Assembly: GCA_964035015.1 (NCBI GenBank)
Contig: CAXIUP010000007.1
Span: forward strand, 1,058,701 to 1,122,700
DNA: 64,000 nt
Direction of reading: 5' to 3'
From: Corallium rubrum
Taxonomy: Eukaryota > Cnidaria > Anthozoa > Scleralcyonacea > Coralliidae
The position numbers were made by a program, and so were the translations under genes. This document shows, piece after piece, positions 1-64,000 of the stretch. Positions within the stretch are counted from its first letter, which is position 1; each line of letters begins with the position of its first letter. The notes under the pieces were generated by a model that saw only the letters and a program-made list of their open reading frames with translations, did no database searches and was not told where the DNA came from.

Positions 1-796
1 TATTATTCCAAGTATCCGTTTATCAAAAAGGTACCCAAGGGTAACAATTCCAGTCAGATGATTGTGATATTGACTAAGAAAATTTTTGGTGAACAAGGAA
101 TTCCCAAGGTCGTGAGATCAGACAACGGACCACAGTAGGATGGACAAGCGTACAAGCAGTTTTAAAAATAATACGGTTTTCAACATGTTACGAGTTCACC
201 TCATTATCATCGTAGTAACAGGTTTATAGAAAGTCAAGTTAAAGTAGTTAAAAGAACGTTAGAAAGGCTAAGATCCACGTGGATACAGAGATGGCTTTAT
301 TGTGCCTTAGAGCCACACCTATACATAAGGAACTACCCTCACCCGCATCGCTTCTTTTTAGGCGAGAAATTCAAGATAACATACCAAGGATATTGGATTC
401 GGGTGTGTCAAACGAGCGGATTGTCCAACCACTAAAAGTTAAGCGAAACAAGACAAGCAAAAACGTTACCATGACCAGCATACGAGGAGCCTCCCAAGCT
501 TGGCAGCAGATCAGAAAATTTATATTCAAAACCAAGGTACGCAGAATTGGGAGCCAGCGACAATCAAACGGAAATTAGAAGCTCCGCGGTCATATGATGT
601 CGAAACTCCAGCTGGAATGACATTGAAACGTAACCGAATACATATAAAACCCAGGCGAGAGAATGACCAAGAACAAGAAGAAGATGACAATGAAGAGATG
701 GGTAATGATCCGTCCTCGCTGAGTGATATTCCCACGCTGAGAAAAGTTCCAACGCTGAGTAGTCCGTATGTGACTGTCCGTAAGTGGTCGAATTAA
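1..796 (+). pseudogene. Gypsy LTR retrotransposon pol 3' end (integrase), broken
   Basis: Frame 1 from base 1 reads as the core of a Gypsy-type integrase. It includes the second catalytic aspartate in a SDNGPQ context, followed by a GFQHV..SSPHYHRSN block where the glutamate helix should follow. In-frame stops lie at 136-138, 163-165 and 169-171. The C-terminal domain continues in another frame at 500-796: WEPATIK..LEAPRSYDVET.AG..LKRNRIHIKP is the usual Gypsy integrase tail, followed by an acidic stretch. The frame change and stops show the copy is dead. The 5' part of the element lies left of the window. The element's polypurine tract and LTR start follow at 1009-1022, which supports the reading. 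The family assignment is secure; the lineage within Gypsy was not determined. Confidence 0.8.
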
Positions 797-1008
797 TAGA
801 ATGCCAAAACGATTAGGTTTGTAAATACAGTAAAGAATGAATTACGAATATTTATTATTTAGATAAACTGAAATATTAGTATTTATTAAAAGAACCATTC
901 TACTAGCAATTTTGTTAGGAACTATCTGAAAAATCTTTAAAAAAATGTATATAGGTTAGAATATCTTCTTAGGGAATGTTAAGAATTATCAAATTTTAAT
1001 TAAGCTGT

Positions 1009-1021
1009 AGAAAAAGGGGGA
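1009..1021 (+). promoter_or_regulatory. Polypurine tract before the 3' LTR
   Basis: The purine run AGAAAAAGGGGGA lies directly before TGTTAG. It is in the right place and orientation to prime plus-strand synthesis of the Gypsy element to its left. Confidence 0.65.
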
Positions 1022-1150
1022 TGTTAGCGGAACTAGTGCGGAAGTAATTAGTAAGTATCATGTATTATGTATAATGTATAAATAGAGCCATGTGTGTAAG
1101 TAGAGTTAGTGCAATTAAAGTTAAGATCTTGAAAGTACAACGACATTTGT
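1022..1150 (+). repeat. 3' LTR of the left-edge Gypsy element (end uncertain)
   Basis: The LTR starts with TGTTAGCGG right after the polypurine tract and has a TATA-like box, TATAAATAG, at 1077-1085. The upstream LTR is outside the window, so the right border cannot be fixed by comparison; about 1150 is a guess. A short LTR would match the 108-bp LTRs of the complete Gypsy element at 22514-27196. Confidence 0.45.
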
Positions 1151-1328
1151 CTAAATGAATGGGTTCTGGATTCAGCTTGTAGAACTGGGGACCTACGAAA
1201 ATAATGATGCATATTTATACTAGAGTATATAAATACAGTATAACTAAATTATGCATGATACCAGCTTATACCAGATTATGTAAAAACAGTATAACTATAT
1301 GTATGTCTATATGATAAGGTTTATTTAC

Positions 1329-1433
1329 CTCAACATTTACTTGGGCTTCTGTAGAATTCTGTTCATTCACGTGACTGGGCACTTGAACAGCACTTGAAGG
1401 GTTAACAGGGTTCACAGAGCCAGTGGTGGGAAT
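1329..1433 (-). CDS. Candidate internal exon (unknown protein)
   Basis: On the minus strand this 105-base stretch is open for 35 codons (starts IPTTGSVNPVNP). It is bounded by a CTAG| acceptor and a GAG|GTAAAT donor, both phase 0. It is rich in Ser, Asn, Pro and Val, as in a linker. It lies downstream of the THAP exon on the same strand and shares phase with the candidate exon at 1822-1902. No domain is visible. It may belong to the THAP gene, but the joining exons to the left would have to lie beyond the inserted Gypsy remnant. Confidence 0.35.
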
Positions 1434-1821
1434 CTAGCGAAGCAATATAATGCAGAAAGTAGCGATTTTGTTTAAATGAAAGTCTTAAGAAAACATTAAA
1501 TTTTTAGCTTCTAAGGTTAAGCAGTGGTGTTACTTGCACTGTCTAACACCAAAATACCGTTTCTGGCATGAGCTACAGATACCGCCATTGGGTTCGAGTT
1601 ACACTTACTGTACAAGCACTTACAGTATAATCTTGCTATCTAAACTACTTTCGACGCGGGAAACCAAAAAATGTTCGAGATGGCAAGGATTGTTCAAGAC
1701 CGTTGAAGTTCAAAATAACATAGAAATAAATTGAGGATAGTATTAGTATCAAGTATTTTTTAGACAGCCGGATTATCTACTGTACATTTTTGTAACATTG
1801 TTGGTTTTTAGCTTTACTCAC

Positions 1822-1902
1822 CGAATTGCTAGTATCCATCAACTCATTGTCACAGTGTTCTTTCGCCGTAGTTTGTTTTACTTCAAGGATGTCTTTTAAA
1901 AT
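1822..1902 (-). CDS. Candidate internal exon (unknown protein)
   Basis: This stretch has 27 open codons on the minus strand, between a TTAAG| acceptor and a TCG|GTGAGT donor, both phase 0. The peptide is charged (ILKDILEVKQTTAKEH and on). It lies between the THAP exon and the exon at 1329-1433. Its phase does not match the phase-2 donor of the THAP exon, so a direct splice would shift frame. Either an exon is missing or this exon belongs to another transcript; an in-frame ATG sits just upstream of it. Confidence 0.35.
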
Positions 1903-2010
1903 CTTAACCATTATAAGAAAGTAAGAAAGGGTATGAAATACTAAAATAATCCGCTTACAGTGAAAATGTTATAACAGGATAAAGACAGTTGGCAAGAAAT
2001 GTTTACTTAC

Positions 2011-2318
2011 TTTGCGACGGTGTCTTGAAGATAGCTCCTTTTCTGCTCCGCTTTTTTCCAGATGGTAGGTACAGAGTCACGCTGAAGACGCCGAGAAACT
2101 CCTTTTGCGTAGTAAGCTCGCTCAAAACACTCCTCGGAAAAACGATCCGAGCAAACCATAAATCGTCCTTCCGCGTTAAAATTCGCGTGCTTTATTCGAA
2201 CAAATCTAACCCAGTGTGTACGTAAATTTGGGTTTAAACGGCTAATATGCAACCATATTCCATTATGTGGATCTGATTCATTGCTGCAATCCTGCACGAC
2301 ACAGCGCGTTGATGGCAT
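2011..2318 (-). CDS. THAP-domain protein, 5' coding exon
   Basis: THAP domains are zinc-coordinating DNA-binding modules found in host transcription factors and in P-element-type transposases. The likely start is the ATG at 2318-2316 (MPSTRCVVQDC), the standard THAP beginning. The C2CH set is visible: C-x4-C near the start, then RFMVCSDRFSEECF with the third Cys and a position where His is normally found (here Arg in SDRF). The AVPTIF-type end appears as DSVPTIW. The conserved Trp of the middle segment is in THWVRFVR. The exon ends at a consensus GTAAGT donor (2010-2005) in phase 2. The substitution of the zinc-binding His by Arg is odd and may weaken the fold. Downstream exons are candidates only. 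It could be a host gene or a domesticated transposase fragment. Confidence 0.65.
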
Positions 2319-2544
2319 AATAAATATTGTAACTTTTAACCCGCGACCTTCTATATATTCTACTACTGTACACGAGGCTATGCTTCGCCGCTTTTTCGAA
2401 TTTTGACATGAAATTTCGCCCAGTAAGTCGTGGGAAGGTAACCTTTGCAATAATGAAATAAAAATGAGTGGTGAAAATTTCGTCTTAGTGACACTTTAAA
2501 ATAAAATTTAATTATGATTTGACATTGTATTTGAAGTAATAGTT

Positions 2545-2657
2545 CAAATACGAGACGGAGGACTTTACCGGGATTTCAAAGTCCGAGTGCTTTTTGAAAA
2601 GGCGAGCCAAGGCGCGAGGGCTTTGTAATCCTGGTAAAGTCCGACGTCGAGTATTTC
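2545..2657. repeat. Foldback palindrome
   Basis: The left arm (2545-2581, with GGACTTTACCGGGATTTCAAAG) is matched in reverse complement at 2621-2657 (CTTTGTAATCCTGGTAAAGTCC). A 40-base loop rich in GGCGAGCC/GGCGCGAGG lies between. A smaller palindrome (TTTCAAAGTC..GACTTTGAAA) follows at 2701-2724. A tail, CATGAATTATTAATAAG, at about 2811-2827 also occurs after the next palindrome, near 3229-3245, so the two elements are related. Confidence 0.7.
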
Positions 2658-2964
2658 AAAACTCCGAAGATACCTCTGAAACGTAATATAATTTGCCTTA
2701 TTTCAAAGTCCCAAGACTTTGAAAACGTACTTTGCATTATTTCAAAGTACTGGTACTTTCCTCCGATTTCAAAGCACTGATTACACATCAATTTCTTTTG
2801 TTTTTGGTTCATGAATTATTAATAAGTTTGAGAACAGATTTTACTGCGTATATGTTTAAAACCCCTACTATTTTACACATTTTCCTGTATTCCAAAACGT
2901 TATGTTTTCCAAACACAAATTAACAATATTTGCATGCATGGCCACTTTTTTATCCCCCTGTATA

Positions 2965-3252
2965 TAATATATCATACACGAGGAGGAGTGTTTCATCAGG
3001 ATATCCAAACACCGAGACGTGTGTTGAAAACCGAGGCGAAGCCGAGCTTTTTGAACAAACTTCGAGGTGTTTGAATTTCCTGATGAAACACTCATCCGAG
3101 TGTATGATATAGCATCTCAAACAAATCAGTATTTTAAGAGAAAATCAAGATGAAAGTTTGCTTAATTTATGTAATTTCTTCCCCCGATATCCAAACCACA
3201 GACAGGGTACTGATTTCCTTTGTTTCCCATGAATTATTAATGAGTTTGAGCT
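2965..3252. repeat. Foldback element with terminal palindrome
   Basis: Arms of about 50 bp at 2967-3015 and 3061-3113 pair (ATATCATACAC..GAGTGTTTCATCAGGA against TCCTGATGAAACACTC..GTGTATGATAT). The loop carries the GGCGAAGCCGAGC motif typical of these foldbacks. A tail ending CATGAATTATTAATGAG (3229-3245) matches the element to the left. No ORF of note. Confidence 0.7.
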
Positions 3253-3567
3253 ATATATATACTTACACATATGGGCGTTCTGTTATTGACAAATGTATTT
3301 TTTTGCCATCTAGTAAACATTAAAGAATATAATATCAGTTACCCAAATGTAAAATTAAAGCTGATTAACCTATTAAAAGATCTCTATATTAATTACTGTA
3401 TAAGATAGATAAGGTGCATGTGAAACGTTGACACCACCAAAAAAAACCTACAAATTTCTAAAAGAAACTCAATGTATTTCAGTATTTTACAAGTCCAAAA
3501 TTCCGTACAATGTTTCCTATCACTAAAATCTCCTCTAGATATTAACCAAAAACATAAACAAATTCTG
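3253..3567. other. No feature recognised
   Basis: AT-rich sequence without a credible exon, structured repeat or motif. The one open frame (minus strand, 3393-3584) shows no conserved feature. Confidence 0.4.
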
Positions 3568-4477
3568 TTTAACAAATAAAACATAAAGCTCCGTGCATAT
3601 GTACTCTTATAAAGGCACGTTCAGGGGCGTAGGAAGCAGTGTTACTTTGGGGGGGCTACTTGAGTTTGTGTAATGCGCATTCGCGGCTTTGCCACAAATC
3701 CGCCTAGGGGGTCTGGGGGCATCCCCCCCCCCGAAAATGTTGAAATTTGTAAGTCCAAGAAACACATTTTAGGCTATTCCTGGCAGGCAATTTCCGGAAA
3801 ATTAAATTGCCAGGCAACTAGGCAAGGATCACATGCAGACATTTTCAAGTGCTGTGTTAAAAACAGTCAGACTACATAAATATTCAAGAATTCACTTTTA
3901 CTTAACAAGTTAACTCAATATACGTATGACGGTCATATGACGAATTTCCCGTTCTGTACGAAAGAAATTCATATTTTTATGGTGTTAGGAGGATTTATTT
4001 TTTATTTTTATAAATTATTACCAACGATCTCTTTAACTCATTTAATCTCAAACCGTAGTTGGGCAAAATATTGGGGGGGCTAATATCAGCAAGAGAAAAT
4101 ATTGGGGGGGCTGCAGCCCCTTAGCCCCCCCGGTTCCTACGCCCTTGGGCACGTTTGACGTCATTTGAACACGAAAGAAGTTGAGTAGAGGCACAAGGCA
4201 ATAGCCGAGTGCCTTTTCACTTCTTTCGTGTTCAAATAACGTCAAACGTACCTTTATAAGAGTACATATGCACAGGAGCGGTATGTTTTATTTGTTTTAT
4301 AAAATAAGAAGAAGAAAAATCAAACTAAAAGTAAGGTAATTTTAGAATTTGGCGGGCTTTCCAGCCAGCTGACGCCATTCTACGCCACTTTACGTCATTC
4401 ATGATCTATGTTCTCTTATAAATGCACGGAACTCAACCAATCAGAGCGTGCATAGAGGGCACCTTATTTTATAAAAT
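3568..4477 (+). repeat. Palindrome-capped element, split by a hAT-like MITE
   Basis: Once the MITE at 3622-4147 is discounted, a palindrome with arms of about 80 bp (3568-3621 continuing at 4156-4190; 4221-4299) caps the left end. Next comes the arm TTTTATAAAATAAG at 4298-4311 and an interior. A half-copy of the palindrome unit follows at 4411-4433 (TTCTCTTATAAATGCACGG), then CCAATCAGA at 4437-4445. The inverted arm CTTATTTTATAAAA lies at 4463-4476. Arm and motif match the recombinase-carrying element at 60907-62800. Confidence 0.65.
3622..4147 (+). mobile_element. hAT-like MITE with perfect 8-bp target duplication
   Basis: The ends CAGGGGCGTAGGAA and TTCCTACGCCCTTG are inverted copies. The flanking 8-mers, GGCACGTT at 3614-3621 and 4148-4155, are identical, as expected for hAT-superfamily insertion. 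The inner flanks are G-rich or C-rich runs. A motif near 3700-3740 (GGGGG.CTGGGGGCATCCCCC) also occurs in the element at 5006-5499. The element is 526 bp with no transposase, so it is non-autonomous. It interrupts an older palindrome, which dates it as the younger insertion. A sister copy is at 19758-20084. Confidence 0.85.
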
Positions 4478-4483
4478 GCTATT

Positions 4484-5005
4484 AAAAATGGGGGGAAATG
4501 TTACAATAAATTAAAGAATTTATTCTTTATTTTGAACAAAATTGGCATTACAGATTTTTCTTTTAAATTATAATCTTTCTATTGATTGTTTATGCTTGAA
4601 GAAAAAGTACACAGGAAAAAAGATTGGGGTCACTGTATGTATAATTATGCTTATTTTTCAAATACACAAGGTAATTCTAAAAATATTTTGAAGAGAATGT
4701 TTTTACATCTGTGTTGCAATAGCAACTGACTCATTGTTACTAAAAATTAAAACAACACAAGCAACAATACGTATTCTCTCTGCAGTAGAGTTTGTTGTTA
4801 ATTTTGGAAACTTATGTGTTGAAAACACTGTGTGATATCTACTGTACTGACATGATTTTAGTGCTTCATATCAGGTGCTATTTAATGATCAGAAATGGTA
4901 TTTCCATCACTATAACATGACTAAGTTAAAATTAGCAACTTACAAACCAAAGCAACATGAGGTATTGAATTGAATCAGTTTCACTGACTTTTTACTACTA
5001 TCCAT
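4484..5005. other. No feature recognised
   Basis: AT-rich non-coding sequence. No ORF, repeat or motif stands out. Confidence 0.4.
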
Positions 5006-5499
5006 CAGTGGCGTGGTGGCAGGGGGGGGCCAAGGCCCCCCCCAGGTTGGGTTGCAGAAGGGGTGCCAAAATTAGCAAGGGCACCAAAACTTAACAAAAT
5101 AAACCTATATCTTTGTACAGCTAAGTCTTCAATGAGGGATATAAAGATCTGAAATCTGTAATCTTTTATGTTTTCTATGACGTTTTATAATCTTCAGAAT
5201 TCTGTAAAATCTCACTCCAAAATGCAGGAAATGGCATATCAGAGACTCTAGATTTCAAAATTTTTCGGGGGACCATGCCCCCGGACCCCCCGAGAGGTTT
5301 GGCAGTACTTTGGTGCTCGCATTGGTGTGGCGTTGTTTGTTGGTTTGTTGTAATATTATATATTGCTACTTGACATATTTTAAAACAAAAAATGTGACCA
5401 CTTATCAAATACAGTAATGTCTTTTTCCTTTTTTTCTCTTGGGGGGGGGGGCAAAGCTAATCTGGCCACCCCAGCCTAAAACATGCCACCACGCCACTG
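5006..5499 (+). mobile_element. hAT-like MITE (second family)
   Basis: Perfect 16-bp terminal inverted repeats, CAGTGGCGTGGTGGCA and its complement, bound 494 bp. The flanking 8-mers, CTATCCAT (4998-5005) and TTATCCAT (5500-5507), agree at 7 of 8 positions. The interior at about 5265-5300 has ATGCCCCCGGACCCCCCG, also found degraded at 21210-21245 and, in the other orientation, within 3622-4147. No transposase is encoded. Confidence 0.8.
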
Positions 5500-6586
5500 T
5501 TATCCATGAAATGGACGAATTAGTGAAAACAAGAAAAAAGACAGTGAAGGGCAGGTGAGGCAACAGAAGAAAGGGAAGTACAGTAAGGTTAGCAAAGCGA
5601 AGGGAAAGCTACCACAGTTTTAATATTGTTGAACACACTGTCAGACAATTTGAATCAGATTGCCTATTAGTAGGCTCTCTCAAAGCGGTGCTGTGAAATG
5701 AGAGCCTGCAACAAAGCTAGGGGTAAATCAATCAATGCCCACTGAAGCAATACACAATTGTTGCAACTAATCACATTCTTCTGGAAGTCTGTGTAACAGT
5801 GCTTTCAATGCATAAAATACGCCAGCGCGATGGATCACGCTCGCCAGAGCAGATTTCACAACTGGGCAGTGCGACTTGTTTTTTCTTGAAAAACAGCGGC
5901 GGTTTATGTTGATGACTTCCTGTTACATTTCCTGGGTCAATTTTAACAGTCTATTATCATAAAACTGAACTTCAAACCAATGTTTTAAGTGTTATTTGTG
6001 GTTTTCATTTGCACAACTAGCATAAAGTTTGAGATTTTGTAGTGTTTATCGGGCCAACCCACAGGCTATAAATCAGAATGCATGACGACATTTCGGACGT
6101 ACCAAATTTATAGATGTCTTCTATCGACCGTTCCCTTCGATTAAATATATCCAGAGTTTAAAAGAAGAGTAGTGGTAATATTGGTTGATATTTACAGCAG
6201 AATATGGAATTATCTGTGACGACAAACAGTAGTTTTAAACTCATCGTTTTGTTCAGTTTGGCGGTGATCGCCTTTGTTGATCACACTTCTTTCAAAAGTC
6301 CCTGGCAAATTCACATGTAACTACTAGCAAAGTTTATAAAGTTTTGAATTTTTTACTGCAGGTTTTCATCAATTAAGCATTTCAAAACAAGAAGTACACA
6401 AATTGATATATCCCCAACAACCTCAGCACGGTGACAAATATTTATCTCGGACGGCCACTAGTGTAGTGTGTCAATATAAACAAGAACGTACTGTATTAAA
6501 CGGGATTGTCTGATGGAACTGGGCAATCTGTTACGAACAACAAATATACAGTATAGTGTAACTGGGGCCTTCAATATACAACTTAC
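5500..6586. other. Intergenic or intronic; no gene recognised
   Basis: This lies downstream of the GTPase first exon on its strand, so part is probably intron. A short plus-strand open frame near 6204 (MELSVTTNSS and on, with a hydrophobic run) is too short to support. No downstream GTPase exon could be identified. Confidence 0.35.
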
Positions 6587-6749
6587 CCAATTCTATTACT
6601 TTTGTCACGTCAAAATATGACTTCGCTCCAGATAATTTCTCTCGGACGTTCCCATTCTCACCAGCAAACTGACGAACAATAAACGATTTTCCCACACCAG
6701 AATCACCAATGACTCCAATTGAGCACGAAATACATGTGTCGTGTTCCAT
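6587..6749 (-). CDS. Small GTPase-like protein, first coding exon
   Basis: The minus-strand ATG at 6749-6747 opens 54 codons that end at a consensus donor (G|GTAAGT, 6586-6581), phase 1. The start is MEHDTCISCSIGVIG. A P-loop, GDSGVGKS, is at residues 15-22, preceded by a beta-strand-like hydrophobic segment and followed by a helix (FIVRQFAGE). This is the G1 nucleotide-binding motif of Ras/Rab-type GTPases and many other P-loop proteins. The switch regions and the NKxD motif would be on later exons, which I did not find, so the subfamily cannot be named. Alternatives are a Rab-like, Rho-like or larger P-loop protein. Confidence 0.55.
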
Positions 6750-7351
6750 AATTTAAAATGTTTATTGTTGCAATTATTTACAGTTGATTTCCCGCATTAC
6801 TTCACCGCCGTGTGTTGCGAAGTTCAGATATTATATTCGTTCGGAAGCTCGGACGGAATTAGAGGCTACAACTACCAGAATGCTTTGCCAGTATTCTAAG
6901 GGTTTCGGTAAAACGGATGACTCAAAATGGCTTTAGCGCCCCCCCCCCCCCCCCCTCCCACTTTTTAGCCCAGGCAAAAAAAAACTGTCATGTCCACTGC
7001 ATGTTAGGTAATAGTGTGCATGTATAAACTGTTGATTCTAAAGTGTGGTATTTCGCAGTTGTTTCTTATCCATTCCTAAAGCTAAAGTAAAACCAAATTG
7101 AAAACCATTGTATATACCTAACATAAAGTAGCTATCGACAAGAAGCCCTTAACGCTGGACAAAATGACCGTAAAATGAAACAGTCCAAAACAGTCCAAAA
7201 ATGAAATATTTCTTAAAAGAAATAGCTGTTTCGTTCCGGTCAGTCGTTTATGAGGGTCTGTTTCAACAGCAATGACGAATTTTAGCTCAACTAATTATTT
7301 CCCCCATGTAGACTGGCGCGACGATTTTTACTACGCGCCTGAGTTTCATAC
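6750..7351. other. Upstream region of the GTPase exon; poly-C tract
   Basis: This should contain the 5' UTR and promoter of the GTPase exon, but no core promoter element is convincing. A run of 17 C lies at 6939-6955. Otherwise unremarkable. Confidence 0.4.
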
Positions 7352-8032
7352 CACGACGGGCATAAATGATGCTGAAAACGCTCACGTTAACCGTGCCTTC
7401 ATTCAACTTCTCAGATTTTATATCAGTTAGTATCAAATTTTGCACCATAACAGACATCCATAATCCTTCAAATCGTATGTTTTTTGTTTTTCCATTTTTT
7501 GTATTTTTTCGCGGAAAATGACGTCATATATTTGGCGCGAAAATTTTGTTTTAATATTTTTGCATGTTTGATGACTGCCTCAAAAACTGCATATTATGTG
7601 AACTCTAAAACCAAAAAGAAAATTGAAATATCTTTATTCAATAAAATGTTATAACGTTTTGAAATTTGAATTTTCGCCATTTTGTTTCTAAAAATAGCTC
7701 AAAATGGCTGAAAATTCAAATTTCAAAACGCTATAATTTTTGATTGAATGAAGATATTTCAATTTTTGCTTCGGTTTTAGAGCTCACATTAGATGCTTTT
7801 TTGAAGCAGTCATCAAATATGCAAAAATATTAAGACAAAATTTTCGCGCAAAACACGTGACGTCACTTTCCCGCGAAAAATACAAAAAATGGAAAAACAA
7901 AAAACATACGATTTGAAGGATTATGGATGTCTGTTATGGTGCAAAATTTGAGAATAACTGAAATAAAACCTGAGAAGTTGAATGAAGGCACGTTTAACGT
8001 GAGCGTTTTCAGCATCATTTATGCCCGTCGTG
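7352..8032. mobile_element. 681-bp foldback transposon
   Basis: Two arms of about 330 bp run from 7352 and back from 8032. The outer ends are CACGACGGGCATAAATGATG and its complement. The centre near 7680-7710 contains GCCATTTTG and its mirror. A candidate 3-bp target duplication, TAC, lies at 7349-7351 and 8033-8035. The arms hold a GACGTCA/TGACGTCA site and GGCGCGAAAATTTTG. There is no coding capacity. The arms differ by scattered substitutions, so the copy is not brand new. Confidence 0.8.
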
Positions 8033-8035
8033 TAC

Positions 8036-8845
8036 GACAAATTTAATTTAGACAATTTTTGTTTTGCATATAAACAAACTAGAAATATGCTGAAGATTAT
8101 AATAAAACTACAAAAAAAAATAATTTAAGCTTCGTCTAATAAAACGAACACACATTTCAGACGTTGTACCGTCTGATCATGACGGATTACTCTGCAGCTG
8201 ATTTATTTATGACACCGCGGTATTTATTGAATAATCGCCAATAGCAAATCCATAAATTTCCAAGGCCAAAAGGATCAATATAAATTAGGTCAATAACGGA
8301 CTATCATCCTTTTCGTCGTCATAGGTCATAGTTTAATTCTCGAATCAGAATAATCCATTTAGATGGGCCACAAATGAATGATAACGAACTTCTAGCCTCA
8401 AAACATTGTTCATAAAATAGCTATATTTTAAAATTATTAGACACGCGTGAAACAGTGCGACTGACCTTTTGGAACGCGCAGTTGCCATACATAACGAATG
8501 CATTCTCGAGTTCAACGAGGGGAAAGTTCCTACTTTCTACAGCACAAGATTGATGATTCGCTTCGCATGGGATTGTTTACGTCTTCAAATTACTCTAGAT
8601 CAGCAATATTTTCACTTCGTTTTGGCGTTTAACCACGCCTCCAACTAAATTTTTTATGCGGAATTTTGATTTCATTGGATAAGATCACAGTTATGTCAAC
8701 AACACTGCACTACGATTGGACGATTTTCATCTGTGGTGACAGTTTCTTTTGTGATGTCAATGGAAGCTAATACAGTAACAGTTTCGTTCCTGCGGGGAAC
8801 GAAACAAAAATGAAATTTTATAAACTTTTGAACTGACTGAAAACA
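8036..8845. other. No feature recognised
   Basis: AT-rich sequence without convincing ORFs or repeats. Confidence 0.4.
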
Positions 8846-8936
8846 CTGACCTATATATATATAACTGGACTGCGTGCTCCTATTACTTTGAGTTAGGAAA
8901 AGTGTCCCCATTTTCACTTTCAAAATGGCGGCATTT
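8846..8936 (+). repeat. Duplicated segment, left flank of an insertion
   Basis: The stretch from CACTGACCTATATATATA to AAAATGGCGGCATTT recurs, inverted, at 10505-10602. There it continues without interruption into ATGGGTCCTTCTGC. Here the same continuation resumes only at 9337, after the foldback element. Confidence 0.7.
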
Positions 8937-9336
8937 GCACCCGATCCGCACGTTGTATCTAATAAACTACTAGACATTATATACACATTGTATCCAGTAA
9001 GTTACTGGAAATTGTTTAATTCTAAGATGCGCCTGAATTAACAGATTAAAACTCACTGCGCATCCCACAATCTTTGTCAAGAACTGTTGACCATAAATTA
9101 CCAACACTATTAGCGTTGGACGGGAAGGTGGCGGCTTAAAAAAAACCCCCGACACTTTTCAAGTTAGGGTTAGGTTTACCCCCGGGAAATTCACAATTTT
9201 GAGATTAGGGTTAGGGGGTTTGGGAGGGGGAAGGGTTTCATTAAAAACCTCTTTATTAAACAATTTCCAGTAACTTACTGGATACAATGTGTATATAATG
9301 TCTAGTAGTTTATTAGATACAACGTGCGGATCGGCT
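8937..9336. mobile_element. 400-bp foldback element with identified empty site
   Basis: Arms at 8941-9014 and 9262-9335 are near-perfect inverted copies (CCGATCCGCACGTTG at both tips). The flanks carry GGCATTT at 8930-8936 and 9337-9343 as a 7-bp (possibly 8-bp) target duplication. The inverted paralogue at 10491-10602 has the uninterrupted site. The loop contains two short TTAGGGTTAGG stretches. The arm reads as a 24-codon exon with a GTAAGT donor, but its exact repetition in the other arm makes coding unlikely. Confidence 0.75.
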
Positions 9337-9410
9337 GGCATTTATGGGTCCTTTTGCTAATTAAATGGGGAAGGTCGCTGACCAATACCTAAGATCTCTA
9401 GTTCGTGTTA

Positions 9411-9765
9411 GACATGTTCGGTTTTTCACTTTTTTAAAGAAAACTAAGCTATTTGGTCGGATAAACTGTACGTATGTTGTAGCCAGATGAATTATCTTTC
9501 TTCCAGTATATTTGATAGCTTCTACAGTGGTTTATTTCTCGAGAAAACATTCGGAGAAGACATTATAATACATACGGAAAAAATTTCAAAATAGCGGCCG
9601 CTATTATGATTTGGACATGTTCGGTATTTCGCTTTTTTTAGGGAAACTAAGCTATTTGGTCGGATAAACTGTACGTATGTTGTAGCAAGGTGAACTATCT
9701 TTCTGCCAATATATTTTATAACTTCTACAGTGGATTATTTCTTGAGAAAACGTTCGGAGTAGACG
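9411..9765 (+). repeat. Two direct repeats of about 150 bp
   Basis: Unit 1 (9411-9561) and unit 2 (9614-9765) share GACATGTTCGG at the start, TTGGTCGGATAAACTGTACG in the middle and AGAAAAC.TTCGGAG near the end. The units differ by scattered substitutions and are separated by about 52 bp containing GCGGCCGC. Confidence 0.75.
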
Positions 9766-9869
9766 GACTAGGCAAACTTTGTCGAATTTTTGCCAAGTCA
9801 GCGTAATATCGTCCTGGTCTCGAGTTTGTGTAAACAAAATATTTCGGTAGTTTTTCATGTATATTTAAT

Positions 9870-10250
9870 ATTTATGTTTGTTGCTGAGCGGCCCGGGATA
9901 TTCTCATGATAAGAGTCTTATTGTAGTTCTGAACTACAATAATAATAATCCTAGACAATTACTGTTGTAACTTTCTAGCGGTCTGAATTAGAGTAGAGAC
10001 GTGCCGGCCGGCGGTACCGCACGAACACTTGGCAATAAAATAAACAAGACTGTCAATACACATGGTCATGGAAATCTACAAACATTTCGTTTTATGAAGT
10101 CGCCAGCTCTATAAAGAACCGCTGAAGATCACGAGAAAATCTTAAAGAAGCGAGGCGTACCGAGTTCTTCTTAGGGGCTATTTACATGGGAGGCGATATT
10201 CCTAGTATTTGGTCAGACATAATCCACCAGGCCTCTTGAGTCGTTCCAAC
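9870..10250. other. No feature recognised
   Basis: Non-coding sequence with no recognisable element. Confidence 0.35.
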
Positions 10251-10251
10251 A

Positions 10252-10413
10252 CCAGACGATTTTATTCACCTCTGGGGAAGCCCTCAGACAGGAACGATTT
10301 ATAAACTATCTCTCTAACTCTTTCCTGTCCGAATTGGTGTGTAGTATTTTATTCTGGCTAACGCCAGACGATTTTATTCACCTCTGGGGAAGCCCTCACA
10401 TAGGAACGATTTA
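10252..10413 (+). repeat. Short direct duplication
   Basis: CCAGACGATTTTATTCACC and on to GGAACGATTTAT occurs at 10252-10302 and again at 10363-10413, with a few differences (about 50 bp each). Confidence 0.75.
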
Positions 10414-10490
10414 TTAATAAAGTAAGAAAATCGCTTTTTGTTTACATAAATATTCTTTCTTCCTACGATAAGTACATGCCAGTGGTCGCT

Positions 10491-10602
10491 ACCATTAGCA
10501 GAAGGACCCATAAATGCCGCCATTTTGAAAGTGAAAATGGGGATACATTTTTGGCCAGCACCCGCAGTCCAGTTATATATATAGGTCAGTGACTGAAAAT
10601 CA
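10491..10602 (-). repeat. Duplicated segment keeping the empty insertion site
   Basis: On the minus strand this is the paralogue of 8846-8936 joined to 9337-9362, without the 400-bp element between. It reads through ATGGCGGCATTTATGGGTCC. It shows what the other locus looked like before insertion. Confidence 0.7.
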
Positions 10603-11159
10603 TCTTGGCAGAGCGTGGGCCAACCTCGTACCCAGGGTCTTATCTCCGCTCCCCCGCCCCCGCCCACCGCTGCGAAAAGACCCTGGTCTGGGCTGGTCAC
10701 GTGTCACGCAGACTTACTGGGAGTGGGCTAGTAGGATTTGTACTTTTGTAGGAACTATAAAGAAGACTGCGGAATAATCACACAGAGACAATGTTTGAAA
10801 TGTTAATTTCTTTTATTAGTTGATTTATATATAGCACCTGTTATTTGAAGTTTGCTTCACCAAACCGTCTTGGTTTTAAAACCGTTTTCAAAGAACAATG
10901 TTTGTTGCACCGTACTTGAATTGATTGTTTGCATTCTAGATCTGTTGTAGTTGCAGAATTAACTACCAGACGAAATTACACCTAAATAACAATGAGAGCA
11001 TTGATAAATTACGAACACATTAGGTATTATCCCCGAGCCCGGGCGTAGGGCCGAAGGCCCGGAGCCCGGTGAGGGTGCTAATCTCGACACGCGTGGAGTC
11101 ATTTTACACGCGTGGACAAACGTGATATGCGAACGAATTTCTGTGATCTGAATATTTAA
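10603..11159. other. No gene recognised; short GC-rich patch
   Basis: A GC-rich interval at 11031-11110 (GAGCCCGGGCGTAGGGCC, with two ACGCGTGGA copies) stands out from the AT-rich surroundings. No exon or repeat family was recognised. Confidence 0.35.
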
Positions 11160-11667
11160 CAATTATTCACCGAAGTGGAGGTGAATAGTGCTGGATATTC
11201 ACCGAGCCGCTTCGGCGAGGTGAATATCCACATTATTCACCGACACTGAGGTGAATAATTGTTTTAGCATATACCTCATAAATGAAATAACAAGTTTAAC
11301 ATTCTAGATCTTATATTTTCGGTATTTTATACAAGACACGGCCGCTAGCAACTTGGGCACTATATAACGGCACTTGGCGTACTCGATATTTGTCGACAAA
11401 ACAGTTTTCACAACTTTTGAATATATTAATGGCTAGAAAATTGTAAAGAAACATACCTGTGGACACTCTTCTACTTAATTTTGTTGAGTTTTCTCGTTAT
11501 TCTACAACATGAGCCTTGTTTATCAATAAAGTCTTCTGCTTCGGTAAACAAAGCAAAACTGGCCGCCATTTTGTTTTGCCGCAGGTGAATAGTGCAGGAT
11601 ATCCCGAGGTAGAGGAACCAATCAGATTGCGTAAAAAGCACTATTCACCTGCGAGGTATATGCTAAT
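11160..11667 (+). repeat. Palindrome-capped element
   Basis: A 102-bp palindrome fills 11160-11261, with arms of about 51 bp built from TTCACCG / CGGTGAA units. The arm TTTTAGCATATACCTC follows at 11262-11277. After the interior come a half-unit at 11581-11609 (GGTGAATAGTGCAGGATATC), CCAATCAGA at 11618-11626, and the inverted arm GAGGTATATGCTAAT at 11653-11667. No ORF supports a transposase. Confidence 0.7.
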
Positions 11668-12419
11668 TATATATATATATATATATGTGTGGACGGACCA
11701 TCCGCGGTTAAGATTGTGGAGCACTGGGGACAATATAGTTCTTGACAAAAAGATTTGAACTAACAACATAATTTATTCTTGACAAAAAGACTTGAGAAAG
11801 GAGTTTTTGGGAAACGTATATCACTTTTGAAAGAACAGAAACAAATCAACATCTACGTATAAAGCAAAACAACGTCTTGAGTAGAAGGAAACCCGTCAAA
11901 CCGAAACTCGAAAGGAGGAGAAAGCAAGAGTGAAGCTTGAAAACCGACGAAGAAATAAAGGCCGGCGAAACGGTTTCAGTTTACGGTAAAAATATAGAGC
12001 AGCCGCTCTCAGTAATCACGAACATTTAGTAGCAAAACTGTTCGAGTTTCCCAATTTCCTTATGTATATCCTGTCACTGTTAATTTTGTTTTCTCTTTTG
12101 TGTGTCCTTAAAATTTTATCTGTGGCTGCCGTCTTAATATCTTTTTTCAAATAGTTTTCTTATTGTCAAAACCACTTGTGACTAACGTAGCTTGTCCATA
12201 ATTTGGCATGAAAATCGGAAAAGGAGCATTTTTTTCTTCTGTAAAACGTACAAATGCTGTTGAAATATTTATTAGCAATTTCAGCACTTTGAAATGTCAT
12301 ATTGCCGTGGAAGGCTGCCAGGTTTGAAAACTGTTTTCAGATGCTGTAGCGATGTTTTTTGTAAACATGGAAAGAAAGAAATGTACAATATAACCCTAAT
12401 ATTTTGACAAAATTTTTCC
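11668..12419. other. No gene recognised
   Basis: A short (TA)n run lies near 11669-11685. The rest is AT-rich with no credible exon. Confidence 0.35.
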
Positions 12420-12500
12420 GCCTACCTCGGTAGTCTGGTGGTTAACATAGTCGACTTGCACGGTAATATGGTTGAGTTCAAACCCTGGAAGCAACGTGCA
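12420..12500 (+). repeat. Possible tRNA-derived SINE head
   Basis: TAGTCTGGTGG followed about 45 bases later by GAGTTCAAACCC resembles the A and B boxes of an internal RNA polymerase III promoter. The segment does not fold as an intact tRNA, so a SINE head or decayed tRNA pseudogene is the better reading. Confidence 0.35.
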
Positions 12501-12897
12501 ATTTCTTTATCTCAATATTTCTCACGAAATACCATCCTTAAATTTTTCTTTGTTCCTCGTTACCTTTTTCTTCAAAAAATAGATTTATTAAAACTACAGT
12601 TTTTTAATTTCAAACATTCTACTAGAATTAAAACTATATTTGAATCAACAGGAGTGGCTATTTCCAGTCCCCCAATAAAAAAGAGCGCAAGGGGAATATC
12701 AGGAGGTATTTACAAAAAATCATGCAAAAGCGGGCGAGGGGTTATTGCGTTCATGTATTTCTAGTAAGGAATAGAAGAATGTGTTAAAGTGACTAGAGCA
12801 AAGTTTCAATCGAAATGTACTGACACCTTGGGCTTTGATGTATATTTATGAAGTAAACAGTATACTAAATATTGCTCGGTAGTTATGTGATTGCTAT
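12501..12897. other. No feature recognised
   Basis: The open frame at 12438-12764 has no recognisable domain and a low-complexity composition. Confidence 0.35.
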
Positions 12898-13698
12898 ATA
12901 CGCCGATTGCAAATATGGCGCCGATTGCACGAAAGCGAGGCTTTTCGGTGACAACCGTTGCTAAGGGCCAAAGCGCTAATATTTCCTTTGTGAATGAGAC
13001 TTTGTTGACAGTTTTGAAAGGTGGAATTCATGCGCTGGTACGTTTAAAAAGACTATGTAGGACCTACATACGATAAAACGTGGACTCTTCTCTATTTTGA
13101 AAGAAGTTTTACCAGGATATGTTTGCTTTTGAGCGTAAAAACTCCTCTTCTGATACGTGTATTACGGCCGTACGATTATTGAACCTTTATTGCAAATATC
13201 ATGTGTTGGACATTCATTCTATTGAAGTTTGCCGTTGAAGCTTTGCATTTCTTACTCGTGTTTTCCCGTATTTTGAACTTGCCGTATATTTTTCGTTTAG
13301 TTAAGGTTTTAACTGGTTAATCATGCCCAATAATTGTTGTCGATTCACATGGGAAGAAGGTCACATTTCACAGTCTTCCGATAAAGGATCCGACAAGATT
13401 GAAGATGTGTTTTACTATTTTGAAAATCACTGCATGTGGTTGTGGCAGACTTACCTTTCCAATTTGTTTGTCTGATATTTCTTAATACCACTTTTCCAGA
13501 CGTGGCTCGTGAAAATCCGAACAGATGTTTCACCGTATTTTCGAATCACATAGCGAACAAAAATATGCTCGTTACACGTCAGACCAACTAATTTTCGTGT
13601 GAGCACATCAGGTCGCCGCTCACTTAAAGATGAAGCCGTTCCTTCGATATTTCCATGGTCGGGAGTATCTCCGAAACGAAAATCGTCGCATAAGAGAC
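12898..13698 (+). repeat. Left arm of a 1.74-kb inverted duplication
   Basis: This arm pairs with 13816-14639. The outer tip is ATACGCCGATTGC; the inner part reaches GGGAGTATCTCCGAAACG. Relative to the right arm it lacks about 29 bases near 13340, which removes the zinc-binding cysteines of the THAP domain. Both arms point inward. Confidence 0.85.
13323..13660 (+). pseudogene. THAP-domain remnant, left arm
   Basis: The ATG at 13323 starts MPNNCC, a THAP-type beginning, but about 29 bases are missing immediately after and the frame is lost. The intron boundaries seen in the right arm are damaged here: the first donor reads GATGTG instead of GGTGTG, and the second reads GGGAGT instead of GTGAGT. 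The second exon runs 13500-13660 with an intact CCAG acceptor; its GRRSLKDEAVPSIFPWS end is recognisable as the AVPTIF motif of THAP domains. Clearly decayed. Confidence 0.6.
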
Positions 13699-13815
13699 TA
13701 TTTGTGACCCCAACTAGGACTGAAATGCCCTCGTCTTATGAGACGATTAGACAACGACCAGCCGGAAGTGCCACGAGATGAAAACAGCGAGTTAAGTGTA
13801 CATTTCACTACTATA
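13699..13815. other. Unpaired centre of the inverted duplication
   Basis: About 117 bases between the two arms, with no inverted counterpart. A 48-codon open frame crosses it but extends into the arms. Confidence 0.6.
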
Positions 13816-14639
13816 CGCGGCGATTTTCGTTTTGGAGATACTCACGACCATGGAAATATCAAAGGAACGACTTCATCTTTAAGTGAGCGGCGACCTGATA
13901 TGCTCACACGAAAATCAGTTGGTCTGAAGCACTGGTCTGAGTGTAACGAGTATGTTTTTGTTCACTCTGTGATTCGAAAATACAATGAAACATCTCTTCG
14001 GATTTTCACGAGCCACGTCTGGAAAAGTGGTATTAAGAAATATCAGACTAACAAATTGAAACGTAAGTCTGCCACAACCACATGCAGTTATTTTCAAAAT
14101 AGTAAAACACACCTTCAATCTTCTTGGATCCTTTATCGGAAGACCGTGAAAAGTGACCTTCTTCCCATGTGAATCGACACGATATCCAATCTTGCAGCAA
14201 GGAACGCAACAATTATTGGGCGCATGATTAACCAGTCAAAACCTTAACTAAACGAAAAATATACGGCAAGTTCTAAATACGGCAAACCACGAGTAAGAAA
14301 TGCAAAGCTTCCACGGCAAATTTCAATAGAATGAATGTTCGACACATGATACTTCAATAATCGTACGGCCGTAATACACGTATCAGAAGAGGAGTTGTTA
14401 CGCTCAAAAGCAAACTTATCCTGGTAAAACTTCTTTCAAAATAGAGAAGAGTCCACGTTTTATCGTATGTAGGTCCTACATAGTCTTTTTAAACGTACCA
14501 GCGCATGAACTCCACCTTTCAAAACTGTCAACAAAGTCTCATTCACAAAGGAAATATTAGCGCTTTGGCCCTTAGCAACGGTTGTCACCGAAAAGCCTCG
14601 CTTTCGTGCAATCGGCGCCATATTTGCAATCGGCGTATT
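13816..14639 (-). repeat. Right arm of the 1.74-kb inverted duplication
   Basis: Reverse complement of 12898-13698, with small indels. It keeps the less damaged THAP exons and, at the outer end, a copy of the peptide beginning MAPIARKRGFSVTTVAKGQS found in both arms. Confidence 0.85.
13846..14225 (-). pseudogene. THAP-domain remnant in two exons, right arm
   Basis: Exon A reads PNNCCVPCCKIGYRV then THAP-like ..KVTFHGLPIKDPRRLK up to a GTGTGT donor after 14113. Its start codon is spoiled by two extra bases (ATGCGCCC against ATGCCC in the left arm). Exon B starts at 14028 after TTTTCCAG with TWLVKIRR, carrying the conserved THAP tryptophan. It meets an in-frame stop, then resumes as CFRPTDFRVSISGRRSL to PLIFPWS and a GTGAGT donor at 13845. 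So the full THAP module (Cys pair, Trp, DF, AVPTIF-like end) is present in outline but broken. It may come from a P-type transposase or a host THAP gene. Confidence 0.6.
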
Positions 14640-14995
14640 ATTCAACACTTTATGACTGCTTTATGCACTCACGGCGCAATTATATATATTCTTAAAACAA
14701 CAAGTGTATAAAAGAAACGCAATAAAAACAACGTTCAACAATAGGTTCATTAGTGAGTGACTTCAATTCATATTAAAAAACATGCTTTTTTAGTCAAAGG
14801 GGAATTGATATAGACTAGTGATATTAATATGTTGTTGAAAGGTCAGTGTTTTCTTGATCAGCATGACGGCATCATTTCCCAAACAGCAATCGATTTTCAG
14901 CTCTGATCATGATTGCATGCGGACCTGGTGCGGTATTTTATATTAAAAAATGAATATTAAATTGCGTTGGCACTGTTACAAATTTAAACCACTTT
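14640..14995. other. No feature recognised
   Basis: AT-rich non-coding sequence. Confidence 0.35.
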
Positions 14996-15233
14996 TAAAA
15001 CAATAATAAAATATGTCACTAACCTTAGCCTTTGTTGAAAGCTATAGATGTTGAGTTTTGGCGATCTTGGCGATGTTAAATCACAAGGACTTTCAGATTA
15101 TATATTTATTCACAATAATGATGACATGCAAAATCCTCTCTTTGGCAAACGGCAGACGACAGGCGTAGCAGCTTGGCGTCGTAACTGATGAAGTAAACAT
15201 TCATTTCGAGGAAGAGAATCCCCTCCAATTCGC
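14996..15233 (+). repeat. Direct duplication, copy 1
   Basis: A 238-bp segment nearly identical to 15616-15854; the differences seen are a single T in a run and a few bases. On the minus strand both copies carry AAG|GTTAGT, a possible donor. Confidence 0.85.
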
Positions 15234-15615
15234 TGTCCGTCGGAAGTTCAGAAAGATATAGTAAAAATATTCACAATCACTGACAACTTTTTTTCGATAA
15301 CGTGAGCAGCAAGGTTGGTACAATTTGCGTATTCGCCATATTGGCTTATGTTAGACATCTGCTCAAAATAGTATATCAAAAACCGCAACGGATTTAATAT
15401 CTGTGGCATATCGCTCATGATATTTATATCGCAGATGTGTTGCACTGTACGATTCAGATTGAAACATTTGAAATAATTTAAAAATTGACACGGCGACGAC
15501 GATTGTTTCACTCATCCTTTATGTAAGTCCTATTAATCTTGCAGAACTTTTCTAGTCAAAATTTTTGTAAGTGGGCATGCATTACGCGCATGCGTGACCA
15601 TTATTTCTCGCCATG
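15234..15615. other. Interval between the direct copies
   Basis: An 87-codon minus-strand frame (15248-15511) starting MKQSSSPCQFLNYF lies here. No domain was recognised and no reason was found to call it a gene. Confidence 0.4.
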
Positions 15616-15854
15616 TAAAACAATAATAAAATATGTCACTAACCTTAGCCTTTGTTGAAAGCTATAGATGTTGAGTTTTGGCGATCTTGGCGATGTTAAA
15701 TCACAAGGACTTTCAGATTATATATTTATTCACAATAATGATGACATGCAAAATCCTCTCTTTTGGCAAACGGCAGACGACAGGCGTAGCAGCTTGGCGT
15801 CGTAACTGATGAAGTAAACATTCATTTCGAGGAAGAGAATCCCCTCCAATTCGC
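15616..15854 (+). repeat. Direct duplication, copy 2
   Basis: Second copy of 14996-15233. It runs straight into AAGGTAAATG at 15855, the start of a further 42-bp repeat. Confidence 0.85.
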
Positions 15855-15895
15855 AAGGTAAATGTATTTTTCTACTTTATTTTGATCGTTTATGT
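15854..15895 (+). repeat. 42-bp perfect repeat, copy 1
   Basis: CAAGGTAAATG to ATCGTTTATGT is repeated exactly at 16392-16433. In both places it looks like an exon end plus a GTAAAT donor. Confidence 0.8.
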
Positions 15896-16391
15896 GAAGT
15901 GTTGCCGCACTGTTGCGAAGCGCCTTGCCGTTTCCTGGCCTTACCGAACAGCGAAATGTCTGACTGTCTTAGGGTCTTTAACCAAATGCTTTGCCAATGT
16001 TTTTTCGTCGGTATATTAGATTATCGTCGGCATAAATCGGTGTTTATTTTAAGATTCTCTTGCGACTTGCCTCCACCAGTCTCGATAGTCTCCGTACAAT
16101 GATGCAAATCCTAAGTTCTGTAACCCCTCCCTAACGACAATGTTGAAAACCACTGATCTCAAATAATATACTCATTATACTGGATCAGAGGAGGACGGAC
16201 AAGTACCATGTGATTGTCACGTGACATTGTCGACCAATGAAATGGCGCTATTTTCTTATTGTTGCTCGGCTGAAAATTTTGCATTGGACTTGGAATACCG
16301 AATATTATGCTTTTGTCATTCATTTTTTTCTTTAAAAAAGCAGCGATATCGTTTGATATATTGTTGGACTATCCATATCTGCAGGATTTTG

Positions 16392-16433
16392 CAAGGTAAA
16401 TGTATTTTTCTACTTTATTTTGATCGTTTATGT
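16392..16433 (+). repeat. 42-bp perfect repeat, copy 2
   Basis: Exact copy of 15854-15895, in a different upstream context (GGATTTTG before CAAGG). Confidence 0.8.
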
Positions 16434-18411
16434 AGGTCGTGTCGCGCTAAGCGAAGACCCCACTTCGGTTTGTCAACAATCTTCAAAGCAAAATATCTCG
16501 AATTCCCATGGTTCGAATTATCTAATTTTTGCGTAATAAGTTGAAGAAATGTCTAATCTTGGATTCTATCCGGACGCCCCCCCCCCCCCCCCCCCCTCGC
16601 CCCTGCAACCGTTTTCGAGATATTCGCCGTTGAACCGACCATGGTATTTCGGCTTTCGCTAAGATGGCGCCCAATAAGTTTAAGAGAGACTTTCGCCACT
16701 AAAGTTTGTTTTTTTCTCAAGAATTTTGGAAGTTTCCTAATATTTAGAGCTTTATTGTTTTGAGTAGAAAGTGTAGAATGAGTGGTGGACTATTATTAAA
16801 GAGTAAAGTTTGGTATTTGTCTGTTTTTATGGTCCAAAACGCTTGTCCTCGCTGTATAAAAACACCATCATTCTGGAAAAATTGTATACATAATACATAT
16901 CAGGCCTGCATACATTTGTAATTATTACAGAATGTACTGAACTTTTTTAAAGATCTACTATATCTGTATACAGAACTGATACGTATAGATATTTTTCGTT
17001 TATTAAATAACATTGTGTTCCATGACAGCAGTATTATTAAAATTGATGTGTGGATTATTTGTAGTTTATAATTGTTGGTCATTGTTATTGTGAATATAAA
17101 TATATTGTAGTTGTAGTATTTTTTGCTTAGTATTGCTAATTTGTTATAATTTGTTGTTCATAATATTTTTCAGTATCCCATTTCAACTGAGCCAGTGATG
17201 TAGGGAGCAAGCTGATGGGGTGGGGGAAGGGTACACTTTCAATACCTTGTTTCAGGGCAGAGCTTGAAACGACCCTTGAGGCACATGTCTTCTGATGAAG
17301 AGCTTTCTTGTTGCAAAAGGGGGACTCTAACCACATGGGGGTGGGGTGGGGTTTGGGGTGGTGGCATGTCCACCCATTGGTTTGTACACCCATGCAGTGA
17401 ATACAATAGTTAGGCATTGGCTGTACAGTCGACTCTTAAGACATGAAAGGGTTAATAATCACATCCTATTTTTTACAGGCAGTGAAGATATACAGTACAG
17501 ATGTCAGTGTTGTAATAACTTTACTTTGGTGGTGTTCAGACTGCCCAGGACTGCCTCAGAGTGCCCAGGCACGAGCACCAATATGAACAGGATTTTTACA
17601 ATGCTAAATTGATGGATTCTCTTTTACTAAATAACATTCAAATAATATGTAGTTTGAAGTTTTGCATGTTGTCATGTTGTATAATTACATAAGGCAATGC
17701 ATAAATATAATTGTGGACATAACTAATAAAATTTTAACACAGAAGTATTATCTCGCATATTATTATACAATCCAAATGCTGGGTCTCAAAACCTAATTAA
17801 ATGCCTGGATATTATTCATCCCTTTGCTTTTGAGTGCTAGTGCATGTACAGTACATACTGATAAACAGTGAACTATGCCTCTAAGACAGACACCCTTGGG
17901 CTGGACTTTGTCTGTCTTATAGTTCATTCACATGTCTACCTTAATACAGTAACTTTTCTGATGCCCTCTCTAAATGTGCCAAAGTTGACATTTTCTTGGC
18001 AGACAGGGGGTGCATCACTGAAAAATGTTGGACCAATGTCAAAATGTTAACAATGCCCCTGATTGAATACCTGTATCAGTGTCAATACAGTAGCACTTTA
18101 GAAGTAACCAAGATCAATATTGAAATAAAACATTTCAATTTTATTCAAATTCCTTATTTACATATACATTGAGGATACAGGAAATACACTTTATTTGATA
18201 AAATAGAAATATTTGAACATTTGACCAATTATATACCAAATTTATCAATAGATTCTGGAGGCTGAGCAGGAGGCAATCCAATAAATTATCTTGATTTTAC
18301 CTTAATACAAAGAAAAATACAAGATTGTTATTGAATAATAAATTTTAAGCTAGCTTTATTCACAATTTTATTAAATTTGGGATACGCAGTAATATGATAG
18401 TTGTATCTATC
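16434..18411. other. No gene recognised; homopolymer tract
   Basis: A run of 20 C is at 16577-16596. Several short open frames occur but none has a domain, codon bias or splice context that I can defend. A small inverted pair (AAGACAGACA / TGTCTGTCTT) is at 17881-17922. Confidence 0.35.
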
Positions 18412-18460
18412 AGCAATTGTCTGGATCGACTAGATTATCTAGTTGATCCAGATAATTGCT
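18412..18460. repeat. Perfectly pairing 49-base hairpin
   Basis: AGCAATTGTCTGGATCGACT pairs with AGTTGATCCAGATAATTGCT. The only departures are two G-T oppositions, which still pair as G-U in RNA. There is almost no loop, so it behaves as a palindrome more than as a microRNA precursor. Confidence 0.65.
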
Positions 18461-19027
18461 ACACACAACGATTAGAAGTTTACAGTAATACTGCAGAATG
18501 CAAAACATTAAACCACGGAAAATGCATCATAAGGTTAGAATGGGAAGACTTTGAGAGGGAAATCATTAACCACTTTAAAAACAACAAATAATGTTGATTT
18601 CTCAGCTCATGCTTTTCTGTCTTTTCTCCAGTTGCAACGAATCACACGTTGCACAGCACAACCAAATCCTTCTTCGTTGTAAATATCTAATTTGTTTCTG
18701 ATTTGTTCCATTATTTGTAACATAAAATGCGTAGAATCCGAATGAATGCCCATCCGCCATATTAACGCCATTCTCACGAATATACGCCAAATAAAGCACA
18801 ATCTGATCATATTAATTGTCCATGAAAACCACGAATTGTTCTCGTATTTTGCTGACCATCAGATTTATCAATTCTGGATCAACTGTGACGAGTTTTCAAA
18901 CGTTTTTTGCGCATCTAGTCCACCGGGCAGAGTTCATTCCTCGTCTGGGTTCAGAGGTAGAGTGAGACGCCCACGCGAAATGAAAGCCAGTTGACCATGA
19001 TGCTTTGCGCGTCTTGGCCACCCTCCT
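18461..19027. other. Unassigned; overlapping short ORFs
   Basis: The minus-strand frame at 18607-18810 ends in a coding-looking peptide (STHFMLQIMEQIRNKLDIYN and on). No family was recognised and no splice sites fix it. Confidence 0.3.
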
Positions 19028-19337
19028 CTGATACTGGATAGAGCATCTATTGTTTCGCGCGTGGCAAAAATTAAGGTCGGAAGTGAGGCTAAAAATCTCG
19101 CGGCCACCATGTCCGGTGGGACCCACAATATTGCTGAATCATAGTTTTTGCCTCTGGTTTTCGCTTTAAATGATCGGGTTTTTAACGAAAACCAGCTAAA
19201 TTTTTGTAACATGTATCTGTCGCTATGGGAGAACTTAAAAGTGGCTGTATGAAAACCAAGTGGGTCCCACTTGAAATGGCCGCCGCTAATTTATTCCGAC
19301 TTCACAGGGAGCACCGGATGCTCTATCCAGTATAATG
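19028..19337. repeat. Foldback element
   Basis: Tips CTGATACTGGATAGAGCAT (19028-19046) and ATGCTCTATCCAGTATAATG (19318-19337) are inverted. Inside, GGTGGGACCCAC near 19113 is mirrored by GTGGGTCCCAC near 19259. The GATACTGGAT / CCAGTAT tip also occurs at 16170-16180, 52670-52685 and 53430-53450, so this is a dispersed family. Confidence 0.65.
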
Positions 19338-19757
19338 AGTCTATTATTCGAGATCAGTGGTGGGCACCCTTTGGCACACTCGATCGTGGTGTGTTTAGGA
19401 AAATAGTAAAGGGATGAAACACGAATTCTTCCTTGTTTTGAACATCGTTTTAAGGGGTGGACCATTAGAAATCAAGGGAGGGGGTGGGGGGGGGGGGGGG
19501 GGAGGGGTGACAATTACCAAAAAAAAATTCGTGCAAGGAAAATGATAAAGAAAAAAAAATCGTGCAAATGATCAACAACAAAAAAAAAATTCGTACAAGC
19601 AAAGTGCACCATGTGATTTATCATGTGATAAAAAGGAAAAGCTCACTGATTAAACAGTCAAATATACTAATATAAACTTCAGGTAGTTTCAAACACTGCA
19701 AACTATCTATTATTCATAAAATAAAAATTGGAAATAAAAATTTAAACAAATTTAGAC
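19338..19757. other. No gene; G-run
   Basis: G-rich stretch with 17 consecutive G at 19486-19502, followed by A-rich repeats of AAAAATTCGTGCAA type. No ORF. Confidence 0.45.
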
Positions 19758-20084
19758 CAAGGGCGTAGGTAGCAGGGGGGCTGGGGGGATTTTATAAGAG
19801 GGGGCTGGAATAGCTTTCGGCCCCCAAAAAAATAATTGATTTATTATTAATTTCGGCCAATTATTAATAATAATCCATCCTGACTCACGGACCGCATAGA
19901 CTCACAAATCATAATGAAAGAATTAATGAAAGGGCCTAACGAAAGAGGTAGAGAAGACTCTGAAAATGCCATTTCCGACGATCTAGAGACTCAAAATTTT
20001 AAAAAATTTCACGTTCGCCGCCAACCATGGTGGCGCCTCGTGGGAGTCGACACCCCTAAGTTTATCAAGCTTCCTACATCCCTG
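19758..20084 (+). mobile_element. hAT-like MITE with perfect 8-bp target duplication
   Basis: Starts CAAGGGCGTAGG and ends CCTACATCCCTG. Flanked on both sides by ATTTAGAC (19750-19757 and 20085-20092). Same family as 3622-4147 by its terminal repeats and following G-runs. 327 bp, no coding capacity. Confidence 0.85.
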
Positions 20085-20092
20085 ATTTAGAC

Positions 20093-20758
20093 TTCGCAAG
20101 AGACAGCAGATGGGAACAGGCCTGAAGAAGTGCACTGGAGGACGCCCCTCAACCCCTCAGAGATTTCGTTTATCTCATATTTCTGCTTATTTCTCTCTTG
20201 AGTTTTTGTTTCCAAAGTGGTAATATTATGCCGTTATGCGTGCAATTTAAAGTAAATGCAAAATAAATTCGAAATAGCACCTGATTTTTTTTACTTGAAT
20301 TCAGAGTTTGTGTAACTTTTTATTGAGTGGTTCAATTTTATAAACACTCCAAAGCACAGAGAAACATGCACTTTTGAACACTGATATTTATCAGTCATCA
20401 TCATCGTCTTTTTAATAGTGTTCAAGCCACTATTCACCGCTTTGATATGATCGCTAGTTGTACTTGTATTTGCAGGCCACTTCTCGCTGTTTTTATAAAG
20501 TGCCACGTGGTCAGTTTTGGACTGGCATCCTTTCGCGTATGGTTTAAATAACCCTATAAAAAAATCCTGCGCAGCTTGCACACTGAAAAAAAAAATTCTG
20601 CAGGGAATTTAAGCTGAGAAATAGGTATTAAAATTGTAAGACAATTGAGCGAAGTAGTTGTGATAATGATTCATTTATCAAAATATAAATCAAAATGATG
20701 CAAAATCTCAACTTTTAGCCGTGATTTTGCAGCTAAATTACATATCGTATTTTCGGGA
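20093..20758. other. No feature recognised
   Basis: The 96-codon minus-strand frame at 20291-20581 has no recognisable domain. Otherwise AT-rich. Confidence 0.35.
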
Positions 20759-20988
20759 GATGTGTTCCGCAAGTAGCTAGGACACTACATCATTTTTGAC
20801 ACTTCGGATAGCTACGAAATCCTACGATAAGCTTCTCGGATAAAGTGGGAAGTCTCAGGATTATTGATTTATTAAGTGGGAAGTCTCAGGATTATTATTC
20901 ATCTGACTCTGAGTTTCAGTACGATTCAGTATTCCAACGGTGGCTCTCGACGATACGAGATGTCCTGGCTACTTGCGGAACACATTCC
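20759..20988. repeat. Foldback element with internal duplication
   Basis: TGTGTTCCGCAAGTAGCTAG at the left is mirrored by GGCTACTTGCGGAACACA at the right. Inside, GTGGGAAGTCTCAGGATTAT is duplicated in tandem at about 20846-20897. Confidence 0.65.
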
Positions 20989-21170
20989 ACGTTGAACGTT
21001 TGTTGTTTCATCACTTATATTTTTTCCTCTCCCTCCCCCCCTTCTCCTCCGTTTTTTCCTCGCTTCCGGTAACCGTTTCGTTTTTTTAAATCCCCTGCCA
21101 CAGTCCCCCGCGCGTCTTTCGAGTCCGCCACAGATACCCACGCGCTGCCAAGATGGTCTCCCTGTGCTCA
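20989..21170. other. Pyrimidine-rich tract
   Basis: Mostly C and T on the plus strand at 21018-21063 (TCCCTCCCCCCCTTCTCCTC). No gene seen. Confidence 0.5.
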
Positions 21171-21260
21171 GAATGCAGGAAATGCCATTTGCGGGATTCT
21201 ATATTTCAAAATTTTCCAGGGGAGCATGCACCCGGACCACCCTAGAAAGCCTCGCACCTA
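21171..21260 (+). repeat. Fragment related to the MITE at 5006-5499
   Basis: AATGCAGGAAATG, TTTCAAAATTTT and GGGGAGCATGCACCCGGACC align in order with 5221-5295. The terminal repeats are gone. Confidence 0.65.
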
Positions 21261-21703
21261 TGGCGCTCGAGATACGCTCCTGTTTAGCCCCCAACTTGAA
21301 GAGACGCTCCGCGGCCCCTGTGTAGTCATGTATTGACACACCGAAAGAACCATAAGTAGCCCAAAAATCCGCGTAGACAAAACTCGCCCCATTCCCCTTC
21401 TAGCTGTCGCGCGCCGCAAGACCACTTGCATTGTATTATATAGAAATGCATAAGGTTGGCAAGTAATTCATGGTTTACGAACAAACTACTTGAACAAATG
21501 GGAAAATATTTGGTATACCGTGATGAAAACTGACAAAAAACTAACAATACATTAAACCCGGATAATTTTGCTATCTTGTCACAAACAAATTTCGTTTCAA
21601 AACAGCCGAGAAAGAGGTAAAATAGACACAAATCCGTGAAATTTTGTTGAAGATTTTCCCTGTCTCTATGCGGAATGCTACAGGTCGACGTATTCGTCAT
21701 TTT
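21261..21703. other. No gene recognised
   Basis: The 124-codon minus-strand frame at 21326-21700 is Cys/Phe-rich without a domain; I cannot support it. Confidence 0.3.
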
Positions 21704-22237
21704 TTTAAAGTGCCACTAACCCCAAAATTTTTTTCTCGCAAATCTAAGAGCCCTTATTGAGTGGATTAGGCCGTTAATAAATTATTGGTTTTGGACGTTT
21801 CGTTGATCTTCTGTAGACGACCAAAGTTGCATCTGCATGTCCCATGGCGGAGTAGGAATTAAGGGAATGGGTATATTCCTGGTGTTACGTCAGACAAGTC
21901 AAACAAGGAACTCCTTTGAGCTCTGTCTGGTGAATACATAGATTTTTTTGGGTTGAAAATTCATTTTCTCAACTAACTCAATGTAAAAATTCTATGCATT
22001 CAGCAGGCAGAGCTCAAATGAGTTTCTTGTTTGGCTTGTCTGACGTCACACCAGGAATATACCCATTCCCTTTCCTTCTCGGCCATGGGACATGCATATG
22101 TCAATTTTTGCAACTTTGGTGTTCTACAGAAGACCAAAGAAATGTCCAATACCAATAATTTATTCACTGGACTAATCCATTCAATAAGGGCTTTTAGGTT
22201 TGCGAAAAAAATTTTGGGGGGTTAGTGGCACTTTAAA
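21704..22237. mobile_element. 534-bp foldback MITE
   Basis: Tips TTTAAAGTGCCACTAACC and its complement (GGTTAGTGGCACTTTAAA) bound arms of about 230 bp. Matching landmarks are GGAATGGGTATATTCCTGGTG and its mirror, and TGACGTCA-like sites. The TTTAAA at each tip may be target-derived. No coding capacity. Confidence 0.8.
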
Positions 22238-22513
22238 GCAGCAATAGTAAGCCTATTGGTCAATAAAATACACAAACTATGACGTTCCTGGAGGTTGAAA
22301 AAAGAGCTACAGGGGGGTTAATCAGCCCAAAATTAAAAGTGAAAAACTTGGCGGGATTGTTGGCGGTGATACGTGAAAGAAAGATATCCGCGACGTCGGC
22401 CGTCTATACTTGTTGAGATAAACAAAAAGCAAAGCCGAAGGTCCGTCTGTGATGGAAAAGGAGAAGCCAAAGGGATTTTGCAATAATGTCAACGCTTTTT
22501 TCTGGTAAGTTTG

Positions 22514-22621
22514 TGTAGTGTTTAACTAATCTTCTTTCACGATCACTCTCTTGCTTACAATTTGTCCTCACCTCGTGCTCCTTAATTATTATAATTTATG
22601 CTAATTATTCTAAACATTACA
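22514..22621 (-). repeat. 3' LTR (108 bp)
   Basis: Matches 27089-27196 with a few substitutions. It starts TGTAATG in the element's orientation, directly after the polypurine tract. Confidence 0.92.
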
Positions 22622-22622
22622 T

Positions 22623-22637
22623 CCCTCCCTTTCTTTA
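22623..22637 (-). promoter_or_regulatory. Polypurine tract
   Basis: In minus orientation AAAGAAAGGGAGGGA lies one base before the 3' LTR, the expected plus-strand primer site. Confidence 0.75.
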
Positions 22638-22862
22638 CAACTTTAACTTACGTTAAAATTAAACCTGTTCGAATAAACAGTCATTAACATAATGCGAATA
22701 CTACTGAGTTTTATACAAATTAATGCTTTTATGCTTTTCTACATATATGTATAACTTTCAAAAATATACATAAGTAAACTAATTAAATGAACCTTGAAGT
22801 CCTTTGCTTCTTATAACAACTGTTCTAAGTATGATACAAGTATATATTGTACATATACAAAC

Positions 22863-24935
22863 TCACATACATTCTGGTCTTCTTCTTTCTCTTTCTGGAT
22901 AACGTCGATCAGCTGGATTCTGTTCTTCATTTCTATTCTCACCATCATCATTTTGGTCTTCTCTATCTTCCTCTTGTCTTTCAAAATCATCATCATTACT
23001 CTCTTCTTCACCTTCAGAATTCACTTTTGCATCGACGAGTTTGAAGAATGATTGATTTCGAGTAATAGAATATCCTGGTCGTTTTGCTGTGATCATTGTT
23101 CCTTTGATCTTTATTATCTTTAATGGTCGTGGATCAAAATTGGTTGTAATTTTGCTGTTTTTCTTCTGTTTAACTAATACACAATCTCCAATCTTCATAG
23201 TGGCTTGTTTTGCACTTCGTCGTTGATCTGCATACTCTTTCATTCGTTGTCGCGCTCGTTGATCGCAGTTTTCAATGGATTCATCAATAAGATCCTTCTT
23301 GACTTTACAATCAACTTGGGGTAACTTCATACGTATGTTTCGATAAAACATCATCTTTGCTGGCGCAATTTGAGTCGAAGCATGTGGAGTTGCTCTGTAA
23401 TTCAGCAGAAAACGGTGTAACTCGTGTCGCCAATTTTGCTTGTTAACATGTGCTGTAAGTAACGCTTTCATTAAAAGTTTCATGAAAGTTTCAGCTTCAT
23501 TCGCTTGTGGCCACAGTGGAGTAATGGTTCTATGTTGAATTCCGTTGACCTCCATGAACTTCTTCATTTCATCACTCTTGAAAGGTGGTCCATTATCTGA
23601 AATGACTTCTTTAGGTAATCCAAATGTGGAGAAAATCTCATTCAAACGGGTTATAACACTGGATGCATCAGTTTTCTTCATAATCTTAACTTCAGGATAT
23701 CTTGACCGTCCATCAATTAGTACTAGCAAAGTTTCACCAGTGGGTAATGGACCAAGGAAATCAATGTAAACAGTATCAAAGTTTTCACTTGGTAATCCTC
23801 GCATCTGCAGAGGTTGTGGTGGCTTCTGGCGACCTGTTGCTTTGCACGGTATGCATGCTCTGATCTCTTCTTCAACGAGTGAAACTATTTTGGGAAACCA
23901 TACTTTCTCTCTAAGCAGGCTTTTCGTCTTTACAATTCCTTGATGGCCGACATGAGCAAGACGGATTGCATCAGCACGCAAACTTGTCGGTACAACGATA
24001 CGAGTTCCTCGTAGAATTAAATCATTTTCAGTGGATACTGTAAGCTCATTTTTCACATTACGTAGCAACTTTAACTCTCGAAGATCACTCCCAGGAATGT
24101 CGATCAATTCCAGCTTATACCAGGAATTTTCTCGGATCATCTTAGCTGCGGCTTGCAGAGTTGTGTCCTCCAGAGTCGCATTCTTTATGGCATCAAGTGT
24201 CATATCTTTCGGTGTTGCTGCTTCTCCAATAAACTGGATATACTGCTCAGAAGATAGACTTTCTTTCGGGGCTCTGGTAATTTCAATCGGATGCCGTGAC
24301 ATATAGTCCGATGGGTTATCATGCCCAGGACGATACTTGACTTGAAAATTGTAAGACTGTAATCGTAAACGCCATCTTTCAAGTCGAGCTGGAGGGTTTG
24401 ATCGTGGGTTTTCGAAGATTATTTCTAGTGGTTTGTGATCGGTGTATAATGTGAAATGGATTCCATACAGAAATAAACGAAAATGTTCACACCCGAACAC
24501 AATAGCTAAAGCTTCTCTTTCTGTCTGACTGTATCTTTGTTCTACTTCCGTCAGCGCACGACTGCCATAGGCCACAACACGAGCATTATCGTTTCCTGGA
24601 GTAAATTGTAATAAAATAGCTGCTAGTCCTGTTGGTGATGCATCGACAACTAATTCAGTTTGCTTGGAGAGATCAAAATAGGCTAGCACTGCATCTTTGG
24701 TTAACGATGCTTGTAACTTCTCAAAGGCTTGTTGATGGCAGCTCTTCCACACGAATGGAATGCTTTTCTTAGTCAGTTGACGTAAAGGTGCAGTCAAAGT
24801 AGCAAGATCTTTGATGAATCGACCACAATATGTTATCATTCCAAGATAACTGCGAAGTTCTGAAACATTTGTTGGAGGTTTCAGAGACTTGATTGCTTCA
24901 ATCTTTTTGGGACAGGGCGAAATGCCTAGAAACTA
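22863..24935 (-). pseudogene. Gypsy pol: RT end, RNase H, integrase
   Basis: From about 24935 the frame reads LGISPCPKKIEAI, then the RT connection. RNase H follows with VVDASPTGLAAIL, the conserved E in SQTEREALA and TDHKPLE. The integrase zinc finger is AHVGHQGI..CIPCKA. The catalytic triad is intact: D in YIDFLGPLP, D in SDNGPPF, E in NEAETFM. The C-terminus is an acidic, Arg-rich tail ending ERRRPECM. This part is continuously open for 658 codons from the Met at 24839. It is cut off from the upstream RT by a deletion and frame change near 24930-24940. Resembles the K02A2.6-like/Mag-like Gypsy group, from memory of the family. Confidence 0.88.
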
Positions 24936-25351
24936 AGATTTTGCTTGTCAAACTCACACTTAGAGTCATTAAAACGCAGATTCTTCTCATTGGCACGTTG
25001 TAGGACTGCCGCTAAATTCTTATCATGTTCCTCTTGTGTTTTGGCAAAAACAAGAATATCATCACTGATGTTGATACAGCCTTCGATATCTTGAAACGTC
25101 GTTTGAATGACATTTTGAAAAATTTCAGCAGCACTGTTGGTGCGAAAATTTAGACGCTTGAATCTTTTCAGGTCTTTATGCGTCGCAAACGTTGTTATAT
25201 CACGTGATTCTTGGTCAAGTTCAAGCTGGTGGTATCCGGAGCTTAGATCTAACTTCGAAAAATATGCAGCACCATTTAATTTGTGAATTAGATCCTCAGT
25301 AGTTGGAGTAGGATGTCTCTCTCTTAATATAGCTTTATTCGGCACACGCAT
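24926..25351 (-). pseudogene. Gypsy pol: reverse transcriptase palm
   Basis: Contains LDLSSGYHQLELD (motif A region) and the catalytic motif as ISDDILVF. Serine in place of the usual tyrosine is common in this Gypsy lineage. The segment begins just after an in-frame TGA at 25358-25360 (IRL-stop-IDMRVPN), probably a Cys codon changed to stop. It ends at a TAG after QNLSF, where about eight to ten codons of the GHxxSxxG region are missing and the frame shifts. Confidence 0.88.
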
Positions 25352-25357
25352 GTCAAT

Positions 25358-26005
25358 TCAAAGACGTATTGCTTCTGGGTTATTCGGCTTTGGAAAACAC
25401 ACAATGGGAGATACCCATGTTGTAGGACCTTTCACACTTTCAATAATGTCCAAAGACTCTAAGCGTTTTAACTCTTTCGATACCCTTTTTCTCATAGCAA
25501 ACAGTATTTTTCGGGCTTGTTGAACTGTAGGAGGTACAGACTGATCAATGTGCAAGTGAACTTTGTAGTCCTTAAATTTTCCGACTCCTTGGAATAAATA
25601 ATCATATTTAGAAAACAATGATTGCAGCCGCTTTGGCTTTGGTTTAGGCTTGTTGTTGGGAGTGGGTTTCTTATCGCTTTTAGTCGGAGGTTGGTTTGGT
25701 AGAGATGTGTCATCAGATACGTTGTTTAATTTTAACAGGCCAAGGTCAATGGCACTGTTACCACTCAATAAACATCCACCATTGCCATTTACCACATAAA
25801 ATGTCACAAGGGAAATCTTTTTTGCAGACTCAGCTGAGGTTTCAAAATGACCTCTTATATCAAGGGGGGTTGTACTGCCATAAGCAAAAAGTTTTATTTT
25901 ACTTTTCTTCAAATGGACAGGCTTGCTTTGGCTTAACTTCGTAAAGGTTGAACCATCAATAATATTGACACTCGCACCAGAGTCAATGTTTACTAGAAAT
26001 ATCAT
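25358..26005 (-). pseudogene. Gypsy pol: protease and RT fingers
   Basis: The aspartic protease site is NIDSGASVNIID at residues 6-17. A proline/lysine-rich linker follows, then VPPTVQQARKI and KRLESLDIIESV..TTWVSPIV, typical of the RT N-terminal fingers. It overlaps the end of gag by 23 bases in a different (+1) frame. Since gag runs into VNDI just where the protease should start, a one-base lesion in an originally continuous frame, or programmed shifting, would both explain this. Confidence 0.85.
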
Positions 26006-27005
26006 TAACTTTAATTTGAGTGAAGAAATTTCGTTTCCCGGAAACAGTGTTCACAGTTTCTCTTGTAGGAGAATCTGAGATATTTTGCAAGTTCACTTTA
26101 TCACTAGACGTATCATGCATATTGTCATGCACAGTGTAAACAAACTCGTCAGAATCAGAATTAGAAGTCTCGCCTTCATGTTGTTCTTCAACTTGCTTTA
26201 TCCGTTCATTTTGTCTTGGGAAATTTGTTCTAGAACTGGTAAAGCTTTGGTCTCGCGGTCTCTTGTTTGACGGAGGTGATTTCATATTACAACATCGAGC
26301 AAAATGATTTGGCTTTTTACACTTGTTACACGTTTTTCCTTTGGCAGGACAAACACTCACATGGCGCCACGCATATCCACATTGAAAACATGTCTTGTTT
26401 CCAGTCGTTTTATGAGTTATATTCTGCCTCACGGCATTAACTTCATCTCTGATCTCCTGAGCTCTTTGTTTCTCAATTCCGCGTGCATCCTTTTCAGCTG
26501 TTTCCATAATACGTCCATATTCAAGCAATTCAGACAACGTGAGCTTTGAATGCCGGAAGGCATATCGACGAAGTTGTTTTGAATTAGTTCCAAGTTCAAT
26601 TTGAGCTTTAATTTCCGTGTCAACATTGGCGAATTCACAATATTGGGAACTTTGCACCAATCGCACATGGAATTGGTCAATAGTCTCGTCAGCGTTCTGG
26701 GTTGTCTTGCGAAATTTAAAAATTTCAAATGATGTATTCTTCTGAGGTTTGAAGTATGTATTCAATGCACGACACGTTTTTTCGTATTCATCATCATCTC
26801 CTTGATCAGGTGGTAGGGTTTCGAAAATATTCAAAGTACTCTCACCCATGTAATGTAACAACAGAGCACGCTTTCTCTTTGGCTCGTTAATATCAAGGGC
26901 AACCAACAAATTTTCAAATCGAGTAAACCACCGCTGCCATCGAGTCGCAATGTTCTCACGGTGCGACGCATCAAATGGAGCAAAATCAGGCAAACTGGAT
27001 GCCAT
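25983..27005 (-). CDS. Gypsy gag polyprotein
   Basis: 340 codons from MASSLPDFAPFD. A capsid-like helical region follows (WQRWFTRFENLLVAL, QFHVRLVQSS). A double zinc knuckle lies near residues 215-250: CFQCG....H...C, which is slightly non-standard in spacing, and CNKCKKPNHFARCC. The acidic C-terminus runs into the pol frame. Gag packages the element RNA in a virus-like particle. The ORF is intact, though pol is not. Confidence 0.85.
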   Translation of the reverse strand: MASSLPDFAPFDASHRENIATRWQRWFTRFENLLVALDINEPKRKRALLLHYMGESTLNIFETLPPDQGDDDEYEKTCRALNTYFKPQKNTSFEIFKFRKTTQNADETIDQFHVRLVQSSQYCEFANVDTEIKAQIELGTNSKQLRRYAFRHSKLTLSELLEYGRIMETAEKDARGIEKQRAQEIRDEVNAVRQNITHKTTGNKTCFQCGYAWRHVSVCPAKGKTCNKCKKPNHFARCCNMKSPPSNKRPRDQSFTSSRTNFPRQNERIKQVEEQHEGETSNSDSDEFVYTVHDNMHDTSSDKVNLQNISDSPTRETVNTVSGKRNFFTQIKVNDISSKH

Positions 27006-27088
27006 TTTGTTCCGTATTAATTCAGTTTCAATTCTTGTACATCGTCAGTAAACCACAATAGTCTTTCAGGATATCCTCGTCGCCAAAA

Positions 27089-27196
27089 TGTAGTGTTTAT
27101 CTAGTCTTCTTTCACGGTCACTCTCTTGCTTACAATTTGTCCTCACCTCGTGCTCCTTAATTATTATAATTTATGCTAATTATCCTAAACCTTACA
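27089..27196 (-). repeat. 5' LTR (108 bp)
   Basis: Upstream LTR of the minus-strand element. It starts TGTAAGG and ends ACACTACA; the internal sequence then begins TTTTGGCGACGAGGA, where the primer binding site should lie. The matching tRNA was not determined. Confidence 0.9.
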
Positions 27197-27201
27197 GTTT
27201 G

Positions 27202-28380
27202 CATGCATATTATATTCTTTAAAAGTGAAAGACCCACATTACTGAACTGGTTATTTGCAAATGTTTATACTGCCGTATATAATTTGTCATATTTGAAAAC
27301 AAAAACAGCCAGCGCTGAACAAAAAACCAGTCAGTTTCAGTCGAGTTTGCCTCAGTACGAAATCTATCGTACAAAGAGTTAAGAAGACCAAAAAATTACA
27401 ATGTCATCTTCAAAAAAAGACCGGTTTTAATCACTGTTTAGGTGTTTTAAGCATGAATAGACAACACTGTAAAAAAACAAAAACAAGGGAAAGGAAAGCA
27501 AGGTACCGCAATAAACACCGAATAATATTGACCTAAAAGCCCGCTCATCCAAAACGCAAGTCAAGCTTATATGACTGAGTCTAAGGCCATGCAGGGAAAG
27601 TAACTCCGCGTTACAAGAGAACTGACTTACCTGAATAAATATGTCGTTTGGTCGATAGCTTATAAATGCTTTCACACGCAGACGAAGTCCACACTGGGAA
27701 ATATAAGTTAAAGATCTAAAACGCGAGGCCAAAAGGCAAAACTGCCATAAAAGCACCACAGGCATTCTCGAAGTTTTGTTGAAAACTGCATGTCAGTTTA
27801 ACGAGCAAGTCAAGTAAGAAGACAAAAGAGTTTCTAATCCATAAACGGTACAAAATCAATGGTCTGCAACGAAAAAGGAAAAGAACCAACGTTCGAAAAC
27901 GAACAAACAGTTGTCATCCATGGCAGTCGTCAAAGCTCAAGAACATCTTAAAATCAAAAGAGAAACGAGAATCAATTTGAATTTGTGATAACTATACCTT
28001 AAAAAGAACTATATTAACGGAAATCGTAAACGTTTTAAGGCCAATGCTGCTCCAAGCATGCTTCTTCTATCATTGCTCGACTATTCCATTGTGTCAACTA
28101 AAACAAATAAACGGAAAATCTGTTTGACTAGTTTTGCCCAGAAAAGCCTATGGAAGGCGTGCGCATGCGTCCATGATAATTGAGAGGAGATTTTTTTGTA
28201 TGTCGCGTAACATGTGCTCAAAACGGATTTCTATACTGATTGTACATCCACATTCATAATTATAGAATTTTTGTATCTTTTGAAATATTTCGCAACCCTC
28301 ATATACTTAAAACGTTTATTGACTGTATGTTCTTCACAATGATGCTAATATGAAGAGATTTTGAGTGGTACGCCAAAAAG
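27202..28380. other. No gene recognised
   Basis: The 112-codon minus frame at 27427-27765 has no domain. No structured repeat was noted before about 28230. Confidence 0.35.
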
Positions 28381-28687
28381 AAAATGTCGTTTGAAGACGA
28401 TCAAATTTTTGCATTAATTACTGTAAATATGGCGGATCCAACATTTTCAATTCGTAGCAGACCTACATTCATAACTATATTTTTTTACTCAACCCCTAAA
28501 TGCTCATGAAAACTTAGTTGACTTTACAAGCTACACAATAATGCTAAAATAAGGAGGTTTTCGACGGTACGCCAAAAAATTCTAGCATTTGATTTAATAT
28601 ACTCTAATTCCATATCGCGCACACTTCTAAATTTATACTCGTATGATATTGGCAAAACAATTTATACTCGTATGATATAGGCAAAAT
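28381..28687 (+). repeat. Diverged tandem repeats
   Basis: GGTACGCCAAAAA occurs at 28363-28376 and 28567-28579, each after an AATGCTAA or ATGCTAA block, suggesting a unit of about 205 bp. A younger tandem pair, TTTATACTCGTATGATAT, is at 28632-28679. Confidence 0.55.
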
Positions 28688-28768
28688 TCAGAAATATCTA
28701 TTAATAGACCTGAATATACGGCGTCTGTATTTGATAGAAACTACATGTCCACACATGCTCGGGGACTC

Positions 28769-28779
28769 ATAATAACAAC

Positions 28780-28813
<34 letters not shown>
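28769..28813. repeat. (AAT)n microsatellite
   Basis: About 45 bp of AAT/ATA repeats with C interruptions at the edges. Confidence 0.9.
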
Positions 28814-28817
<4 letters not shown>

Positions 28818-28953
28818 TTATAATAAAACTCACATTGTGTTAATTTTGTTCGGGATTACTTCTAACTTTGAGTATTGTGAGGATGCATTTGTGCCATCAA
28901 ATCTGGTAATATATTTTGCGTTAGAATCCAAACTAGAGTTGAACTTACGCACA

Positions 28954-29153
28954 TTAAGCCTGGTTCTCATATGTCGCCGATCGTCGCCGATTAGTGATTT
29001 AGATGCATGCTAAGTAGTGGGGAACAATGCAGAAAAGCACTGCTTTTCTGCGTTGTTCTTTATTACTTAACATGCTGCTGCACTTACCGTTTTCGGACAT
29101 GCATCTAAATCATAGATCGGCGACGATCGGCGACATATGAGAACTAGGCTTAA
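28954..29153. mobile_element. TTAA-flanked MITE
   Basis: TTAAGCCTGGTTCTCATATG and its complement (CATATGAGAACTAGGCTTAA) bound 200 bp. Inside, CGCCGATCGTCGCCGAT is mirrored. The TTAA at both tips suggests TTAA-specific insertion as in piggyBac-type elements; the family is inferred only from this. Confidence 0.8.
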
Positions 29154-29308
29154 GGAATGCTTATTCAAGATGTTTGGGTTGGAAAAGTTGAGAAAACTAT
29201 CTTCAGCTGACAATCGTACCGGTTACCGACATTTAAGAAAGAAGTCAAGTAACGTACCGGATGAAAGAAGAAGAATAAATATCATGCACCCATTTCAACG
29301 AACAAACT

Positions 29309-30381
29309 TTGAAAGATATTCAATTAAATCGTCCCGGATGGTTAATCGACTCATCCCTTGTCGATAAACAGTCCGTCATATTGATGTACTTTCCTGATCC
29401 GAAAAGTAGTGAAGAAGTCATTACTGTGGAAAGGCACCGTCTAGTGTCAGCACTTATTATCAACATGCATCCTAAGCCTACACTGCACTTGTGCATTCAT
29501 AGCCAAGAAATCTTTTTCACAGACATCAAGGGTATAGATGAAATGGAAATCTGTCTCAATACCATTGACGAGGCTATTTGTCTTCTCGAGCTGACATCGC
29601 CATGCATTGGGCAACAAATCTCCAGCGACGATGAATTTAAATTTCTCAAATTGCCAGTTTCCAATTCGAACGTTGTAAGCGTAACATCGAACGTTACTGG
29701 AAAACACAAGAGATTAATTTTTACTTCTTGTTTGCTTGTTAAACTTCGTGGAAATTCATGCAGATGTTGTTCGTATGCTGCCAAACTTTTTCGAAACAGA
29801 GAAGCTAAGCGAAAAGCGATGGATTCAGCCTGTATTCCGCACAAAAAGTGCAACTTGCGTTTTTTAGATGAAACGGGCCTTAAAGAGAAAGTCTCAGTGA
29901 ACCAGCGAAAAGAGTTAAAAAAAGATTTAAAGAGAGAATCTCGTGAAAAAGAAACAGAGATGATAGAGCTGGTAGAGGAAGACAGTTTGGATCTTTTGAA
30001 AATTCTTGAAGCAACAGACGTCAAAGAAATTCCACCTGACATGAAAGTACTTTGGAAACAGCAAATGAAGCAACTATCCACAAAGTCATCGAAAGGTTAC
30101 AGACGGGATCCAAGCAAGGTTCAGTGCGATGTATCGGTACTCATTGTCGTACTAAGAAACAAAGAATGATACAAAATTTACGAGAAAATAACGTTACTTT
30201 GGTAAAAATGATTGGCTACCTTCAAAAACAACTTCAAATTTTCCAATTGTCTTTCTTTAGAATAATGAGATTTGTCCTGGATGTGTACTGCATGAACCCA
30301 AGAGCTTTGGATGCAATGCGTGAATTTCTTGTCCTTCCGAGTAATCGCCTTATAAGGTTGGTGCGAATCATTTTTTACTAA
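29309..30381 (+). pseudogene. P-element/THAP9-like transposase remnant
   Basis: The 286-codon frame at 29309-30169 ends with MKVLWKQQMKQLSTKSSKGYRRDP, resembling the transposase segment before the RNase H-like fold. Another frame at 30052-30381 continues with MRFVLDVYCMNPRALDA and FLVLPSNRLIR, like the SPxAYxxLR..LPSxRTLRDY motif of P-type transposases. The two blocks are in different frames with about 130 bases between them, which could be a decayed intron. A basic, coiled-coil-like region (residues 195-225) precedes. No catalytic acidic residue can be assigned. The assignment rests on remembered motif resemblance and is tentative. It starts just right of a MITE. Confidence 0.4.
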
Positions 30382-30514
30382 TTAGCCTTATATATATTGA
30401 TAAAATAGTCTTACGCACGCTGTGATTGGTCAATTACTGTGTTTAGGGCAGGCTATGCGAACACATCCTTCACCCTGGAAGTTCATCGTTCTGGTTCTGA
30501 CCACTCTACCTATG

Positions 30515-31093
<579 letters not shown>

Positions 31094-31134
31094 TCAAAGA
31101 GCCAGCTTTGAACATCAATTCCAAGTACAATCAT

Positions 31135-31259
31135 AAAACATCAAAAAAGGAATGATAAAAATCTTTATTTTACGTTTCGGGCACTGCCCTTCATCAGAAT
31201 ATTCAGGTGAAGGGCAGTGCCCGAAACGTAAAATAAAGATTTTTATCATTCCTTTTTTG

Positions 31260-31267
<8 letters not shown>
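31135..31267. repeat. Inverted repeat with hammerhead-like cores
   Basis: Arms of about 59 bp (AAAACATCAAAAAAGGAATG outward) face each other. Each arm holds GGGCAGTGCCCGAAACG. On the minus strand CTGATGA (31197-31191), a GGGC/GCCC stem and GAAAC (31178-31174) follow in hammerhead order. There is one extra A after CTGATGA and only weak stem I pairing. Likely two Penelope-type ends in inverted orientation. Confidence 0.6.

Positions 31268-31326
<59 letters not shown>
31266..31326. repeat. (TA)n microsatellite
   Basis: About 60 bp of TA at the 3' border of the minus-strand Penelope element. Confidence 0.95.
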
Positions 31327-31328
<2 letters not shown>

Positions 31329-31339
31329 GCTTACCTCAA

Positions 31340-31388
31340 AAGTCTGCTACAGGCTGTTTCATCTAAAAAAGAATCTTCAGGCAGATGA
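31340..31388 (-). ncRNA. Degenerate hammerhead motif in the 3' terminal repeat
   Basis: On the minus strand: TCTGC, CTGAAGA (fits CUGANGA), a weak TCT/AGA stem II closed by a T-T mismatch, GAAAC, a short ACA..TGT stem III, the GTA triplet, then GCAGA pairing with TCTGC. The layout fits; activity is doubtful because of stem II. Confidence 0.45.
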
Positions 31389-31464
31389 CAATTTTCGAAA
31401 ACAGGGGGTGCTTATATCCTTCTTGTCGGAACGTGGGAGTGTGGGGGCGAAACAATACATGCAT

Positions 31465-32394
31465 TCATGGCTTTGTTGCGCTGTTTGCGCGGAATTTGTT
31501 TCGATGACGACATTGACTGATAATTTCTGCTCTTTTGTTGAGTAAACAATTCTTGTTTTTATCTTTCAAAATATAAAATTTTTCTTCTAAACATAAATTA
31601 CATCGTTTTGAACCTCCCGTGTACGAAATAGAATGTTTTAAAATTTGCCAATTAATACTAAAATCCTTATTGTTTTCTTTCAACGCCCAAATATATTTCG
31701 AAAGTTCGGTGTCGTTTGCATGCTTTTTATGCTGAAAAGATTTAGTGTGGTTGGCCAATCGCTCTTTGAATGTGGTTGAAGTCATGCCAATGTAATTCTT
31801 GATCGTGTTTGTGTTGTTTACTGTGACTGTTGCTTTGTATACTATGTCCCTAGTCATGCATTGCTTTCTAAGTGGACAATTCGTGTTTTTCTTACAATTG
31901 CAACTGCTAGTGTCCTTATCCTGTGGCATGTTATTCCTAGATATGTGTGCATTGTGTTTAGTGATTATTGACTTAACATTGTCCATGCAGCTGTAACTTA
32001 CTTTGACTGTGTTTCTGTTAAAAATCTTATGGAGCTTGTGGTGTGGTGGGAAGTGCTTGTCAATTAGGTTTAGGAAATTACGTCCTATGTTTGTGCTTAC
32101 ACTCTTGCTAAAAGGTGGGTTGAACCAAGTGATGTTGCGTTGCCTATTCCTGCGTGGTTGCGGTGCTGTGTGTTGAGTGTAGCTAAAATCATGATCAAAG
32201 TTGCTGTGCCTAAGTGCGTTCTGATATATGGGTGCAGATTCCTGAAAAACTTGTTCATCTGATGAGAGAAGTGCAATGCGCTTGTTGATTGATGCAGGTA
32301 ACTGTCTTGTGATGCTTGGTGGGTGGTTAGAGTGCTTATTTATGTAAAGCGGATCGTCATTGGGCTTCCTATATATAGGGCCTATAATTTCCAT
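31465..32394 (-). pseudogene. Penelope-like element: C-terminal part with GIY-YIG endonuclease
   Basis: Starts near the RT thumb (KPNDDPLYINKHSNHPP). A Cys cluster follows: CNC at residues 165-167, then C173 and C179. The GIY-YIG nuclease comes next: VYKA at about 185 in place of GIY, YIG at 201-203, catalytic Arg at 212 in FKERLANH, and a Glu in CLEEKF near 275. The nuclease nicks target DNA for target-primed reverse transcription. The Cys cluster before the nuclease suggests a Neptune-like or related lineage (inference). It overlaps the upstream RT frame across a CCCTATATATAGG stretch, where a small TA expansion appears to have shifted the frame. Confidence 0.85.
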
Positions 32395-32880
32395 TGTTAA
32401 GGTCGAAAGTTACATCTAAAAAGTTTACTATGCGTAAATTTGATTCGGCGGTAATTTTTAGGTCAAACTGCTCGAAAATTTTGTGGAGTTCTTTCCTTGT
32501 TTTGTCTGCTAAACGTGCTGATTTACTTTTTATAATAGCTAAACCGTCATCTCTATATAGGCCAATGCTTTCTTTGCCAAATTTCTTACTTAGGTGATTT
32601 AAAATGAAAAGGCCTACTAACTCACAAACTTCCGCGCCGTCGAAACAACCCATGGTAACGTCAAACAAACTATTGCTATCTTTTTTTATCCATGAAATTC
32701 CGGTATTGAGAAGGAGAGATTTTCTAGCGTGTTTTATTATTGAAATATTGTTTTCAGTTATAGTAGCCAAATTCGAAGCCCAAGATAATGCTTGGTCCAA
32801 TAGTTTTTCAGAAATAGACGGATAGAAATCGACAATGTCAAACGAAATAAAGCTATGTCTGTCCTTATCTTTTATATTGC
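32369..32880 (-). pseudogene. Penelope-like element: reverse transcriptase core
   Basis: Before the Met at 32800 the frame already reads SFISFDIVDFYPSIS (motif A). It continues through MGCFDGAEVCEL and the catalytic GLYRDDGLAI (YRDD at residues 82-85 of the Met-started frame), then KITAESNLRIVNFLDVTF. YRDDGL is characteristic of Penelope-type RTs. The frame is separated from the N-terminal part by a shift near 32870-32900. Confidence 0.87.
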
Positions 32881-33584
32881 CAAACCACTTGTTTTGTTTT
32901 TCTCCATTGGTTTAAATTCAGTTTTTGTCTCAAATTAGAATTAATTTTGTCCAAAATCACCTTACTTAGTTTTCCGGATTCGCTTTTTGCGGGGTTAATT
33001 AATCGGCATTTTGGATTGTTTTCGAAATTTTCTTTGTGGTCTTTTAAAGATATAAATGCTTCGCGTTTTTTCATTTTTTCAATTTTGTCGCCGATTCCTA
33101 AACTGTTCGAAATTTCTTTTAGTTCCGAATCAATTTCATCTATGGTGTCCTCGGATCCATGCTTATATGTTTTTGTGATGTTGTCATGTAGGAGCTTGTT
33201 GTATGTGTCGAGCGGGGTTTCGTAAATATTCCTAGTTTTGTCTGCAAAAATGAAAATGTTGGGAGATGAATTAATTTTCTTTAAATCGGTAGCCAAGCAT
33301 TTCTGAAACTGGTTCGTATATGGCCGAAATTGTATATTTTCGATGAGTTTTATAAGGTCGTCTTCGAAAGGTTTTATTTCCGGGATAGAAGGAGGTGTTT
33401 TGTTGGACGCAAGGCCGAAAGGGTTGTTTTGGTTTTCTCTCTGTTTGTTTTTAAGAAAGAAATTGGCTTTCCACCTCATACGTTTTATTACACTTTCCAC
33501 TTTTTCAATCAAATTCTTCAAATAAGCGTCCTGTGATGGTATTGGGATATTCTTTAGTGAATAGTCAAATCGAAATTGCCGCAT
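32865..33584 (-). pseudogene. Penelope-like element: N-terminal part
   Basis: The likely start is the Met at 33584 (MRQFRFDYSLKN); upstream codons are open but without ATG. The region is Lys/Asn-rich and helical, then reaches SLKDHKENFENNPKCRLINPAKS, the conserved LKDHKxxF..RLINP block before motif A in Penelope RTs. It ends in another frame before motif A. Confidence 0.82.
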
Positions 33585-33717
33585 TTTGAAGTTAAATAGA
33601 AATGAATAACGTAAACAAGAGTGCACAACCGATATACGGGTGCGAATATACGTGTGGGTTTTGGTCTACGAAACGCAAAGAGTGCTCGATAACATATAGT
33701 TAGAGCAAATATAGATT

Positions 33718-33812
33718 TTCGCTTACCTCAAAAGTCTGCTACAGGCTGTTTCATCTAAAAAAGAATCTTCAGGCAGATGACAATTTTCGAAAACAGGGGG
33801 TGCTTATATCCT
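33718..33812 (-). repeat. 5' terminal repeat of the Penelope-like element
   Basis: Near-identical to 31326-31420. It carries the same degenerate hammerhead motif, on the minus strand, at about 33732-33780. Confidence 0.85.
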
Positions 33813-33852
33813 AAAACAGGATATAAGCACCCCCTTTCGAAAACAGGGGGTG

Positions 33853-33854
<2 letters not shown>

Positions 33855-33917
<63 letters not shown>
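33855..33917. repeat. (TA)n microsatellite
   Basis: About 60 bp of TA between two Penelope-type copies. Confidence 0.95.
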
Positions 33918-33920
<3 letters not shown>

Positions 33921-33958
33921 TAAATGAGATATGTGTTGACACACAAGTAATAATTTAT

Positions 33959-34431
33959 AAGGAAAAAGACATTTGTCAAATAGAGGCAATTGAATGTAAC
34001 ACTCGTTTTAGTTGTGTGGTATTTATTGCACTAACGTTTTCGCTGTTTAGCTCTTCAGGTGCTATACTAAATTTACGAGTGTTAAACCTAATCTATATAC
34101 ATGAATTTACCTACGTCACTCCTGTTGCTACGTTACCTAATTGAATGAAATATTATATTACATAATTTGATATCATGAACTACGAATAAATTAACTGTCA
34201 CAATTAAGAGCAGGTTTCAATAGTGCGATAACACGTTTCTCATTACACTCTAGTTCTACTCTGCTCTGACCTACGCATTTTAAAATTGGCATGATCTTAA
34301 ACTTTCCGTTGTTGCATTGTGCTATATGTTTACTGACATTTAAATGTCTATATTGTTCATGTTTTATTTGTTCTCTATGTAATGTCACTCTGTGGCGTAA
34401 GTTGTTGGTCTGGCCGACATAGGAAAGTCAT
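33959..34431 (-). pseudogene. Second Penelope-type 3' fragment (GIY-YIG end)
   Basis: On the minus strand the frame reads YVGQTNNLRHRVTLHREQIK near 34425, then SKHIAQCNNGKFKIMPIL, ending LLKPALNCDS at the stop at 34191. This is the second half of a GIY-YIG nuclease from a different Penelope family than 31326-33812. The 3' region to 33959 has CTGAAGA..GCT..AGC..GAAAAC, a hammerhead-like order. It is inverted relative to 34432-34822. Confidence 0.7.
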
Positions 34432-35211
<780 letters not shown>

Positions 35212-35545
35212 AGGTGTGTTAATCAACACACCTTTCTGTCCAAAAAACAACACACCTTAAGGTGGGTTAAGGAACACACCTAAAGGTGTGTTAAAAAGAA
35301 CACAGGTTAAGGTGTGTTACAAAACACACCTTTTGGTGTGTTTTCGGCTTGTCCAAAAATCAACACACCTTAAGGTGTGTTTTGAGAAAAGGTGTGTTAT
35401 CTTACACACCTTGGTGTGTTATCTTACACACCTTAAGGTGTGTGAATACTAACACATCTTAAGGTGTGCATGAATACTAACACACCTTCATATGGGTTAG
35501 CTAACACACCTTTAGGTGTGTTAAACTAAAAATTCTAAAGGTGTG
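35212..35545. repeat. Cluster of AACACACC/GGTGTGTT palindromes
   Basis: About ten copies of GGTGTGTT and about ten of AACACACC alternate over 330 bp, often as the full palindrome AACACACCTTAAGGTGTGTT. Spacing is irregular and several copies have one-base changes (GGTGGGTT, ACACATCTT). It is not a coding or CRISPR arrangement. Confidence 0.85.
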
Positions 35546-35576
35546 TTCAGGCAGCATTGTACCGGTGCTCAGGAAA

Positions 35577-36164
35577 TAAACAAACAAACAAACAAACAAA
35601 CAAACAAACAAACAAACAAACAAACAAACAAACAAACAAACAAACAAACAAACAAACAAACAAACAAACAAACAAACAAACAAACAAACAAACAAACAAA
35701 CAAACAAACAAACAAACAAACAAACAAACAAACAAACAAACAAACAAACAAACAAACAAACAAACAAACAAACAAACAAACAAACAAACAAACAAACAAA
35801 CAAACAAACAAACAAACAAACAAACAAACAAACAAACAAACAAACAAACAAACAAACAAACAAACAAACAAACAAACAAACAAACAAACAAACAAACAAA
35901 CAAACAAACAAACAAACAAACAAACAAACAAACAAACAAACAAACAAACAAACAAACAAACAAAACAAACAAACAAACAAACAAACAAACAAACAAACAA
36001 ACAAACAAACAAACAAACAAACAAACAAACAAACAAACAAACAAACAAACAAACAAACAAACAAACAAACAAACAAACAAACAAACAAACAAACAAACAA
36101 ACAAACAAACAAACAAACAAACAAACAAACAAACAAACAAACAAACAAACAAACAAACAAACAA
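35577..36164. repeat. (AAAC)n microsatellite, about 588 bp
   Basis: Almost perfect tetranucleotide array. A single extra A at about 35964 changes register. Long open frames on both strands here (NKQT.. and CLFV.. repeats) are products of the repeat, not genes. Confidence 0.97.
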
Positions 36165-36436
36165 AGAGTAAGGATATGGAATATATTATTGTAATAAATC
36201 CTAATCTGGTACTTAGATGTAAGAATACATACGTCTTGCAAGGTAGGAATAAATACTTGAATAAAATAATTACTGGTAATATTAAAATAATTATAGTGAG
36301 GTAAGAATAAATACTTCCTGCAACGTAGGAATAAATGTTTGAATAAAATAATTAGGTAATATTAAAATATATAATTATATAGTATCTGCTGTAACAAACA
36401 GTATAGTCAAAAGTACTTCAGGCCAGCTTGCACACT

Positions 36437-36760
36437 CTATGCCATTCTGTTTCTAACTTCGGTCATGAAGGCGGCATACTTGGTTCCCTTATAACCATGG
36501 TCTGGGTATTCCAAGGCTACTTCTTGCAAGAAATGCAGGATTCCAACCATACATGTCGGGTACGACATGTCAAAAACAAGGTAACAGGATATAAGGTCGA
36601 CTAAAGCCTCCGTGAGGTTCAGATTAGGGCATTCTACAAATACCTGGTCTTCACCAGAAATGAATATCTGTTCGATTTTGTCCACATCAGCACCAACACA
36701 AGTAACTTTAAATTGCACTGTTGGATCACTAAACATCCTCTCCGAGCTTGTAGACGATGG
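36437..36760 (-). CDS. Last exon of an unrecognised host-like gene
   Basis: The acceptor TTTTCCTTTTAG| precedes 36760. 107 codons then end at TAG (36439-36437). The peptide runs PSSTSSERMFSDPTVQF, then VECPNLNLTEALVDLISCY, VFDMSYPTCMVGILHFLQ and MTEVRNRMA. The hydrophobic ALVDLISCYLVFDMSYP block resembles a C-terminal segment I recall from uncharacterised cnidarian and fish proteins, without an assigned function. It joins in phase 0 to the exon at 36938-37132. Confidence 0.7.
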   Translation of the reverse strand, partial: PSSTSSERMFSDPTVQFKVTCVGADVDKIEQIFISGEDQVFVECPNLNLTEALVDLISCYLVFDMSYPTCMVGILHFLQEVALEYPDHGYKGTKYAAFMTEVRNRMA

Positions 36761-36937
36761 CTAAAAGGAAAACACAATATAATATTTTTTTATGTTTATG
36801 TAGTTAAACAATAAGAAGCTATGATACTTAAAGTGCAACCAGATTATAATTATTCCCAGTATAATTACAGTGACAACCCAAATGGTCAATGTATAAACTA
36901 TTACTTTTCTCTCTAATTTAATGAAAACCAAACTTAC

Positions 36938-37132
36938 ATCTATGAATTTTATAAGGTTTGTTGGATTCTTTTTTCCAGTTCTTTTCTCGATTAGCTGTAC
37001 AGCTTCCACCACATCTTTGCTTTGCAATTCCTCCACATTTATTTCCAAAATGGCTTGGAAAGCTAAATTTAGTCTCGTTTCTGCGTCTTGTAGTATATCA
37101 ATTTGCAAGACCCTTGCAATTTCCATTCGAAC
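36938..37132 (-). CDS. Internal exon of the same unrecognised gene
   Basis: 65 codons between TCTATTTAG| and GAT|GTAAGT, phase 0 at both ends. The peptide (VRMEIARVLQIDILQDAETR and on, then KDVVEAVQLIEKRTGKK) is helical and charged. Same strand and phase as its neighbours. Confidence 0.7.
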
Positions 37133-37713
37133 CTAAATAGATACAAATAATCATATTAATAATAACGGTGGATAGCCAGCTAACTATTTATCTGTCCAAT
37201 ACTATAACATTACCCATGCAGCATAATTATAAGTACAGTACATGTAATAACATGACTTAAAGTGTCCTTGAAATGAAAATTTACCACAGTTTTTTATGAC
37301 TGTATTTGAAAGAACATTTGAAATAATGAAAAATGGCTTTTACATGACTTTCATATCTTATCCCATTCTTGAGTTATTACGCTTTATGTAATTTGAGCTG
37401 TGGTGTCATTAGTGTACAAGTATATTTCCATATGTTCGTATCAGCACAACAGTAATTATAAATTATAATTATTACATGTGCGGAATGTAACTGCCGTTAT
37501 ATTGGCGAAACATGTCGTCATATGACTCCACCAGGATTAAGGAACATTTTCTACCGACAAAAATTCACACATCGTTAAACTCTATCAAAACTCAATAATT
37601 ATTCTCCTTCACGTTTCAAAATACTTGACTTCGCTAACTATACCCTCCTGGCCTCCTGTTACACTCGATTTGCATTAAAGAATTTAGTTGTCTATTATTT
37701 TAAAAGTTTATAA
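37133..37713. other. Intron
   Basis: Part of the intron between exons 38075-38386 and 36938-37132. No feature other than AT-rich sequence. Confidence 0.55.
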
Positions 37714-38047
37714 CTTATTTAATAATATACATGAAAAAATTTCTCAATTCTGATTGGCTGAGAGGAGTGCAATTTTAGTGTAATTCAGTGCAGAAAAATG
37801 AAATACAGTGCAGAAAAATGAAATACAGTGCAAATTTTGAAATTTTTTTTAATTTGCACAAAAATCATTTTTTTACTAGAAAAAGAGCTCTTCCTGTTAA
37901 TTTTTTCCCCATGTATGTTATTTGAACAAAGCATTTTGATTAGAAGGATTCTCTTTGTGATAAATTTTTTCATGTATATTATTAATAAGTAATAGCATGG
38001 TTTCTCGTGCAATTTTGAAAAAACACGCACTCGTGAGTTTTTCAAAG
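37714..38047 (-). repeat. Palindrome-capped element inside an intron
   Basis: Read on the minus strand: a palindrome (38047-38014, TTTGAAAAA..TTTTTCAAA), the arm CTTATTAATAATATACATG (37989 down), the interior, the half-unit AAAATTGCACTCCTC, CCAATCAG (37757-37750), and the inverted arm to 37714. It ends about 30 bases from the exon at 38075. Confidence 0.6.
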
Positions 38048-38074
38048 ACCTCAATACAGTAATTATTAACTTAC

Positions 38075-38386
38075 AGGTTCTCTCTCCCCAAGATATGGAC
38101 ATTTTTTCGGGATTTCAGCAGATGACTTAGCAACAGTTTGGACAAAATTTCTTCGTTCACTAAATGTGTCATTCATCAGGCATTTAAATGTCTTGTCGGC
38201 CATTCCACCAGGTTTAGCTTGTTGTAACAGGTCAAGGTTTCGTTTTTGTGCTTCAGCATCATCACCTGTCAACTTCACCCGTTTGGCGGCATTGGATGTT
38301 GATGCACCATCCATAGGTTTCATATTCTTTTGGGAAGAACGTATTAAATTTCGAAAATACTGGCTAAATTGTTTCTGAACTGACAG
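38075..38386 (-). CDS. Upstream exon of the same unrecognised gene
   Basis: 104 codons between a long polypyrimidine acceptor (TTTTTTTTTCAG|) and CCT|GTAAGT, phase 0. It opens LSVQKQFSQYFRNLIRSSQK. A basic stretch (AAKRVKL) could be a nuclear localisation signal. Then KPGGMADKTFKCLMNDTFSE. The first exon must lie further right; none was identified before the LINE debris. Confidence 0.7.
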
Positions 38387-39049
38387 CTGAAAAAAAAAGA
38401 TTAGCTCTGTAACAGGCCTGCAAATAATTTTTTTACATAAAAGGACAAATGTCTGGCCAGGACAGAAAGTGGTCAGACATCTAGAAATTCTGGCCGGACA
38501 AACTAAAAACTAAATAAAAAACTAACACGCCAGTCAATATTTCAGCTATTGAACAAAAAAAATGCTTTGATATATTTAATATATGACAAATTTTTTACAT
38601 GCATTTATATATTTCTGTGTAGAATGCGATTCAAGAATTTCAATAGCAACACCATTTCACTTAATGGCCACCTCCGCCAAACGCTATACGTATTTCTCTC
38701 CAATGACTCCATAACTATATCTCTTAATCTTTATTTATTTAGGATCTATTTTGTTTTATGTGATGGTGGATATGCTAATAGGCAGTTCTTCAAAATGCAC
38801 TTTTCTAATTGTAATCCTTGCGATTTGCATTTCATTGGATATAACATGATGACAGAAGATCCAATGGTCTTTTTAATGGACTGTAAGGTATACATGCAGC
38901 ATACAAGGATGCATAAACATTCAAATACACTATAATTACTTATATATAGCTCAATTAATTTTTCTTGTTTCTGGTTAGCCAATTTGCGATATAAATGTTT
39001 TGCATTATTTATCAAAGTTTTACAAGAGATATAATCACCTTTAGGGAAA
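38387..39049. other. No gene recognised
   Basis: Expected to hold the 5' end of the host-like gene. GTCTGGCCAGGACAG and TCTGGCCGGACA near 38450-38500 look like remains of a repeat. The plus frame at 38549-38935 and the minus frame at 38746-39261 are not recognisable. Confidence 0.3.
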
Positions 39050-39590
39050 AACAAATTCACTGGAGTGGAATTCTGAGAAAATAACCCCTTACATGCTCTC
39101 AAAGAATGAGTGGAAAATGGAGGAAACGCAAAATCATTATCAGTGTAAGCTGTGTGGAAATTTATCTTTAGATATTGGCCGACATTGCATAATGGACTGT
39201 CCTGTGACGAATGAAGAAAGGAACGATTTTTGGGGAGTCCTAAATAATAATTTTGAAGCAAGAAATATTTGTGTTTTGTTTAATTTAAATGATGATATTT
39301 ATGACTGTCTATTATACGGATATTTTCCAGGTATATTGACTGATGATCAGACAAGGTGTGCTTTTATTCTGAGTGCTGCAAAGGTCATTTGGCAGGTGTA
39401 CGGGAAGGTGCACATGAGTCTGCTGTCTTGATTCAGAATTAACTGAGGAAATTGCACGTTTTTTTTTGTAAACATTAATGGGATATAAGATTTGTTTGGC
39501 TATTTTACTTTTTAATTTGATATAACATAATTTATTAATGTAATAGATCTCTTCAGTATTGGAGGCAATAAATGTTATCTATCTATCTAC
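39050..39590 (+). pseudogene. 3' end of a LINE (same family as 39690-45088)
   Basis: The plus-strand frame at 39093-39431 has a Cys/His knuckle, CKLCGN..GRHCIMDCP, followed by a short C-terminal tail. It aligns with the C-terminus of the next LINE (CHLCGIEP..KHFVMDCQ near 44600-44660). The 3' UTR ends TTCAGTATTGGAGGCAATAA and runs into ATCT repeats, like that LINE's 3' end. Confidence 0.7.
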
Positions 39591-39690
39591 CAATCTACTC
39601 ATCTACCCATCTATCCGCCCACCCATCCATCCGCCCATCCGCCCATCTGCTCACCCACCCATACACCCACCCACTCACCGACCTACCTTA
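39580..39690. repeat. ATCT/ATCC/ACCC tetranucleotide tract
   Basis: An imperfect tetranucleotide stretch between the tail of one LINE and the start of the next. Confidence 0.85.
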
Positions 39691-39792
39691 CTTTTGGTAG
39701 CAGTGCTTAAACGTGTTCGTAATCAACCAAGAAATGAAATTGTTGACGAACTTGTGCGACACGGAGATATAGATACCCTAACGAAGTTGAAG

Positions 39793-41349
<1,557 letters not shown>

Positions 41350-41356
41350 AACGAAC

Positions 41357-44300
41357 ATGAAACAAAATTTGTTGGGAAATAAAATGTTAGAATCTTACGC
41401 TTTACATGTTAGAACAATCAATGTTGGTGGACTAATGAACAATGTCCTGTATACTGAACATATACTAGAAAAAGTTGACATTCTTGTTGTTCAAGAGCAC
41501 TGGCTTTACCCAGAATCGTTGACGTTTTTAAATTCTATTCATCTAAATTATATAGGATGGGGAAGATCGTCTTCTGATTTAAATCTAAACTCTGTATGGA
41601 GGCGTGGTAAGGGTGGTGTTTGTTTTCTTTGGCGTCGTTGTTTCGATAAAGATATTGAACGTCTGGAAAATATTGGAAATGATCGTATAATAGCAATCAA
41701 AATTACGCTGACCGAGGGCTTGAACCTTTTTATTGTAGCAGTATATCTACTTTCTACTAACTCATCAATTGTTGAGTTTAGAAAACATATGGATGTTTTG
41801 GAGGATGTAATAAACCAAATGTATGATCATGGAACAGTCCTTTTAATGGGGGATTTCAATTGCCATATTGGAAACAATGGTGGCCCGAGAAGCTTAGCTG
41901 ATGTTAACACAAGAGGACGTGATTTAATCCATCTTGTAGATCGACAAAGCTTAGTTTCGATAAATTCCCAAAATTTTTGGACTGGACCAGTGGGCACATA
42001 TTTTGCGGAAGGCGAAACTATTCAATCAACTACTGATCACATTCTAATAAAGGCAGACTGCATGTATTTTGTTGAACAATGCCTTGTTTGCGATGATCAC
42101 AGTAATAATTTATCTTACCATTTACCAATTATTTGCCGTCTTAATATACCTATGGTTAATTTATTGAAACAATCAACGCATACCTCCCGAAAAGCTTTAG
42201 TAAATTGGAAATTTGCTAACAATACAGAATTGGTGCGACATTATCAAGAAAAGGTCAGCGATTCCTTGCCTCGTGTAAATATACATAGTATTAAAAGTGT
42301 AGAACAAATTGAAGTTATCATTGAACAGGTTTCTGAAAGTCTACTCTCTGCTGCTGAATTTGTTTTTCCTAAGAAAAGATCAAGACCGTATTTAAAGCCT
42401 TATTGGAAGAATGGTATGAAAGAACTACAAAAACGCTCAAGACTGCTGAGATATGACTGGGTAAAACATTGGAGGCCCCGAAATAAAGAAACTGTTTATT
42501 TTTCTCGTTACAAGAATGTAAAGCGTGAATTCCGTAAAGCCTTACGTAGAAAAGCTTTTGAGTACGAAACTGCTCAAAATCAACGTCTTGAAGAAATGTT
42601 TGAAAAAGATCGTGCAGCATTTTAGAAAATTATATCTAAGAAAAGGAAACCTCGAAGTGAAGCTAGATCAAAGCTTAAAATTGATGGCAAATTAATTACT
42701 GAAGATCAGGAGTTGTTATCGGCTTGGAAAGAACATTATCAAGGTCTTTATACTCCAAGTGACCTGAATATATTTGACGACACTTTTAAGAAATTTGTCG
42801 AGCGGCAGCTAGAGAACTATTCTAAAGAGAGCTTTCTCTTTGATGATGATGTCTTAGAAAAACCTTTCACAACTGATGAAGTGTCTCGAATATGTCTACA
42901 CTTATCTAATGGAAAAGTAGGTGGTTTGGACGGTGTAATGTATGAACATTTAAAGTATGCTGGACATGATTTTATCAATACCTTTACTGAAATTTTGAAT
43001 GTAATAAGATTAATTGAAGATGTTCCTAAGTCAATGACAATCGGACTTTTTTTTTCACTTTATAAAGGCAAAAAGAAAAGCAGATTACTGAAAGAAAATT
43101 ATCGTGGAATAACTTTACTGAACGTCTTTGGCAAGGTTTTGGAGCATGTAATATTGGAACGACTGATGCCAAAGTTTGTTGAATTGGGAATTCCTAATAA
43201 CTTGCAATACGCGTATCAAAAGAACAAAAGTTGTTCTCACGCCAGTTTTGTTTTACAAGAAGCAATCTATGAGAGCGTCGAGGGTAGCGAAAAGGCTTTT
43301 GATAACGTTTGGTTTGACGGACTTTTCTATAAGTTGTTCAACCTTGGTATTCGTGGAAAATCGTGGAGATTACTACGAAAATGGTACAGCAAGCTTGTTT
43401 GTCGTGTCATGGTAAATGGTCTGATTTCAGATACTTTTCCGGTACTACAGGGAATTCGACAAGGTGGTGTATTATCACCATGGTTATTCCTGTGTTTTTA
43501 CAACGACATATCCGATGTTTTGGCACGTACCAATGCTGGTTTGAAATTAAAATCAATGTACGGTGGAAATGTAATTGTCGCCGATGATGTTGCCATGCTG
43601 TCTCCAAAAGTTACTGGTCTCCAACAAATGATAGATACAATGGAAAATTATAGTAAAACTTGGAGATTTAAATTTAATATTAAAAAAACAGCTGCTGTGG
43701 TGTTTGGCGAGTCAACACGAGTTCGTAATGCTCATAAAGATTCAAGGCAGTGGTTCTTTTATGGAAATCAAATAAATGAAAACTATTCAGCTGAACATGT
43801 TGGAGCTATTCTTTCTGGGAATCTGACGTGTAGTTCACAGGCTTCAGAAGCTGCAAGCAAAGGTAAAGAAGTTATTTCAAGTTTCTTAACCGCTGGCATT
43901 CCGATTGGTAATATAAATCAATTTGTGGTAAATTCATATGGACTTCTATTGGATTACCTAACATGCTGTACGGAGCAGAGTTATGCTGTCACCTTACAAA
44001 CTCTGACTTTGCTACCCTGGAGCGCGTAAATAGACTAGCCGCAAAACGAATTCAAGGCCTCGCCATTGATACAATGTCTGAAGTTGCTTTAGGTAATTTA
44101 GGACTGTGAACTATTCGGGGTCATATTGACAAGAGAAAGTTACTTTTCCTACAACGATTAATAGAAAGTCATTCCTCGTCAGTCGAAAAAGAGCTGTTTG
44201 TTAACAGACTTGTTCAATTTATTTGTGATTGTAAGAACAAAATGTTTGGTTTTATTCCGGATGTAATGGGAATCCTGGAGCACTAGAACCTTTCTTATTA

Positions 44301-44883
44301 TATCGAAACGTATATTGCGGACAGTATATTTCCTAGTAAACAATCATGGAAAAGAATAGTTAGTGAAGCCGTTGCAAGCTCGGAGCAAGTAATTTGGCGT
44401 GAGAATGTTTTTGAAAGAGATAGTATAGATGCATATAAAAGTGTACACACAGAATTGAAACCACTTGAGTTATGAAAGATGACTTGGCGAAAACCAATGT
44501 ATATGAAACCAGTTGCTATTCTGGTTAACATTCTTGGTGGTAATATCCCTTTGGAGCTCGTTCAAGCAACAAGCGAAACATCTTCAGGTCTTTGTTGTCA
44601 TCTTTGTGGCATAGAACCAATAATGGGAGTGGTAAAACATTTTGTAATGGACTGCCAGTGTACCAGTGCTGAAAGAAACAATTTCTGAGATGATGTGCAC
44701 GATAAATTACCGGTGGAAATCTGTGCGCAGGTCTTTAATCAGGATGATAACAGTATATACGAAAACATAATTTCTGGGTATGTACCATTTAGTTATGACA
44801 ATAGCATTAGAGATAAATTTGCAATCATTGCCGCCCTCTTCATAGTACATATATGCAGAAAGGTCGCCAACCTGATTATTTAA
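41357..44883 (+). pseudogene. LINE ORF2: APE endonuclease, RT, zinc knuckle
   Basis: The endonuclease shows VVQEHW, LMGDFNCH, STTDHIL and SYHLPI. RT shows LSNGKVGGLDG, LQGIRQGGVLSP and VADDVAML (Val for the usual Tyr before ADD). Motif A is shortened: GSEKAFDNVWFDG lacks about ten residues before KAFD. A terminal knuckle is CHLCGIEP..H..MDC. The frame is broken by TAG at 42623-42625 (probably Trp), by a frameshift near 43945, and by stops at 44107, 44284, 44473 and 44686. The last stop is at 44881-44883. Dead copy. Confidence 0.88.
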
Positions 44884-45085
44884 TAGCAATTAGTAATTAT
44901 TGATAAATAACTCTTTGATATGTTAGTACTTCTTTAAATATAATATGATAATTATCGTTATGACGTTATTTTATTTTATTTTTAGATTTACTAAATTAAT
45001 GTCATTATATTATGATATGTATTTATTTATATATACCTCATGTCTTTGTAAGCAGAGGGAATCTTCAGAATTGGAGGATTAATAA

Positions 45086-45357
<272 letters not shown>

Positions 45358-47100
45358 GTAGCAAACCTTGCCCCTGGCTAAACTCAAAGATTAAGAAGCA
45401 AATGTTTGACAGAGATAGGCTCAAAAAACAAGCAATGTCGACTGATAATCCTGAAACATTGCTCACTTATAGACGACAACGTAATTTGCTAACAAATGAA
45501 ATTAAGAAGATTAAAAAGCAGTATTTTCAGGATGAAATAGATAAAAATCGCGGTAACTCAAAGGAGACGTGGAAAATCCTAAAAAACGCGATGGGAAAAA
45601 AACTTAAAAACACTGAAATTAATAAAATATCAACCGGTCATGATTTAACTAAATCATGTGATGTAGCAAATTGTCTTAATTCGTATTTCGTTGAAATGGG
45701 CCCAAAGTTGGCATTGGAAGTTCCCATTGAAATAGATGGGAAGAAACCAGAAGATTATATGTCAAAAACTGATACTAAATTTGAGTTTAAAAGAATTGAT
45801 TGTCATAAAGTAATGAGATTGATTAAAAAATTGAATTTGCGTAAGGCTTCTGGCCATGACAAAATTTCAAACGAGCTGTTGAAAATAGCTGGTCCTTATA
45901 TTTATGAATCTCTTACTGATTTATTTAATCTCTCAATTGAATCAAAGTGTTTTCCAAATGATTGGAAAATCGCAAAAGTATTTCCATTGCATAACTCCGG
46001 TGAAAAAGATGATGTAAATAATTACAGGCCAATTTCAGTTTTGTCCACTATTGCTCGTTTATTTGAACGATTATTGTATGATCAATTCTACAGTTACTTA
46101 ATTGAATATGTTCTCATTAACGCCAGGCAATCAGGCTTTCGTTCACTCCATTCAACCTTGACTGCACTACTTGATACGACAAATCAGTGGTGTTTTAATA
46201 TTGATAAGGGAATGGTAAATGGTGTCATGTTCTTAGATTTAAAAAAAGCATTTGACATTATCGACCATGAAATTTTATTAATGATATTGGCATGCTATGG
46301 TTCCTATTTGTCTAATAGACATAAGGTATGTCAGGTAAATGGAGTTTACTCCAAGAAAGGCTGTATCACCTGTGGAGTCCCACAAGGCTCCATTCTTGGT
46401 CCAGTCTTGTTCTTGTTATACATAAATGACTTACCAAGATGTTTAGATTATCGCATAAGCAGACTATTTGCTGATGATACAAATATGACCTTTACTGGCT
46501 GCAATGCTGAATCAATTCAAAAGGAAATGACCAGTGACTTAAATAAGATATTTCAATGGCTTTGTGCTAATAGGTTGACATTGAATGTCCTTAAAACAGA
46601 GTTTATGTTAATTGGATCACGACAAAAATTAGCAGCTCTTGGAGGTTCTATAGTATTGTCAGCCAATGGTGTTTCATTGAATAAAGTTCGGTCGGTGAAA
46701 TGTTTGGGAGTTGATATTGACGACAATATAACCTGGGAAACACACATCCAAGCCATTCGATTAAAGGTATCCCGTAATCTTGCAGCCCTTAGAAGAATAA
46801 GAAGTCTTAAACCAAAAAAGTCTTGTGTCTTTATATAGAGCTAACATTGAACCATATTTTATTTATTGTTCACTTTTTGGGATAGCATTACTGACACGTT
46901 AGAAAAGCAATTACAAGTTCTTCAAAATAGAGCGGCTCGCATAATTACGGGAGCTCCTTTATCAAAATCATCTTCGTTGATTTTGTCTGAATTAGGTTGG
47001 ACGAATATTAAGGAAATAAGAGAAAAACAAAAAGCTATTATGATGTACAAGATTGTACATGGTCTAGCACCAGCGTATTTATCAGATATGTTTACATTTA
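45358..47100 (+). pseudogene. CR1/L2-like LINE fragment: linker, RT, C-terminus
   Basis: Starts inside the linker (PCPWLNSKIKKQMFDRDRLK). RT blocks: GHDKISNELLK, NYRPISVLSTIARLFERLL, VMFLDLKKAFDIIDHEI, GVPQGSILGPVLF and the catalytic LFADDTNMTF. Frames shift near 46825-46875; the C-terminal part continues with LQVLQNRAARIITGAPLS to APAYLSDMFTF, where it meets a CAGC repeat. Endonuclease absent. Similar to the copy at 56770-59610. Confidence 0.85.
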
Positions 47101-47437
<337 letters not shown>

Positions 47438-47438
<1 letters not shown>

Positions 47439-48893
47439 GGCGATCTTAATTGTAATATGCTTTCCAGGATAGATAATTCTTCTAAAAATGAACTAAACAC
47501 TCTATGTGAACTCTATCAACTTGATCAACTAATTAGTGCTCCAACCAGAATCACAAGTGATACTAGAACTCTTATTGACATTATCCTCACAAACAGACCA
47601 CATCGTATAGTATCTAGTGGGGTTATACATCTGAGCATTAGTGATCATAGTATGGTGTATGCTATAAGAAAAATATCTGTCGCTTCTAAAACAACACATT
47701 CTATCACTGCAATAAGGAACTTTACAAATTTCTGTGTTGATGATTTTAACGACGACCTGAGGAATACTCCTTGGGCCGAAGTTAATAAATATGATGATCC
47801 TAACCAGATGTGGAGCTGTTGGAAGATGATGTTTCTAGGAGTTATTAATAAACATGCACCGTTAAAAAAGAAGAGAATTAGAAATAAGAAATCTCCGTGG
47901 TTAAATGCCAGAATTAAGAGATCGATGATAGATCGGGACAAATTGAAATCAACGGCCATTAGAACGAACACTTCTGAGGATTGGTCAAATTATAAAAAAG
48001 TTAAAAATCGTGTAAACAATGAAATCAAGGAAACTAAGACCCAGTATTATCAAGAACACGTCCGATCCAATTCCGGCAAACCGCGGGAGATATGGAAAAC
48101 GATTAACGAAGTCATGTCAAGAAACCCTAAGGGTATGCTTATATGATCCCGGTGTACCGGGACGGGATGGCAGCCGGGATGATTTTGATGTATTGAAATA
48201 AGTCAACACGTAAAACAGAAAAACCACGCGATGCCTGAAGAAACGCAGATTTTGTTGATCTGATCCTAAAGTTAAAAGTGAATGATTGTGGCAATTGAAA
48301 ATGGCTTTTGAGTTGAAGTTATTTAGTAATCTAGGCCTTGAAAAATGTAGGCGAAAGCTTTCCGATGCACATAATCAAAGGCGTGACTTATTTCAATACA
48401 TCAAAATCATCCCGGCTGCCATCCCGTCTCGGTACACCGGGATCATATAAACAGGCCCTAAGAATGATAGTAATATTAACTCGATTAAGACAAATGCAGG
48501 CTCCACCACAAGTCCAGATTTCTTGGAGCGTTACAGGCCACAAGGTTGCAAAAGTTAAATAATCGGGCTGGTCGAACAATATGCCAATTAGGGTACGAAG
48601 TCAGATGTCGAGGAAAGACGGAGTAAACACAAATGTATTATTATGCAATTCTTCATGGCAATGCTCCGGCATACTTGAAGCAATATTTTCTCTATGCTAA
48701 TCATGGAAGGGAATACAACCTTAGAGGTAGTGAAAATCTTATTTTGCCAAAACCAAAAACCGAATATTTAAGAAAAAGCTTCACATTTTCTGGCGCTAAA
48801 TTATGGAACAGTCTTCCAATCTATTTGAAAAATCAAGTTACTTTGTCGTCTTTCAAGCGAGAATTGACATCCCTCAGTTCCTATAACTACTAA
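47438..48893 (+). pseudogene. CR1/L2-like LINE with internal deletion and MITE insertion
   Basis: Endonuclease part: LGDLNCNMLSRIDN, TLIDIILTN, SISDHSMVYAI. A linker follows (RNKKSPWLNARIKRSMIDRD, then SRNPK). After the MITE at 48132-48455 the same frame resumes as NDSNINSIKTNAGSTTSP. It then jumps, with no RT, to LQKLNNRAGRTICQLGYEV and the C-terminal MYYYAILHGNAPAYLKQYF..GAKLWNSLP, ending at 48893. The RT domain is deleted. Confidence 0.82.
48132..48455. mobile_element. 324-bp MITE inside a LINE
   Basis: Long terminal inverted repeats (about 70 bp, with TTATATGATCCCGGTGTACC and GATTTTGATGTATTGAAATA). Flanked by CCCTAAG at 48125-48131 and 48456-48462. Removing the element restores continuous LINE coding. 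A 7-8 bp duplication fits a hAT-like insertion. Confidence 0.88.
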
Positions 48894-49002
48894 CCTAACT
48901 ATTAAACTATTTGTATATATAACATTGTAAATACTGTATACTCTCTCTAATTTAATTAACTTATATTCGGCTCTTATGAAAAGCAATTTGTAATTGATAA
49001 GA

Positions 49003-49153
49003 CTTCCTTCCTTCCTTCCTTCCTTCCTTCCTTCCTTCCTTCCTTCCTTCCTTCCTTCCGTCCGTCCGTCCGTCCGTCCGTCCGTCCGTCCGTCCGTCCG
49101 TCCGTCCGTCCGTCCGTCCGTCCGCCCGCCCGCCCGCCCGCCCGCCCGCCCGC
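49003..49153. repeat. (CTTC)n(CGTC)n(CGCC)n compound microsatellite
   Basis: Three consecutive tetranucleotide blocks after the 3' UTR of the LINE fragment ending at 48893. Confidence 0.97.
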
Positions 49154-49419
49154 CAAAAGAACATTCCAAAAATTATCCCTCCCTTTCCAGGGCAATAATT
49201 GTCCGTAAGTGCCTCGTTTTGCCTGGCACATTACCCTATCAACAAATAGAGAAACCTTAACAATATATAGAAGAAAAAGTCAAAAACAGTTCAAGAAAAG
49301 ACATAAGTTTGTTCAGTCAAAAAAGTCAATTGAAAATAAAAAAATTTAGAATAAATATTGTTTTAACTTATTTTGAAATGAGAAAAGAGATTAGGCGTCA
49401 TGAATATCTGGGCTCAACA

Positions 49420-50190
49420 TATTGAAGAATTTAGGACCTTAATTGATAGCTCACTGAGAACCGTCTAATTTTAGTTCTACAAAAAGGAGTATAAAATAAT
49501 TTTGAACTTCGTGTGTTATAATGATGTACCTGATTGACCCAAAATCAAAATCAAAAAAACTATTGGGAAGTAAACCATTATGGTAAGAGTACATAAATTT
49601 ACCTAAATTAAGTACAGAAATATCATTGAATTTCAAGATTTTTAATTCCTTAAATATCGGGTCAGTATGCGCATCATATGCTTTCTTATTGATACATCGC
49701 ACTACACGTTTTTGTAACAAAATGATTCGTTTAAGATTAGAGGGATATGTTCGGCCCCAGACAGTAACACAATATTGGAAATAAGGATAGACTAAGAAAG
49801 CCAAAAACTTGATTTGTATATGATTCCTATTGATTTAGAAATTTTTCTGGCAATATGCGAGATGTGAGATTTCCAAGATAAATGCTCATCAAGTATTACA
49901 CCTAAAAATACCACTTCATTCACTTGATTAATATTACACTTATTAATCTCTAATTTCAAATCAAATTATTGTTTCCTCTGCCTTGGTTTGAACACAATAT
50001 AATTTGATTTCTTTGTATTAACAGATAATTTATTTGCCTGGAACCAGATAGACAACTTATTCAATTCAGAATTAATAGTGGTTGTTAAATAGTTTAAATA
50101 ATGACTAAAGAATAAGTTGGTATCATCGGCAAATAAAACCAATTTAAAGGCATTGCAAATATCATTTATATAAATCAGAAAATTCGTTCA
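49420..50190 (-). pseudogene. LINE fragment, RT and C-terminus, minus strand
   Basis: From about 50190 leftward: FLIYINDICNAFKLVLFADD (catalytic FADD), WFQANKLSVNTKKSNYIVF, a stop, LGVILDEHLSWKSHI, HIARKISKSIGII, another stop. The open part at 49804-49451 then has YFQYCVTVWGRTYPSNLKRI and LLQKRVVRCI. Jockey/CR1-like motif order; a different subfamily from the plus-strand copies. 5' truncated at the foldback at 50175. Confidence 0.75.
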
Positions 50191-50308
50191 TATTAGGTAC
50201 GTCTTTACTGGCACATGTAGCGTCAAGTTTGAGAAAAAAATAGTTGATCTAAATAACATCTTTGTATTATACAAGACGTACCTAATATGAACGAGTTTTC
50301 TGATTGGC
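50175..50308. repeat. Foldback with adjacent CCAATCAG motif
   Basis: TTCATATTAGGTACGTC (left) and GACGTACCTAATATGAAC (right) are inverted. The right arm runs into CTGATTGG at 50301-50308, with more CCAATCA sites at 50318-50325 and 50401-50408. Confidence 0.65.
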
Positions 50309-51603
50309 TATAAGTAACCAATCACATTGTCCATTATCAATTCGTTTCCATGCTCCTCACTGATTGGGATTAGGGGAAGGTGTTGGGTTAGGTTATTTAA
50401 ACCAATCAGGAGCCTTCTTAGTATAGGTAGGTACGCACCGTACGTGTCCTCTCTTAGAATTTAGGTTTATCCTGAATTGTCAAAGGGTCTAGAATTCAGG
50501 ATTATCGATCCTAGGCCTGAATTCTAGATGAGAGATATGTTGCCCTACGCGGTCAAAAAGGTATATATTTGTAATGAATCCGACGTGATATACAAAAATA
50601 TCACTTGACTTCAAATTTGTTAATGATTGACAAATCCTGCTAATAACTGAAGTTTGCGTTCCAGATATGCAGAATAGAGTTCACTGGTGTGGGGTGGTCA
50701 AAAGAGGATGCTGCGCTCTTCCCAGAATGCTTTGCGACAAGTAGCAATTATAAGCCGCGTTATAAATTTAACTTTCCTGATAAATTTCCACTGTTGTGAT
50801 TTTTTCATTAAACGTAATTTCACTGTGTCGAGTTTAGTCGGCGCTTTTTCGGCTACAGTTGCTCTATACTATGATTATTTTAGTTTCATGATTTGCTAGA
50901 CAGTTAACTGTTAAGAATCTCGCTATAAGTATATAAATATAGTATTAATTTAAGGTTACACTATATGATAAAACACTGGTTTCATCATTTTTAGATTTTT
51001 ATCCAGTTATATTAAGAAACTAGAGGTCTCTCGACTGCCGCAATTTTTTTTCGAAAATATTAAAAGGCGACCAAGATATAGCCAAAAATGTTACGACCAC
51101 TGAATTCCGCGGCGCGAAAGTTGTAATTATGATGTATGTCCAGACGCAACGTGAAATTTTCGCGGGTATCGAATATCTGTCATGTGTGAAATTAAATAGG
51201 TGAATGGGAATGTCGCGGTTCATTGATTGAATTCAAGACATCGTTTATACAGCACAGTGAAATTCCGAAACTGAAGTATATTACTGATCTCTCTTGAGCC
51301 ATGAGTCCGAAGTGTTCTTATCAGGTTTCCTCCACGTGTGGTGTAAGTTAATATTTGTTTAACCTTGCCAAGCCCACACTAACGAAAAGTTGAGTCTGAT
51401 TGGTTTCCCGTCCAAGGTGATAAGAGGATTAAAAGTGTGGACGGGAGAAATGAACAGAAACGGACAAAACTCCTCCAAATCTTTTATCGTCTTGTACAGG
51501 GGAAGAAAATTTCGACAATTCCCTCTACAAAAATAGATATCGGCGGCTTGCGTTTTATCCAATTCTTTCCAAACTTTGCCAGAATGTTGAACAACAATAA
51601 AGG
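50309..51603. other. No gene recognised
   Basis: Includes a short palindromic patch (GAATTCAGGATTATCGATCC..GGCCTGAATTC) near 50490-50525. The 87-codon minus frame at 51359-51622 lacks any domain. Confidence 0.35.
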
Positions 51604-51756
51604 AGTAAAACCGTGTTCGCATTTTAGATTTAGTGCAATATTTTTCAAATGATATGCATTTCTTCTATCGTTTTCACCAAGTGAAGATGAGTCAACTTCC
51701 CTGCTTTATATCAAAGAAAATACAATATCTGTCAAAAAATGCGAACACGGTTTTGC
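51604..51756. repeat. Short foldback
   Basis: GTAAAACCGTGTTCGCATTTT at the left is mirrored by AAAATGCGAACACGGTTTTG at the right, with about 110 bp between. Confidence 0.65.
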
Positions 51757-52009
51757 CCTTTGATCATTTGAGATAAGAAATATGATGTTTTGGAAGCTTC
51801 TGAATGAAACCAGAACCGCCAATATCTCCTGCCGCAAAGGGCGCTATTATTTAAAAAGCATCTCGTAGCAACTGCAGTTTTTATAGGTGTAGAATGTTTT
51901 TTAGATTCTTAGCTGCTGCAGTTATTTGTCATTGTGCATGCCAAATTTGAGAGACAAAACTCAAAAATTCAGCGCGCGGTGAGTATTCTGGTGAAATAAG
52001 ATTCTATTT
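51757..52009. other. No feature recognised
   Basis: Non-coding sequence without a clear repeat. Confidence 0.35.
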
Positions 52010-52370
52010 AACAATTAGATTATGAGCTCGAAATTTCTATGAGTGAATAGTTGACGAGAGCGGAGCTCGAGTCAACTATCATCTCATAGAAATTGAGAGC
52101 GAATAATCTAATTGTTTTAGTAGAAACTAACTTGTGTACCTTAGTTCTTCCAAATTATTTCAAAAAACGAAGCATAACCATTGTTTCTGTGCGAAAACCA
52201 AGGCAAAACAATCTTTCACTCCTCGTGTCCTCCATGTTGTTTTACTGCATGGCCGCGCGAGCACTGGTACTCAATTTGCTACTCGCTATCTATTGACGAA
52301 TAGATATCGAGTAGAGTAGCCAATCAGATTGCAGCATTTGCAATAGAATACTAGTAAGTTTCTACTAATA
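52010..52370 (+). repeat. Palindrome-capped element
   Basis: The palindrome at 52010-52116 has arms of about 53 bp (AACAATTAGATTATGAGCTC and complement). The arm TTTTAGTAGAAACTAACTTG follows. In the interior CTATCTATTGACGAATAGAT forms a small palindrome. CCAATCAGA is at 52320-52328 and the inverted arm AAGTTTCTACTAATA at 52356-52370. The order, and the AATTGTTTTAG junction, match the element at 11160-11667. Confidence 0.7.
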
Positions 52371-53240
52371 TATGTAACCTTAAACACGAACGGCAGAAAA
52401 TGACCTTAGGGGCTTTCTCACAATAGCCACAATACAAGCGTTTATGAATAAAAAAGAACGTTCTGGACAAATTTCGAATGTTTTACTTCATTACTAGTAG
52501 CATGTCTTCCTTAGCCCACAGAGGGAGACACCAAAAGTCAAATATTATTCTTTTTTTTATATATTTGCAGCGGATTCAGGTTGAGCGTTTAAGGACAAAA
52601 ATTGTCGCGTTAGTTATATGAAGTTTCTAGGCAAAATGTCAGACATTGCTAGGTCGGAGCCACTGATCTCTATATAACTGGATTGCTCATCTGGCTCCAA
52701 AAATGAAGCCAAGATGGCTGCCACGGAAACCTTGTATGTTTTCGTAGCACATAAAGAGAAGAAAAAAGCCACATTAAAAAACATTACGCTATTGGTGTCA
52801 AACAAGGAACACTGTACAAGGTTTAGAAGCTTACTTTTTGCGTTTGTTGGTATTATTAAGCAGTAAAACGTGTTATTTCGTAGTTTTTTACTCTGCCCGG
52901 TAACCGATAAACTTTCCGACATCATAGAACTCGTAAAAATACAAGAAAAACAGTCAATAACTTCATTATGAAACACTTTATGTACCTATGATAGTAAAAT
53001 ATGTCTTTACAAAGTCTTGAAGTATGTTAGTTGACGATTTCGAACTGTATTTAATTTGCTTGTATTTTCTTTCTGTTTCCTAGTGGTATTGTTTTACGGC
53101 TTTTCCAACTCCCCTGGTCCCCCGGTTAACTCCACTGACCTATATATGATGGTTAACTCTTACTACCCGCAAAACAAGCCCGCAAAGATTACTGGACAGG
53201 GAGTAGTAAAATGACGGATCTGGCTTCAAAATTTCGACTG
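52371..53240. other. No gene recognised
   Basis: The 120-codon minus frame at 52614-52976 is unrecognised. CCACTGA.CT.TATATA tips near 52660 and 53135 match the dispersed foldback family at 19028-19337. Confidence 0.35.
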
Positions 53241-53412
53241 TTAAGGCTCTTTTCCAGTCATCACAAAAACCAGTTCGCTGCGAGTGTTTGCATCTAATTA
53301 AAAACAACTCACATGCAGTGCTTGTTTTCTCGTTGTGAGTTCTTTTTAACGAGATACACGTACTCGCAGCAAGCTGCGAACTAGTTTTTGCGATGAGTGG
53401 AAAAGAACCTTT
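53241..53412. mobile_element. TTAA-type foldback MITE
   Basis: TTAAGGCTCTTTTCCAGTCA and its inverted counterpart (TGAGTGGAAAAGAACCTTTA) bound two arms of about 80 bp with CTGCGAGTG and its mirror. Related by its tip to the MITEs at 59776-60239. Confidence 0.75.
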
Positions 53413-53546
53413 AGACAGAAGTAATTTACGCTATCCAGTATATACAGAGATCAGTGGACGGGGTTTACAAGTTCTTTTTAGTGCAAAGTTTCACAGAAAC
53501 TTTGCAGTATTGTGATGAGTGGGGAAAATTCACACGATAGATAGAT

Positions 53547-53828
53547 CATAGTCCCTAGAATTATATTGTCTGGAGACGCGGCGAACATCAAAGCGGTTAA
53601 CAATGAGCTACAATTTAGGTTGAGGGTGGCAAATAAGGTGCACAATCTTTTGTTTTACGGTCATTAATATTTATAAAGCAATGCTGTTATTGGTTGATTG
53701 CTTCATTATGCGAAAAATACAATGTGTTCAGCAAGCGTTAAGGTGAAATAAGGTGCACAAATGTGAACAAAAACCTAGAACAAAAACTTTGGCCGCGTTT
53801 CCAGACAATTTATTTCTAGGGACTATGG
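53547..53828. mobile_element. MITE with 36-bp inverted ends
   Basis: CATAGTCCCTAGAATTATAT and TTGTCTGGAGACGCGGC at the left are mirrored at 53790-53828. AAATAAGGTGCACAA occurs twice inside as a direct repeat. Confidence 0.75.
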
Positions 53829-53862
53829 ATAGATACATAGATACATAGATACATAGATAGTG
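53822..53862. repeat. GATACATA short tandem repeat
   Basis: Several copies of ATACATAG just right of the preceding MITE. Confidence 0.85.
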
Positions 53863-53863
53863 T

Positions 53864-54112
53864 AAACCTTCCGGGGGGTAAACTTACCAGGTTTAACGAC
53901 ATACATACTTGTCGTAGTTGAAAGGCTAAAACCAGTGAAAATGTGAAACACTAGTATCAGTCTTTCATAGACGACAAATATTTATGTCGCTTAAAGCTCG
54001 TAAGCCCTATAAACAGCGATAACAGACAGGTTTGTACCTTATCTATGGATATTTCTTGAAAGACGTGTTTATCTTAATATACCAAGAATGAAAGAAGTTT
54101 CCCCCCGGAATA
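53864..54112. repeat. Foldback
   Basis: CCTTCCGGGGGGTAAACTT at the left is mirrored by AAGTTTCCCCCCGGAA at the right. Confidence 0.55.
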
Positions 54113-55181
54113 GATAAGAATACCACTGCGCACGCGTGGTTTTGTTTGCGACTGGCGAATACGGAGAAAATGGCGGAGAAAACGTAAAGGAGTGATCGAT
54201 TTTTCTTCTCGAAACAACGAATTTCTAGGCTTTAGTGCATGGCTAATTAAATATGGTCTGGGCGAAAGGATTTACTGTCTGCCTAGCGGAAGGTCAAAGG
54301 TGCGAATAAATATTAAAAGCTTTATATTTAACTTTAATATGGTGTGGCATGTTGACGATGTTGTGAAGTCGGTTTGTAGAGTGTTGTTGGTTCGTGTCTG
54401 TTATATTTTCAGCTCAGTAACAAATTCTGTATACTGGAGATCGTAGACTGTCTTCGCATTTTGATTTGGCGTTCAATAAGCAACTGTACGAAGAACCCTG
54501 GCCATATAGTAAACATGAATGTTTAGTTGTACATGTATCTGTACCTGCGTGAACTTAGCGCGTGATTGGGGCAGACGATTCGCAATGCTAACATAACGTG
54601 AAGCTAGCAACATAATCATCAGGCGTAATAATTTGTGAAGGCAACAAAAACTTACTTATCTTGACATCCACTTGACAAATTTTAGTCAGTTTTGATCTGG
54701 ATTGACTGGACGTCACACGATACGTATCAGTATCGGAATTCTTGTGATGCGCCAGCTTTTTATGCAAAAATTTCGAGGAGTTTAAAAAAATCTTGATGTT
54801 ATTAAACAGACCGGAAAACAATAGTGAAGGGTACAAAAGACGTCAGTATTCATGTCTGTCGGGGTTTATAATTTTTTTTGCGTTCTTGAAGAGAAAATGA
54901 CTCTAAGAATCCCTCGAGATTCTATTTTGGGTTGTTTGTCTGAGTTTTCACTTGTATTAAATTAACTTGGGCTTTGCTCAAGAAAATGGGCTGGCAGCTC
55001 TGCCCGTACACGTGGCAAAAATTGTTATTACTAGAAACTTTGCACTATCCTTGGGATCTAGTTAAATTCACACGCAACGCGGATATTATCAGACAGAACG
55101 TTGTAAGTCCCGCCCAGCAACGTCTGACATTTTGCCAATTATTGTCGTTAAACGGCTAAAACACGTACACCATTATTCAAC
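54113..55181. other. No gene supported
   Basis: ATGGCGGAGAAAAC followed by GTAAAG at 54170 could be a tiny first exon; nothing else supports it. Short unassigned frames lie on both strands. Confidence 0.3.
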
Positions 55182-55427
55182 ATGGCGGACGAGATATATT
55201 TTTGGTTTTGGAAGCTTCGTATGGGTAGCATGCGTCAAAGAACAACGGAAGACATCGGTACACGAGAAAGAGTAATAGCTAAAAGAAGCAAAGGAGCAAA
55301 GAATAGCGAGATGGAAGCTTCTACAGCAGGGCAAAAAAATGCATTTTATCGTATTAATAACACCGTATTAATAGCAAGCGTATTTTCAATCCCGTTGCGT
55401 TTACACGGCCAAGTTAAGCGCGATTAA
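55182..55427 (+). CDS. Hypothetical ORF
   Basis: ATG at 55182 in the context AACATGGCGG, then 81 codons (MADEIYFWFWKLRMGS, later RTTEDIGTRERVIAKRSKG). The start context and the acidic/basic pattern are coding-like. No domain was recognised, no neighbouring exon identified, and the last third overlaps a GTTTACACGG repeat. It may be a first exon or chance. Confidence 0.25.
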   Translation: MADEIYFWFWKLRMGSMRQRTTEDIGTRERVIAKRSKGAKNSEMEASTAGQKNAFYRINNTVLIASVFSIPLRLHGQVKRD

Positions 55428-55790
55428 CTGATCGTGCTCAGCCTCCTTGAGGTGGTGCAAACTAATCGTAATTCATTTACGCCGCTCTGTTTACACGGGC
55501 ATTTTAAGCCCCCTTAAAGTCAAATGTGGCTCAAAATACTTATTTTAATAAGTATTCTTCCATATAGGTGAATTTTTTTACATAGGCATAGGTGCTTTAC
55601 GTGGATCATTAAATTTAATTACGTCTGAAATACCAGTAATTCTAAAAGGCATATGTAAAAATCATTTCGTATTACTTAAAGTGTTCTTCAAAATACAATC
55701 ATAAAAGACTGAGGTAAATTTTCGTTGCTTGGGCATAGTCTTTGGGGAAAAAAAAATTATGGCTTTAGTTATTTGTAACTGCCTTTCCAA
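55428..55790. other. No gene recognised
   Basis: Contains a second copy of the GTTTACACGG motif (55489), the first being near 55399. Otherwise AT-rich. Confidence 0.35.
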
Positions 55791-55864
55791 TTTATAAAAT
55801 AACATTTTGAAAACGCAGCGGTGATTGGTTAAAAGGCGTGTTTCTGTAACTCTATGGAAAACAT

Positions 55865-56481
55865 CGATAGATTACGCCATCCAATACGCCATCGTTCTAA
55901 TAGTGAACCCGCACAATCCAACGAGAACGAACGAATAACCTTATTAACTGAACGACTCAGTCGTCCAGACTCGTACTTTTGGTTGAGACGACGAATTGTT
56001 ATGATATTCATCAGTACAGAAGCGGGTTGATAATAACTTGTCCTTCCAACCAATAGGTAATGGAGTTTGTATGATGACTGACTCGCAGTCACCATTGAAG
56101 TATTTAACGCCACGCAAATCGAAACTCGTTTGTTCAGAGATAACCCGTAATACTCTTTGTAACAACGCTGTCATTGCACCTTTACACATGCATGCATGTA
56201 AACTGTGTGGAAATATCTTTATTTATAATGCAGGACTAAGATTTGAGCTCGATTGATAGCGCGATAACATTTGATCATTGTGGTATTGTTTGATAAAATC
56301 AACCGCGATACTCGTAAACAGTATAAACAAGGACAACGAGGGCAGTTAAAAGCAATATAACATTTTCAATTTAACACCCCAGTAACGCCCTAGTACAGCT
56401 AAAACGATTGTACTGTAGTTAAAATCTGTATTGGAGTCAAAGCAACAATCCTCAATGGCTCAACAGTTCTATAGGGTCTAT
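55865..56481. other. No gene recognised
   Basis: Overlapping frames on both strands (55829-56256) without a domain; probably interior of the palindrome-capped element. Confidence 0.35.
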
Positions 56482-56769
56482 AAAGCTACGGTTACACACC
56501 CCGATTTATGTCGCCAATTTGTGTCGCAATGGCATTGCGAGATAAATCGGTGTGTGTAACATACCCAGTCGACACCGATTTATGCGTTGCTGAAGCATTG
56601 CAAGTTTTTGATAAGGGATCAAAATCTGCAACGCCGCACAAATCAACAAGTGTAACATCATACCTGTCGCCGATTTGTGGTGAAATCATGCCAAATTTCT
56701 TTTGTTCAAGCTCCGCCCATCCTTGGTTTATTTTTAAACTTGATTTTTCATCAACACAAATTGATTGGT

Positions 56770-59407
56770 GAGAAATGGAGGAGGCGTGGCACTATACATC
56801 AGAAATACTATTAATTATGATTGTGATAATACTTTAAACTTAAGGGAATTAAACCTTGAATGGCTTTGTATTAAGGTTAAAAAACCAAAAACAAAACCAT
56901 TTCTTGTTGCAACATGGTATAGACCCCCGAATTCACCAGTGAGTGTTATGGATACGTTCGAATGCCTTTTAGAGAATCTGGAATCTCAAGATATTGAAAT
57001 TAACATCTTGGGAGATTTAAACTGTGATGTTAGTGCCACTCCTGTCGATCATAATACAAGCCGATTACTTGAAATATGTAATACTTATCAATACAAGCAA
57101 CTCATTGAACAACCAACACGTACAACAAAAAATACGGCTACCACTATAGATCTATTTTTGACTAATGATTCCACAATATTTTCTCATTATGGAACTTCAG
57201 ATATAGCCATTAGTGATCATAACCTGATATATGCCATAAGAAAATTACCATCTTTAAAATCCAGTCCTAAAATAATATTATCAAGACAATACAAAAATTT
57301 TGATTGTGGTAAATTTAGAGAAGACCTTGCGTTAATTTCATGGGAAAATATTGGAAATCAAAATGATCCAAACTCAGCCTGGGGAGTCTGGAAGGAATGT
57401 TTCCTCTCCGTTTGTGATTATCATGCTCCTTTAAAACGTAAAAAGGTTCGAAATAAGCCAGCACCATGGTTGACTTCAGATTTGAAGAAATTGATGTTTG
57501 AAAGAGACAGGCTTAAAAAAATAGCTAATCGACTTAAAACAGAGAAAGCTTTTCTAGACTATAGAGTCATTAGAAACAAAGTCAATGAAAACATTAAATC
57601 TTCCAAAATACGATACTACAACTCGTACTTCAATGAGAATTGTAAAAATATTAAGAAAGCGTGGAGAGGGGTTAATGACATACTAGGTAAAAACCCGAAA
57701 TCAACTTTTATTAATCATATTAATTATGATAATAAAAGTTGTACATCACCACGAGAGATAAGTAGTGCACTGAATTCACACTTTACAGATATTGGACCCA
57801 AATTAGCCTCTCAGATACCACTATCTAGTAGAGATTTCACAGAATACATTAACCCTACTGAGCATTCTTTCAATATATCTCAGGTATCAAACGATAAAAT
57901 AAACGAACTAATAAATGCTCTACCACTAAACAAAGCATGTGGTCTTGATGGAATCTCTGCTCGATTGTTGAAAGATGCGGCTCCCATAATTGTGCCATCT
58001 TTGACTTTTATTATCAATCTTTCAATCAGAACTGGAATTTTCCCTGATGATTGGAAGATTGCCAAGGTGACACCAATATATAAAGATGAAGATAAAGCCA
58101 ATCCGAATAACTACAGACCAATATCTGTTTTACCAGTTGTTACCAAACTGATTGAAAGAGTTATTTTTGATCAATTGTACAGTTATCTGACAGGGCACAA
58201 CTTACTTACAGAATCGCAATCTGGATTTAGACCTCAACATTCGACTATGACGGCTTTGTTAGATGCCGTAAACGATTGGTATTCAAATATAGATAGAGGC
58301 CTTTTAAATGGAATAATTTTTTTGGACCTAAAAAAGGCTTTTGACACCATGGACCATCAAATTTTGTTACATAAACTAAAATTATATGGTGTCTGCCAAT
58401 CAAGTTTAGTTTGGTTTACTTCCTATTTAAAAGAACGTAAGCAAAGTACATTTTCAAACGGTGTCCTGTCGGATAGCTGTGCTATAAATTGTGGAATTCC
58501 ACAAGGTTCAATACTTGGTCCGTTACTCTTCTTAGTTTATATTAACGATTTACCATCTTGTGATCTATTTTCCAAAGTACGAATGTATGCAGATGACACT
58601 AGTCTTACTATAGCTAGTGATAATGTGCATGTACTAGAGCAACAAATGAATCACGATATGTCTGAAATACATACATGGTTACAAGCCAACAAACTAAGTC
58701 TAAATGTCGTGAAAACTAAATATATGATAATAGCAAGTCAGCATAAAATACGACACCTCACACATCAATTTCAAATTGAAGTTAACCACCAACTTTTAAA
58801 AAGAGAGAAAGGATATAAATATCTCGGGGTTGAAATAGATGACTCCTTAACTTGGAAAGATCATATTTGTAAAATCTCTAAGAAAATATCTGGGGGGATA
58901 GGTGCATTAAAACGGGTCAGACAACTTGTGCCATTTAAATTATTACTTACTATGTATAATTCATTAGTACTGCCGTATTTCGATTACTGCAGTGCAGTTT
59001 GGGGAAGTTGCGGTAGAGGATTTTCCGATACACTTCAAAAGTTACAAAACAGAGCTGCCAGAGTAGTTACTTTTTCAAGTTATAACAGACAATCTACCGA
59101 GTTGCTGGATGAGCTTAAATGGGATAATCTTGAAATAAGGAGATCGAAACAACTAGCTGTGATGATGTATAAAATAATGATTAACAGGGCACCAAGTTAT
59201 TTAACTAACATGTTTGAGAACATAACTTCTGTACATTCTCATAACTTGAGAAACTCAGAGTATAATGTTTATGTCCCAAGACCATATACTGAAGCTGGCA
59301 AAAACAGCTTTCATTATCAGGGAGCGGTTCTCTGGAATAGTCTATCGAGAGATATAAGATGTCAAGACAATGTGAGATCTTTTAAAAAATATTTAAATCG
59401 TAGTTAG
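56770..59407 (+). CDS. LINE ORF2 protein, N-terminally truncated, otherwise intact
   Basis: About 878 uninterrupted codons; the frame enters from the flanking MITE without an ATG. The endonuclease part starts NGGGVALYIRN, with ATWYRPP, LGDLNCD, TTIDLFLTN and SDHNLIYAI, and lacks the first catalytic Asn/Glu region. Linker PAPWLTSDLKKLMFERDRLK. RT: CGLDGISARLLK, NYRPISVLPVVTKLIERVI, IIFLDLKKAFDTMDHQILL, GIPQGSILGPLLF and the catalytic MYADDTSL. C-terminus: LQKLQNRAARVVT and NSLSRDIR. It cannot retrotranspose alone, because the 5' end is missing, but it is the youngest-looking LINE in the window. Confidence 0.88.
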
Positions 59408-59610
59408 GTTATTATAGTTATTAGGTATTATTATAAAAGATTGTAAATAATTCATACGTATTCTATATATTTGTAATTGCTTGTAATTTTTTTTTTTTTT
59501 TATATATATATATTTGTAATTATTCTTAAAAATTGTACACGGCTCACTGGAAGAGCATGTATTAATGAAGTGATACCGTGTTTAAATAAAGATTATTGAT
59601 TGATTGATTG
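56770..59610 (+). mobile_element. 5'-truncated CR1/L2-like LINE with open ORF2
   Basis: Starts within the endonuclease domain. The ORF ends at 59407, with a 3' UTR containing AATAAAG and an (ATTG)n tail. TTGATTGGTG lies both before the 5' junction (56761-56770) and at the end of the tail, which fits target-primed insertion at or into an ATTG-like site. Confidence 0.85.
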
Positions 59611-59775
59611 ATTGGTGTAGCCGGGTGACCGATTTATCTCGCAATACCTTGCGACACAAATCGGCGACACAAATCGGTGTGTTTAACCAAAGCTTAAGAA
59701 GTATTCATTCGCTGTTTTTTGCAAGAATAGTTCTTTTGTTTGAAGGACGTCGTCGTTGAGGTGATCTTAAATCCC

Positions 59776-60239
59776 TTAAGGCGGATTTCCATTCAACTTT
59801 TTTTGTCGAGCGAGCGTCTTTTTGCGATAGCTTTCTTTGTTTCATGCCTTCTCGGGTGGAACGGAGCCGGTCCAGAGCCCATAAGACAAAAGAAAGCGAT
59901 TGCAAATCGTCGATCGCGCGACAAAAAGCACTGAATGGAAATCCGCGTTTAAGGTGATTTTCCACTAGACGAAAAATGTCGCGCGAAGCGACATTTTCTT
60001 TTGTCTCGTAAGCTCTCGGGTGGAACTAATTAGCCAAGACAAAAGAAAAAAATCGCTTCGCTCGAAAAATATCGCCTAGTGGAAAACAGCGTTAAGGCGG
60101 ATTTCCACTAGGCGACATTTGTCGACCGACTCGACATTTTTCTTTTGTCTTGGCTAATTAGTTCCACTCGAGAGCTTGCGGGACAAAAGAAAATGTCGCT
60201 TCGCGCGACATTTTTCGCCTAGTGGAAAATCGCCTTTAA
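59776..60239. mobile_element. Three abutting TTAA MITEs
   Basis: Units 59776-59952, 59949-60095 and 60092-60239 share their TTAA boundaries. Tips are TTAAGGCGGATTTCCATTC, TTAAGGTGATTTTCCACTAG and TTAAGGCGGATTTCCACTAG, each mirrored at its other end. Units 2 and 3 share the core AAGCTCTCGGGTGGAACTAA-like sequence in opposite orientation. Confidence 0.85.
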
Positions 60240-60725
60240 TGATCAGCTACAAGTGTTGATAAGTCAAATACGTTGACGTTTTTAGTGCTCTTGTGACAAT
60301 ACCTTGGGCCTAGGTGTATATATAATAATGACTTATTATAATTGTTCGTTAAACAGTGAGTTTTACCATGCAAAAGTTCTCAATAAAAATTGTCAAACAA
60401 TGGCTGCATTTTGTATATTACTCTTGGGAGTGTTCGCTGATTAAAATGTTCTGAACCCTGTGTTGGTAAACGATTTTAAAATATGACGACAATTAGACGC
60501 GTGCTGGACAATTAGATTATAATCCCCGCGATAACTTGGCAAATTCTTTGTTAAAATACCTTTAGGAAAAGCGATAAGATTAGGGAATTTGGAAAAAAAC
60601 ACTGATTCTTGCTTATTATCGACAAAATGGTGCTTTGTAGGATATCATTATCAACGAAGTAGGTAGAAACAACATTTTCCACAATTTGGAGTTGACATAA
60701 ATTGTGAAGCGGTGACTGTGGCAAA
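60240..60725. other. No gene recognised
   Basis: AT-rich sequence, no ORF of note. Confidence 0.4.
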
Positions 60726-60890
60726 TAAAGGCTAGTTTCAACTGAGGAAAATTTTCCTCAAGACAGGAAAGGACAGGAAATTTTCTTTGTCTTGTGAGCT
60801 CTCGGCGGAACTAATGACTTTAACACAAAGGAAACTTTCCTGTCCGTTCCTGTCCTGCGGAAGATTTTCCTGAGTGGAGACTAGCCTTAA
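60726..60890. mobile_element. MITE related to the TTAA trio
   Basis: TAAAGGCTAGTTTCAACTGA and GTGGAGACTAGCCTTAA are inverted tips. The interior has GAGCTCTCGGCGGAACTAAT, shared with the units at 59949-60239. Confidence 0.75.
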
Positions 60891-61198
60891 GAGAACATTT
60901 TCATTTAAGAAATACCTAATGGGTTTCCATGTTTGGATAGCCTGATCCAAACACGAGGGATGTTGCGAGACTTTCGAAAAGCGTAAAAAAGCGTAAAGTC
61001 TAGCAACATTCCGAGTGTTTGGATCAGGCTATCCAAACATGGAAACCCTTTAGGTATTTCTTTTATAAAATGACAACACATGTTTTTTTTAACAATCTTT
61101 ATTGAACAAACTTATATCAACATATCAATTCTCCCAAAATTCATGAGCTACCAATCACAAGCCGGCTTGGCATGAAAACACTAGAAAATCTTTGAAAG

Positions 61199-61918
61199 TT
61201 AAATGAGTTGAGGTGTAAAACGGTTCTTAATTAAATGGTTAAAGTTAAAACTGACATTCACATTTCCAATGGAACAACTGGTAAACAAGCCACTGAAATC
61301 GGGAAGATCTGGCATGGAAACGTTGGCTAGCTCCGAGTGAACGGTTGTTGTCGTCTGACTCGTCTTCGTCGCGCTTGTTGCCGTGCTGGTTTCGTTCGAG
61401 ACCAAATGCAGGACCGATCGTTTTTGTACTGGCTGATAGTTGTTTGGAGCGGTACCAAGAGCTTCTGAAAGAACTTCACTACACCGCTTCAGTTGCGAGG
61501 TCGATGGTCGTTGATTGTAGTGCAAGAGAGATTGCTCATTGCGATGGCCAGAAATTGCCATGATATGCCGATTTGTCAAACCAGCATTAGACCATAGCGT
61601 TATGGACGTCGCTCTTACGGAGTGGTTGGTGTAAATCTGTGACAGATTTGCCTCTGAGCTTATGATCTTCATCATATCGCCAAGCTTGTTTATCCCAAGA
61701 GGACGATTTTCGTACCAGATGCTGTCTGTCGGATTCCACTGACGTTTCGGGTACTGGAAAAGTGCATCGCAGACTGGATTTAATTTGGCGAGATAAAACT
61801 GCAAAGCAGTATAACCATCGTTTTCTTTTGTGGTCTTGTACATCCTTCCCAGGTTTTTAAAGCTCTCGCTGTCGTTAATGCCGCCTGGATGATTTTTGGA
61901 CGATTCGTTATGTGTCAT
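61199..61918 (-). pseudogene. Crypton-like tyrosine recombinase, catalytic part
   Basis: 239 codons, in the same frame as 61946-62319 but separated by a TAG. Visible recombinase residues: H99-x2-R102 in YTNHSVRATS, H125 in SGHRNEQSL, and Y134 in LHYNQRP as the candidate nucleophile. It resembles DUF3504/Crypton-derived domains (as in ZMYM2, QRICH1 and KIAA1958-like proteins), which share NHSxRATSI and ISGHxxExSLxxY. The Ser/Thr-rich C-terminus reaches the stop at 61199. At the stop junction about 25 residues expected after HTTLY (the GRRGxE region with the first Arg) are missing, so the enzyme is dead. DNA strand cleavage and rejoining is the family role. Confidence 0.75.
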
Positions 61919-61945
61919 GGTGACATACGCTTCGCCGCTGCCATC

Positions 61946-62319
61946 CTAATACAGCGTTGTGTGAAACCACACATTCCTGAGTAGGCCGATTGGAGTTGAG
62001 CAATTAAGGACATCGCTTCTTCTCAATGTTGTCAGGTCTTTGCTTTCCAAGGCAGGTTTGTGTTTAGTTTTCTCCTTTCCTTGTTTCTTCAATGAGACTA
62101 TTTTCGCGTTAAGGACGGCGTTTGACATCTTAAATGCGGGATTACTGGAGATAGTCAAACCTCTGTTATGTGGAGGGAAATTAAGAAATCTTTCCAAACC
62201 ATGCCTGATTCCAAGCAAAGTTGACTTGCTGTAATCTTCGCCGTCTTTGTTTTTGACCTCGGCATAAAACAAACGAAGGTGTTTGTCCAAGGTCTCCTCG
62301 TCCATTTCGTGTAGCTGAA
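61946..62319 (-). pseudogene. Crypton-like recombinase, N-terminal core-binding part
   Basis: Begins after the acceptor TTACAG| with VQLHEMDEETLDKHLRLFYA, then KNKDGEDYSKSTLLGIRHGL and ERFLNFPPHNRGLTI, the SAM-like core-binding region in this family. Later come SLKKQGKEKTKHKPALESKD and LLRNVWFHTTLY, then TAG. The exon is phase-compatible with 62496-62646. Confidence 0.72.
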
Positions 62320-62495
62320 CTGTAATTTCACGCGTATTACACCATTCTTAAAATAAGAGAGTATTTTTTTCCAGTTCGCAATTAAACACCGACAATATAA
62401 ACGTTAGCTGAATTAACTGACTCGAAGTGAAATTAGAAATTTTAGCAGTTCAAGTAAATACCAAATATGTGTAAAAACGTAAAATGTAAACATAC

Positions 62496-62646
62496 CTTTA
62501 AAAACCTTTACGGCATAACTTGTTTTGTATTTTGTACTTTTCGCTTGTGCATTAATTAGCAGCTCGTCAACGTCTTTCTGACAAAATTTACCAAATCTTT
62601 CCGGCTTTTTTTCCTTTGTTAGTTTCCTTATTACGATTATATACAC
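62496..62646 (-). pseudogene. Crypton-like recombinase, 5' exon
   Basis: KPERFGKFCQKDVDELLINA and KYKTSYAVKVFK match the start of DUF3504-type proteins. Ends at AAAG|GTATGT in phase 1, which fits the next exon. No ATG in frame; the start at 62646 is only where the frame opens, so the true start is upstream or lost. Confidence 0.6.
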
Positions 62647-62800
62647 TGTCTAAGTCAATATTCGCAACTAAATTGTCGTCGGACGTTTTTAAATTCTGAA
62701 GCCGGAAAATTCCTGTGTTTTGGATAGCCTGATCCAAACATGGGTATTGACCAATCAGAGCTCGCGTAGTATACGTGTTATTTTATAAAACACTATACCT

Positions 62801-63184
62801 CAGGTGATTTCTATGTGCCGGTATAATTAAAATGGTCTTATGAATAGCATGCATGTGGTTTCTCGATCGAGTTTAAGCGTGAAGGTATACAGCTATACGA
62901 GTTTTGGTCGTTCTTATATATTGAATGTTGACGACTGGTTACATTCTGGCAACAGCCAATGAACATCTAAGATTTTGCCTGCCATATAATTAGCATAACT
63001 GCATATTCGTCCATTCTCGTTGGATTGTGCAGGTTCACTAATTAACATTTGTACAGAAACACCATTATACGCCATCCACTTAGCCTACCATCCACTATAC
63101 GCCATCAAACGCCATCCATACAGGTTAATGAGAATCTACGCTTTTTATTTGGATTCATTTTAACGTTTCATCTATTTTGACGGG
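62801..63184. other. No gene; CGCCATCC repeats
   Basis: ATACGCCATCCA-type motifs repeat at 63068-63115 and also occur at 55873-55893. Otherwise no feature. Confidence 0.4.
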
Positions 63185-63198
63185 TTATTTTATAAAGG

Positions 63199-63352
63199 AA
63201 ATAGAAAACATTTTTTCCGTGTTCCTATAGAGTTATAGAAATACTTGCGGAAGTTTGGAAGAACTCGAAATAGTGTGTAACTTCTCGTTCTCCAAAACTT
63301 CCCCTCGTGTTTCTATAACTGTATATAGAAACACGGAGAATGTTTTCTATTA
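63199..63352. repeat. Palindrome
   Basis: Arms of about 65 bp (AAATAGAAAACATTTTTTCC to GGAAGTTTGGAAGAAC, mirrored). Its unit GTGTTTCTATAACT recurs singly at 55838-55851. Confidence 0.75.
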
Positions 63353-63823
63353 TTTAAATATATAATTTTAAAGTACTATACGTTTCGGAAAATCTGCCTA
63401 AGATCGCGAAAAAGGTATTACCTGTCTCTTTCAAATGCAACAGATATTCTATTTACTTTTTGAATTAAATGTACATTCTCATTAAGAAAATAGGAATTAG
63501 AGAAAAAAATTTAAGCGAAAGAAACTGCCTCAGTGTCCCTTAAAGTACAGGGCAACAGATGTTTACGTCTCGTAGAGCGTAACGCTACACGCAAGCAATT
63601 CTTATAGTTGGAGGAGCTCAGCTTCTCACTCCAAAGACCCGCCCTTCTACAGTTAAAAAAATTTGTTGTAGTTTGTTATAGCTATAGTCTTGTTAATGAT
63701 TGATGCAAAATTCATGATTTATGACTTATATGTGCGTTACAAAGTTATCACATTTGTATTAATAGAAATATTAGATTAAAAAATATTAGATTTACAGCTA
63801 AAAAAAATTTTAGAAAAAGTTTT
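63353..63823. other. No feature recognised
   Basis: AT-rich; probably 3' flank or UTR of the gene ending at 63824. Confidence 0.35.
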
Positions 63824-64000
63824 TCATCTTTTTCGTAAAGTTCCATCCAACACTTCCTTGCTTGCTTGAAGCAGTTTAATTTCTTTCAGATATTTTGCAA
63901 GATCATTTCGGCTAAACTTTTCATGCTTGTCGTTGTACAAATTTAAACATTTCGCTGCTTTTTGCCTTGGTTGCGGATATAATTGACTTTGAAGTACATC
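63824..64000 (-). CDS. C-terminal end of an unknown protein (partial)
   Basis: The minus strand is open for 58 codons from the window edge to TGA at 63826-63824. The peptide (DVLQSQLYPQPRQKAAKCLN, then KFSRNDLAKYLKEIKLLQAS, ending LRKR) is Lys-rich, helical and coding-like. Too short and incomplete to assign; it has no Met in the window because the start lies to the right. Confidence 0.5.
   Translation of the reverse strand, partial: DVLQSQLYPQPRQKAAKCLNLYNDKHEKFSRNDLAKYLKEIKLLQASKEVLDGTLRKR

Follow-up and report, generated by a model that had tools for sequence, protein, structure and literature searches.

A stretch of 64,000 nt from the genome of Corallium rubrum (hereafter the window) contains a series of structures that are capped at one end by a palindrome and carry a short motif, mostly CCAATCAG, near the other, which raises the question of what kind of element they are and how they insert. 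Judging from the sequence of the window and from a survey of the organism's own 474-Mb genome, we consider it very probable that they are copies, mostly gene-less, of Crypton-type tyrosine-recombinase (YR) DNA transposons.

Palindrome-capped elements of the window

The original prediction described an outer palindrome followed by an inner arm, the interior, one copy of the unit, CCAATCA and the opposite arm, and this order was confirmed in five elements (E1, E2, E4, E5 and E6). E1, a non-autonomous element of 906 nt (3569..4474, +), starts with a left-end palindrome (3569..4296, +; outer dyad spacer at 3603), which is interrupted by a nested insertion placed by eye at about 3628-4150 and runs directly into the inner arm (4297-4308, +); CCAATCAG (4437..4444, +) and the right arm with the terminus (4463-4474, +) complete the element. 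The shorter non-autonomous elements E2 (511 nt; 11156..11666, +) and E4 (361 nt; 52008..52368, +) show the same organisation, with left palindrome plus inner arm at 11156..11277 (+; arm 11264-11277) and 52008..52128 (+; arm 52117-52128), respectively. At the right end of E2, CCAATCAG through the terminus spans 11618..11666 (+), placing it in a 49-nt class, and in E4 the dyad spacer (52294..52299, +) lies 20 nt before CCAATCAG at 52320.

E5 (1884 nt; 60905..62788, +) is a probable Crypton copy with a broken YR gene. Its left palindrome plus inner arm (60905..61074, +; arm 61063-61074) is built from two inverted TGTTTGGAT-AGCCTG-ATCCAAACA sites, and at its right end a dyad (62719..62738, +), with the spacer end 19 nt before CCAATCAG (62751-62758), precedes the right arm and terminus (62777..62788, +). 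The YR gene remnant between these ends (61199..62347, −) has an in-frame stop and is without a match to residues 121-140 of its relative P0002, which contain the CRRGREGQR catalytic-Arg motif. E6 (55792..63358, −; left end 63358, right end 55792) is an outer element that now encloses E5 together with a LINE-type reverse-transcriptase ORF. In E3, a decayed non-autonomous element (37719..38069, −; left end ~38069), the arms and CCAATCAG were found as described; the palindrome has decayed and no right-side copy of the unit was matched. CCAATCAG is present in E1-E5, and E6 has CCAATCAC in its place.

A single unit does stand on the right, as had been proposed, yet what was taken for a half-copy of the palindrome unit is really one dyad site, consisting of two half-sites around a 6-nt spacer, and the left palindrome consists of two such dyad sites in inverted orientation. 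One side of the right dyad has degenerated in E1, E2 and E6 (5/10 pairs), and pairing is better in E4 (9/10) and E5 (7/10). In E1, E2, E4 and E5 the arm adjoins the palindrome with a gap of zero; left-end anchors were set by hand, automatic detection having missed or mispaired E1, E5, E6 and one further locus (L039). The units show the geometry of YR sites (half-site, 6-nt spacer, half-site), in agreement with the earlier view that a paired site facing a single site is a recombination-type layout. The same view held that these are not classical transposon ends; with YR genes lying between them, exact boundaries and empty sites, they are instead very probably the ends of YR transposons of the Crypton type.

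Recombinase genes and the ends that enclose them

A YR search of the genome gave at least 113 matches (110 of 778 candidates scored), many of them without inner stops. In the intact copy examined (L052), the sole ORF longer than 100 aa encodes a tyrosine recombinase of 372 aa that retains the R-H-R-Y residues; these are conserved in the YR alignment. E5 itself has lost the Arg motif. The L052 protein exceeds the Pfam cut-offs for DUF3504 and Phage_integrase, DUF3504 is above cut-off in 4/4 proteins, and a fold model matches human QRICH1 best and Cre next, with TM-scores of only 0.3-0.5. The elements therefore carry a DUF3504/QRICH1-related YR of the animal CryptonA kind, an assignment made by Pfam and fold match. 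A DNA search of phage records found no relatives, and searches of IMG/VR and GTDB for relatives returned none, one and eight partial matches (25-36% identity).

We weighed two other kinds of transposon. DDE-superfamily MITEs of the Harbinger/Spy type, with an AT-rich target, no target site duplication (TSD) and a YR gene captured in some copies, would share the terminal inverted arms and the many gene-less copies, and insertion without a TSD is known for DDE elements of the Spy type (PMC4482050). Because a YR gene was what identified each locus, copies in which some other gene, a DDE gene included, lies between these ends would escape. L052, the locus for which ORFs were listed, encodes no DDE transposase, Rep-helicase or other ORF longer than 100 aa; the layout encloses YR genes of several divergent groups; and the target mirrors the element dyads in being inverted with a 6-nt spacer, so that we regard a DDE origin as improbable. 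Rolling-circle elements with terminal hairpins (Helitron/Helentron-like) would also insert without a TSD and have a palindrome near one end; against the 372-aa YR as sole ORF of this size, the inverted terminal arms and the dyad target, this reading is very improbable.

The ends of the YR loci point back to Crypton-type elements. A right end consisting of a dyad, 15-20 nt and CCAATCA (once CCAATTA) was found in 24/30 fetched YR loci and a recognisable right end was absent from the other six; in 24/24 right ends the terminus lies 38 nt after the first C of CCAAT(C/T)A. Four of eight divergent YR loci (34-40% identity) have dyad and CCAATCA right ends (L060, L062, L063 and L067), and in two more (L064 and L066) CCAATCA or CCAATTA stands at the expected spacing to a terminus, the dyad not being displayed there. 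Two right-end classes (38 versus 48-49 nt) differ by 10-11 nt. Complete left and right ends were obtained for 22 YR loci in a hand-anchored analysis that dropped L054 and L063 (anchor string absent) and excluded E3, E6 and the six YR loci lacking a right end. The right end thus comprises one dyad site, a CCAAT box and an arm matching the sequence just inside the left palindrome; at the left end, 33-34 nt separate the crossover from the dyad at the base of the palindrome, and because the dyad-spacer comparison was restricted to offsets of 31-36 (left) and 18-20 (right; earlier right-end scans were wider), the constancy of dyad position is partly built in. Element boundaries are exact, starting with TTAA(G/C), or TAA(A/G)G in one family, and ending in TAA, and they are fixed in seven copies of one 2.24-kb element that are 98.6-99.9% identical and have seven different flanks. 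In the element junctions read, no common terminal direct repeat was seen, only inverted arms. The parts hence co-occur at fixed spacings around YR genes, which argues against their belonging to independent MITEs.

In the window, CCAATCAG occurs nine times against 1.7 expected (0/100 shuffles reach nine), five times inside E1-E5 and four times outside them (50300, 50360, 50402 and 51396). An automatic control confined to the window (CCAATCA plus arm plus hairpin) was too noisy and did not single out the motif. CCAATCAGA has 24,159 copies in the genome versus 1,174 in a reversed control, and an averaged dyad profile over 24 sampled sites exceeded z = 3 at no offset. Among 44 sampled CCAATCAGA sites, a strong dyad (at least 9/10) at 17-20 nt was present in just four (random 0.5%), compared with 0-3 sites at 8/10 or better in other 4-nt offset windows. 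Most of the 44 lie in other contexts; CCAATCAGA was rejected as a family marker, and CCAATCAG by itself is not diagnostic of the Crypton family. Chance co-occurrence of CCAATCAG and palindromes in an AT-rich, repeat-rich genome would agree with the noisy control, the flat averaged profile and the 40/44 sites lacking a strong dyad at the right distance, but is refuted by the identical layout at 24/30 YR genes, where every terminus (24/24) lies at 38 nt, and retains next to no probability. The CCAAT box is probably a site for an NF-Y-like host factor, predicted to act as promoter and bend.

Insertion point and possible modes of transposition

Insertion is at a single point, with neither duplication nor loss of target sequence. 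Empty sites were recovered for 4/15 joined-flank queries, three of them ungapped across the junction (L034, L033 with more than 30 repeat copies, and L047). The fourth (L055) has a gap of 1 nt. These sites show no DDE-type TSD; a 3-nt TAA target duplication was ruled out by the same sites. For the remaining 11/15 joined flanks no empty site was found among 40/3274 candidates scored, which were mostly those of L033, and L056, with a tandem right-end duplication and a wrong first right flank, was misjoined, so that the missing empty sites say little either way.

The target resembles a weak genomic counterpart of the element dyad, TAT^N6-AT, and insertion takes place where its spacer begins on the left. 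Position -2 is A in 24/28 and position +8 is T in 25/28 targets, with +8 T in 12/16 further right ends and, genome-wide for one right-end subtype, in 1113/1316 matches (203 not T; background 31%); the preference for A at +7 is weak, with 15/28 (p 0.01) overall and 9/22 (p 0.21) once AT repeats are removed. Like the dyads of the element itself, the target is inverted around a 6-nt spacer, and one element (L031) is inserted exactly at GGAT^AGTGTGATCC, inside the dyad of another copy. A direct-repeat target (TTAT..TTAT) was discarded, as the wider logo fits an inverted TAT-N6-ATR better.

In outline, the recombinase would bind the dyads and bring the element ends together, a circle would be formed by joining the right end to the left end (RE^LE), and the circle would be inserted via strand exchange at TAT^N6-AT, always at one spacer edge. 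Recombination between left and right dyads as a necessary step was rejected: sequence identity among copies extends as far as the outer termini, and two families with near-identical or open copies (L030 and L052) have a left dyad spacer unlike the right one. The dyads need not recombine together and could be mere binding sites. The genome appears to contain joints between right and left ends (six versus none in the control); they cover just 9 nt of left-end sequence, so that some could be right ends keeping the element's spacer. Such joints could alternatively be tandem insertions.

The circle could integrate as a double strand, in the manner of Cre, lambda or Tn916, with both strands exchanged at the edges of the 6-nt spacer and heteroduplex repair that invariably retains the element's bases on the left and the target's on the right; the palindrome would then be a pair of binding sites only. 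We give this reading appreciable weight, short of an even likelihood. It agrees with a YR fold nearest to QRICH1 and Cre, with the 6-nt spacer in dyads and targets, with right-end classes about one helical turn apart, a spacing that fits a protein complex bound to duplex DNA, and with RE^LE joints that may in part be right ends with a kept spacer. Random repair, however, predicts that about half of the insertions have the target's 6 nt on the left or the element's 6 nt on the right, whereas 23/23 located left ends (located by pairing, not by first bases) retain their own sequence, and 0/24 right ends lead into the first 6 nt of the left end. The contiguity of arm and palindrome and a two-base bulge in the folded ends would also play no part.

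A bolder reading, rather less probable than not, is that one specific strand transposes in folded form: the Crypton YR would link it to a single strand of a duplex TAT^N6-AT target, and the insertion would be finished by replication, by analogy with attC x attI recombination. In the folded strand, the left palindrome and the two terminal arms would pair into an uninterrupted hairpin whose two-base bulge falls precisely on the RE^LE crossover. When joined ends were folded as DNA, terminal arm and palindrome formed one hairpin in 3/3 elements, with a two-base bulge at the crossover in each, and arm pairing is best after skipping exactly 2 nt in 25/28; a palindromic site that folds and leaves extrahelical bases close to or at the crossover is an integron-type trait.

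Relation to known mobile elements

Cryptons are the source of the conserved animal genes ZMYM2/3/4, QRICH1, KCTD1 and KIAA1958 (PMC3212892). The elements described here supply precise ends, sites of recombinase type, TAT^N6-AT as a target rule and a large number of non-autonomous copies, so that binding, cleavage and strand use become directly testable. To our knowledge, terminal repeats were previously not known for animal Cryptons, and their transposition is inferred by analogy; the shape of the ends now hints at the way in which such animal elements, moving with a phage-like integrase, enter the genome. The layout also offers a practical rule for spotting gene-less Crypton derivatives, which repeat libraries may list as unknown MITEs.

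Spy/Harbinger MITEs share terminal inverted repeats and an AT-rich target with the elements described here, and Spy the absence of a TSD (PMC4482050), but they use a DDE transposase. IS200/IS605 elements have a terminal hairpin and insert just 3' of a short target with neither TSD nor loss, as seen here; their transposase is an HUH Y1 enzyme and not a YR, and they are not known to have a dyad target with a 6-nt spacer. We know of no paired and single dyad layout in Spy/Harbinger MITEs. Strand-biased circularizing integrative (SE) elements have a YR, a circle formed from one strand and a 6-bp spacer (PMC9345347), but they have genes for two YRs and bring 6 bp of the donor's flanking DNA along to the site of insertion, whereas donor-derived bases were seen here at neither end.

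With the CryptonA group (DUF3504-type YR), the elements share a YR with R-H-R-Y, DUF3504/QRICH1 kinship, non-autonomous derivatives and the lack of a TSD. Kojima and Jurka 2011 (PMC3212892) report terminal repeats as absent from animal Cryptons and make no claim of terminal direct repeats there. Unlike these described Cryptons, the elements here have inverted arms, a two-site left palindrome, a right single site with a CCAAT box and a target like TAT^N6-AT.

In integrons, single-strand exchange gives a single-point junction. Their attC x attI reaction uses a YR, one palindromic partner with two inverted site pairs, a simple other partner and extrahelical bases (PMC8946536). In place of an IntI-type integrase, a DUF3504-type YR lies inside the element here, and no cassette array was present in the loci read; the dyad at the foot of the palindrome is 33-34 nt away from the crossover, and the single-point junctions may reflect an exchange of one specific strand. 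A YR, a palindromic versus a single site, a single-point junction and extrahelical bases in the fold are common to both, with palindrome and single site here forming the two ends of one eukaryotic transposon. If the folded-strand reading is true, the bacterial integron mechanism gains an animal counterpart.

Palindrome-ended structures and their recombinase

All DNA evidence presented here comes from one genome (474 Mb, 312 contigs), in which the window, 64 kb long, corresponds to C9:1058701–1122700. The original prediction had assigned one architecture to six palindrome-ended structures in the window (E1–E6); on reading all six and locating their landmarks, we found five to be clear and E3 to be decayed. 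E5 retains a tyrosine recombinase (YR) gene, which is broken by an in-frame stop and shows no match to residues 121–140 of P0002, the YR relative used as query, a stretch that holds its first catalytic Arg motif. A protein search returned 435 YR relatives, those named being anthozoan (Paramuricea, Actinostola, Exaiptasia, Montipora and Oculina) and thus suggesting an anthozoan host, and the catalytic positions are conserved in an 18-sequence alignment with a partial window row. The fold model of P0002 (mean pLDDT 72, pTM 0.62) matched human QRICH1 best, followed by Cre and other YRs, with TM-scores of 0.3–0.5.

Searching the same genome with P0002 gave at least 113 matches, with 110 of 778 candidates scored. 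One element of about 2240 nt is present in seven copies (L052–L055, L057–L059), 98.6–99.9% identical to L052, whose similarity stops abruptly outside the element boundaries. The single open reading frame (ORF) longer than 100 aa within L052, an intact copy, encodes a 372-aa YR whose DUF3504 and Phage_integrase matches exceed the Pfam cut-offs. With high probability, in our view, this is a YR transposon family that has the ends described below; we class the elements as Crypton-type transposons, from which the gene-less copies derive. Loci were found through the YR gene; an element carrying a different gene within the same ends would escape such a search.

The window also contains further long inverted repeats, at 7352–8032, 12898–14638, 33953–34828 and 59948–60239 (longest arms 146–399 nt), which are perhaps foldback/MITE elements of other families. 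Retroelement-like ORFs, at 22863–27044 on the minus strand and at 41183–44029, 45000–48146 and 56765–59407 on the plus strand, appear by eye to be gag/pol-like and LINE-type reverse transcriptases, with long microsatellites within or close to several of them.

Architecture of the two ends

The left-end (LE) palindrome is built from a dyad present in two inverted copies; the dyad is itself formed by two half-sites flanking a 6-nt spacer, as in TGTTTGGAT-AGCCTG-ATCCAAACA of E5, and in most element types the half-sites end in AT on either side of the spacer (AT-N6-AT). The right end (RE) carries a single dyad copy, oriented as the outer left copy. In 13 element types, tried at offsets of 31–36 nt, a distance of 33 or 34 nt separated the left terminus from the spacer of the best outer dyad (right offsets of 18–20 only in this comparison), with dyad scores down to 4/9 in L030, L052 and E4. 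Scanning 10–40 nt before CCAAT placed the right dyad 15–20 nt from it, with a spacer of 4, 6 or 8, in 24/24 loci.

This right end was present at 24 of the 30 YR loci fetched, and was not seen at L035, L036, L042, L043, L045 and L048. The distance from CCAATCA to the right terminus is 38 nt in all 24 of these loci and, by coordinates, in E1 and E5; a second class, separated from the first by about one helical turn, has 48–49 nt (E2, E4 and divergent YR loci). Among eight divergent loci (34–40% identity), L060, L062, L063 and L067 carry dyad plus CCAATCA, L064 and L066 carry CCAAT(C/T)A 48–49 nt from a terminus, with no dyad shown, and L061 and L065 showed neither arrangement. The CCAAT box, which we take to match the NF-Y consensus, may serve as a host-factor site.

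Genome-wide, CCAATCAGA is 20-fold enriched over its reversed control (24,159 versus 1,174, repeat counts being lower bounds), a count inflated because other repeats carry it in different contexts (ACCAATCAGAAGCCACGACATATTCACGC; AATAACCAATCAGAACCAACCAC), as at L019, L023, L085, L072–L074 and L081. Of 44 sampled sites, all from the first 1.5 Mb of a single contig, only four had a dyad of at least 9/10 at 17–20 nt (random expectation 0.5%). Four more CCAATCAG sites in the window, at 50150–50450 and 51396, depart from the Crypton layout when judged by eye, and three lie near a hairpin at about 50174–50304. In L056, the right end shows an exact 95-nt tandem duplication (about 2748–2940 of the oriented copy). 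At its junction, exactly the right terminus is joined to an interior position (GACT^TTACAAAC), a product resembling inward recombination of the right end by itself.

Target sites and point insertion

Junctions were compared at 28 elements (22 loci from the first YR search, two divergent and four in the window), revealing A at −2 in 24 (p 2.7e-9), T at −1 in 19 (p 7e-5), A at +7 in 15 (p 0.01) and T at +8 in 25 (p 2.4e-10). With AT-repeat sites excluded, the counts were 19/22, 15/22, 9/22 (p 0.21) and 19/22, respectively. Of 16 further right ends, 12 had T at +8 and 10 had A at +7. Across the genome, T stands at +8 after the right-end sequence ATGTTATTTTATAA in 1113 cases and another base in 203 (reversed controls 32 and 58); judged by their letters, some of the latter belong to inner copies of the left end or to joints between RE and LE (RE^LE). 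A occupies +7 in 59 of the first 100 cases with T at +8. The wider logo, from 24 left and 36 right flanks, reads T−3 A−2 T−1 ^ N6 A+7 T+8 R+9, which is an inverted TAT-N6-ATR and shares its geometry with the dyads of the element itself. Insertion occurs at the left edge of the target spacer, the expected cleavage position of a tyrosine recombinase.

For 15 YR loci, the two flanks were joined and used as a genome query, with 40 of 3274 candidates scored. Empty sites were recovered for L034 (144/144 nt, 99%), L033 (over 30 repeat copies, 96–99%, nearly all without gaps), L047 (140 nt without a gap in two copies, 98–99%) and L055 (139 nt matching 140 nt); therefore, where visible, the element entered at a single point, and target bases were neither duplicated nor lost. 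The other 11 queries, including L056, joined at its duplicated right end, returned no empty site among the candidates scored. L031 is inserted in another copy's left dyad, exactly at GGAT^AGTGTGATCC.

Insertions often lie in or adjoin (TA)n arrays (L035, L036, L037, L049–L051, L054 and E2), and L031 and L047 sit inside palindromes belonging to other elements. This may reflect a preference for cruciform-prone DNA, or simply the presence of TAT-N6-AT within TA arrays.

Joined ends and possible modes of strand exchange

The left palindrome pairs best after exactly two LE bases (TT or TA) are skipped in 25 of 28 elements, the exceptions being L031 and L046 (one base) and L032 (three, its start ambiguous). 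The inner arm directly abuts the palindrome, and 11–14 of its 14 positions pair with the right arm, which ends at the insertion boundary; joined RE and LE therefore fold, together with the inner arm, into a single hairpin whose crossover carries a two-base bulge (3/3 folded, −95 to −98 kcal/mol). RE^LE joints (TTATTTTATAA^TTAAGAAAT), read over 9 nt of the left end, occur six times in the genome (C1:38301672, C1:81214742, C8:35143896, C15:2549387, C18:10676976 and C25:13460732) versus zero in the control, and may derive from tandem copies, from circles or from retained spacers.

Alongside the observed ends, boundaries, site geometry, target rule and point insertion at four empty sites, we consider how strands might be exchanged by a YR that would bind the dyads. 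Duplex recombination, with both strands exchanged at the two spacer edges and biased repair, falls somewhat short of an even chance in our estimate. Heteroduplex repair should then often leave target bases at LE or element bases at RE; however, with left ends located by pairing rather than by first bases, 23/23 kept their own bases (L039 was not located), and the left end's first six bases follow 0/24 right ends. A folded-strand mechanism, in which one strand would be exchanged as in integrons, is a reading we offer tentatively and rate slightly below duplex recombination.

According to Kojima and Jurka 2011 (PMC3212892), animal Cryptons yielded no terminal repeats, and 4–6-bp direct repeats occur in fungal and oomycete groups; later work by Kojima (PMC5753468) connects the Eulor5/6 repeats of vertebrates with the ends of Cryptons. 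Within openly searchable literature, we found no description of this end layout. SE elements circularize one strand and carry along a 6 bp donor flank (PMC9345347), whereas no such flank was seen in the present elements. In integrons, the integrase exchanges a single folded strand, and replication does the rest (PMC8946536).
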